A stretch of DNA of 35,693 nucleotides from a virus. The notes beneath the pieces were generated by a model. The model was not told the DNA's origin. It worked only from the letters and a program-made list of their open reading frames with translations, and did no database searches. Shown here in pieces: positions 1 to 35,693 of this stretch (position 1 is the stretch's first letter; every line of letters starts with the position of its first letter). The position numbers were made by a program, and so were the translations under genes. The stretch is from positions 1-35,693 of IMG/VR virus record IMGVR_UViG_3300032516_005626; one strand, given 5' to 3'.

Positions 1-8
1 GTTAATTT

Positions 9-31
9 GTGAAACAAACAATTTGCTTCAC
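9..31 (-). other. Hairpin downstream of pentapeptide gene
   Basis: A perfect 10-bp inverted repeat (GTGAAGCAAA on the minus strand, one G-U pair) with a 3-nt loop lies 7 nt past the stop of the pentapeptide-repeat gene. It could end or stabilise that transcript. No T-run follows on the minus strand, so it is not a textbook rho-independent terminator. Confidence 0.35.
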
Positions 32-38
32 TTGTTAG

Positions 39-554
39 TTAACCAATAACAACACCTAAATTAACAAAAATTATTTCCATCTGTTCTTTTGTAATTTTTG
101 CTCCACTCAGGTTTGCTCCACGCAGGTTGGCTTCACGCAGGTTGGCTTCACGCAGGTTGGCTTCACGCAGGTCTGCTCCATACAGGTTTGCTCCACGCAG
201 GTCTGCTCCACTCAGGTTGGCTTCACGCAGGTTGGCTCCACGCAGGTCTGCTCCATACAGGTTTGCTCCACGCAGGTTGGCTTCACGCAGGTTGGCTTCA
301 CGCAGGTTGGCTTCACGCAGGTCTGCTCCATTCATGTCTGCTCCACACATGTCTGCTCCATACAGGTTGGCTTCACACAGGTTTGCTCCACTCAGGTTTG
401 CTCCATTCATGTCTGCTCCATACAGGTTTGCTCCAATCAGGTCTGCTCCATACAGGTCTGCCCCACTCAGGTTTGCTCCACTCATGTTTGCTCCACTCAG
501 GTCTGCTTCACGCAAGTTAGCTTTAGCTTTTATTTCATAACCATTTACGTTCAT
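39..554 (-). CDS. Pentapeptide-repeat protein
   Basis: This 171-residue protein is almost entirely pentapeptide repeats of the A(D/N)LXX type, for example ANLRE, ADLSG and ANMSG, from about residue 12 to 155, ending in a short hydrophobic tail. Such repeats fold as a right-handed quadrilateral beta-helix. Some family members mimic DNA and protect gyrase; most have no known role. No enzymatic domain is visible. The start is supported by AGGAG about 8 nt upstream. The gene has its own copy of the conserved promoter at 590-648. The repeat also exists in the DNA as 15-bp units, which creates long meaningless open frames on the other strand. The family is certain and the function unknown. Confidence 0.9.
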   Translation of the reverse strand: MNVNGYEIKAKANLREADLSGANMSGANLSGADLYGADLIGANLYGADMNGANLSGANLCEANLYGADMCGADMNGADLREANLREANLREANLRGANLYGADLRGANLREANLSGADLRGANLYGADLREANLREANLREANLRGANLSGAKITKEQMEIIFVNLGVVIG

Positions 555-589
555 TTCTGTTTCTCCTGAAGATTAATATTTATTTGCCT

Positions 590-648
590 TCTCTCACTAA
601 TTAAATTATACGGGATGATTTAGAAAAAGCCAAATGAAATCTTAGGAA
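590..648 (-). promoter_or_regulatory. Conserved phage promoter, copy 1
   Basis: On the minus strand, TTGGCT (628-633) and TATAAT (605-610) are separated by 17 bp. The flanks match five other sites: TTTCATTTGG over the -35, CATCCCG before the -10 and TTTAATTAGTGAGAGA after it. It points at the pentapeptide-repeat gene, whose start is about 50 nt downstream. Confidence 0.85.
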
Positions 649-658
649 AAAGAAAAAT

Positions 659-1024
659 TTATTTTATTCCATGAACAGAATTTGAATAGGACATTCCATA
701 CAATCCTGCCAACCACAAAAGAAACAAAGCCACAAAACCAAAGAAAGCATAAAAAGCTATTGAAATTAATATTCGAATAACTCTTACTTTTCGAACAGCA
801 TACCAAGTTAACAATACACTTCCCAATAAAATCCAGGGCAAAAACTTGTGATTTTGAAATATGTTTTCCCCGTGCCAAATGCGATAACCCCAACTATAAA
901 CATACATCATTAGAATAAATTCAAAATATGCTAATCCAATTATGACAGTCACGACGCAATTATACAAATAAGCTATTGGGTTTTGTGAAAATTCAGGTTG
1001 TCTATTTTGAATGTCGCAATCCAT
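659..1024 (-). CDS. Small membrane protein
   Basis: This 121-residue hypothetical protein has three hydrophobic stretches likely to cross the membrane: near residues 20-42 (VVTVIIGLAYFEFILMMYVY), near 61-78 (FLPWILLGSVLLTWYAV) and near 85-115 (ILISIAFYAFFGFVALFLLW). A short polar N-terminus precedes them. I chose the ATG at 1024 because GGAGG lies 8 nt upstream; the upstream TTG at 1039 overlaps that site. Copy 2 of the conserved promoter lies just upstream, so the gene is probably transcribed alone. I recognise no family. Three helices and its position among accessory genes would also fit a holin-like or superinfection protein, but nothing here proves it. Confidence 0.7.
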   Translation of the reverse strand: MDCDIQNRQPEFSQNPIAYLYNCVVTVIIGLAYFEFILMMYVYSWGYRIWHGENIFQNHKFLPWILLGSVLLTWYAVRKVRVIRILISIAFYAFFGFVALFLLWLAGLYGMSYSNSVHGIK

Positions 1025-1058
1025 CTTAGTTTCCTCCAAAGTATTGTTTAGTTTTTCA

Positions 1059-1112
1059 TCTCACTAATTAAACTATACAGGATATTTTGAGAAAACCAAA
1101 TGAAATCTTAAG
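1059..1112 (-). promoter_or_regulatory. Conserved phage promoter, copy 2
   Basis: On the minus strand, TTGGTT (1094-1099) and TATAGT (1072-1077) are separated by 16 bp, with TTTCATTTGG upstream and TTTAATTAGTGAGA downstream. The -10 box and the CATCCCG element (here TATCCTG) differ slightly from the other copies. It drives the membrane protein gene and lies between that gene and the tRNA cluster. Confidence 0.8.
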
Positions 1113-1139
1113 AAAATTATAATTTTTCCAAAAATAATT

Positions 1140-1210
1140 TTGCCCTGTTAGGAATCGAACCGAACCTAAGAAATTCAAAGTCTCTTGTGCTTCCACTACA
1201 CTACAGGGCA
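1140..1210 (-). tRNA. tRNA-Gln (UUG)
   Basis: The acceptor stem TGCCCTG/CAGGGCA pairs fully. The anticodon stem AGAGA/TTTCT encloses the loop CTTTGAA, giving anticodon TTG. The T-loop TTCGATT is canonical; the T-stem has one mismatch. The discriminator is A and CCA is not encoded. It is the most downstream member of a cluster of six. Confidence 0.85.
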
Positions 1211-1212
1211 AG

Positions 1213-1283
1213 GTAACCATGGGAATTCGAATCCCAACTCGCAGACTCACAATCTGCTGTGCTACCAGTTACACTATGGCCAC
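1213..1283 (-). tRNA. tRNA-His (GUG)
   Basis: The anticodon stem GCAGA/TCTGC encloses the loop TTGTGAG, anticodon GTG. The base before the acceptor stem is G and the discriminator is C, the G(-1):C73 pair diagnostic of tRNA-His. The T-loop is TTCGAAT. It lies 2 nt from tRNA-Gln. Confidence 0.9.
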
Positions 1284-1284
1284 A

Positions 1285-1357
1285 CACGTACGAAAGGAAT
1301 CGAACCTCCCCACAGGGTTTTGGAGACCCTATCGCCAGCCTTGGAACATTCGCACGT
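1285..1357 (-). tRNA. tRNA-Trp (CCA)
   Basis: The acceptor ACGTGCG/CGTACGT pairs over 7 bp with one G-U. The anticodon stem AGGGT/ACCCT encloses CTCCAAA, anticodon CCA, and the discriminator is G. The D-arm pairs poorly and position 8 is A instead of T, so the core looks relaxed, but isotype and boundaries are clear. Confidence 0.85.
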
Positions 1358-1361
1358 ATAA

Positions 1362-1453
1362 TGGCCGAGGCAGGATTCGAACCTACATATCATTCTTGTG
1401 ATCGCTAATTTCAGCGAAATTTAGAACAGTACTTCTATTTGTACTACTCGGCC
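1362..1453 (-). tRNA. tRNA-like gene, isotype unresolved (92 nt)
   Basis: The ends are excellent: acceptor GGCCGAG/CTCGGCC, discriminator A, and T-arm GTAGG-TTCGAAT-CCTGC. A GTAC/GTAC D-stem is present, but its 8-nt loop lacks the usual GG. With canonical spacing the anticodon stem is GTTCT/AGAAT, followed by a 5-nt variable loop. That leaves 26 nt where a 7-nt loop belongs, 19 nt too many, and the insert folds as a TCGCT/AGCGA hairpin. Read instead as a long-variable-arm tRNA, a 4-bp AATT stem presents TCGCTGA, that is Ser(GCU) with C33, but the 5' half is then about 4-5 nt too long. It could be an interrupted, decayed or unusual tRNA. Confidence 0.6.
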
Positions 1454-1468
1454 ATATTCACTTTTCAA

Positions 1469-1552
1469 TGCCCCAAGTAGGAGTCGAACCTACACGTCCC
1501 AAGGGACAAGGGCTTTTAAGACCATTGCGTCTGCCAGTTCCGCCATTGGGGC
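1469..1552 (-). tRNA. tRNA-Leu (UAA)
   Basis: This 84-nt type II tRNA has acceptor GCCCCAA/TTGGGGC and discriminator A. The anticodon loop CTTAAAA gives TAA, in a stem with one mismatch. A long variable arm (GTCCC/GGGAC) is present and the T-arm is GTAGG/CCTAC. Size, variable arm and A73 all fit leucine. Confidence 0.88.
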
Positions 1553-1554
1553 CA

Positions 1555-1626
1555 TACTCCCAAGGAGAATCGAACTCCTATTTTAGGATTGAAGGTCCTA
1601 TATCCTAACCGTTAGACGATGGGAGC
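1555..1626 (-). tRNA. tRNA-Glu (UUC) with C33
   Basis: The acceptor GCTCCCA/TGGGAGT has a G1-U72 pair; the D-arm closely follows bacterial tRNA-Glu (TCGTCTAACGG). A perfect TAGGA/TCCTA stem encloses CCTTCAA, anticodon TTC. Position 33 is C instead of the near-universal U. It is the first tRNA of the cluster and begins 8 nt after the stop of the Cys-rich gene, so it is probably cotranscribed with it. Confidence 0.88.
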
Positions 1627-1633
1627 ATTAAAA

Positions 1634-1870
1634 TTAATAATCTCCAAATATTCCTTGATACTCTTCTGGCCTGTCTCTCTCAACATTTCTTTCTCGAAAG
1701 ATGGGAGGATTATATGCAGAAATGCATGTCCCTGTCCGATTGTTTCGAAGATGCTCCTGCCCACAAGTCCCACCACACTTAGTTCCTGTGCAACCACAAA
1801 GAACTTCTCCCTGAAGGTTTACATGCCTACTAGGAGTTTCTACAACTTTCTGCTCTTTTGTCTTTGACAT
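1634..1870 (-). CDS. Small cysteine-rich hypothetical protein
   Basis: This 78-residue protein has four cysteines packed between residues 25 and 36 (CGCTGTKCGGTC), with one more at about residue 49. That pattern could bind a metal ion, but I recognise no named zinc-ribbon or ferredoxin family. The C-terminal half is charged (ERNVERDRPEEY). An AGGGA ribosome binding site lies 8-10 nt before the ATG. It sits between the 1916-2299 gene and tRNA-Glu on the same strand, so promoter copy 3 probably transcribes all of them. Confidence 0.65.
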   Translation of the reverse strand: MSKTKEQKVVETPSRHVNLQGEVLCGCTGTKCGGTCGQEHLRNNRTGTCISAYNPPIFRERNVERDRPEEYQGIFGDY

Positions 1871-1915
1871 TTTAGTTTCCCTTTAAAAGATTAAGTATAT
1901 TTTTATTCTTCCTGT

Positions 1916-2299
1916 TTACAATTTGTTAATGTTCTCAACATTCCAATTTTGCCAAGGATCATTGATCTTTCCGGAAATCTGAAAATCCATATCATGTCCA
2001 TTTCTTCCTGAGGGAATATGTTCATAAGAAAAGTGTGGTGTTGCCATAAATTCGGGTAAACTCGGATCATTGCAAGAATTCAACCAGATTCGAACATCCA
2101 CTTGATATCGAGCAATTATATGCCGAAAATCCCCCAGACGATTTGAATTTATCAAAGAAGAAGATGCATCAATAAAATTTTCTTTTCTTCCTTTAAGAGG
2201 AATATCCTCTACAAGAGAAGGACATTCAATTCCACAATCTAAAACCAATTTCTTGAGGATATCCTCAATTAGTTTTTTGGTTTGTTTATCTGTAAGCAT
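1916..2299 (-). CDS. Hypothetical protein, 127 aa
   Basis: The N-terminal 20 residues are lysine-rich and probably helical (DKQTKKLIEDILKKLV). The middle and C-terminal parts contain WLNSCNDPSLPEF and DPWQNWNVENINKL. I recognise no family, signal peptide or membrane segment. The ribosome binding site is weak (TTGGAAAA). The gene is the first after promoter copy 3 and is followed at 45 nt by the Cys-rich gene and the tRNA cluster. Coding status is inferred from the clean frame, the promoter and the spacing. Confidence 0.65.
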   Translation of the reverse strand: MLTDKQTKKLIEDILKKLVLDCGIECPSLVEDIPLKGRKENFIDASSSLINSNRLGDFRHIIARYQVDVRIWLNSCNDPSLPEFMATPHFSYEHIPSGRNGHDMDFQISGKINDPWQNWNVENINKL

Positions 2300-2333
2300 C
2301 TTATTTTTCCAAGTAAAGTTTTGATTTTAGTTT

Positions 2334-2388
2334 TCTCTCACTAATTAAATTATACGGGATGATTCTGAAAAACCAAATGAAATCTTAA
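2334..2388 (-). promoter_or_regulatory. Conserved phage promoter, copy 3
   Basis: On the minus strand, TTGGTT (2371-2376) and TATAAT (2349-2354) are separated by 16 bp, with the CATCCCG and TTTAATTAGTGAGAGA flanks. Its upstream edge touches the stop codon of the sigma-like gene. It should drive 1916-2299, 1634-1870 and the tRNA cluster. Confidence 0.85.
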
Positions 2389-2876
2389 GAAAATTTCGAA
2401 ATATTTTTTCTTAATTGCTTCAAAGCCTTCTTACACCTCAGAATCAAAGTGGCTGCAGGAATATCCATCCTCTTTGATATTTCATCCCATGAAAGTTCTG
2501 ATAAAAATCGAAGCTGTATCATTCTCCTATCCATAGAATTTAATATATCTAGACTCTTCAAAACTTCTATCTCTTCCAAATTGTTTATTTCCTTCTCATC
2601 TGGAAATAGTTCTATGTCCTCCCCAAAAGAATGTTCTCCTTTCGATTTAATCCAACACTTAGCAGCATATCTCCGCATGCTTTGCAGACAGCTTCTTTTC
2701 AAACTATTTTCATCTGCTGTTCTTTTATATCGAATAACCTGATACCAACCTTCTGAAATAAATTCTTCTTTTGAAATCTGCGAATATTTAAAAGAGGATA
2801 TTTCCGCTGCTGAAACTAACACTTTCCAAGAAGAATCGTCCAAAAAGTTACTTCGATTTGTTATTGGCCTGCCCAT
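2385..2876 (-). CDS. Sigma-70-like RNA polymerase sigma factor
   Basis: Residues about 105-160 form a sigma-70 region 4: DRRMIQLRFLSELSWDEISK followed by a recognition-helix segment RMDIPAATLILRCKKALKQL. The first 80 residues may hold a reduced region 2 (EEFISEGWYQVIRYKR, then LKRSCLQSMRRYAAKCW). At 163 residues it is short, like ECF or phage sigma factors. It presumably redirects host RNA polymerase to a class of phage promoters. The ATG at 2876 has GGAG about 10 nt upstream; a TTG one codon earlier is the alternative. The start overlaps the end of the cREC gene. The gene is last in the unit from promoter copy 4. I am confident of region 4 and less so of region 2. Confidence 0.75.
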   Translation of the reverse strand: MGRPITNRSNFLDDSSWKVLVSAAEISSFKYSQISKEEFISEGWYQVIRYKRTADENSLKRSCLQSMRRYAAKCWIKSKGEHSFGEDIELFPDEKEINNLEEIEVLKSLDILNSMDRRMIQLRFLSELSWDEISKRMDIPAATLILRCKKALKQLRKNISKFS

Positions 2877-3177
2877 CAAGTTGTTTCTCCTTAATATGCT
2901 TCTCTATCCTAGAAAAAACAGTAAGAATCTTTTCCTTGCCTACAGGGTTCCAAGAATGGCAATACATCCTCGGAGGCTGAAAATCTTCTGTAAAGGCCTT
3001 TTCTTCGATCCAACAGGCAACATCATAACCTGATTTGGTGTCAAAATGACCTAAATCATGATCCAAACTGATAGCTTCTACACCGCCTGTTTCTAACAGA
3101 CCTATAGCTTCGTTGGTTGTTCGAACAAGAGTCCAACCAACATAAGGATCTCTGTAGTCATCTAGAAAAACTTTCAT
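2848..3177 (-). CDS. cREC receiver-like domain protein
   Basis: The 109-residue protein begins MKVFLDDYRDP and continues ISLDHDLG (about residues 35-42), SGYDVACWIEE and CHSWNPVG. These are the conserved blocks of the cyclic-phosphate processing receiver-like domain (cREC), a CheY-like fold proposed from comparative genomics to act in nucleotide or RNA repair settings. I chose the ATG at 3177, which has GGAG 8 nt upstream and shares one base with the TGA of the preceding small gene; the longer frame from 3195 overlaps that ribosome binding site. The basic C-terminus (KEKQLDGQANNKSK) overlaps the start of the sigma-like gene, so the two are translationally linked. Confidence 0.75.
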   Translation of the reverse strand: MKVFLDDYRDPYVGWTLVRTTNEAIGLLETGGVEAISLDHDLGHFDTKSGYDVACWIEEKAFTEDFQPPRMYCHSWNPVGKEKILTVFSRIEKHIKEKQLDGQANNKSK

Positions 3178-3391
3178 CAATAATCTCCATCGCACAAAAT
3201 TGTAGCACTATATTTTGAAGAAGAGATCTGCTCCAGGGTATATGGGACTTTTGAAGAATCCTTCAAACCTCGCTTTTAAGCTCCGCATCCAAAAGCAGCG
3301 TTGCCTCTACTTCATTTCTTGCTATAACTACTACTGAAGCCACTCCAACTGGATAAAATTGATCATGATCTGTACATACAAAAATCTTCAT
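3177..3391 (-). pseudogene. Small phage protein gene with a -1 frameshift
   Basis: A good AGAGAGGTG site precedes the ATG at 3391. The frame reads MKIFVCTDHDQFYPVGVASV through LLLDAELK, then stops at 3263. The frame one base back continues sensibly from the same point as RGLKDSSKVPYTLEQ and ends SATILCDGDY at 3177-3179, sharing a base with the next ATG. The break lies at four A's (3274-3277, T on the plus strand); a fifth would restore a 71-residue protein. From memory, small phage proteins that start MK.FVCTDHD and end LCDGNY exist, with unknown function. The cause is a recent mutation, a homopolymer error or, less likely, frameshifting. Confidence 0.7.
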
Positions 3392-3410
3392 TTTTCACCT
3401 CTCTAAATAA

Positions 3411-3947
3411 TCAATATTTACCTGCTCGGATATATTCCAGATAAGAGAGCAACAATTCTCGAGCTTCCTTTTCAGTTCTGCCGGCCGCAACATAATCTGG
3501 CAACATAAACTGGAAGATCTCTTCATCTGTCTTTCCTTCTGCAATGAGAGGCTTCACCTTCTTAGCGACGCCAGAAACACGCTTGTTAGATTTGGCCTTC
3601 TGATGATCAATCATTGTATCTATCCATGGACCTCCATCCAATTTTCCTTCCGGGACTTTAGAAAATTCATCAAGTACAACAGTACTGATAACCTCGGGAG
3701 AAGATTTTGGTTTTACTCCACCTTCTAACTCTTTCTTCTCTTCAGCTTCTGGATCCTCCGGAGATAAAGCATGATTCTCAAACTTGACTCCAAAATATTG
3801 AGCCAAATCTTTGCCACGCCTTAAAAGATCATTATAAGTGGTGGTCACAAACAAAAGGTATTTATAACCATCCTCTGTTTGACGATAAATTCCATATTCA
3901 TCGCCCATTGTCATCTTACCAACAATTTTCTTAATTCCTATTATCAT
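3411..3947 (-). CDS. Hypothetical protein, 178 aa
   Basis: The N-terminal 60 residues look like a small alpha/beta domain (MIIGIKKIVGKMTMGDEYGI, then KYLLFVTTTYNDLLRRGK). A charged linker rich in E and K follows at about residues 60-80, then a helical C-terminal part (SGVAKKVKPLIAEGKTDEEI, then TEKEARELLLSYLEYI). I recognise no family. I start at the ATG at 3947, which overlaps the upstream stop as ATGA and has GGAAGGAA 6-8 nt before it; the longer frame to 4040 only shadows the upstream gene. It is the second gene of the unit from promoter copy 4. Confidence 0.7.
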   Translation of the reverse strand: MIIGIKKIVGKMTMGDEYGIYRQTEDGYKYLLFVTTTYNDLLRRGKDLAQYFGVKFENHALSPEDPEAEEKKELEGGVKPKSSPEVISTVVLDEFSKVPEGKLDGGPWIDTMIDHQKAKSNKRVSGVAKKVKPLIAEGKTDEEIFQFMLPDYVAAGRTEKEARELLLSYLEYIRAGKY

Positions 3948-4186
3948 TTTTGTTCCTTCCAAACAAGTATAGGCAGAATTCCAAATTCTAAGGAAGATGT
4001 TTCTTCCCCAATATGCTTCAAAAGATAACAACGAACACATCTTGGATAATCAATATCTTTTTCTCCATTATTCACATTATATTTCCCATTCCAACCTCCA
4101 TGGAAATTGGATGGATTCTCATCAGAACAAGAAATTCTGGAATGTTCTGGAGCAATAAAATCAACCATTTCTCTTGTAAGTATCAT
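3944..4186 (-). CDS. Hypothetical protein, 80 aa
   Basis: This small acidic protein has a CVRC pair near residue 50 and aromatic-rich segments (NFHGGWNGKYNVNNGEKDID). No family is recognised; the lone CXXC could be half of a metal site. The start has AAAGGAA about 8 nt upstream, and promoter copy 4 lies 33-95 nt upstream. It is the first gene of a five-gene unit (this, 3411-3947, the frameshifted small gene, cREC, sigma) joined by overlaps or short gaps. Confidence 0.65.
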   Translation of the reverse strand: MILTREMVDFIAPEHSRISCSDENPSNFHGGWNGKYNVNNGEKDIDYPRCVRCYLLKHIGEETSSLEFGILPILVWKEQK

Positions 4187-4218
4187 TCAAAATTCCTTTC
4201 GCCTTCAAGTTTTACTTT

Positions 4219-4281
4219 CTCTCTCACTACTTAAATTATACGGGATGAATTGAAAAAGCCAAATGAAAAATTGAAAAATCA
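4219..4281 (-). promoter_or_regulatory. Conserved phage promoter, copy 4
   Basis: On the minus strand, TTGGCT (4257-4262) and TATAAT (4235-4240) are separated by 16 bp, with the CATCCCG and TTTAAGTAGTGAGAGA flanks. Its upstream side (CAATTTTTCATTTGG) matches copy 6 better than the AAGATTTCATTTGG of copies 1, 2, 3 and 5. It drives the five-gene unit that ends with the sigma-like gene. Confidence 0.85.
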
Positions 4282-4293
4282 AAAATAAATTTT

Positions 4294-4623
4294 TCAAAAT
4301 GGCACCTTATCCTTATAAACTTCATTGCCTTGCAAATCATAATATCTACGTATGTTTTCCTCTATAGTTACTATCTCAAGATTATCTCTTTGATTATTAA
4401 AATGATCTCCATCTATATGATCAACTGTTTTATCCCCATAACAACTTGCTATTAAACGGTGCATTCTAAGAGTAATTACCCTCTTACCGTTTCTTACAGA
4501 ACGACAAGCATAATCCCCGCTTCTACTGTGTTTAACACGCCAAGTGAATTGATTCAAAAAATCAAAATCCACATTGGATACTTTGACAGTAAAATCACGA
4601 TTTGATAATGGAATTTCTTTCAT
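4294..4623 (-). CDS. HNH endonuclease (HNH_3 type)
   Basis: The 109-residue protein has the layout of small free-standing phage HNH nucleases. The N-terminus is MKEIPLSNRDFTVKV, followed by DFDFLNQFTWRVKHS, MHRLIA near residue 54, and the HNH core VDHIDGDHFNNQRDNLEIVT at about residues 67-86. These enzymes nick or cut double-stranded DNA and often behave as selfish homing elements. The ribosome binding site is weak. About 250 nt of leader separate it from promoter copy 5. It lies between two promoter-bounded units and interrupts no visible gene. Confidence 0.88.
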   Translation of the reverse strand: MKEIPLSNRDFTVKVSNVDFDFLNQFTWRVKHSRSGDYACRSVRNGKRVITLRMHRLIASCYGDKTVDHIDGDHFNNQRDNLEIVTIEENIRRYYDLQGNEVYKDKVPF

Positions 4624-4879
4624 CAGATCTTACTCAATTGCAAGATTAGATAGATCTAGTTCTTCCCCTTATTTTCCCTTAATAAAAATTTTAGAGGATT
4701 TTACCAAAACACACAAATCTGCATTGTAAACTTTGTCCATCCCACTATTTGAATCTGACAACATTTTCCGAGTTTTGATTCGTTATGAGCTTTTATTCAC
4801 AATGCAGAATTATGGGTTTTAGCCGTCTCGCATAGCAACCTCCTCTCTTAAACATATACTTTCAAAGGCACTATACTAA
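4624..4879 (-). promoter_or_regulatory. Long leader with four-codon ORF and long-range inverted repeat
   Basis: This is the probable 5' leader of the HNH mRNA, made from promoter copy 5. A strong GGAGG lies 5 nt before an ATG at 4833 that opens only ATG CGA GAC GGC TAA (4819-4833, MRDG). Further on, a perfect 10-nt inverted repeat (4718-4727 with 4799-4808, TCTGCATTGT/ACAATGCAGA) could close a domain of about 70 nt. The region may be a regulatory or noncoding RNA, or the relic of a lost gene. I match it to no known riboswitch. Confidence 0.4.
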
Positions 4880-4930
4880 TACTTATATTATACGGGATGA
4901 TTTAGAAAAAGCCAAATGAAATCTTAGGAA
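4880..4930 (-). promoter_or_regulatory. Conserved phage promoter, copy 5 (leftward of divergent pair)
   Basis: On the minus strand, TTGGCT (4910-4915) and TATAAT (4887-4892) are separated by 17 bp, with CATCCCG. The sequence after the -10 (ATAAGTATTAG) departs from the TTTAATTAGTGAGAGA found at the other copies. It directs the leader and HNH gene. Confidence 0.8.
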
Positions 4931-4957
4931 AAGAAAAATTTATTTTTGATTCTTCAA

Positions 4958-5009
4958 TTTTTCATTTGGTTTTCTCAATTCATCCCGTATAATTTAATTA
5001 GTGAGAGAA
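4958..5009 (+). promoter_or_regulatory. Conserved phage promoter, copy 6 (rightward of divergent pair)
   Basis: TTGGTT (4966-4971) and TATAAT (4988-4993) are separated by 16 bp, with TTTCATTTGG, CATCCCG and TTTAATTAGTGAGAGA all present. It is the only copy on the plus strand and lies 50 bp back-to-back from copy 5 across an A/T-rich segment that may serve both as UP element. It drives the DUF932 gene. Confidence 0.88.
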
Positions 5010-5037
5010 AACATTATTAATCTTTAGGAGAAACAAA

Positions 5038-6018
5038 ATGGCACACGAGATCGAAATGGTAAATGGTCAAGCAAGAATGATGTTTGCAGGAAAATTGCCG
5101 TGGCACGGACTCGGCCAAGCAGTAGAAAAGGAAGTAACTGCCGCAGCAGCAATTAGGTTGGCTGGCCTGGACTGGACAATCGAAAAGCATCCAGTCTTTC
5201 TGAAAGGCAAAAATGATGTGGATGGAATCCCAGTCATTGGTTCTTCAGTTCCAAATGCTTTCGCTGTACTTCGTCCAGAAGACAGTCAAATTCTGGGAGT
5301 CGTAACCGGAGCTTATGAGATTATCCAGAACAGTGATTGTTTCGACTTCATGGACAGCATCATCGGTGAAGGTCAGGCAATATACCACACTGCCGGATCG
5401 TTGTTTAACGGAAGGATCATCTTCATAACGTTGAAGCTCCCCACGGATGCCAAGGTTGGTCCGGACAAAATTGAGAAGTACATTCTTCTAAGCTCCTCCC
5501 ATGATGGCAGCCAGGCTCTCTCAATTCAGTGGACGCCTGTACGTGTAGTCTGTGCAAACACTCTTTCAGCTGCCTTTGGTGATTGCAGTTCAGGCATCAA
5601 GATCCGTCATCGTCGCAACTATCGTGGGAAAGTTGAGGAAGCTCGCAAGGTTCTTCAGCTTACCGAAGTTTACTATGCAGAACTAGAGAAGTGTTTCAAC
5701 CAACTACTCAACACTCCGTTTACAAACATAAATATGGAAGACTTTGCAGAAGATCTCTTTCATGTTGAAGGCACTGTCTCCAAACAGACTAAGGCCAAAA
5801 GAAGTCGCATTGTTGAACTCTTCTCAACAGGTCAGGGAAATGCCGCCGTCGGCAACACCAAATGGGCAGCCTATAATGCCGTGACCGAATTTGTGGATCA
5901 TAACACAAAGTTCAGAACAAGAGAAGGTGTCTCTGAAGCAGATGCTCGAATGAACAATGTAATGTTTGGTACCGGTTATGAACTGAAGAACAAGGCTCTG
6001 AAGCTCTTAACAGTTTAA
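5038..6018 (+). CDS. DUF932 / phage-plasmid-like protein (TIGR03299 type)
   Basis: The 326-residue protein has the hallmarks of the DUF932 family common in phages and plasmids: N-terminal FAGKLPWHGLGQ, then LRPEDSQILGVVTGAYEIIQ near residue 85, IQWTPVRVVCANTL near 178, and a C-terminal GNTKWAAYNAVTEFVDHNT. The biochemical role is unknown; linkage to replication or stress functions has been proposed for relatives. AGGAG lies 8 nt before the ATG. It is the only rightward gene, has its own promoter (copy 6) and terminator (6044-6080), and is visibly richer in G+C than its neighbours, which suggests strong expression, separate ancestry, or both. Confidence 0.9.
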   Translation: MAHEIEMVNGQARMMFAGKLPWHGLGQAVEKEVTAAAAIRLAGLDWTIEKHPVFLKGKNDVDGIPVIGSSVPNAFAVLRPEDSQILGVVTGAYEIIQNSDCFDFMDSIIGEGQAIYHTAGSLFNGRIIFITLKLPTDAKVGPDKIEKYILLSSSHDGSQALSIQWTPVRVVCANTLSAAFGDCSSGIKIRHRRNYRGKVEEARKVLQLTEVYYAELEKCFNQLLNTPFTNINMEDFAEDLFHVEGTVSKQTKAKRSRIVELFSTGQGNAAVGNTKWAAYNAVTEFVDHNTKFRTREGVSEADARMNNVMFGTGYELKNKALKLLTV

Positions 6019-6043
6019 ATAAATCGGATCCAATCTGTGTTTT

Positions 6044-6080
6044 AGGCCTAGGAGTCTGCCACTTCTAGGCCTTTTCTTTT
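6044..6080 (+). terminator. Rho-independent terminator after DUF932 gene
   Basis: A 12-bp stem (AGGCCTAGGAGT/ACTTCTAGGCCT, one G-U) with loop CTGCC is followed by TTTCTTTT, 26 nt past the DUF932 stop. Confidence 0.9.
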
Positions 6081-6088
6081 GGGTAAAT

Positions 6089-6120
6089 AAAAAAGGAGAT
6101 AGGCTTCCATACCCATCTCC
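6089..6120 (-). terminator. Rho-independent terminator of the leftward operon
   Basis: On the minus strand, GGAGAT...ATCTCC, extended by inner G-C and G-U pairs, is followed by six T's. It lies 29 nt past the stop of the metallophosphoesterase gene and faces the DUF932 terminator. It therefore ends the long leftward transcript. Confidence 0.85.
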
Positions 6121-6148
6121 CCACCGGAAAGGAAAGTAAGATGATTTG

Positions 6149-8239
6149 TTATACTTCAAGCTTATAACCTTCAAGCTTCTTGTGATATCCAACGTCATAA
6201 AATGGCACCCATTTACAACCAAACTCTCCTAACGTCCCATCAACTCTTGCTCCTAAAGTGCAAACACAAAATCCCACTTCAGCTTTCAATTTTAATTTAC
6301 GCATAAATGGGGTTTGATCTTCCGTACAACCAGGCATAATTGTTAACACTTCTCGAGGATAGGAAATATCAAACTTATGGAAATGCCCCATAACCAAGAC
6401 TTGTGGCTTGTCCCCACCTTGGAAAGATTCCACCATCTTTTGAGACGGATAAGAAACAGCATATGGAGTGCCTCCTCCAGGATGAATTAATCTCATCCTA
6501 AATGTTCCCAATGGCATCTCAAATAATACATCCTGCTCCAAATGACCTATATGCACAAGATCGTTCCGACCACGATCCATACACCAATTTTGAATATACC
6601 AACCAATTCTCAAACCACAATCCTTTTGGAACCAACCTTCGTGACAGTTAGATCCCCACATAACTCTACCATTTCTTCTCACTAACAAAGTTCCATTTTC
6701 TACTTGAACACAATAAACTTTTCCAGAATAAGAAACTTTCTCAGGTTTTTTAGGATACCAAGGTTCAGTCATTTTGTTGAAATAAATACAAAATTCATTG
6801 TAATTATGGTTTATTACTTCTCCAAAGATTTTTCCTTGAGTTCCTGCTGTTTGATGCTCACTAAACATGACAGCCCAACCACACTTCATTCCCAATTCTA
6901 CTAAATCAGAAGCCAACCGTTTAGAAGAAGTACTAGCATATCCAGAATCAAAATCTTTATGCCCATCTCCTTTCCAGTAAGCTTGAAGAAATTCCAAAAG
7001 AAAAGAAGAATCTAAATTCTTTAACTCTTCCGGAATATATTTTTGATAACTTTTACCCAAAGGTTGTAAATATCTAGACAAATGAAGAGAACAGAAAGAA
7101 AAAGTATCTTCTTTTGATTTTTGTAATTCAAACCCCAATTGTTGAATTATATTCTTAATTTCCTCTTGATTTTCTTTTTTATGTTGTCCTATTGAAATTC
7201 TTGTATCATCCAACCAGCCTTCCGAAATAAACCAACCTAAAAATCTCAGGAAGGGAACAGCAGGAAACTCGTTAGAATTGTTTTTTATAGCCCAGGGATT
7301 TTTGCTCTCTATGAAAGGAACAGAAATTGTTTTTGGTAAAGAACCTTCCCATTTACAGCCACAAAATGTCTGCTTTTCTGCCCGCTCTGGAAAATCTTCT
7401 GCCTTGCAAAATTCTATTTTCTGAGAATCCCGCTTTTTATAAAACATTCTATGCCCTGGAGTTACCATATAATCCATTCGTTTTGTGGAAAAATGTAACA
7501 TTTCTCCAACAAAATCTTTTTCGATTAATTTGTTGGATTTTTGCCATTCCCATTTCCTGGTTTCCAGATTCAGAGTGGCTACTTCATCTTCCTTGGATAC
7601 TTCAGAAAACAGTATAAATCCTTTTCCTCGAACCATAACTTCGGTTTGGTCATCATAACAATCCCCAGTGATGAAATAAGTAGTTATTCCTTTTCTTTGA
7701 GGATAATTATCCGCTAAATAGTTAGACTGATCATGCACACCATGAGCGTAAAGTTCATATCTATTGTATTTGAATTCTCCATCTATAATATTTCCTGCAT
7801 GAAAAACCTCCTTAACTCCTTGCTCTTCAAACATATTATAAGCGGCTTCCAATACATCTAATCTAGCATGCTGATTGCAAAGATGTGTGTCAGAAACTAA
7901 CCCAAATTTAATTTCCTTTCCTCTAAGTTTTTTAACAGTCAGAGGAACTATCGGCGGAAGAACATCGGAAAGATAATATTTATCATCTCCCTGATAGACA
8001 TTATAACCATCGTGCTGAAACAAATAAGTAATAACAGCTTTCACATTTTTGTCTGAAGTATGCAATTTCTTAGCTAAATCTACTAAAGCAATTCCAGACT
8101 TTTTATGTTTTGAAAGCATCTTCAAAACATCGGATCGAACCATTGGATCAGAAGGACTAAATTCCTTCAATTTTGGGCACTCTTTACAATTTAAAACACT
8201 CAACGGTTGTTTCTTCTTTTTTGATGCACTAGTTCTCAT
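6149..8239 (-). CDS. Metallophosphoesterase interrupted by an intein
   Basis: The 696-residue precursor contains a calcineurin-like metallophosphoesterase split by an intein. Residues 35-95 look like a winged helix (VLKMLSKHKKSGIALVDLAK). The host enzyme shows DTH at 117-119, GNIID at 149-153, the junction ITGD|CHEG, and GHFH at 618-621, all metal-binding motifs. Residues 194-531 are the intein; removal leaves 358 residues with CHEG joined directly to ITGD. The spliced enzyme should hydrolyse a phosphodiester or phosphomonoester; the substrate is unknown. AGGAG lies 9 nt before the ATG and the start overlaps the previous stop by 11 nt. It is the last gene of the leftward run, just before a terminator. 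Confidence 0.9.
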   Translation of the reverse strand: MRTSASKKKKQPLSVLNCKECPKLKEFSPSDPMVRSDVLKMLSKHKKSGIALVDLAKKLHTSDKNVKAVITYLFQHDGYNVYQGDDKYYLSDVLPPIVPLTVKKLRGKEIKFGLVSDTHLCNQHARLDVLEAAYNMFEEQGVKEVFHAGNIIDGEFKYNRYELYAHGVHDQSNYLADNYPQRKGITTYFITGDCYDDQTEVMVRGKGFILFSEVSKEDEVATLNLETRKWEWQKSNKLIEKDFVGEMLHFSTKRMDYMVTPGHRMFYKKRDSQKIEFCKAEDFPERAEKQTFCGCKWEGSLPKTISVPFIESKNPWAIKNNSNEFPAVPFLRFLGWFISEGWLDDTRISIGQHKKENQEEIKNIIQQLGFELQKSKEDTFSFCSLHLSRYLQPLGKSYQKYIPEELKNLDSSFLLEFLQAYWKGDGHKDFDSGYASTSSKRLASDLVELGMKCGWAVMFSEHQTAGTQGKIFGEVINHNYNEFCIYFNKMTEPWYPKKPEKVSYSGKVYCVQVENGTLLVRRNGRVMWGSNCHEGWFQKDCGLRIGWYIQNWCMDRGRNDLVHIGHLEQDVLFEMPLGTFRMRLIHPGGGTPYAVSYPSQKMVESFQGGDKPQVLVMGHFHKFDISYPREVLTIMPGCTEDQTPFMRKLKLKAEVGFCVCTLGARVDGTLGEFGCKWVPFYDVGYHKKLEGYKLEV
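6647..7660 (-). mobile_element. LAGLIDADG intein in the metallophosphoesterase
   Basis: The 338-residue intein runs from Cys194 (CYDDQTEV) to Asn531 (MWGSN), with Cys532 as the +1 residue. The N-terminal splicing blocks include DYMVTPGHRMF (the TxxH block) and the C-terminal blocks KVYCVQVENGTLLVRRNG. Between them sits a two-motif LAGLIDADG homing endonuclease, with LGWFISEGW near residue 335 and LQAYWKGDGH near 419. The second acidic motif residue (D) is present and the first motif has E, so activity is plausible. The penultimate residue is Ser instead of the usual His, which is tolerated in some inteins. Confidence 0.92.
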
Positions 8240-8672
8240 TAGCTTCTTCTCCTAATAAAACTTTCTTAACAAAATACTGAATAGCACTTAAATTACATTC
8301 CCAAATTAATGGAGATTCCTCAACTAAAAGATAAGGATAACCTAACTCTTGACATCTCTTCATTTCCCCATCCGCTCCTTCTGATGGCTCCCAACGATGA
8401 ATTAAACCTCCTTGACAAAGTTGCTGCAAAACGCAAATGTCCATATATAAAATTTGTGGGGTAGTAATATAACCAAGCTTAGTAAACATTTGAACCGGAG
8501 TTTCCACCTCACCCGGACAATACCATTCAACTTGAGGAAACACAATTCGCAACCACTTAACATTTTCAATTGCTATATCACTATTTTTGTTTTGATATCC
8601 ATATTCTCCATCTCCTTTCGAACCCAATTTTCCCCGCATTGGGTGAGCATAGTAAATTTTTGGTTTTCTCAT
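8229..8672 (-). CDS. Nucleoside 2-deoxyribosyltransferase-like protein
   Basis: The 147-residue protein starts MRKPKIYYAHPMRGK and carries NVKWLRIVFPQVEWYCPGEV, ILYMDICVLQQLCQGGLIHR and, near residue 95, WEPSEGADGEMKRCQELGYP. That order (I-Y-A-P-M near the N-terminus, a middle D, then an SxGA/E stretch) resembles the DUF4406/DUF1937 group of nucleoside 2-deoxyribosyltransferase-like folds often found in phages. I infer a nucleotide- or nucleoside-binding role; assignment is by pattern only. I use the ATG at 8672, behind AGGGAG; the extra N-terminal residues of the longer frame come from a 40-bp tandem duplication. Confidence 0.6.
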   Translation of the reverse strand: MRKPKIYYAHPMRGKLGSKGDGEYGYQNKNSDIAIENVKWLRIVFPQVEWYCPGEVETPVQMFTKLGYITTPQILYMDICVLQQLCQGGLIHRWEPSEGADGEMKRCQELGYPYLLVEESPLIWECNLSAIQYFVKKVLLGEEANEN

Positions 8673-8751
8673 TTCATCTCCCTTTCTAATTAAGTAAATT
8701 TCTCCATCTCCTTTCATCTCCCTTTCTAATTAAGTAAATTTCTCCATCTCC
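8672..8751. repeat. 40-bp tandem duplication at a gene junction
   Basis: Two identical 40-bp units (8672-8711, 8712-8751) lie head to tail. Each unit carries, on the minus strand, the last codons and stop of the upstream glycosyltransferase plus an AGGGAG ribosome binding site. The second site feeds the true ATG of the downstream gene. Confidence 0.95.
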
Positions 8752-9445
8752 TTTGAATATGATATCGAGTTAAGCTTCCTTTCGGCACTCTTTTTGCCTT
8801 ACTCAACAATTCTTGTTTTTCTTCTTTCTTAACAGGTTCTGCATCATATTTTGGTAAAGGATTATTATTTCCCTTATCTGGAACTCTTCTTGATGCTTGA
8901 TAATGCTTAATTACTGGTTCCTTTACATCCTGCATATAATCAAAGATTGTACAATACTCTTCGGGTAAAACGTGATAAGGAATTTCACGCAAAACTCTAG
9001 ATAAAGCGACCTGATCCCAAAGATTGCCTCCTTCTCGACATATCTCAATCCACTTATCTAAAATACCTTCAACTATAGAATTATTTTTCAAAAAAATAGT
9101 TCCTGACAACATTTCAAATCCAGCACTTCTACCCCGTTTTTTATGGTCCAAAAGATGTACTGCAACATTAACGTCCGAACGTGCTACTAATTCATCAAAC
9201 AAATCAGGGGGACGACAAAATTCCGCATCTACATCTACATAAACTAAAGAAGCGGGTTTGAATTTTTCTAACATTGCTTTTAGGAATGTGGGTTTGTATT
9301 GAGTGTTTTTGTACCAATCTCCCTGATTTTCTATCGGAGCAATATAATAAGGGATTTGGAACCGCATCAAAGAAGCAATAAGTCTCTTTGCTTCCAACTC
9401 GTAAAAAGTACTGGCAGTAAAATATCCTACAACAAGATAATTCAT
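8726..9445 (-). CDS. Putative GT-A glycosyltransferase
   Basis: The 239-residue protein looks like a nucleotide-diphospho-sugar transferase: an N-terminal MNYLVVGYFTASTFYELEAK, YKPTFLKAMLEKF near residue 52, and the DxD-type metal site VYVDVDAEF near 68-76. SGTIFLKNN near 114 and NLWDQVALSRVL near 141 also fit (the WDQ block of the nucleotide-diphospho-sugar transferase domain). The tail is very basic (SKAKRVPKGSLTRYHIQRRW). GGAGA precedes the ATG and the gap to the upstream stop is 1 nt. Donor and acceptor are unknown. Confidence 0.75.
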   Translation of the reverse strand: MNYLVVGYFTASTFYELEAKRLIASLMRFQIPYYIAPIENQGDWYKNTQYKPTFLKAMLEKFKPASLVYVDVDAEFCRPPDLFDELVARSDVNVAVHLLDHKKRGRSAGFEMLSGTIFLKNNSIVEGILDKWIEICREGGNLWDQVALSRVLREIPYHVLPEEYCTIFDYMQDVKEPVIKHYQASRRVPDKGNNNPLPKYDAEPVKKEEKQELLSKAKRVPKGSLTRYHIQRRWRNLLN

Positions 9446-9446
9446 A

Positions 9447-10274
9447 TCACATCTCCAAAATTTGTTCTGATATAGGAGGAATTCTTAAATCTTTACTAAG
9501 ATCAGAATTAGAACTTAAAGTTCTGTCAACTTTCCAACCAAACTCTTTTGGTTCAATATCCAAACTCAAATCAAATCTATTAGAAATCATTTTTAAAAGC
9601 TCATATTTGTTTACTCTTGTTGGAGAAAATACATGAAACAACCCTGGAGTATACATAATATTTTGATCAATGATTTTCTGACAAATTCTAGCATAAGTTG
9701 CTGTCGTGATACCATTCCAATAGTGGTTAGTAAAACCAGTTACCTTCTTGCCTTTTTGAGACTTCGCCCATTCAACCAAACTAGCATTATTATGTAATTC
9801 CTCTCCTATTATACTCGTCCGAAGAGTCATTGCCCAATCTTCAGGTTCCCCCAAACATTTACTCCTACCATAGATATCATTGCAATCGTGTGGATCATCC
9901 TCTGTATAATTATCATCTTTTCCAGAATAAACGCAATCGGTAGTAATATGAATCAACCGAATGTTATGCTCTTCGCAATAAGCTTCTAACTGATGAGGAA
10001 ATACTGAATTTATCAAAATAGTGTTTGCAATTCCAACTTTTTCTACAAAAGGTTTAATAATCCCGATACAATTTATCACGTAATCTGCATCAAGAGGAAT
10101 TTTACAAAGAGTATGTTCTTTAAGAGGCAGTTCAAATAAAATGTTATGGCTGCTATAAGCCAATTTTGGATCTCTAACTGAAAGCCAAACATTCTCTTCT
10201 CCATAAGCATTTAACATATATTTGCCTACAGCTGAACCAAGCATTCCGGAAGCACCTAAAACTACAATTTTCAT
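9447..10274 (-). CDS. dTDP-4-dehydrorhamnose reductase-like SDR (RmlD-like)
   Basis: The 275-residue protein is an extended short-chain dehydrogenase of the RmlD type. It has the Rossmann glycine motif GASGMLG at residues 7-13, NCIGIIKP near 69, TTDCVYSG with the catalytic Thr/Ser region near 112, and the YGRSK (YxxxK) near 135. RmlD reduces dTDP-4-keto-6-deoxy sugars with NAD(P)H. AGGAG lies before the ATG. The RmlC-like gene follows upstream at 12 nt, as in rhamnose operons. RmlA and RmlB are not obvious here, so the substrate may come from the host or the nearby SDR. Confidence 0.85.
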   Translation of the reverse strand: MKIVVLGASGMLGSAVGKYMLNAYGEENVWLSVRDPKLAYSSHNILFELPLKEHTLCKIPLDADYVINCIGIIKPFVEKVGIANTILINSVFPHQLEAYCEEHNIRLIHITTDCVYSGKDDNYTEDDPHDCNDIYGRSKCLGEPEDWAMTLRTSIIGEELHNNASLVEWAKSQKGKKVTGFTNHYWNGITTATYARICQKIIDQNIMYTPGLFHVFSPTRVNKYELLKMISNRFDLSLDIEPKEFGWKVDRTLSSNSDLSKDLRIPPISEQILEM

Positions 10275-10286
10275 AAATTTCTCCTA

Positions 10287-10763
10287 CTAATAGTAATCTA
10301 TATCCCAAATTTTTGAAGAAGCTATATCCCAAGGAATGCGAAAATCGTCCCCCTTAGCTTCTATTAAAGTTTTGGAAGATAAGAACATTAATTTTGTATC
10401 TGCAGTCAGTGTTTTAAACCCATTAAAATATCCTGGAGGAATAAACAATGCTTGAGGTTTTCTATCGGAAAGAATATATTTAACTGGAGCTAAAACCCAA
10501 TCTGCCGGACTTAGATCTTTTTTCTTTAATTGTATTTCAAAATCTTCAGTTTTTATTAAATAAAATAGAGCCGCTCCTTGAAAAATATAAACCATTTTTG
10601 CTTCCGTTTGGTGTCCATGAAAAGCCCGTATATAACCTTGTTGATGATTTTGAACTATATAAAACCGTTTGGGAACAAACCCTTCTAAATCATTAATAAA
10701 AGAAAGCTGCCCTCGAACATCAACAGCTAAACCACCTTCAATTATTTTAGGTTGTTCTATCAT
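10287..10763 (-). CDS. RmlC-like cupin, dTDP-sugar 3,5-epimerase-like
   Basis: The 158-residue cupin shows DVRGQLSFINDLEGFVPKRF, the blocks GYIRAFHGHQTEAKMVYIFQ and FIPPGYFNGFKTL. These match the sugar 3,5-epimerase fold, including the RAFHGH strand with the catalytic-type His and the PPGYxxGF block. Relatives epimerise or isomerise dTDP-4-keto-6-deoxy hexoses (RmlC, FdtA/WxcM types). I start at the second ATG (10763): AGGAG is 6 nt upstream and the start overlaps the previous stop as ATGA. The ATG at 10769 lies only 1 nt from AGGAG. It probably supplies substrate to the RmlD-like neighbour. Confidence 0.8.
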   Translation of the reverse strand: MIEQPKIIEGGLAVDVRGQLSFINDLEGFVPKRFYIVQNHQQGYIRAFHGHQTEAKMVYIFQGAALFYLIKTEDFEIQLKKKDLSPADWVLAPVKYILSDRKPQALFIPPGYFNGFKTLTADTKLMFLSSKTLIEAKGDDFRIPWDIASSKIWDIDYY

Positions 10764-11713
10764 AACCATCTCCTATAAATATTTTCAATATATGCTGTAT
10801 TTGAATAAGTTGGGCTTCCTAAATTCTTTATACGATCTTCTCTAACCAAATTAACAATTTCTTGAATCCCTTCTGACAACTTAATATACTCTGGAATTGG
10901 CAAACATAAATCTTGCCACCGCTCTATTTTAACTCGATAATTTCTTTGATCCTCAAATGTCATTTCTACTTTTTCTATTTCGCAATTTGGAACCACATTT
11001 TTAATTTCTTCTGCTATCTCATGAATTATACAATTGAAAGCCGCAAGATTGTACAAACCTTTAATTTGTCCTACAATACCTGCTTCGATTGCTCTCGCTA
11101 CATCCAACACGTGAATTAGAGGTCTCCACTGGCTTCCACCAAATACGGTTAATTTTTGTCCTCTAGCAGCTTTCATCGCAAGAACATTTACAACAAGATC
11201 TAATCGAATACGAGAATAAGTGTCACCTAGTCCAAATAATGTACCTAGTCGAAATATTAAAGATCGATCTGCCGCCTTTTCCAAAATATATCTTTCGGCT
11301 GCAAGTTTTGTTTTTGCATAAACAGAAAGAGGATTTGTAACAGCCTCTTCATCAATTAACTCACTGTTGATCCCATAAACTGAACAAGTACTTGGATAAA
11401 CTATGAATCCATCATAATGATCAACAAACCATTTAACAGCATCTTCATTTATTGCTTGAGTAAGATAAGGATCAGTTGCACAAGCTGCATCCCCAACAAC
11501 TGCTGCTAACCAAACTACAAAATCAAATTTGGATAAAACACTATACAGTTTTTCTCTATCTCTTATATCTCCATAAATAAACTTAACAGGCTTTAAATAC
11601 CTTTCCTCATAAGCTAGGATATCATAAACTGTGATATCATGTCCTGCTTGTAATAAAACATCAGTAGTTATTCCACCAACATAACCAGCACCGCCGACTA
11701 TTAGGATTTTCAT
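10760..11713 (-). CDS. NAD-dependent nucleotide-sugar epimerase/dehydratase
   Basis: The 317-residue protein is an extended SDR. It has GGAGYVG at residues 7-13, YGDIRDREKL near 47, WLAAVVGD near 68, PSTCSVYG near 107 and the catalytic YAKTK near 132-136, followed by IFRLGTLFGLG. RPLIHVLDVARAI near 203 is the substrate-binding block of UDP-glucose 4-epimerase and dTDP-glucose 4,6-dehydratase relatives. The exact reaction cannot be set from sequence. AAGGAG precedes the ATG. It overlaps the RmlC-like gene by 4 nt and lies 12 nt after the UDP-GlcNAc 2-epimerase, so the four sugar genes form one block. Confidence 0.88.
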   Translation of the reverse strand: MKILIVGGAGYVGGITTDVLLQAGHDITVYDILAYEERYLKPVKFIYGDIRDREKLYSVLSKFDFVVWLAAVVGDAACATDPYLTQAINEDAVKWFVDHYDGFIVYPSTCSVYGINSELIDEEAVTNPLSVYAKTKLAAERYILEKAADRSLIFRLGTLFGLGDTYSRIRLDLVVNVLAMKAARGQKLTVFGGSQWRPLIHVLDVARAIEAGIVGQIKGLYNLAAFNCIIHEIAEEIKNVVPNCEIEKVEMTFEDQRNYRVKIERWQDLCLPIPEYIKLSEGIQEIVNLVREDRIKNLGSPTYSNTAYIENIYRRWL

Positions 11714-11725
11714 CCTATTTCTCCT

Positions 11726-12820
11726 TTATAATAATGTTTCTAAAATAGAAACGATTCTTTCAGATGTGTTTCCATTTCCTAACCAATCAGTTCGGGCAAT
11801 AAAATTGACAGTTTTCATGCTATCTAACCAATTTAAACAATCACGCCAAGAACCATTCCAAGCAGTTTGAACATTTAACATTTTTGAACATCCATATTTC
11901 ACAGATTCGGGCCTTTCAGTCGAAATTCGAGGAACTACAACTGGAGTATTTAATAAAGCCGGTTCTTCTTGTGCGGTACCAGAATCAGAAATCATAAATA
12001 CAGAATCATATTGGGCTTGTAAATATTGTTGATAGGACATTAAAGGAACCCATTTTACCCATCTCATATTTAATTCTGCATTTTCAATTGCTGTTCGAGT
12101 TCTTCCAAACGATATCATTTGTATAGGAAGTTGAAATCTCACAGCACAATCATTTGCAAAATCTAAAATATTTTGCAAATTTTGGGGAGATTTTATATTT
12201 TCTGGCCGATGAATATCTACAAGGATTTTATCTAATTTCTTCGGATTCAAGTGCATTTTAGGAAGAAATTGATTTACAACTTCAACTATTGTGTTCCCCA
12301 CAACATGAATTTTATTTGGTGGAATATTTTCCGCAATTAATTTTTCCTCGTAATTCTTATGATAGGCAAACAGAAAATCACACATTTGATCGCAACATAT
12401 CCGATTTATCTCCTCTGGCATATTCATGTCGTAAGATCGCATCCCAGCTTCAATATGTCCGATTCTATATCCCTCTTTTCTAAGAGGAATTGAAGCTAAA
12501 GCTGAATTCGAATCCCCAAGAAACAAAATAATATCAGGTTTTGGACACTTTCCAAATCTTAGTAAATCAATTATTTCTATTGAAAGAACATTAACTTGAT
12601 TAAAATGCTCCCTTCCAGAAGCTCCAATATTTAGATTAAAATCTGGTTTGCGAATTTCTAGTTCATCAAAGAAAACATCAGACAGCATTTTATCATAATG
12701 TTGTCCGCTATGTACTAAAATATGATCTAAATATTTAGAAGAATCCAATTTCCTAAAAACTTCAGACATCCGAATAAAATCAGGTCTGATTCCTGTAAGA
12801 GTCATTACTACCCTTTTCAT
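11726..12820 (-). CDS. wecB: UDP-N-acetylglucosamine 2-epimerase (non-hydrolysing)
   Basis: At 364 residues the protein matches the normal size of WecB/MnaA. Family motifs are in order: TGIRPDFIRM near residue 9, VHSGQHYDKMLSDVFFDEL near 36, LFLGDSNSALA near 100, GHIEAGMRSYDMNMPEEINR near 121, DIHRPEN near 207, and SDSGTAQEEPALL near 278, then RPESV. The enzyme interconverts UDP-GlcNAc and UDP-ManNAc, which feeds ManNAc, ManNAcA or nonulosonate pathways. The DNA is AT-rich like its neighbours, so any transfer is old. It sits between an SDR and a methyltransferase in a glycan gene block. Confidence 0.9.
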   Translation of the reverse strand: MKRVVMTLTGIRPDFIRMSEVFRKLDSSKYLDHILVHSGQHYDKMLSDVFFDELEIRKPDFNLNIGASGREHFNQVNVLSIEIIDLLRFGKCPKPDIILFLGDSNSALASIPLRKEGYRIGHIEAGMRSYDMNMPEEINRICCDQMCDFLFAYHKNYEEKLIAENIPPNKIHVVGNTIVEVVNQFLPKMHLNPKKLDKILVDIHRPENIKSPQNLQNILDFANDCAVRFQLPIQMISFGRTRTAIENAELNMRWVKWVPLMSYQQYLQAQYDSVFMISDSGTAQEEPALLNTPVVVPRISTERPESVKYGCSKMLNVQTAWNGSWRDCLNWLDSMKTVNFIARTDWLGNGNTSERIVSILETLL

Positions 12821-12829
12821 TTTTAACCT

Positions 12830-14038
12830 TCACAACTGATTCAAAATATTCTTAAAAGCCAATTCTACTCTGTGAGAATCATTGGAAACAATTGAATTTT
12901 CTATTTCTTCTATACTAAATGAATCTAAGCATAGATTGGAATCTATTAAGGTACTCACCCAAAGTTTAGCGTGTCTTTCATCAAGACCCTTAATAGGATA
13001 AATTTGATTCTTGTCTACAATACGAATTTCTCCGGACCTAAAAATCAATTTATTTCCAAGAGCAATATCAATATCAATATGCCCCTGTCGAGCCAAATAT
13101 ATCTGTAGTTCACAACCTATTTTAACCAATTTTCTTACATCATTCAAAAGTTGCCATTCTGGTTGTAAATAGGCCTTTTCACAACAACCTATATAATGAT
13201 CTCCAAGTTTGATCAAACATTTAATACCAGAACTCTTTTCAAATAAACTTGCTAATTGGAGGCATTGAGGTTGACAACCAATAGGATATATTTTACCAAA
13301 AACTAATTCATCTTCAAAATATGCAAGGAAAAGAGTAGAATGTATATTCCAGCCTAATCTAAAAGTATATTCAATAGGCAAATCGTATAATTGAACTTCT
13401 TTAAAAGTTGAAATATCGGTTCTCTTCTTTAATAAAACTATATATCTTCCAGGAATTGGAGAAGGAACTTTCTTTAAAATATCAAAAAATTCCTGAGCTT
13501 TCTTAGAAAAACAATTCCAATTAAATTGATCAACACCTACTTTTACTAAATCATTCATCTGAGGATCTTCAAAATCAAATCCCCCTTCTAACAAAACTAA
13601 ATCTGTACTTAAAATAGCCAATTTATCAATCCAATCCCAATTGCCCCCAGAATCAACAAACATATAATGAGGACCATTTCCTATAAAAATTCTATCAAAA
13701 TAAGTATCTAATAAAGGAAAATTGCGGAAAGAAATACAATCAAATTTTGTTTTAACTTCTGAACCCTGCAATATTCTGCATAAATCAATAGCTTCTGGAT
13801 TATAATCAATTCCTCTTACTTCTAAACCAGACTTTGCAGCCAACAACGAAAAATATCCTTTTGCACAACCTATATCTAACAGCCGAGTTCCAGAAGTAAA
13901 GAATTCTGGGGCAACTTCATCAAAGGCTTTCATTCGAACAATTAAACTATTGGTAGGAACTAATCCTTCCAATTGAAAAGTTAGAGAAGCGGGTTCTATC
14001 TGAGCATCTAATAATCTTTGTTTTTCTTCTAAATTCAT
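12830..14038 (-). CDS. SAM methyltransferase fused to a kinase-like domain
   Basis: Residues about 50-140 form a class I SAM methyltransferase: RLLDIGCAKGYFSLL (motif I, 52-66) and GIDYNPEAIDLC. The second half (about 220-402) has YTFRLGWNIHSTLF, then GHIDIDIALGN at 319-329 and GEIRIVDKNQIY around 337-348. These resemble the catalytic loop (HxDxxxxN) and metal-binding DxD of LPS or aminoglycoside kinase-like folds. The product may therefore methylate and phosphorylate a sugar, as in glycan chain-capping enzymes. The methyltransferase is clear; the kinase part is my inference from two short motifs. Confidence 0.7.
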   Translation of the reverse strand: MNLEEKQRLLDAQIEPASLTFQLEGLVPTNSLIVRMKAFDEVAPEFFTSGTRLLDIGCAKGYFSLLAAKSGLEVRGIDYNPEAIDLCRILQGSEVKTKFDCISFRNFPLLDTYFDRIFIGNGPHYMFVDSGGNWDWIDKLAILSTDLVLLEGGFDFEDPQMNDLVKVGVDQFNWNCFSKKAQEFFDILKKVPSPIPGRYIVLLKKRTDISTFKEVQLYDLPIEYTFRLGWNIHSTLFLAYFEDELVFGKIYPIGCQPQCLQLASLFEKSSGIKCLIKLGDHYIGCCEKAYLQPEWQLLNDVRKLVKIGCELQIYLARQGHIDIDIALGNKLIFRSGEIRIVDKNQIYPIKGLDERHAKLWVSTLIDSNLCLDSFSIEEIENSIVSNDSHRVELAFKNILNQL

Positions 14039-14047
14039 GCAACTTCT

Positions 14048-14941
14048 CTAATTTAATTGAACCAATATTTTTTCCAAATCTTCCACACTTCCTATCCGGT
14101 TTGTTTTGTTCCACTCAAAAGCATCTTCTGTCATCCGGATATATTGCTCTCTTGAAAAACTGAGTAAATATTTGGATAATTCATCAATATCTTTGAAATC
14201 TCTATAATCAATAAACAATTCTTTAGGAACATGCTGTTCTATATTATAACAACCCCAATATATGGGAACTGTTTTTGCCTTAAAGCAATCAAACATTCTA
14301 TCTGTCATGAAATCCCAACTCCAATATTCATGATAAAGAGATTCAAAGCACAGTCGAAACTTATATTTGCTAATCAAATTTAGCAATGTTTGGTGTCCAG
14401 GCTTATAAACATCTGTAGGACCTTGGTAGAGACTGCCACCCCATGGAGAAGGTGCGAATACATGTTTTACCATTGGTTCTATGGTCAAATTCTCCATTAC
14501 CTCTTTTCGCTTGGGTACAATATGTCCCCCTCGATTGTCTGGTTTAGTGTACAACTTATTTATGCAGCAAATCCCATTTATCTTATTATCATAAGAGACT
14601 AGTTCTGTAGCTTCATAAAAATTATTGAAAAACGTACATCCCTGAATAAGATTCAAATTCAATCGATGTTTATTTTCCAGAAAGAATTTTGAATTCCACG
14701 TAATAACAGAATCAAATTGACTAAGAATCTCTGAATCCCATTGTTCTGGAATTTCATTAAATGGTTCTAACTGAAGTAAATGTCGAAAACCAAAGGTAGG
14801 TAAATTCATCTTTGGAAAAAATCCATCCAGTCGAGGTCTATCCGGTTTTAGATTAAAGGCCACGTGACGGTATTTATTGATTAAATAGACCCACTCATCC
14901 TGTTGCAATCTCAATTCAAAATCTGCTGATCTCTTTATCAT
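14048..14941 (-). CDS. GT10 family (fucosyltransferase-like) glycosyltransferase
   Basis: The 297-residue protein has the GT10 C-terminal signature: YKFRLCFES near residue 193, then WDFMTDRMFDCFKAKTVPIY, WGCYNIEQHVPKELFIDYRD and a conserved ELSKYL. Family members move L-fucose from GDP-fucose to GlcNAc or similar sugars in an inverting GT-B fold. The N-terminal acceptor domain is divergent (FGFRHLLQLEPFNEIPEQW). No GDP-fucose synthesis genes are seen, so the donor may come from the host or be a different 6-deoxy sugar. The ribosome binding site is weak and the start is 1 nt from the upstream stop. Confidence 0.82.
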   Translation of the reverse strand: MIKRSADFELRLQQDEWVYLINKYRHVAFNLKPDRPRLDGFFPKMNLPTFGFRHLLQLEPFNEIPEQWDSEILSQFDSVITWNSKFFLENKHRLNLNLIQGCTFFNNFYEATELVSYDNKINGICCINKLYTKPDNRGGHIVPKRKEVMENLTIEPMVKHVFAPSPWGGSLYQGPTDVYKPGHQTLLNLISKYKFRLCFESLYHEYWSWDFMTDRMFDCFKAKTVPIYWGCYNIEQHVPKELFIDYRDFKDIDELSKYLLSFSREQYIRMTEDAFEWNKTNRIGSVEDLEKILVQLN

Positions 14942-14942
14942 A

Positions 14943-15662
14943 TTATACTTTTTCTAAAGAAGTTAAATACTCTTCCACATATTCCTTACTTGTTTTCATA
15001 GGATAAAACTTTTGAAGTTCACTAACATCAAAATTATAATTTTCAACAACTAATTCTGAACCCGGAAAAAGTTGAATAGGGAAGTTTCTTAACTGAAATA
15101 AATCCTCAATAACAATAGATTCTGAAGCTCCCACATTAATTATCTCTTCGGATCTCCAGTTATCAACTAAATAATCTATTATATTTGCTACCTCTTCAAT
15201 AGAAATAAAATTGTAAACCGACTTCACAGATGTGCGTATAGGTTTACCTTGTATCCAATCAAATACAACATTCTTAGAAAGTCCATCTCCTACCAGCCCA
15301 CCCAATCTCAAAATACAGTAATCGAAACGAGTTGCTTGACGTTCAGTAATTCGTTTTATCTCTCCATAGTTAGTATCTTCCGTGACACAAATAGAAGAGA
15401 TATGCAATAATTTTAACATGGGATTAAAATTTTGCATTTCTAATATACGGTCAAATATAACTTTCTCATGATCCCAAGCAGCATCAAAATCTTTTTCAAC
15501 TCCATACTTTTTAGAAACTCCCGCACAATTAATTACCAAATCAAAATATTCTGGCTTAAAAGGACTTTTAGAAGAAGCAACGACAGTCAAATCATGCTTC
15601 TGGGCTAGTTTTTTACTTACCGCACTGCCAACAAATCCAAGACCCAAAAGACAAATTTTCAT
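14943..15662 (-). CDS. NAD(P)-dependent sugar epimerase/reductase-like SDR
   Basis: The 239-residue protein begins MKICLLGLGFVGSAV, a Rossmann GxGxxG, followed by DLVINCAGVSKKYG near residue 44, LLHISSICV near 82, and LRLGGLVGDG. It is a divergent extended SDR. Where the catalytic Tyr and Lys would sit the segment reads TNYGEIKRITER, a YxxxK-compatible stretch. The start at 15662 overlaps the previous stop as ATGA; the longer frame only shadows the upstream gene. The substrate is unknown, presumably a nucleotide sugar given its neighbours. Confidence 0.75.
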   Translation of the reverse strand: MKICLLGLGFVGSAVSKKLAQKHDLTVVASSKSPFKPEYFDLVINCAGVSKKYGVEKDFDAAWDHEKVIFDRILEMQNFNPMLKLLHISSICVTEDTNYGEIKRITERQATRFDYCILRLGGLVGDGLSKNVVFDWIQGKPIRTSVKSVYNFISIEEVANIIDYLVDNWRSEEIINVGASESIVIEDLFQLRNFPIQLFPGSELVVENYNFDVSELQKFYPMKTSKEYVEEYLTSLEKV

Positions 15663-16210
15663 AAAATTGCTTCCCAGTAAGCAAATGGTGGGATTGCTAA
15701 AAATCTTCCCCTGGAGTTGCATAAAAGTTCATGTACAGCTTTCATAACATGATTTACAGAATACAAATCATAATCATGAAAAACAATTCTTCCACATCGT
15801 TTTACCGTTTCAATATCAAAAACCACATTTTCATATAAATGAGCAGCATCTATATAAGCGAAATCAAAACTAAGAGCAGAAACAGCAGCTCGAACTTCTT
15901 GACTATTTTTTACTATAACTGAGGTTATCCGATCTTTTACTTGAAAGTGTTCCCAGATAGAAAATCTTACTGGTGTATCTCGAATATCAAAAGTTGTTAT
16001 ATGATTGCAAAACCCTGCAAGCATCACAGTAGATATGCCACAACAAGTACCAATCTCTACACCGTGCTTCATTATACCCGGCTCGAAAGCCTCTTCCATT
16101 ATATATTGAAATATTTCTTCTCCGCTCCCAACATCATGTAAAGCACTTCCATCGGGTTGTGATAATACGTCTTTTCCAAAATGATTTATTACTTCTTCTC
16201 TTATACTCAT
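15659..16210 (-). CDS. Class I SAM-dependent methyltransferase
   Basis: The 183-residue protein shows GVEIGTCCGISTVML near residues 50-64 (motif I), ITTFDIRDTPV, DFAYIDAAHLYENVVFDIE near 116 and GRIVFHDYDLYS near 140. This is the Methyltransf_24-like layout often found in glycan or cephalosporin-type O-methyltransferases. I chose the ATG at 16210, with AGGAA 6 nt upstream; the 16237 start is a GTG inside the previous gene. It overlaps the SDR downstream by 4 nt. It probably methylates a sugar hydroxyl; the acceptor is unknown. Confidence 0.82.
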   Translation of the reverse strand: MSIREEVINHFGKDVLSQPDGSALHDVGSGEEIFQYIMEEAFEPGIMKHGVEIGTCCGISTVMLAGFCNHITTFDIRDTPVRFSIWEHFQVKDRITSVIVKNSQEVRAAVSALSFDFAYIDAAHLYENVVFDIETVKRCGRIVFHDYDLYSVNHVMKAVHELLCNSRGRFLAIPPFAYWEAIL

Positions 16211-16218
16211 TTCAGTTC

Positions 16219-17865
16219 CTAAGGAAAATATCGACACATTGAATCTTGTATAAAAACTTTTTCTACTATTTCATTATACGCACCAAAAGTACATCTTGGG
16301 CATTTATTTACATCAATATTTTTCAACATCTCTTTATGCCTCGGAGTATTCCAATGCTTCAAAACTTCATGTGGATCAGGATCATGGGAACATAGAATAA
16401 GATCTTCTCTGCCTCTCATATCAAAACAAAGATGACAATTCCCATCAGCACCAAAAGTAAGAATCAATGGAGCAGCCCAACAACAACTGAAATTTATCTT
16501 CCGTGTAAAATTTGGGTTAAACTTATGACGAATTCCGTAAAAATGAAAGTTCTCATCCTCTAATTGCATTGCTCTTTCAATTTGGTCATCAATTTCTTCA
16601 TATAAACCTTGATAATCTGGAGCTTCCTGATTCTGTGTCTTTGGAATATTGTCCCAACCTACTGGGCGAAGATGAAAATCTTTAACCCCAATAGATTTCG
16701 CTAATTCAGCAGCTTTGTATATTTCTCTAGCATTTAATGGATGCAACAAATATTTATAACAAACATCACATTTATTATTCGAATCCTTTACACAATTAAC
16801 AACCTTTTCAATGTTAGAAATAACACCTTCAAACAAATATGCTCGATGCTCCGACAACCCTTTAATTTTCTGATAGGTTAACTCTGTTCCAGCATCCATG
16901 GAAATGCCAACCCAACGACAATTTTCAGCAATTATTTCGGCTGTCCTGCTATCAATCAAACTACCATTTGTAATGAGTCCCGATTCTATACCATTAGTTT
17001 TTAAATGAACCAAAAAATCCGGAGTGTTATTATTCATTAATGGCTCTCCGCCCCCGGCAACACAATTTTCAACAAAAATACCGGCAGATAAAGCAAAATT
17101 GTGATATTTTTCTACAGTTAAACAATAAACCGGAGTTGAATATTCTAATTCAATTTTCCGAATTGAAACAACATTATGGTGAAAAATCTTCCCTTCCTCA
17201 ATTGACCCAGGATAGTAATAATTTCCAAAAACTCGGTGTGTCAAACCACCAACACCAATTTCTTTCAAAAACTCATATCCAGAATCCGTGCCCTCAAAAT
17301 ATAGCGGCATCAAAGAATCTTGATTTGTCAAATATTGAGCTTCTTTATAAGTTCTATCCCTAAGCATAAATCTATGTTCCGGAGTACACCTTACAATATC
17401 TCCAGTATCCAAAGTAAGTTCAATCAAAATATCTGCCACAGTAATCTTTCTTGGAGAATGAGCTAGCCCAGGAACTATTTTACCTTCTGAATCTCGAGAA
17501 TAAACCTCAAAAGGTTCATGATTTTTATTCCAAATTTCAATTAATTCTTCAAATGTTTTATTTGTTCCATCAACCAATTTGATTTTAGTGTCTCCAGTAA
17601 AACAAGTCGAGTTAACTCCCCATTCTGCATAAAAATCAGACAATCGGAAAAGTTGATCTCTTGATATTTCTTTTTGGCCTTTCTGCTTAATAATAGTATC
17701 TGCATTACACCACAAACAGGAATAATTGCATTTGCTGCTAGGATCTGTGTCAACCGTAACTGGGGGCAAAAAATCTTCTTTAGCAAAGCCTTCGAACCAT
17801 TCTCGCCACATAAGTGCCTTAGCAGAATTGAAAGGATTCCAGGAATTTGACCATTCTTTTATCAT
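16219..17865 (-). CDS. Radical SAM enzyme interrupted by a mini-intein
   Basis: The 548-residue precursor has the radical SAM cluster motif CNYSCLWC (Cys46, 50, 53), then an intein (residues 88-267). The host protein resumes CVAGGGEPLMN, the GGEP motif that contacts SAM, with LITNGSLI and GISMDAGT farther on. The C-terminus holds extra cysteines (CCWAAP, GNCHLCFD, KCPRCTFG), typical of a SPASM or twitch auxiliary Fe-S cluster domain. The spliced enzyme is about 368 residues. SPASM proteins modify peptides or sugars such as alcohols; the substrate here is unknown. Its stop lies just inside the glycan operon and its start overlaps the next gene by 4 nt (ATGA). Confidence 0.9.
   Translation of the reverse strand: MIKEWSNSWNPFNSAKALMWREWFEGFAKEDFLPPVTVDTDPSSKCNYSCLWCNADTIIKQKGQKEISRDQLFRLSDFYAEWGVNSTCFTGDTKIKLVDGTNKTFEELIEIWNKNHEPFEVYSRDSEGKIVPGLAHSPRKITVADILIELTLDTGDIVRCTPEHRFMLRDRTYKEAQYLTNQDSLMPLYFEGTDSGYEFLKEIGVGGLTHRVFGNYYYPGSIEEGKIFHHNVVSIRKIELEYSTPVYCLTVEKYHNFALSAGIFVENCVAGGGEPLMNNNTPDFLVHLKTNGIESGLITNGSLIDSRTAEIIAENCRWVGISMDAGTELTYQKIKGLSEHRAYLFEGVISNIEKVVNCVKDSNNKCDVCYKYLLHPLNAREIYKAAELAKSIGVKDFHLRPVGWDNIPKTQNQEAPDYQGLYEEIDDQIERAMQLEDENFHFYGIRHKFNPNFTRKINFSCCWAAPLILTFGADGNCHLCFDMRGREDLILCSHDPDPHEVLKHWNTPRHKEMLKNIDVNKCPRCTFGAYNEIVEKVFIQDSMCRYFP
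17065..17604 (-). mobile_element. Mini-intein in the radical SAM enzyme
   Basis: The 180-residue intein starts CFTGDTKIKLVDG (Cys88) and ends HNFALSAGIFVEN (Asn267), with Cys268 as the +1 residue. Splicing blocks are intact: GDIVRCTPEHRFML (TxxH block) and TPVYCLTVEKYHNF. No LAGLIDADG or HNH domain is present, only a linker of about 40 residues (about 190-230). It is thus a splicing-competent-looking mini-intein unable to home by itself. Confidence 0.9.
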
Positions 17866-18686
17866 ACTTTATTCTCAAAAAATATGGGAAATTCTTGATG
17901 ACAAGAATTCGTTTGAATTCCGTATAAATCTTCTACTTTTATTCTTTTATTTTCATCAAATAATTTGGCTAATTCTTCTATTAAATAGTATTGTAGTTCG
18001 CCAGCCCGGTTTTCTGGGTGAAAACTTACATTATTCAAAGGCAAACTAAACATTCTTGAATATTCATAGCAGCAAAGATAAGGCTTTGATACAGCAAAAT
18101 CATTTCTGTGTTGATTCAAAGTTCCCTCTACCATTACTAAACAAGGAACATTTTTATCCGTCATATAAGGCAGGATGTCCTCTGATCGATAAATTGAGCT
18201 GGAAACTTCCAAAGGATATCCAAAATCAAATTCTGCTTCTGTCCAATTATAACAATTCTTTACTCCTTCAGGAGAAAATACGGGAATTTTCTGTTCAGAC
18301 CTTAACATGTAACAATAATTTGTATTTTTCCCAAGTCTATATGAAAATCCTAAAACGTGTGGATTTTCTAAACAAGAAATAGCGTCCATTACAAAACAAG
18401 GAGAGGTTGTAATATTATCGTCAACTTGGAAAAATATATATTTATATAAAGATAAAATATCCTTAATCTGTTCAACCAAATAAAATTCTTTAATGAAGAC
18501 AACAGTAGGAAATTCTTTCCTTAATTGTTCATACTGCCTATCATAAATTTCATTTGAGGCTTTGTAAAGAACGCATAAATCGACAAATTCTCCAGCATCC
18601 AAAAAATTGGTTTGAAAAGATTCCAACATTGCCCTTAATTGCAACGCACGATCTTTGCTGAAAATAATTGAAACGGCTGTCTTCAT
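17862..18686 (-). CDS. GT2-like glycosyltransferase
   Basis: The 274-residue protein starts VSIIFSKDRALQLRAMLES, an N-terminal GT-A motif, and has FFQVDDNITT near residue 90 (DxD-like) and EAEFDFGYPLEVSSSIYRS near 150. NQHRNDF near 192 and FHPENRAGELQYYL lie farther down. It resembles phage and bacterial proteins that mix GT2 features with an HxxN-type motif. GGAG precedes the ATG, and it overlaps the radical SAM gene by 4 nt. Donor and acceptor are unknown. Confidence 0.7.
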   Translation of the reverse strand: MKTAVSIIFSKDRALQLRAMLESFQTNFLDAGEFVDLCVLYKASNEIYDRQYEQLRKEFPTVVFIKEFYLVEQIKDILSLYKYIFFQVDDNITTSPCFVMDAISCLENPHVLGFSYRLGKNTNYCYMLRSEQKIPVFSPEGVKNCYNWTEAEFDFGYPLEVSSSIYRSEDILPYMTDKNVPCLVMVEGTLNQHRNDFAVSKPYLCCYEYSRMFSLPLNNVSFHPENRAGELQYYLIEELAKLFDENKRIKVEDLYGIQTNSCHQEFPIFFENKV

Positions 18687-19285
18687 TTCTTACTCCAACA
18701 GCAGAAAATAAAATTATAATTATAGTGCATCTGATGAGTAACAGATAATCTCTCAAAAATATTTTCCATCTTTCTTTTAGCTTCAGGAACTACATCATGA
18801 AATTGAATTTGAAGATGATCAAATTTAGTTATAAGATTCTGCGACAACATTTCTTCCAGCAGTTCATATTCTCCACCTTCACAATTAATTTGAGCCAAAT
18901 CAATATTTATAGTAAAAAGATGTTTTTCGCAAAGAATTTTCCCAATATGCCGAATAGAAATCATTCGAGAATTTCCTTTTAAACATCCAATTCCTGAAGC
19001 ATCTCCATTAACAAAAATTTCTATATTCTCATCTCTTGCCCCCAATCCAAAATTAAATAATCCTACTTTCGTTCTTCCAGCAAGTTTCTTTGTTGCTTCC
19101 TCATAAAATTCTGGAACGGGTTCAAAAGCATAAATATAAGGATCATATTTTTTAGATATCTCAGAAGCCCATAGTCCTTTGTAAGCTCCTATCTCTAAAA
19201 CGATACTATCCGGGGTTAAATATGGATGAAAATACATAGCCTCTCGACCACCTTCAGCTTCCCACTTATCATGCAAATCAACCAT
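18683..19285 (-). CDS. FkbM-family methyltransferase
   Basis: The 200-residue protein has VLEIGAYKGLWASEI near residue 30, YAFEPVPEFYEEA near 52, NFGLGARDENIEIF, and INCEGGEYELLE near 130. HLQIQFHD follows. These are the ordered motifs of FkbM methyltransferases, which O-methylate sugars and polyketides. I start at the ATG at 19285 (MVDLHDKW), with AGAGGG 6 nt upstream; it overlaps the upstream gene by 8 nt. The two upstream ATGs have no good ribosome binding site. Confidence 0.85.
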   Translation of the reverse strand: MVDLHDKWEAEGGREAMYFHPYLTPDSIVLEIGAYKGLWASEISKKYDPYIYAFEPVPEFYEEATKKLAGRTKVGLFNFGLGARDENIEIFVNGDASGIGCLKGNSRMISIRHIGKILCEKHLFTINIDLAQINCEGGEYELLEEMLSQNLITKFDHLQIQFHDVVPEAKRKMENIFERLSVTHQMHYNYNFIFCCWSKK

Positions 19286-20114
19286 TGCCGCCCTCTCCCC
19301 AAATCTCATGATAGTCATAATTTCTTATAAAGATAACAGGATTTTGATTTGCAAATACCAAACGCATCTTTTTTAATTGTTCCAAATTTACATCTCTATC
19401 ATGATATAAATGTATGGCTGTTACATCATAATCAGGAACTAAATGTTGTTTAATTTGCACCAATCGACAAAACATGTCCGAATCTTCATAACCATAATAC
19501 AAATATTGTTCATCATATCCTCGCAAATTGAACAATACTTCTGTCTTTACAGCATAAGCATAATGAAAATATGAGGAAAAATTAACTCTACCATCTTCAG
19601 CCAAAACTACACATTTAGCATAATTTGCATCCAATACTTTAACGGGATCCATTTTTAAACATGCAGAATATTTAAGAATATCAAAATTCTTTTCAAGCAT
19701 TAGTTCTGCACTTAATTTCTCATCCAACACATAAATATTTCCTGCTCGCCAAGGCTCTTCAGAAGTACAAATATTACCAATAAAGTCTCCCAGAAGAACA
19801 ATCTCAGGATCCTTTTGGAAAAAGAATTCAGATTGACATCTTTTTATAGCATAGTTTCTAATGAACCCACCATTTCTTGAATCGTTCGACTGTCTATGTA
19901 AAGTAAAATAATAAACATTTTGAGATTGCAAATGACTAAAATCTATATCGATGCCATCATTACCAATTATGACAACCCAATCATCTTTAGGCATTCTCGT
20001 TCTTATCTGAGAAATAGAAAATTCTAAAGATTCTTTTTTACCGTAATTAGGTATAAAAATACACAACTTTCGTTTTGTAATTGACCAATCGAAATTTTGC
20101 GTAATTTTCAACAT
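19278..20114 (-). CDS. GT-A galactosyltransferase-type glycosyltransferase, paralog A
   Basis: The 278-residue protein starts with TQNFDWSITKRKLCIFIPNY and carries DDWVVIIGNDGIDIDFSHL, FIRNYAIKRCQSEFFFQKDP and RGYDEQYLYYGYEDSDMFCR. The ED(S)D block matches the C-terminal domain of GT2/GT7-type galactosyltransferases. The same blocks in the same order occur in the gene at 21627-22508, so the two are diverged duplicates. The ribosome binding site is weak and the start is 1 nt from the GT32 gene. Confidence 0.78.
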   Translation of the reverse strand: MLKITQNFDWSITKRKLCIFIPNYGKKESLEFSISQIRTRMPKDDWVVIIGNDGIDIDFSHLQSQNVYYFTLHRQSNDSRNGGFIRNYAIKRCQSEFFFQKDPEIVLLGDFIGNICTSEEPWRAGNIYVLDEKLSAELMLEKNFDILKYSACLKMDPVKVLDANYAKCVVLAEDGRVNFSSYFHYAYAVKTEVLFNLRGYDEQYLYYGYEDSDMFCRLVQIKQHLVPDYDVTAIHLYHDRDVNLEQLKKMRLVFANQNPVIFIRNYDYHEIWGEGGNG

Positions 20115-20115
20115 C

Positions 20116-20934
20116 TTAACTTAAAGCCTTCTTCAAATAATAGCAAACAATGTTGTCGTAGTTCATATAATTCTCGTCAGTTAACAAGGCCTGATATTTT
20201 GCTGAGGTGGGGTGCCCCACATAAAAATGGATTCCAATAGTTTCTAATTTCAATTCAGTTAGAGAAATTTCAGCGGGTCGTTCCCAAATCTTGTTAGGCC
20301 AACGAATTGGGTAAACTATATTATTCGAAAAATTACATACTTCTAAAGCAGTTTCATCCAAATATTTCTCATAAAATGGACTACCTATAGCTTGGTAATC
20401 ATAGTCATGAATATGTTGCTGAGCATAATATTGCATGTGAGCCCAAGTTGTATTGTCAGGAGCAGACATCAATAAACCAATACTATGATAAGGTTTGCCG
20501 GTAGGAATATCTTTCTGATAACAAATATAAGCTTTATGATCTGTTTGCAAAAAAGCGTGTTCCATAGGACGGAAAAATATAATGTCCATATCGAGCCACA
20601 AACCAAAATGGTTCGCTAACAAATACAAACGATAATAATCTGATTTTGTTACCTCTGGAAGACTGTTAGATAGATCATATAATTCCATATTTACTATTCT
20701 AACTTCATTTACTAATTCTTGAGCCTGAGAAAAATAATCCTTGCCACTAAGATCATTTTTATTCTCTTTTCCAGGCCAGTTATAGTTTTTGCTGATATCT
20801 TCTCTTCTTGGGACACATAAAATTATTTTCCAACTGGGATTATGTTTCCGAAAAGAATAGAGTGTCATATACCGGAGGAAAGGCAATGTCTCTCCACCCC
20901 AGTAAAAGAAAACTTGTTTTGGTATATTTTTCAT
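20116..20934 (-). CDS. GT32-type glycosyltransferase (DXD sugar-binding)
   Basis: The 272-residue protein begins IPKQVFFYWGGETLPFLRYM and has TKSDYYRLYLLANHFGLWLD followed by MDIIFFRP, the classical GT32/OCH1-like DxD signature. HPTSAKYQ occurs near residue 240. Members transfer mannose, galactose or other sugars from nucleotide donors. No Shine-Dalgarno motif is visible before its ATG. The next open frame upstream belongs to a broken methyltransferase 19 nt away. Confidence 0.85.
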   Translation of the reverse strand: MKNIPKQVFFYWGGETLPFLRYMTLYSFRKHNPSWKIILCVPRREDISKNYNWPGKENKNDLSGKDYFSQAQELVNEVRIVNMELYDLSNSLPEVTKSDYYRLYLLANHFGLWLDMDIIFFRPMEHAFLQTDHKAYICYQKDIPTGKPYHSIGLLMSAPDNTTWAHMQYYAQQHIHDYDYQAIGSPFYEKYLDETALEVCNFSNNIVYPIRWPNKIWERPAEISLTELKLETIGIHFYVGHPTSAKYQALLTDENYMNYDNIVCYYLKKALS

Positions 20935-20952
20935 ATTAATTAAACTCTACCA

Positions 20953-21630
20953 TTATACAATATCCAATAATTTTGTAAACCAAATCTGAACCATGGGTCT
21001 TTCTACTTCACGCAAAGCACTTTCCCAAAGCAAATCTTTTGCATTAGTTAACATATCTTCCATATGAGTATCTTGATATTTTTCAGCTAAAATTTTAATA
21101 TCAAAAGTCCCATTATCGTTCCCATATTCTTTAACATCTAAGACTTTATAGTTTAAATTTTCTAATGTGTAAACAAATCTTTCCTTAAACCATTGATCGA
21201 TATGAAATGACCACTTATCTTCTTCATGAGAACCTGCTATATGCCGGACTAATTTCATCTTATCGGAAAGAAGCATTGTTTCAGAACCAATTCCTCAACA
21301 ACAGGCTTTTGCGTCCGGGGTTGTTATAAGCAAAGTCCCTTTAACCTTCAACCAACGATTCCAATTAATTAATAATCCTAAAGATATTCCTCGACTAAAA
21401 TGCTCAAAAACGTGATGTAACTGGATAGAATCAATCGACTTAGTAGGCAAATCGATTTTAACAATATCCATAGAAAAATCTGCGGCTGATTTAAATAAAT
21501 TAAATGGCTGTTCTTCCTGAGGAAAGTCTATATTTATGCAATCCTTAAAATGATTTCTTCCACAACCTAAATGCAAATTTACCGGATTTGGTTTGCATGC
21601 TTCAATAAGTTTTATCAACTCTTCATTCAT
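20953..21630 (-). pseudogene. SAM methyltransferase interrupted by an in-frame UGA
   Basis: Two frame-matched segments form one methyltransferase of about 225 residues. The first (21295-21630) has VNLHLGCGRNHFKDCINIDF (motif I), QLHHVFEHFSRG and LLITTPDAKACC, then TGA at 21295-21297. The same frame continues GIGSETMLLSDKMKLVRHIA, then GSHEEDKWSFHIDQWF, the usual tail of this methyltransferase type. The frames agree exactly, so only one codon is at fault. Possible explanations are nonsense mutation, readthrough (the phage encodes tRNA-Trp), or reinitiation at the ATG at 21276. The start overlaps the upstream stop as ATGA. Confidence 0.8.
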
Positions 21631-22508
21631 ACGCCTTCTCCCCAACTTAAAGGATTTCGAATAATTTGTTTAGGTTGTTTTTCTACAAATATTTGCTTCA
21701 TATCTTGAAGATATGGGTCCACTGTCGAAGGATGATGCAAATGAATACTTGTACAATTATAATCTGGAGTGATGGAATATCCTTTCGCCATTAATCTGCA
21801 AATCATATCAGAATCTTCATACCCATAACTAGTAAAAGATTCATCATACCCTCGCATCTCTTGAAGAACTTTCGTTTCAATTCCTAAGGCATAGGATAAC
21901 CAATTTGATATATTGTGGGCACCACTTAAAACATCTTTATGCAATTTCTCTGGATCTGATAATCCATTAATGCCTAAAGTAATTTGAAAAATTCCTCCAC
22001 CTAAAGCCTTATACTCTAGATCTCCTTGAACTTCAGGATTTAAATTGTGCTCTTTCAAAAAAGGAATAATTTCTGAAACACCGCGTTCAAGAATATCTCT
22101 TGTTGGACCTTTTGGAAAACCCAACACATATCCTGTTTTCCAACCCAGTCCACGTTCTGCAGCACGTTTTAAATAATCTCCGTTTACAATAATTTCGGGG
22201 TCTTTTTGAAAAAATATCTTAGATTGGCATCTTTTTATAGCATAATTTCGGATAAATGCGCTGTTCCGACATTTACTTCTTCCAGTATCTAAACTAAAAG
22301 AATATACACCTAAATCTTTCAGATGACTAAAATCATAATGACATAAATCGTTTCCAATTATAATAACCCAGTCATCTTTAGGCAGATGGGTAACCATGTT
22401 CCTAATTCCAAATTCAACCTGTTCAGGTCTATGGTAGTTAGGAATAAACATAACTATCCTACGGTCAGTTATTGACCAGTCAAAATTTTGTTGAACTGTT
22501 AACCCCAC
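21627..22508 (-). CDS. GT-A galactosyltransferase-type glycosyltransferase, paralog B
   Basis: The 293-residue protein parallels the gene at 19278: QQNFDWSITDRRIVMFIPNY, DDWVIIIGNDLCHYDFSHL, FIRNYAIKRCQSKIFFQKDP, and RGYDESFTSYGYEDSDMICR. Middle sections differ, consistent with a changed acceptor or donor. It seems to start at a GTG (22508), overlapping the previous gene's stop; there is no better ATG. It overlaps the methyltransferase downstream as ATGA. Confidence 0.78.
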   Translation of the reverse strand: MGLTVQQNFDWSITDRRIVMFIPNYHRPEQVEFGIRNMVTHLPKDDWVIIIGNDLCHYDFSHLKDLGVYSFSLDTGRSKCRNSAFIRNYAIKRCQSKIFFQKDPEIIVNGDYLKRAAERGLGWKTGYVLGFPKGPTRDILERGVSEIIPFLKEHNLNPEVQGDLEYKALGGGIFQITLGINGLSDPEKLHKDVLSGAHNISNWLSYALGIETKVLQEMRGYDESFTSYGYEDSDMICRLMAKGYSITPDYNCTSIHLHHPSTVDPYLQDMKQIFVEKQPKQIIRNPLSWGEGV

Positions 22509-23281
22509 CTTGAAGTGTCTCGCTTTCCATTATACAATTTAAATAGACGTTCCTTGTTCCTGTTCCATTCGGGGCAGCCCCCATGATATTTAGAACTTTT
22601 AGAATGCCATTGATGAATAACAAAACCCTTTGATGGATCAAGAATTTCAACCTTTAATCCACTTTCTTCTATTCTAAATAAAAATTCGTCGTCATCAAAA
22701 GCATAACCATCTGCAAAAAGTTCATCAAATCCCCCCAACTGATTCATGTTATTCCGAGACATAGCAGACAAAAAATGATATGGTATTTTACACCAACATT
22801 TATTTTTGGCTTCAGAAACTGTTTTAACTATTTTATCTGCCAATTCTACATTGTTGGAAATATTCAAAAATTCTTCAAATCTCGGATATTGATAAGATAT
22901 TTCAGTTAAACTAAGACAACAAGAAGCAACCAAATAATTTTGATTAGTCACATGTTCTCGAAAATATCCCAGTAAATCTCCTCCCACATGCACACATTCC
23001 GGAGTCTGAAGGCAAATGATATCCCCTTGAGCTTCTTTTATACCTATATTAAATGGAACACATGGATTTATCCACCAATGTTTTTCTGGGGGAATATATA
23101 TCACTCGAATAGGTAGGTTGATTCCTTGAATTGCTTGTGTTGCTAATTGATCTGGATTACTAGCATCATCAATAATAATAATTTCTAAGTCAGATTTATT
23201 TTGACAATAATGCTCAATACTCCGCAAAGTTATTCTTGTTTGTTGCAATCTATTATGATAAGTCATCACCAAGGAAATCAT
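22499..23281 (-). CDS. GT2 family glycosyltransferase
   Basis: The 260-residue protein begins MISLVMTYHNRLQQTRITLR and has LEIIIIDDASNPDQ near residue 34, INPCVPFNIGIKEAQGDIIC near 70, LGGFDELFADGYAFDDDEFL near 190. It is a standard GT2 (GT-A fold) with the IDDAS and DDxE features. The start at 23281 has GAGAGA about 5 nt upstream; the longer frame to 23365 has none. Its upstream neighbour is an HNH endonuclease, which breaks an otherwise continuous glycosyltransferase run. Confidence 0.85.
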   Translation of the reverse strand: MISLVMTYHNRLQQTRITLRSIEHYCQNKSDLEIIIIDDASNPDQLATQAIQGINLPIRVIYIPPEKHWWINPCVPFNIGIKEAQGDIICLQTPECVHVGGDLLGYFREHVTNQNYLVASCCLSLTEISYQYPRFEEFLNISNNVELADKIVKTVSEAKNKCWCKIPYHFLSAMSRNNMNQLGGFDELFADGYAFDDDEFLFRIEESGLKVEILDPSKGFVIHQWHSKSSKYHGGCPEWNRNKERLFKLYNGKRDTSRWG

Positions 23282-23374
23282 TTTCTCTCTTTCAATAGAT
23301 TTTTTAAATATTGTTTTTATTAAACCATTGGAAAATATAATTGATCCAAAAAATAGTGTATCCAAAAATCCCTA

Positions 23375-23992
23375 TTATGATTTCTTTATATGACAGCTTC
23401 TACATAAACTTATAAAATTATCAAAATTAGTACAATCATTAGTTTCTTCATCATAATGAATATGATGAACATCTAAAACCCGACCATTTTCTTGTTCAAT
23501 TTTACCACAACTAGTGACTTGACAAATATAATTATCCCGTTCTCTAATTTTTTGCCTAAATTCTTCTGTGAAATTAGAATGATATGATGGATAATTTCCA
23601 CTACAACAGGAACCATCTATATAATTTGGATTATTTTCACCTATTAGTTTACCTTTCCTAGAAACAGAAATTTTTGCAATAGTTTCTTCAGTATGGTGTT
23701 TCCCATACATTGGATGATTTTCTCCAGACATTTTATCTATAGCTTCCAAAGAATGGGTTTTTCCATACATTGGACCATTTTCTCCAGAAAAATCTGCGTG
23801 ATTTTCTTTTATTTTAGCAATAGATTTAACAGAATGGTGTTTCCCATAAAAAGGGTGTTTTTCTCCTCGGATCCCATATGCAGGACACAATTCTCCAGTT
23901 CTACCAAACATTGGATTCTTTTCCCCCTTTTTAGAATTTGATATATTGGTTATCCACTGGGCTCTTTTAATTGGGTCTTTAGGAGAAGACAT
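23375..23992 (-). CDS. HNH homing-type endonuclease with NUMOD3 repeats
   Basis: The 205-residue protein has four or five NUMOD3-type DNA-binding motifs: GEKNPMFGR near residue 23, GEKHPFYGK near 43, GENGPMYGK near 70, GENHPMYGK near 90 and a degenerate GENNPNY. The C-terminal HNH domain follows (FRQKIRERDNYICQVTSCGK, then VLDVHHIHYDEETNDCTNFD and LCRSCH). The two CxxC-type pairs (CQVTSC, CRSC) are likely structural zinc ligands. It stands alone between glycosyltransferase-type genes and looks like a mobile insertion. The ribosome binding site is weak (AAAGAAAG). No intron structure could be recognised. Confidence 0.88.
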   Translation of the reverse strand: MSSPKDPIKRAQWITNISNSKKGEKNPMFGRTGELCPAYGIRGEKHPFYGKHHSVKSIAKIKENHADFSGENGPMYGKTHSLEAIDKMSGENHPMYGKHHTEETIAKISVSRKGKLIGENNPNYIDGSCCSGNYPSYHSNFTEEFRQKIRERDNYICQVTSCGKIEQENGRVLDVHHIHYDEETNDCTNFDNFISLCRSCHIKKS

Positions 23993-24037
23993 TCTATACT
24001 TTCTTTTTCATAAAAACTAAATAAAATCTTAAAAATT

Positions 24038-24715
24038 TCATAAAATATTCCCTACATTCACATACAAAATGTATTTATTCAATTGACTTATATGAGAAGA
24101 ACTAAACACACATATTCCTCTCTCTTTCAAAATTTGAAAAGCTTCAGGATAAGGAGTTAAAAACTCATCTAGTTTATTTTGATAATCTAATGGATCTTTC
24201 TTTGAATAATCCTCATGATAGTGTGTTTCCCCATACGAAGTAGTAAAATCCAACCCTAAAAGATATATTTTTGTATAACCTAAAACAACAGCTAATTGTA
24301 AAGCAGAATAGCCAGAGTCACTACCATAATGAAAATCTTCAAAAGTTTTACCAATTCCACCATATTTTGTAGGATGAATTATTTTATCAAACAAAGTAAG
24401 ATCATACTTTAAACCAAATTTTTTGTCAATACAATGCTGCTCATCAATAAAAGTTTTGCGGTCCGGACTTAAAGCCAAAACAAAGTATTTTTCAGATGGA
24501 TGGTGAGTAAATTTTCTTCTAATTCCCAAATCTAAAGAATTCAAAACTCCACTTTTTAATAACCAAGTAAAATCCGTTGTAATAAAATACTTAGCTTTTG
24601 GTAACTTAAAAATGGATTGATTTATGGCAATAACATCCTGATTTAAAAGAATCTGAAAATCAAATTCTTTCAAACTTGGACCACCGCCTACAATATAACA
24701 TGCACCATCACTCAA
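24038..24715 (-). CDS. MptE/DUF115-like protein, paralog A
   Basis: The 225-residue protein has YIVGGGPSLKEFDFQ near residue 7, INQSIFKLPKAKYFITTDFT near 31 and SGYSALQLAVVLGYTKIYLL followed by GLDFTTSYGETHYHEDY. This is the layout of the 6-hydroxymethylpterin diphosphokinase MptE-like family (DUF115), related to the domain in Maf proteins that attach nonulosonic acids to flagellin. Phage copies are common and uncharacterised. It starts at a TTG (24715) behind AGGG. Its neighbour 24747-25490 is a diverged duplicate. Confidence 0.75.
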   Translation of the reverse strand: MSDGACYIVGGGPSLKEFDFQILLNQDVIAINQSIFKLPKAKYFITTDFTWLLKSGVLNSLDLGIRRKFTHHPSEKYFVLALSPDRKTFIDEQHCIDKKFGLKYDLTLFDKIIHPTKYGGIGKTFEDFHYGSDSGYSALQLAVVLGYTKIYLLGLDFTTSYGETHYHEDYSKKDPLDYQNKLDEFLTPYPEAFQILKERGICVFSSSHISQLNKYILYVNVGNIL

Positions 24716-24746
24716 AATTAGCCCTAATTTAGTTATACGAAGGAAT

Positions 24747-25490
24747 TTAGAAGCTTAAAAATGTTTTTATGGAAGATTTAGGAAATATTTGTAGGCTGCT
24801 ATCTGAACTTAAATTTACAACTTCTATACCCATTTCTAATATAGTAGGAGCAAATTCTTCTATGCAAGTTCGAAATTTGTCTAAATTAACCACAAAAGAT
24901 TTTTTATCTTGATTTGCGTATCCACTATGCCAATGAGTTTTTGAACCTTGAACCTTAAAATCATAACCCAATAAACCTATTCTTTTACAACCTAAAGCAA
25001 CAGCAAGCATTAAAGCTCCCATACCGCTATTATTCCCAGGATATAACCCCACATTTAAATCAAAACAAATTTCCTTCCTTGTTATTTCGTCCACAAAATA
25101 GATTCCTTCACAAAATCTATATGTGTGATCGTGCCGAATAAACAGTTTTATTCCACTATAAGCCAGCCATTCTTGGTGCAATTTATACTCTGGATCTCTC
25201 GGATTAACATTATTATACTGCACCAAATCGAAGAAATTATAATCCATTGCATAATTAACTTCTACAGAAAAACTTTGAAATGTCTTATTTATGCCTATGG
25301 TATGAAACCCCACAATTTGCCTGTAATCAAACCCTTCTAAGCTTGGGCCTCCACCCAATATAAAACATGTCTGGCCGGCCCAACTGTTGGAAGGAAGAAC
25401 ATCTGTAATTTTTTTAGCTAAACACCTACCATTTACAGGTTTAACTTTGACTACAGAAGTCCCATGAGAATGGTTAATTAAATTGCTCAT
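24747..25490 (-). CDS. MptE/DUF115-like protein, paralog B
   Basis: The 247-residue protein repeats the blocks of its neighbour: CFILGGGPSLEGFDYRQI near residue 42, INKTFQSFSVEVNYAMDYNF near 73, and NNSGMGALMLAVALGCKRIG followed by LLGYDFKV and THWHSGY. The N-terminal extension of about 35 residues is specific to it. No Shine-Dalgarno is visible. It is the first non-structural gene after the tail appendage genes and lies 12 nt from 25503-26555, so it is probably cotranscribed with tail genes. Confidence 0.75.
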   Translation of the reverse strand: MSNLINHSHGTSVVKVKPVNGRCLAKKITDVLPSNSWAGQTCFILGGGPSLEGFDYRQIVGFHTIGINKTFQSFSVEVNYAMDYNFFDLVQYNNVNPRDPEYKLHQEWLAYSGIKLFIRHDHTYRFCEGIYFVDEITRKEICFDLNVGLYPGNNSGMGALMLAVALGCKRIGLLGYDFKVQGSKTHWHSGYANQDKKSFVVNLDKFRTCIEEFAPTILEMGIEVVNLSSDSSLQIFPKSSIKTFLSF

Positions 25491-25502
25491 AAAATAATTT
25501 TC

Positions 25503-26555
25503 TTATCGTCCCACTACTCGCCAATGGATATTAACACCTGTAACATTCCCCAAACTTATAACAATCTGACTAACACTTTTAGAAATTAATATCGGAGAAT
25601 AATAAGTATTCCAGGGAGACTTTTCAACAGTTAATTGCACATTTCGAATTTCATTCGGAAAAGGAACAACAAAAGTAACCGTCTTATTAGAACCAGTATA
25701 GGCAGCAATACCATCTTTTTCGATCCTTCCGCCAGCAAAGGTATAACTTTCTCCACCTGAATAAGTGGTTGCCTCGTCTGGTTTTGGTTTTGCAATAAAA
25801 GCCCGAACATCAGTTATCCTACTTGCTGGAATACTTGTATCTCCATTGACCATTTGAACTTGTGCAACAACCAGTTTATCATTATAATCTGGAGCTACTG
25901 GAGAAACTGCAGCAGTTCCTTGCTGAATAGAAACTGTTCCATCAGTATCAACATAAACCAGATCTATTCTAGAATTAGGAGAACCAGGAACAGTAAAAGG
26001 ACCAACCCGCTGTTCTGGAACCAGAACATATCCAGAGCCATTATTGATTCTCCCGGATCTAATCCAAACATACAATCCAGAGTCAGCCTCAACCCTCAAA
26101 AATAAATTTTGAACATTAAGAAAAGTTCTATCTGTATAATCAAAACTTGTTAATGTGGATCCCACAAATACACATTTACCAATAATAATATCATTGGCTG
26201 CAGCGGCTGCAACAGAAGCCAAAGCGTGCACTTCCACATAATTAGAGGTAGATGCTGCGTAAGCCCAACGCAATGCCAAATATGGTGTGCCTGAAGAAAT
26301 GGATCCAGAGTCTAGTGTAGAAGCGTTAAGTGTAGCTGCAGAGGCTGTTCTAACACTAATTTGATTTGTGGTACCCTTAATTTCTGCAACCAATATGGAC
26401 AAAGTAACTTCTGAATCAGAAACTCTTGTTAAATACCCACCAGAATAAATTCCTGGTGGAAGAATACCTAAAAGTCTTTTTCCAAAATTTGCTCCAGTTG
26501 CTTCCAGGAAATACTGGAACGTGATGCTTTGAATTCCATGGTTTGTTATACCCAT
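25503..26555 (-). CDS. Tail appendage protein, paralog A
   Basis: The 350-residue protein starts MGITNHGIQSITFQYFLEAT behind AGGAG (26555). Features shared with the next gene include PPGIYSGGYLTRV, LALRWAYAAS, IIGKCVFVGS, LFLRVEADSGLYVWIRSGRI, SPNSRIDLVYVDTDGTVSIQ, and a conserved TAAVSPVAPDYNDKLVVAQV. The sequence is beta-rich and lacks enzymatic motifs. It resembles phage baseplate-to-fibre or short tail-fibre parts; the exact role is unknown. The C-terminus (about 265-350) is not shared with its paralog. Confidence 0.7.
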   Translation of the reverse strand: MGITNHGIQSITFQYFLEATGANFGKRLLGILPPGIYSGGYLTRVSDSEVTLSILVAEIKGTTNQISVRTASAATLNASTLDSGSISSGTPYLALRWAYAASTSNYVEVHALASVAAAAANDIIIGKCVFVGSTLTSFDYTDRTFLNVQNLFLRVEADSGLYVWIRSGRINNGSGYVLVPEQRVGPFTVPGSPNSRIDLVYVDTDGTVSIQQGTAAVSPVAPDYNDKLVVAQVQMVNGDTSIPASRITDVRAFIAKPKPDEATTYSGGESYTFAGGRIEKDGIAAYTGSNKTVTFVVPFPNEIRNVQLTVEKSPWNTYYSPILISKSVSQIVISLGNVTGVNIHWRVVGR

Positions 26556-26573
26556 TTTATCTCCTTTTAACAA

Positions 26574-27785
26574 TTATGTATTATGTGGTAATTCTATTGC
26601 GGAAAAAGTTCTTTCAAAACTTATCCCATCTTGATAAACAGTCCCAGAAATTCCGGTAGGTCGAGCCCATTGTACTTTTAACACATGAACTCCAGCAACC
26701 AAAGAATTTACCAACCATTGAACTGCAGCCCATTTTTCTAATCCTGTTAAAGAAGTATCAAAATAATTTCGCATAGCTACTGTGGGTGTGCCATCAATAG
26801 AAAATCTGAGATTAACACCATCTCCTCGAAACGCAGAAGAAAACAGAAGCAATAATTTTCCTCCTGTAGTGGTCATATTTATTGTCATATTATCCAAATC
26901 AGCAAAAGTTTCCGAAGCAATAGAAATATTTGTTGTTCCTGATGCTTGAGAAGCTTGCCCTAAAACACCACTCTTGATTTCCAATTCCCCAGTTGCATTC
27001 ACATTCAAAGTAGAATCATCCACAGGATAAGACATATTCGTAAAATCTCGAACATCCTCTATAGCAGAAGCAGCAATACTTAAATCCCCAGCAGACAAAG
27101 TTACTTCTGCTAGAACTAACTTCCCGACATAGTTTGGAGCTACCGGAGATATAGCTGCAGTACCCGAACTATCTATAGATACAGTTCCGGTAGTTCTGTC
27201 CACATAAACTAAATCTATCCTACTATTGGTGCCTGGAGGAACAAAAATAGTACTCTTTTGATCCGGGATTTGAATTGTTTCTTTTCCATTTTGAATCCGA
27301 CCTGCTCGAACTCTAACATATAATCCACCTTCTTCTGCAACTTCTACTTTCAAGAATAAATGCACAACAGCAGGATTGCTTCTCTCAGTATACAAAAATC
27401 CATTCAAAGCACCACCACCAGTAAAAGTACATTTACCCACAATCAAATCATAAGTTTGAATAGATCCTGAAGCAACAGCTAATAGTCCTATGTAATCATT
27501 ATTACTGCCTGTATAAGCCCAACGCAACACAATATAAGGAGCAGCGGATGAAACCACTAAGGTCACAGTCGTAGTTGTTTCCGCTCGAATTTGGTGAGTT
27601 CCATCCTCAATCTCACATTTCAACGCTGATATCCTTGCATGGGAAGTATCGACGACTGTCAGATAACCACCATCATAAATCCCTGTAGGACGGATATCAA
27701 CAAACCGTTCATTTATTTCTCTGGAATTACCTGCTGCACCAAATTTCAAAGAAATGTTTTGACCGCCAATATCTGTATAAGGCAT
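26574..27785 (-). CDS. Tail appendage protein, paralog B
   Basis: The 403-residue protein is a longer duplicate of its neighbour: RPTGIYDGGYLTVVDTSHAR, APYIVLRWAYTGS, LIVGKCTFTGG, LYVRVRAGRIQNGKE, TNSRIDLVYVDRTTGTVSID, AAISPVAPNYVGKLVLAEVT. A divergent C-terminal domain (about 270-403, with FADLDNMTINMTTTGGKLLL and FERTFSAIELP) probably gives it a different binding tip. AGGAG precedes the ATG. It lies directly after the gpI-like gene in the tail operon. Confidence 0.72.
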   Translation of the reverse strand: MPYTDIGGQNISLKFGAAGNSREINERFVDIRPTGIYDGGYLTVVDTSHARISALKCEIEDGTHQIRAETTTTVTLVVSSAAPYIVLRWAYTGSNNDYIGLLAVASGSIQTYDLIVGKCTFTGGGALNGFLYTERSNPAVVHLFLKVEVAEEGGLYVRVRAGRIQNGKETIQIPDQKSTIFVPPGTNSRIDLVYVDRTTGTVSIDSSGTAAISPVAPNYVGKLVLAEVTLSAGDLSIAASAIEDVRDFTNMSYPVDDSTLNVNATGELEIKSGVLGQASQASGTTNISIASETFADLDNMTINMTTTGGKLLLLFSSAFRGDGVNLRFSIDGTPTVAMRNYFDTSLTGLEKWAAVQWLVNSLVAGVHVLKVQWARPTGISGTVYQDGISFERTFSAIELPHNT

Positions 27786-27795
27786 CTTATATCTC

Positions 27796-29028
27796 CTAAC
27801 TTAGATCTTTTTTATAGATTTCGACCACAACTCGAAGTTCTACATCATTTGTCTTGTTTATTTTTGGGAAAGTAGAAAGTATCACTAAAGTACTTCCAAT
27901 GTAAAGTCCCAACTCACTCAAGTTATTCCCCACTGTCACTTTTGAAACTATAAATTCAAAAGAATATTTGTCATCAAAAATCGTTATATCGTCTGGATCT
28001 ATGCTTCCTGTCAAAACAGGATTTTGAACATCAGCAGTAGAATCAGATATCTGACTCGGATAATTTCCTGTTCCTAAAACCCAAGTTGTAATGCTTTTAA
28101 TAAATGATGTGAAATCATAATCAAAAATCATTGATCCATCATCAAAACTCCAAGCATCCCCACTCCCAACAGCGTCGAAATATTTAATTCCAAATTGCCA
28201 ATTCGCCGTTACTTTTGCTTTTATTCCACCATCTACTGTAATCACATTTCCAAATTCATCGGTTTTAGGATTCAAAAAAATAAGATAATGTGGTACAGTA
28301 TGAACAGGTCGAGTTTCCTCAACAAGAGTTGCAAAATTAGCTAAATAATTATTATACCACAAATAAGTCATGGAACCTTCTTCATAGGTTCTGTTAAGAA
28401 GAACTTCTACACCAAAATGTGGACTCTTATAATATGAACTATCTAATCCAGAAGGATTTTCGTCCTCTTCTCCAACAAACCAATCTGTCAAAACAAAAGT
28501 ACTGTAATCATTTGTATACATATCATACAAATTTACTGTATATCCAGAATTCATAGCTAAAATATCTATAGCTTGATAAGTTCCTTTTACTTTATACCAA
28601 TCAATAGCCTTAGACAGAATATCCTTAAATTCTGCTTCAGATGATTCATCTTCTGGTGGAAAATTAACACCAATTAGAGAACCTAAATGCCTTAAATAAT
28701 CAATAGAAGAAACAGTATTTGGGCTAAGCAATTTAACAATATCTCTGGTTTTAGAAAGATTTGCTCCAATCTGAAAACCACATTCTTTAACATAAGCCTG
28801 TAATATTTCTGAGGAATGGAATTTTTCTGGAATAAGATTCATCAAATCCAGAGCGATGACATGTGTAACATCGACTTCCAGTTCTGCAGTTATAACCATT
28901 TCAAGATCAAGATCTGCTTCTGGACGATGACGGTATGTAACGTCCATTGAGAATTCTACTTCTGCTTCTAAAATAGCATTAGCAAATTCGTCTAAATGCC
29001 AGCCTTGATCGAGTCGCCATTCAGCCAT
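27796..29028 (-). CDS. P2 gpI-like tail/baseplate protein
   Basis: The 410-residue protein has a middle part typical of the tail protein I family: VSSIDYLRHLGSLIGVNFPP, then SKAIDWYKVKGTYQAIDILA near residues 140-160, and VEETRPVHTVPHYLIF near 240, where members bind the baseplate. The N-terminal 80 residues are repetitive acidic and hydrophobic stretches. The C-terminal 130 residues (FDYDFTSFIKSITTWVLG to the end) are extra and may anchor the fibre. It lies between the Ig-domain protein and the appendage genes, in the usual J-I-fibre order. Confidence 0.8.
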   Translation of the reverse strand: MAEWRLDQGWHLDEFANAILEAEVEFSMDVTYRHRPEADLDLEMVITAELEVDVTHVIALDLMNLIPEKFHSSEILQAYVKECGFQIGANLSKTRDIVKLLSPNTVSSIDYLRHLGSLIGVNFPPEDESSEAEFKDILSKAIDWYKVKGTYQAIDILAMNSGYTVNLYDMYTNDYSTFVLTDWFVGEEDENPSGLDSSYYKSPHFGVEVLLNRTYEEGSMTYLWYNNYLANFATLVEETRPVHTVPHYLIFLNPKTDEFGNVITVDGGIKAKVTANWQFGIKYFDAVGSGDAWSFDDGSMIFDYDFTSFIKSITTWVLGTGNYPSQISDSTADVQNPVLTGSIDPDDITIFDDKYSFEFIVSKVTVGNNLSELGLYIGSTLVILSTFPKINKTNDVELRVVVEIYKKDLS

Positions 29029-31062
29029 TTATATTATTGTCCTATCTATATCTAATTGAAGCTCTAAAGGATTCCAACGATAAGGATTTACAGCAATTGT
29101 AACTAATATGTCTGTAGAATAAATATCCCCAACAACATTGCTAACCTTACATTTGTATGTTCCAATATCTGAAAGTGTTATATATTTTGTAAAAATATTG
29201 GTTATTTCTCCTACAAGTTCCACATCGTCTTTATACCACTGATATGTGGGAGAAGGAAAACCATCAGCAGTAACAAAAAGAGTTAAAAGATTTCCTACAT
29301 CAAGAGTTGTATTGCTAGATTGAGCAGTAATTTCAATATAATTTACTGTAAGAACTATTGGATCTGATGTATCTTCCCCCTCAACATTTGTAACTATACA
29401 TTTATATGTTCCAGCATCAGTTCTAACAGAAGTAAAAGATAAAGTTGAATCTGTTTCTCCGGGAAGTTCCACATCATCTTTATACCATTGATAAGTGGGA
29501 TCCGGAGTTCCTGTTGCTGTTACAAAGAAATTAACTAAATCTCCTTCCTCCACGGTTGTGTCAATTGATTGAGTTGTTATTACTGGAGCTATATTTTGAT
29601 TTCCAGTCCAAACGACGGCATTTAATGACGTGGTACTTGCCTGTACTGATGATCTGCAAGAACCAGCCAAATTACAAGTTCCTACAAAACCACCAATATC
29701 AACAATATACAACTCATTATCTGAATTTTTAATTAGACTGCAAATCTTATTAGATAGAGGAATTGTACTTATTGGAGCGTAATCAGCCCAAGGATGTCCT
29801 CCCCCATCCACATCATAAAAACCATATAATTGTTTTGTTGTATACCGAGAAACTATAAGTAAATCAAAATCACTTGCATGAACAGCATCATCAAAAATCG
29901 AAGGATTAGTTGCTGAAGCTATCCATTCACTAGCTGTTTGGTCGTATAAAGAAATTATTGAATCACGAGTTACAAAACATTTTGTGTCTGAATCATTGTT
30001 TGATGCTATAAAAACACCATCTTCGTTTAAATTTACTCTCGTATCATACCAATTAAGTAAGGCTCCATCGCTTCTTTGAAGCCGAACTGAAAGATACTTT
30101 CCAACAGCCCCATCAAGAGTTGAACCATTAATATTTCCACTTAATGAAAATGCAACTTTCCAACCAATTGTACCAAAGGAGGATGTGCCTGCCGTCCAAA
30201 CTAATGTTCCAGTATCATCATATAAACTAAAAATCTTATATGATCCGAGGGTATTGTGACCCACAGCAAGATAATCCACAGAATCAATAGCTATATCATT
30301 TATTGTTACTCCAAGATTTATAGAGCCACTGCTTCCCCAATCATCTATCAAAGTCATTGTATCTACATCATAACAATATATGGAATTTACAATTCCTATA
30401 TAAAGCCTTCTGGAAACAGACGAAAATGCCATACAGGTAACATTTTCATCTAAAGCATAACTATTATCTACAGTTAGTGTTTCCCCATCATCAAGAATCT
30501 TCCAAAGATGATTTCCACCAGAAACATTCCCACCAACAAACATAACTTGTGAATCATAAGAAGAATCATCAGATATTTTGAATACAACATCATTCAGATT
30601 TGGAGTCCCGGCAAAAAGTGACCAAGAGCTACCAGCATCGGTAGAGAATGCTCTGGTTCCGAAAGCGTAATTTGTTGCACCACTAGTACGAAAATAAACC
30701 AAATCGCCAGCAGATATGGAACCATTTATAACTATTGCATATCTTGTACCAGCAACAAAAGCAACCCCAACACTTAAAACTATACTTTGCCAAGAACCTG
30801 GAGAAGCAAATAACAAATCAGCAATATTTATTGTTCCAGTTGCTAAAGCTAATCCAGAAGGTAATCCTGCTGTTGTATTATAGATGCCAATTGTTACCGT
30901 TCCCGAAGCACTACTATCGTTACGCCGACACTTCAATGCAATACTTGTAGCAGTATAACTAGTAAATGGCGTGAATGTCTGAGCTTCCCAAGAGTTGGGA
31001 GTAGCAGCAGTTAAATTACAAGATTGAGCACTTTCACCACTGAGATGATAATCTTTTAACAT
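29029..31062 (-). CDS. Virion protein with propeller-like region and two Ig-like domains
   Basis: The 677-residue protein has an N-terminal beta domain (about 1-165, WEAQTFTPFTSYTATSIALK and VAGTRYAIVING) like choice-of-anchor or carbohydrate-binding domains. Beta-propeller-like repeats (about 170-490) include RRLYIGIVNSIYCYDVDTMT and NELYIVDIGGFVG. Two I-set-like Ig domains (494-574, 577-657) each carry PTYQWYKDDVEL and GTYKC. Ig domains on phage virions are thought to bind carbohydrate or host surface weakly. Only the second Cys of a classic pair is present in each. The ribosome binding site is modest (AGGCTG). Confidence 0.75.
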   Translation of the reverse strand: MLKDYHLSGESAQSCNLTAATPNSWEAQTFTPFTSYTATSIALKCRRNDSSASGTVTIGIYNTTAGLPSGLALATGTINIADLLFASPGSWQSIVLSVGVAFVAGTRYAIVINGSISAGDLVYFRTSGATNYAFGTRAFSTDAGSSWSLFAGTPNLNDVVFKISDDSSYDSQVMFVGGNVSGGNHLWKILDDGETLTVDNSYALDENVTCMAFSSVSRRLYIGIVNSIYCYDVDTMTLIDDWGSSGSINLGVTINDIAIDSVDYLAVGHNTLGSYKIFSLYDDTGTLVWTAGTSSFGTIGWKVAFSLSGNINGSTLDGAVGKYLSVRLQRSDGALLNWYDTRVNLNEDGVFIASNNDSDTKCFVTRDSIISLYDQTASEWIASATNPSIFDDAVHASDFDLLIVSRYTTKQLYGFYDVDGGGHPWADYAPISTIPLSNKICSLIKNSDNELYIVDIGGFVGTCNLAGSCRSSVQASTTSLNAVVWTGNQNIAPVITTQSIDTTVEEGDLVNFFVTATGTPDPTYQWYKDDVELPGETDSTLSFTSVRTDAGTYKCIVTNVEGEDTSDPIVLTVNYIEITAQSSNTTLDVGNLLTLFVTADGFPSPTYQWYKDDVELVGEITNIFTKYITLSDIGTYKCKVSNVVGDIYSTDILVTIAVNPYRWNPLELQLDIDRTII

Positions 31063-31070
31063 TTTTCAGC

Positions 31071-31577
31071 CTATTTCAATTTAGCCTTCATTTGCAAAGT
31101 AATTGTATCTCCAGCTATCACAGTTCTTTCAACAGGCCAAGCAAGGGAACCAATTAAAAATCCAGCATTATCTAAAGAAGTTCCTAAAAAGCTCCCGTTA
31201 ACAGGCCCAATATTTCCTCCAACAGCTGTTATATCAATTTCCTTAGAAACAACACGCCAATCTCCATCATGTTTTTCTATAGTAGGCCAACCAATAGTAG
31301 ATCTTTCCACGAGCGTTCTACTGTAACCATAAAGAATTGGAGGCTCTCCAGGAATCGTAGCCAAAACAGTCGCTTCTGCTACTGTACCGCTATAAAGTCC
31401 TAAATAGAAATTCGTGACTGGAAAATAAACAGTACCACGATCTCTAAAGAAAGTATCAACTAAGGCTTTTTCACCCTCGTCCACCAAAAGATTTTTCTTG
31501 TCCAACAATTCCCAAATAACTTTTCCTGCTCTTTTATGCCAAACATTCCATCTACATTCATAAATACTTTTACTCAT
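31071..31577 (-). CDS. Tail-associated structural protein
   Basis: The 168-residue protein includes KNLLVDEGEKALVDTFFRDR near residue 29 and FYLGLYSGTVAEATVLATIP near 57, then GYSRTLVERSTIGWPTIEKH and a C-terminal TVIAGDTITLQMKAKL. From memory, this pattern (LVDEGE..LLDTFFR, F.YLGLY, GYSR..V.R) occurs in phage virion proteins encoded beside baseplate J genes. The exact position is unknown. AGGAG precedes the ATG. It lies between the gpJ-like and Ig-domain genes. Confidence 0.6.
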   Translation of the reverse strand: MSKSIYECRWNVWHKRAGKVIWELLDKKNLLVDEGEKALVDTFFRDRGTVYFPVTNFYLGLYSGTVAEATVLATIPGEPPILYGYSRTLVERSTIGWPTIEKHDGDWRVVSKEIDITAVGGNIGPVNGSFLGTSLDNAGFLIGSLAWPVERTVIAGDTITLQMKAKLK

Positions 31578-31589
31578 TTTAATCTCCTA

Positions 31590-33311
31590 TTAAGACTCCA
31601 TGGTAATACTGGTTATGTCTGTATCATAAAGTTTTGCAATTTGTCTCAGTGATGGGGTCACATTGCCGTCCCCCTCCTGCTGATAGCGAACCAAAACAGT
31701 GGCGGGTGCTGGACTAATATCCACAGTTAAAACCCCAGTACTATAATTAACCGTACCAGAAATTGTATAACTTCCGGCAGAAGAAAAAGTTCCAATACCG
31801 GCTCCACCATCCACATCAGTCACAACAAAATCATCATCTATAAAAAGTCGAACTGTTTCAGGCTTTACGTCTATAACCTCTAAAGTTGCCCCCCAATTAA
31901 AAAATGAGGAGTATGTGTCAGAAAGTTCCTTCCGAACCTCTAAAATCATATTTACATATGATACTCCTACTAAATCCTGAATAGCTGCTAAAATTCCACT
32001 ATATTTTACCAATGTTCCTAATTTAGTTGTATCTCCCAACAAAAATTGATCTGCTAAAGCCGCCTCTATATCCACCTGAGTTTGTGAAAGAGAATGTCCT
32101 GTTTTTACTTTCACCACCAATTTCGGAATTACGTAAAGAATTTTTGCAATAACATATTCATATTTAACCGTTTGCATAGATTTAAGATAAATATCTTCTG
32201 ATAAAGCAGCCTTAAAAACTGAATCCGGCAACAGCCAATTTTGCAAAACTATGCAAATTTTTATCTTGTTTAGCATATCCTGAACAGCATCAACTCCAGC
32301 TGCTTCTGCTTCCTCATTTTCTCCCCAAACATTTACATCAGCTACACCAGATTGATTCCGAATAATTGAAATAAAATCGTTTCTAGTTACTCCTCTATCT
32401 CCTGTTTTGAAAACTTGAGGAGCCTCATATCTGATCTCTTCAATATCTTCTTCGTCATCTCCACCTAAAAAGGAACTAGTATTTGTAACAGAAACATTGG
32501 AAACTGCGTCAGAATCTTCATCATAAATTGTATCTTTTAATGTTGTAATCGTTCCAGTATTGGAAACATTCCCACTTAATCCAACAGATTTAATATATTG
32601 AATCAAAATTGTAGAACCAGAATCCGGAGACTTTCCATTTATATTATCCCCAAACAAAACAGAAACAGTCCCATCCATCTCATTAATAATTCTATAATGT
32701 TTATCTGTACTTGCACTATTTAGAAAAGAACTGACTAAAGTCCATTCTGTCCCATCAATAATAACTCTTAACGTAAGATTATCAGAATCCCCAGAGTTTT
32801 CAACATCAACACTATTAAGTAAATACTCTTGAGAAACTAACCCATTAGAAACTATTTCTAATTGAGCCAATTCTCCTTGAATACTTGAAACTGTTACAAA
32901 AGTCTGTCCTTTCTGAATTGCAGCACTTTCATTAGTTAAAAACTTTACCCCATCAGTAGATTCACAATTAGTGTACTTAGGGATAAATACAATAGTTGTA
33001 AGAGCTAAAGGAATTGAAAACTGCAAATTTCCTATAGAAGAAGTTTTTCTCTTAGGTTGATAGTTCAGCAATGAAACTAAATTCCTTACACTTGACAAAT
33101 TTTGAGCTGTGGATAAGAAAGATTCTTCGGCTCTACGTTCGGTATAATAATTTGTAAGATTCAAAACATAAGCCAAGAATTCAATCAGCATGGAACCTGT
33201 GGATGACCGGTAAATATCCTTCCAAGCTCCAGTTGCCCGTAAGCGGTCTTGCAATTGTAAGACAATGGAATCGAAATCGTAATTGACATAGTTTAATAAG
33301 TTGGTGGACAT
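31590..33311 (-). CDS. Baseplate J-like (gpJ/gp6-type) wedge protein
   Basis: The 573-residue protein has an N-terminus STGSMLIEFLAYVLNLTNYY followed by RRAEESFLSTAQNLSSVRNL, typical of the Baseplate_J and T4 gp6 family. GDRGVTRNDFISIIRNQSGV near residue 315 is the conserved central block. The C-terminal part contains extra beta-rich sequence. It should form the wedge backbone of a contractile baseplate. GGAGG precedes the ATG. It is followed upstream, as expected, by the gp25-like gene. Confidence 0.88.
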   Translation of the reverse strand: MSTNLLNYVNYDFDSIVLQLQDRLRATGAWKDIYRSSTGSMLIEFLAYVLNLTNYYTERRAEESFLSTAQNLSSVRNLVSLLNYQPKRKTSSIGNLQFSIPLALTTIVFIPKYTNCESTDGVKFLTNESAAIQKGQTFVTVSSIQGELAQLEIVSNGLVSQEYLLNSVDVENSGDSDNLTLRVIIDGTEWTLVSSFLNSASTDKHYRIINEMDGTVSVLFGDNINGKSPDSGSTILIQYIKSVGLSGNVSNTGTITTLKDTIYDEDSDAVSNVSVTNTSSFLGGDDEEDIEEIRYEAPQVFKTGDRGVTRNDFISIIRNQSGVADVNVWGENEEAEAAGVDAVQDMLNKIKICIVLQNWLLPDSVFKAALSEDIYLKSMQTVKYEYVIAKILYVIPKLVVKVKTGHSLSQTQVDIEAALADQFLLGDTTKLGTLVKYSGILAAIQDLVGVSYVNMILEVRKELSDTYSSFFNWGATLEVIDVKPETVRLFIDDDFVVTDVDGGAGIGTFSSAGSYTISGTVNYSTGVLTVDISPAPATVLVRYQQEGDGNVTPSLRQIAKLYDTDITSITMES

Positions 33312-33313
33312 TT

Positions 33314-33706
33314 TTATCCTCCGGCAATTGAAGTCTGATACGAATAAATATCTTCGTGTCCTTTTATCATCAAATTTAAGGAAATAGAAACGGTAGATCT
33401 ATCAGGATCTGGTAAAATAGATAAATCTATAATTGAAACCCTATCATCCCAAGTCTCGATTGTGTCTTTAATTTCTTTTGCAATAAGTTTCATTGCTGTA
33501 TTTGTAATTGGTTCAAACAGCATTGCCTGTAAATTAGATGCGAACTGTGGCAACATTACACGTGATCCTCTATAGGTTCGAAGTATATTGTCTATAGAAG
33601 TGATAACAGAATCTAAGTTTGTAACCTTTTTCAAATTTCCTAAAGAATCTGAAATAAGTCGGTGATCCAAATCACTCCAAATGATATCTATTTTTTTAGT
33701 TGCCAT
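33314..33706 (-). CDS. gp25/GPW-like baseplate wedge protein
   Basis: The 130-residue protein has the GPW_gp25 fold pattern: WSDLDHRLISDSLGNLKKVT, then SIDNILRTYRGSRVMLPQFA near residue 37 and MLFEPITNTAMKLIAKEIKD near 60, with IETWDDRVSI. I chose the ATG at 33706 (MATKKIDIIWS); the longer frame only shadows the PAAR gene. Members initiate sheath assembly and connect the wedge to the tail tube. The ribosome binding site is weak. It sits between PAAR and gpJ-like genes, the classic order. Confidence 0.88.
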   Translation of the reverse strand: MATKKIDIIWSDLDHRLISDSLGNLKKVTNLDSVITSIDNILRTYRGSRVMLPQFASNLQAMLFEPITNTAMKLIAKEIKDTIETWDDRVSIIDLSILPDPDRSTVSISLNLMIKGHEDIYSYQTSIAGG

Positions 33707-33708
33707 AA

Positions 33709-34047
33709 TTATTCTACGTAAACGCCTCTGTCTACAGGCTGAAGAATTGCCATACAACCAGCAACCGCCCCTTCAGTAAGAATTAACTTTCCATTACAAA
33801 AACTTTTACTTGTTGTTGCACTTATAGAAGTAATCCCATGACCTTCAATAGGACAGGAATGTAAAGCTCCGGCAACAGCTACTGCAATTCCAGCCACCAA
33901 AAATTTACCATCTTGATTAGTAGTTATTATACTCCCGCCATGATCACTTAAATCTCCCAACAAAGCAATTTTTCCACCAACTCCTGGAACAGCGACAGGT
34001 ATAAACCAAGGAGCTCCAAATTGATGAGAACCAAAAGTCCCAAACAC
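33709..34047 (-). CDS. PAAR-domain spike tip protein
   Basis: The 112-residue protein shows LGDLSDHGGSIITTNQDGKF near residue 30, VAVAGALHSCPIEGHGITSI near 54, and NGKLILTEGAVAGCMAILQP near 84. This is the PAAR pattern of three short repeats with His/Cys ligands for a metal at the spike apex. It should cap the membrane-piercing spike. It starts at a GTG (34047) behind AGGAG; a nearby ATG is out of frame. Confidence 0.85.
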   Translation of the reverse strand: MFGTFGSHQFGAPWFIPVAVPGVGGKIALLGDLSDHGGSIITTNQDGKFLVAGIAVAVAGALHSCPIEGHGITSISATTSKSFCNGKLILTEGAVAGCMAILQPVDRGVYVE

Positions 34048-34056
34048 ATTATTCTC

Positions 34057-35693
34057 CTATGCTGTTGTGAGATATAATATATTTACAAGCACCGTTCCTA
34101 CACCAGTATCAACAACAACAGTCCAATCCTGTGACGCTCCTGTTGTTGCCAATCTTGAAGTAATCTCCAACGATGGTTCAGATTCAATTTTTGCAGTGAT
34201 AAAAATATTAACCGTGGTATCATTGTAGGCAATACTCGGAAAGACAGCAATAGGGTCTCCCGCAATTCCCGAACTTAATATGCGTATTTCCGTACCACCC
34301 GGCCCCATCCAAAAATTACCTGTTGTTGCATTTTTTGCAATGTTGTCTGTAACAGCAATTACATCCCCGTTCCAAATACTTGATAGTGTGCATTTTACTG
34401 TATTTGCATTTGTTCCGTTGACTATTCTTAATTGAGCAACTCTGAGTACTCTACCGGCGGTTCCATCCCCCAGTAATCCAAGATTGGTCAGTGTACGATT
34501 GGCAGAAATGTCCCCTCCTCCAGACATTCCCGTTCCTGGAGATATGCTTACAGCAGTGTGGTCAATGTGTTTGTTGGCTGAGTACCCAGACAAACTATCG
34601 TGTGCAATCTGAGAATCATTTGTGGTAAGAGTTATAAAATCCCCACCATCGGTTTTTGTTATACCAGTAGAGGTCCTTAAAACATCTGCATTGGCTGCAC
34701 CGAGATAACCAGCCGTTGCCGCAGCGTCCACCTTAACTGTGAAGGCATCCCCCGATGGAGCTGCCTTGAAAATAGCGTTTCCTGTTGCAGTATCTTTTGT
34801 CAGTATGTGTTCATTCGTAGCCGCACCAACAGCAGATAAAGCATTGATAGCTAACTGTGCCGTACTTTGTCCAGTACCACCATCAGCAATAGCTATATCA
34901 GTACCATTCCAAACACCTGTTGCAATAGTACCAAGTGTGGTTAAGTTAGTCGTTCCTACCCATGTAGATAATGCAGTATTTTCTACCAGATTCAAACTTA
35001 AATCAGATTTGGTCTCTGAGATTGTTCTTAACGCATAGGTATTTTCTGCCGTGCATTTAAGGAAACTTGCTGAGGCAAAAGTCAATCCAGCAAGACTTGA
35101 AAGTCCTGCATCATAGGCTTGAACATTTGTTCCAATAACCAAGTTCAATTCAGTCGGGGTAACGCTGTGAGGATTACCACTTGTCAATTGGCTATGTGAA
35201 TAGGCTGTATCCCAAGCAGTGTTCTCTGCGGTAGAAACATGCACAGAATTTCCGCCAGCAACCTGACTATGAGTATAAGCGGCATCATAATTGGACTTCA
35301 AAGTAGAATTAAGATCAGCTTTCAAACCATAAACATTGACAGATAAATCGATTGTTGCTGAATTTTGGTATCTTAAATCTGCTGATAAAGAAGGAGTTCC
35401 ATCTACATAAGTTAGATCAATAGAATTTGTATCAAGAAGCATCCCACCAACAGCGTCCTGTGCTAACTCATCTGTATATTGTGTAATAGAGCAATTCAAA
35501 GTAACATTGCCAGATATTAAACCTCCACCAGACATACCTGTTCCAGCTAGTACAGATACTGCAGAATGGTCAATGTGTTTGTTGGCTGAGTACCCAGACA
35601 AACTATCGTGTGCAATCTGAGAATCATTTGTGGTAAGAGTTATAAAATCCCCACCATCGGTTTTTGTTATACCAGTAGAGGTCCTTAAAACAT
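34057..35693 (-). CDS. Long tail fibre protein, 5' end beyond the window
   Basis: The frame stays open to the right edge, so the N-terminus is missing; about 545 residues are seen. Typical fibre features are SGYSANKHIDH and GTGMSGGG, each twice, plus ADGGTGQSTAQLAINALSAV, VWNGTDI and AENTAWDTAYSHSQ. A 127-bp identical stretch recurs 1008 bp apart (336 codons). The C-terminus (about the last 140 residues, ending NILYLTTA) may be the receptor-binding tip. It is the most upstream visible gene of the tail operon and lies 9 nt before the PAAR gene. Confidence 0.85.
   Translation of the reverse strand, partial: VLRTSTGITKTDGGDFITLTTNDSQIAHDSLSGYSANKHIDHSAVSVLAGTGMSGGGLISGNVTLNCSITQYTDELAQDAVGGMLLDTNSIDLTYVDGTPSLSADLRYQNSATIDLSVNVYGLKADLNSTLKSNYDAAYTHSQVAGGNSVHVSTAENTAWDTAYSHSQLTSGNPHSVTPTELNLVIGTNVQAYDAGLSSLAGLTFASASFLKCTAENTYALRTISETKSDLSLNLVENTALSTWVGTTNLTTLGTIATGVWNGTDIAIADGGTGQSTAQLAINALSAVGAATNEHILTKDTATGNAIFKAAPSGDAFTVKVDAAATAGYLGAANADVLRTSTGITKTDGGDFITLTTNDSQIAHDSLSGYSANKHIDHTAVSISPGTGMSGGGDISANRTLTNLGLLGDGTAGRVLRVAQLRIVNGTNANTVKCTLSSIWNGDVIAVTDNIAKNATTGNFWMGPGGTEIRILSSGIAGDPIAVFPSIAYNDTTVNIFITAKIESEPSLEITSRLATTGASQDWTVVVDTGVGTVLVNILYLTTA
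34559..34685. repeat. Direct repeat in tail fibre gene, copy 1
   Basis: This 127-bp stretch is identical to 35567-35693. It encodes VLRTSTGITKTDGGDFITLT through SGYSANKHIDH. Confidence 0.95.
35567..35693. repeat. Direct repeat in tail fibre gene, copy 2 (cut by window end)
   Basis: Identical to copy 1, 1008 bp away and in frame. It runs to the window edge, so the true repeat may be longer. Confidence 0.95.

Follow-up and report, generated by a model that had tools for sequence, protein, structure and literature searches.

A glycan-synthesis gene block between conserved frame genes behind the tail-fibre genes of an uncultured phage

Gene content of the block and its surroundings

The window, a 35,693 bp stretch of viral DNA (IMG/VR record IMGVR_UViG_3300032516_005626), carries at 8726-25490 a tightly packed block of minus-strand genes, in which about 20 genes for building sugar chains lie behind a set of tail-fibre genes. 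The tail genes, also on the minus strand, encode a tail-fibre-like protein (TF1, 25503-26573; Gp53-like_C, 2.4e-5), a virion structural protein of the same PHROG (TF2, 26574-27785; phrog_3398), a protein whose place in the tail block is conserved by synteny (TF3, 27796-29028) and a Baseplate J/wedge protein that we used as backbone marker (BpJ, 31590-33311; phrog_219, 7.9e-61). An earlier note, made from the sequence alone, had placed the start of the glycan run 12 nt past tail appendage genes on the same strand, and the ORF coordinates bear this out, with 12 nt separating the end of TF1 from the start of the first block gene, DUF115a. The limits drawn there coincide with what we describe below as a conserved frame, from DUF115a to GTa. 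Every gene of the run is on the minus strand; one of them, at 23375-23992, is a homing-endonuclease-like insert (NUMOD3 1.3e-28, HNH 5.7e-5) and not a glycan gene, which had been missed before. A scan of the window found terminator-like sites no more often than in shuffled sequence and none between the tail and glycan genes. The strongest minus-strand site is a hairpin beyond the block (6122-6093), the probable end of the transcription unit; the downstream gene at 6149-8239 (minus strand) encodes a calcineurin-like phosphoesterase with an intein-like insert (6647-7660).

Pfam agreed with the sugar precursor enzymes that had been proposed. These are a UDP-GlcNAc 2-epimerase of WecB/CapG type (11726-12820; 3.6e-66; best PDB match 7ya2, CapG), an RmlC/FdtA-like cupin (10287-10769; 1.1e-7 and 7.9e-7), an RmlD-like reductase (9447-10274; 1e-18) and two SDR epimerases/dehydratases. 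SDR1 (10760-11713; 5.1e-31), a sugar-nucleotide dehydrogenase/epimerase, has as its best PDB match 6vo6 (C. jejuni Cj1427), which scores 130 bits where the runner-up scores 61; SDR2 (14943-15722; PF01370, 3.5e-7) probably has its true start at MKICLLGL, residue 21. The textbook UDP-L-FucNAc pathway was rejected: WecB is CapG-like, but SDR1 is nearer to 6vo6 and a CapE-type dehydratase was not found. The radical SAM enzyme (16219-17865; Radical_SAM 3.5e-17, Intein_splicing 3.9e-14) was also correctly recognised, but the 180-aa intein inside it (17065-17604; C...FVEN|C, adjoining the GGGEP motif) had been overlooked, as had the insert in the phosphoesterase gene. This intein has its splicing motifs, and an intein-free ortholog exists in a related contig (L050:3137-4231, 71%).

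All four proposed methyltransferases have Pfam matches: an FkbM-type enzyme (18683-19318; PF05050, 3.7e-9), a Methyltransf_24 protein (15659-16237; 2.7e-11), a Methyltransf_25 protein (12830-14038; 1.9e-8) and a gene at 20953-21645 that an in-frame TGA (21295-21297) breaks into same-frame ORFs at 21295-21645 and 20953-21276, a split that had gone unnoticed. An uninterrupted 232-aa methyltransferase in a relative (L052_14) is weakly similar to the split one; stop-codon recoding was rejected as the cause, since TGA normally ends many other genes. The kinase-like domain ascribed to one methyltransferase was likewise rejected, as the C-terminal half of the Methyltransf_25 protein has no kinase match and neither Pfam nor NCBIfam gave any support.

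Glycosyltransferases recognised by Pfam comprise GT10 (fucosyltransferase family, 14048-14941; 1.1e-15), GT2 (22499-23365; PF00535, 5.4e-10), two GT7C-like enzymes (a, 19278-20114; PF02709, 3.6e-5; b, 21627-22508; PF02709, 1.7e-6), a DXD enzyme (Gly_transf_sug, 20116-20934; PF04488, 3.5e-5) and one CST-I/GT42 match. GTb (17862-18686; 46% identical relative L050_08) is glycosyltransferase-like by inspection and lacks a family match, so a count of at least seven, as had been claimed, needs GTa together with either GTb or the DUF115 proteins. Like those above, all these genes lie on the minus strand.

Frame proteins and their relatives

Of the two proteins described earlier as DUF115/MptE-like, DUF115a (24747-25490, minus strand) scores 26.9 bits where the Pfam MptE cut-off is 34.6. 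Its predicted structure (pLDDT 87) nevertheless has CstII as best PDB fold (E 7e-5, TM 0.43-0.47), a TM below 0.5 that places it as GT42-like at superfamily level only. DUF115b (24038-24715, minus strand) scores 25.5 bits against CST-I (cut-off 25) and matches GT42 structures by profile (E 3.4e-6); relatives carry it too. The motif THxH, which may hold the conserved catalytic histidine of GT42-type transferases, is invariant in 16 DUF115a sequences and shows little or no variation across the two DUF115 families. The analogy with Maf flagellin glycosyltransferases is sound at the same superfamily level, as the central domain of Maf also resembles CstII (PMC11339370). GTa (8726-9445, minus strand) is under the Pfam cut-off yet has a clear GT-A fold (pLDDT 81), and its best solved fold is 2p72, a capsid-glycosylation enzyme of PBCV-1 (E 1.4e-8); at 14% identity to A064R domain 1 this match is weak on its own, since GT-A folds resemble one another. 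DxD is invariant in 10 GTa sequences, and giant-virus proteins share 32-33% identity with GTa.

A near-identity search of the window against phage records gave no matches. Relatives of DUF115a in viral contigs were recovered by an alignment-based scan, a single-sequence scan having given none, and 15 related contigs proved to carry DUF115a-DUF115b behind tail genes, which is the recurrence that the earlier note had proposed to look for. GTa closes the block in all 11 related contigs that reach far enough, so that the window and 11 relatives (including G023) share the order tail gene, DUF115a, DUF115b, variable genes, GTa. Sharing of interior genes was uncorrelated with BpJ identity (Spearman -0.02, 91 pairs): L045 and L047 have BpJ proteins 83% identical and none of seven interior genes in common, and G023 and L052, at 51% BpJ identity, have nearly all in common. 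The frame genes did follow BpJ (Spearman 0.73 for DUF115a, 0.46 for GTa). Exchange of the interior is thus unlinked from the baseplate gene, and the frame remains coupled to the tail module. Among distant relatives, L038 carries its DUF115b close to the tail, with DUF115a and GTa fused at the opposite end of its block, and no DUF115 gene was seen in the 11 kb visible of L034.

Outside this clade, DUF115a and GTa are fused in one ORF or lie less than 700 nt apart in 60 deduplicated contigs. In 36 of the 47 judgeable contigs, one of the five genes upstream of the pair encodes a capsid protein (background for any gene there, 24%), and at 24 loci the capsid gene is the immediate upstream neighbour (background, again for any gene, 6%); four capsid types are involved (PF25209, PF05065, SU10_MCP and phrog_247). 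This association with virion genes appears to be undescribed in the literature that we searched.

The only GTa relative in genome_contigs was on a 179-kb contig assigned to a Borrarchaeum MAG. An Asgard host was rejected, since this contig is itself phage DNA (T4 portal, prohead protease, sheath, PolA, Tad3). As the window encodes a sigma-70 region 4 protein, it is more likely that the host is bacterial and that the contig was misbinned.

Proposed virion glycosylation and alternative readings

We consider it probable that the block is a virion glycosylation locus, in which glycans would be built in the cytosol, attached to virion proteins and altered in structure by a swappable cassette. Phage enzymes whose families are recognised here (WecB/CapG, SDR1, RmlC, RmlD, SDR2 and radical SAM) would produce or modify the nucleotide sugars in the cytosol of the host. 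The fixed frame of DUF115a, DUF115b and GTa probably starts the glycan or joins it to new virion proteins, the most likely candidate acceptors being the tail-fibre or baseplate proteins encoded just upstream; Ser/Thr-rich acceptor tails were looked for in the structural proteins, with nothing distinctive. Cassette glycosyltransferases may then lengthen the chain and methyltransferases cap it. NeuB and a CMP-nonulosonate synthetase occur in two of 14 records, and the window's own cassette has neither, so the DUF115 donor would come from the host or be another sugar; Maf enzymes can use CMP-Kdo (PMC11339370). The cassette is swapped between phages while the frame is kept with the tail module, which would fit a glycan exposed to shifting selection, for instance by receptors, defence or predators. 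Both the gene content and the synteny seen in relatives support the first proposal of a phage-made, probably methylated glycan tied to the tail operon; its possible phosphorylation is unsupported.

Glycosylated virions have been documented for few phages, and the glycosyltransferase islands of large phages, as in pelagimyophages and cyanophages, are usually read as tools for altering the host surface. The earlier note had left both targets open. In favour of enzymes acting on host LPS or capsule during infection, and so blocking superinfection, the enzyme classes are those of O-antigen loci, and the block is hypervariable like the pelagimyophage host recognition cluster, so read by its authors (PMC7029224; PMC7824862). 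No flippase, polymerase, ligase or any membrane-like protein was found, however, among 146 interior ORFs in 14 cassettes by a test that recovers both Wzx and Wzy from the locus of E. coli K-12. Neither the membrane GtrA flippase and bactoprenol glycosyltransferase of serotype-converting gtrABC nor the flippase and polymerase, or ABC exporter, of O-antigen and capsule loci is therefore represented. Host-supplied membrane machinery could rescue this reading, but the frame pair also adjoins capsid genes in unrelated phages, and we regard host-surface remodelling as unlikely. Decoration of modified bases in phage DNA has precedent among phage glycosyltransferases, and shortly downstream of the block there is a gene with weak resemblance to nucleoside deoxyribosyltransferases; we nevertheless find it highly improbable, as the annotated ORFs of the window, an incomplete genome, included no recognisable base hydroxymethylase or other gene for base modification, the frame goes with virion genes, and there is variation in many of the genes for sugar nucleotides and methyltransferases. 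Natural-product clusters, too, contain radical SAM enzymes, methyltransferases and SDRs, and a second cluster of such a kind has been proposed in cyanophages (PMC7824862), but a secreted or small-molecule glycoside is very unlikely here, since exporters, peptide synthetases and polyketide synthases were not seen and the link of DUF115a-GTa to capsid and tail genes would be left unexplained.

Virion proteins are thus the favoured target: the frame is kept, the middle is swapped and the end enzymes adjoin coat-protein genes in unrelated phages, so these phages probably sugar-coat their own particles. More tentatively, and with somewhat less than an even chance of being right, DUF115a and GTa may be a widespread undescribed enzyme pair for the glycosylation of virion proteins among tailed phages, sited by the structural protein modified (capsid in several lineages, tail fibre here) and, in the present clade, placed at opposite ends of an exchangeable serotype-like cassette to give variable glycotypes; the giant-virus relatives of GTa would suggest a shared viral protein-glycosylation toolkit. 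Should virion proteins indeed be what the pair acts on, changeable sugar coats would be carried by many phages in the environment, and such coats could affect adsorption, defence and immune recognition.

Comparison with known systems

Glycosyltransferase islands beside phage tail genes are already known. As in the host recognition clusters of pelagimyophages and cyanomyophages (PMC7029224) and the sugar clusters of P-SSM2 (PMC7824862), tail-fibre genes and glycosyltransferases share one hypervariable island, in those cases in large myophages. The host recognition cluster sits between VrlC and neck gp14 of a T4-like genome; T4 portal and prohead protease were found here only in the relative G023, the window itself being a fragment. 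By their descriptions these clusters differ from the present block, in which DUF115a, DUF115b and GTa bracket a cassette without membrane proteins and the frame pair recurs beside capsid genes elsewhere. Maf O-glycosyltransferases and GT42 sialyltransferases share the DUF115/MptE fold, and Maf modifies protein Ser/Thr in the cytosol, but here flagellar genes and the extra Maf domains are absent and nonulosonate synthesis is confined to some relatives. Phage P1 has a tandem DUF115 pair, pmgO-pmgP, in a late operon, its genes individually nonessential (PMC10695390) and annotated merely as putative morphogenetic; it differs in having no GTa relative by profile search, and PmgQ was rejected as GTa for want of a profile match. 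Through the P1 genes, the part played by DUF115 could be put to the test in a standard laboratory phage.

Phage glycans on virion proteins are described for mycobacteriophages, on capsid and tail-tube proteins (Freeman 2023, as cited in PMC12619734), a likeness by that description and not by glycosyltransferase family. Chlorovirus PBCV-1 shares with our block the GTa fold (A064R) and virus-encoded glycosyltransferases and methyltransferases, and variable glycans define antigenic classes in viruses of its type (PMC9614988), but it is a eukaryotic virus, and GTa is no more than 14% identical to A064R domain 1. Bacterial O-antigen and capsule serotype loci have Wzx, Wzy and ligase where our block has none, and its ends are glycosyltransferases and not housekeeping genes; like them, it has conserved ends and a middle exchanged independently of the flanking backbone.

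Tail module and glycan block

The 35.7-kb uncultured viral fragment carries on its minus strand a tail module (25503-35691) encoding a tail protein, PAAR, gp25, baseplate J, an Ig-domain protein, TF3, TF2 and TF1. DUF115a (24747-25490) begins 12 nt past this module on the same strand, as an earlier note had described and the coordinates bear out, and the block then runs down to 8726. Pfam and NCBIfam assigned to it nucleotide-sugar genes (RmlD-like, RmlC/FdtA-like, two SDRs and a WecB/CapG-type 2-epimerase), glycosyltransferases (GT10, GT2, two GT7C-like, one DXD glycosyltransferase and one CST-I-like protein), a radical SAM enzyme and four methyltransferases. The kinase-like domain previously placed on one methyltransferase found no support in either database. 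A NUMOD3/HNH gene (23375-23992) interrupts the glycan run that the earlier note took as continuous; the radical SAM family was confirmed, but a 180-aa intein adjoining the GGGEP motif (17065-17604 within 16219-17865) had been overlooked. An intein-free relative of this enzyme is 71% identical. The count of four methyltransferases also held, although one is split by an in-frame TGA (21295-21297); since TGA is an ordinary stop in other window genes, we attribute the split to mutation, readthrough or assembly error.

Promoter- and terminator-like sites were no more frequent in the window than in shuffled sequence, and strong hairpins lie at 6044-6122, between convergent genes. A calcineurin-like phosphoesterase gene (6149-8239) carries a LAGLIDADG-containing intein-like insert at about 6647-7660, after ...TGD and before CHEGW. 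The tail-module protein at 29029-31062 has two clear Ig domains. A cREC_REC domain gene (2848-3195) overlaps a sigma-70 region 4 gene (2385-2879), with six tRNA genes nearby; the sigma-70 region 4 protein suggests a bacterial host.

Conserved frame and exchanged interior

Thirty-nine related loci were found using baseplate J (31590-33311) as query. DUF115a and DUF115b (24038-24715 in the window) come after the tail genes in 15 related contigs extending beyond them, mostly across a gap or overlap of a few nucleotides; in one relative (L051) a single ORF without recognised identity lies between. GTa (8726-9445) closes the block in all 11 contigs reaching that end. Across the window and nine complete relatives the interior genes were sorted into 64 families, and 38 of these families have a single member. 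With phages treated without phylogenetic correction, and the window and most relatives being metagenome fragments, the Spearman correlation of interior-gene sharing with baseplate identity was -0.02 (n=91 pairs, not independent), whereas DUF115a tracks the baseplate with a correlation of 0.73 (Mantel p 0.0005), the values for the other genes being 0.46 for GTa (p 0.005), 0.28 for DUF115b (p 0.03) and 0.25 for TF1 (p 0.10). One phage pair has baseplates 83% identical and none of seven genes in common; another, at 51% baseplate identity, has nearly the entire cassette in common. A fixed frame with an exchanged middle is the population pattern of serotype loci.

An apparent fusion of DUF115b with a methyltransferase domain (533 aa) was seen in one relative (L049:16422-18023). 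One contig of 179,096 bp (L218 / G023:C1), assigned to the 'Candidatus Borrarchaeum weybense' MAG but probably misbinned, is a phage belonging to the window's clade; it has genes for a T4-like portal protein, a sheath protein and a DNA pol A with a fused UDG domain, as well as a Tad3 domain and 11 tRNAs.

Frame enzymes and their likely target

GTa gave a good model (pLDDT 81), and among solved structures its fold came closest to the PBCV-1 enzyme responsible for glycosylating the major capsid protein (E 1.4e-8, TM 0.59-0.68, 14% identity), with GT6-type enzymes next. The viral models that matched GTa best came from Fadolivirus and from Tetraselmis virus 1 (32-33% identity), and its only match in phage records was from an uncultured huge phage. 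DUF115a resembles CstII in fold (E 7e-5, TM 0.43-0.47), and GT42 structures were matched by the profile of DUF115b (3.4e-6); this fold is also present in Maf flagellin transferases, which have Ser/Thr acceptors and CMP-nonulosonate or Kdo donors (PMC11339370). NeuB and a PseF-like cytidylyltransferase lie inside the cassettes of two relatives, and in one (L044: 10280-11128 and 8839-9543, respectively) nonulosonate synthesis would be phage-encoded; neither gene was found in the window's cassette.

DUF115a and GTa form a single ORF in a distant relative (L054:7776-9227), and alignment-based scans and profile searches gathered 60 deduplicated contigs, without the window clade's tail genes, in which the two are fused or at most 700 nt apart. 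The genes 5′ of this pair are capsid operons of four types, marked by TerL, head decoration and an MCP-type protein (PF25209); by an S78 protease, PF05065 capsid and head-tail connector; by SU10_MCP; and by phrog_247. Among the 47 loci showing at least four genes upstream of the pair, a capsid gene lies within five genes upstream in 36 and directly upstream in 24, against backgrounds of 24% and 6% for all plus-strand genes of the same contigs; loci from one phage lineage are not independent, but four capsid families are represented. DUF115a and GTa form one unit, tied to virion genes.

A simple hydropathy scan that picks out both Wzx and Wzy from E. coli K-12 found no convincing transmembrane segment in any of 146 interior ORFs. 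Tailed-phage proteins are both synthesised and assembled in the cytosol, and because of this a soluble enzyme set would suit virion proteins better than a surface polysaccharide as target; here, as at every functional step past gene-family assignment, we infer from sequence.

Comparison with known phage systems

No description of the pair was found under DUF115 or MptE-like with phage in open papers, most subscription papers lying outside this scope. A profile search identified pmgO and pmgP of phage P1 (locus L216, 79592-80778), annotated as putative morphogenetic and nothing more, as a tandem DUF115 pair; both were nonessential in a CRISPRi screen (PMC10695390), and they offer a laboratory model for the family. 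Pelagimyophages (PMC7029224) and cyanophages (PMC7824862) are known to have glycosyltransferase islands close to their tail fibre genes, in both cases interpreted as modifying the host surface. To these the present loci add a conserved DUF115a/DUF115b/GTa frame, a numerical account of the decoupling of cassette from backbone, cassettes free of membrane components, and a DUF115a-GTa pair that recurs beside capsid genes.
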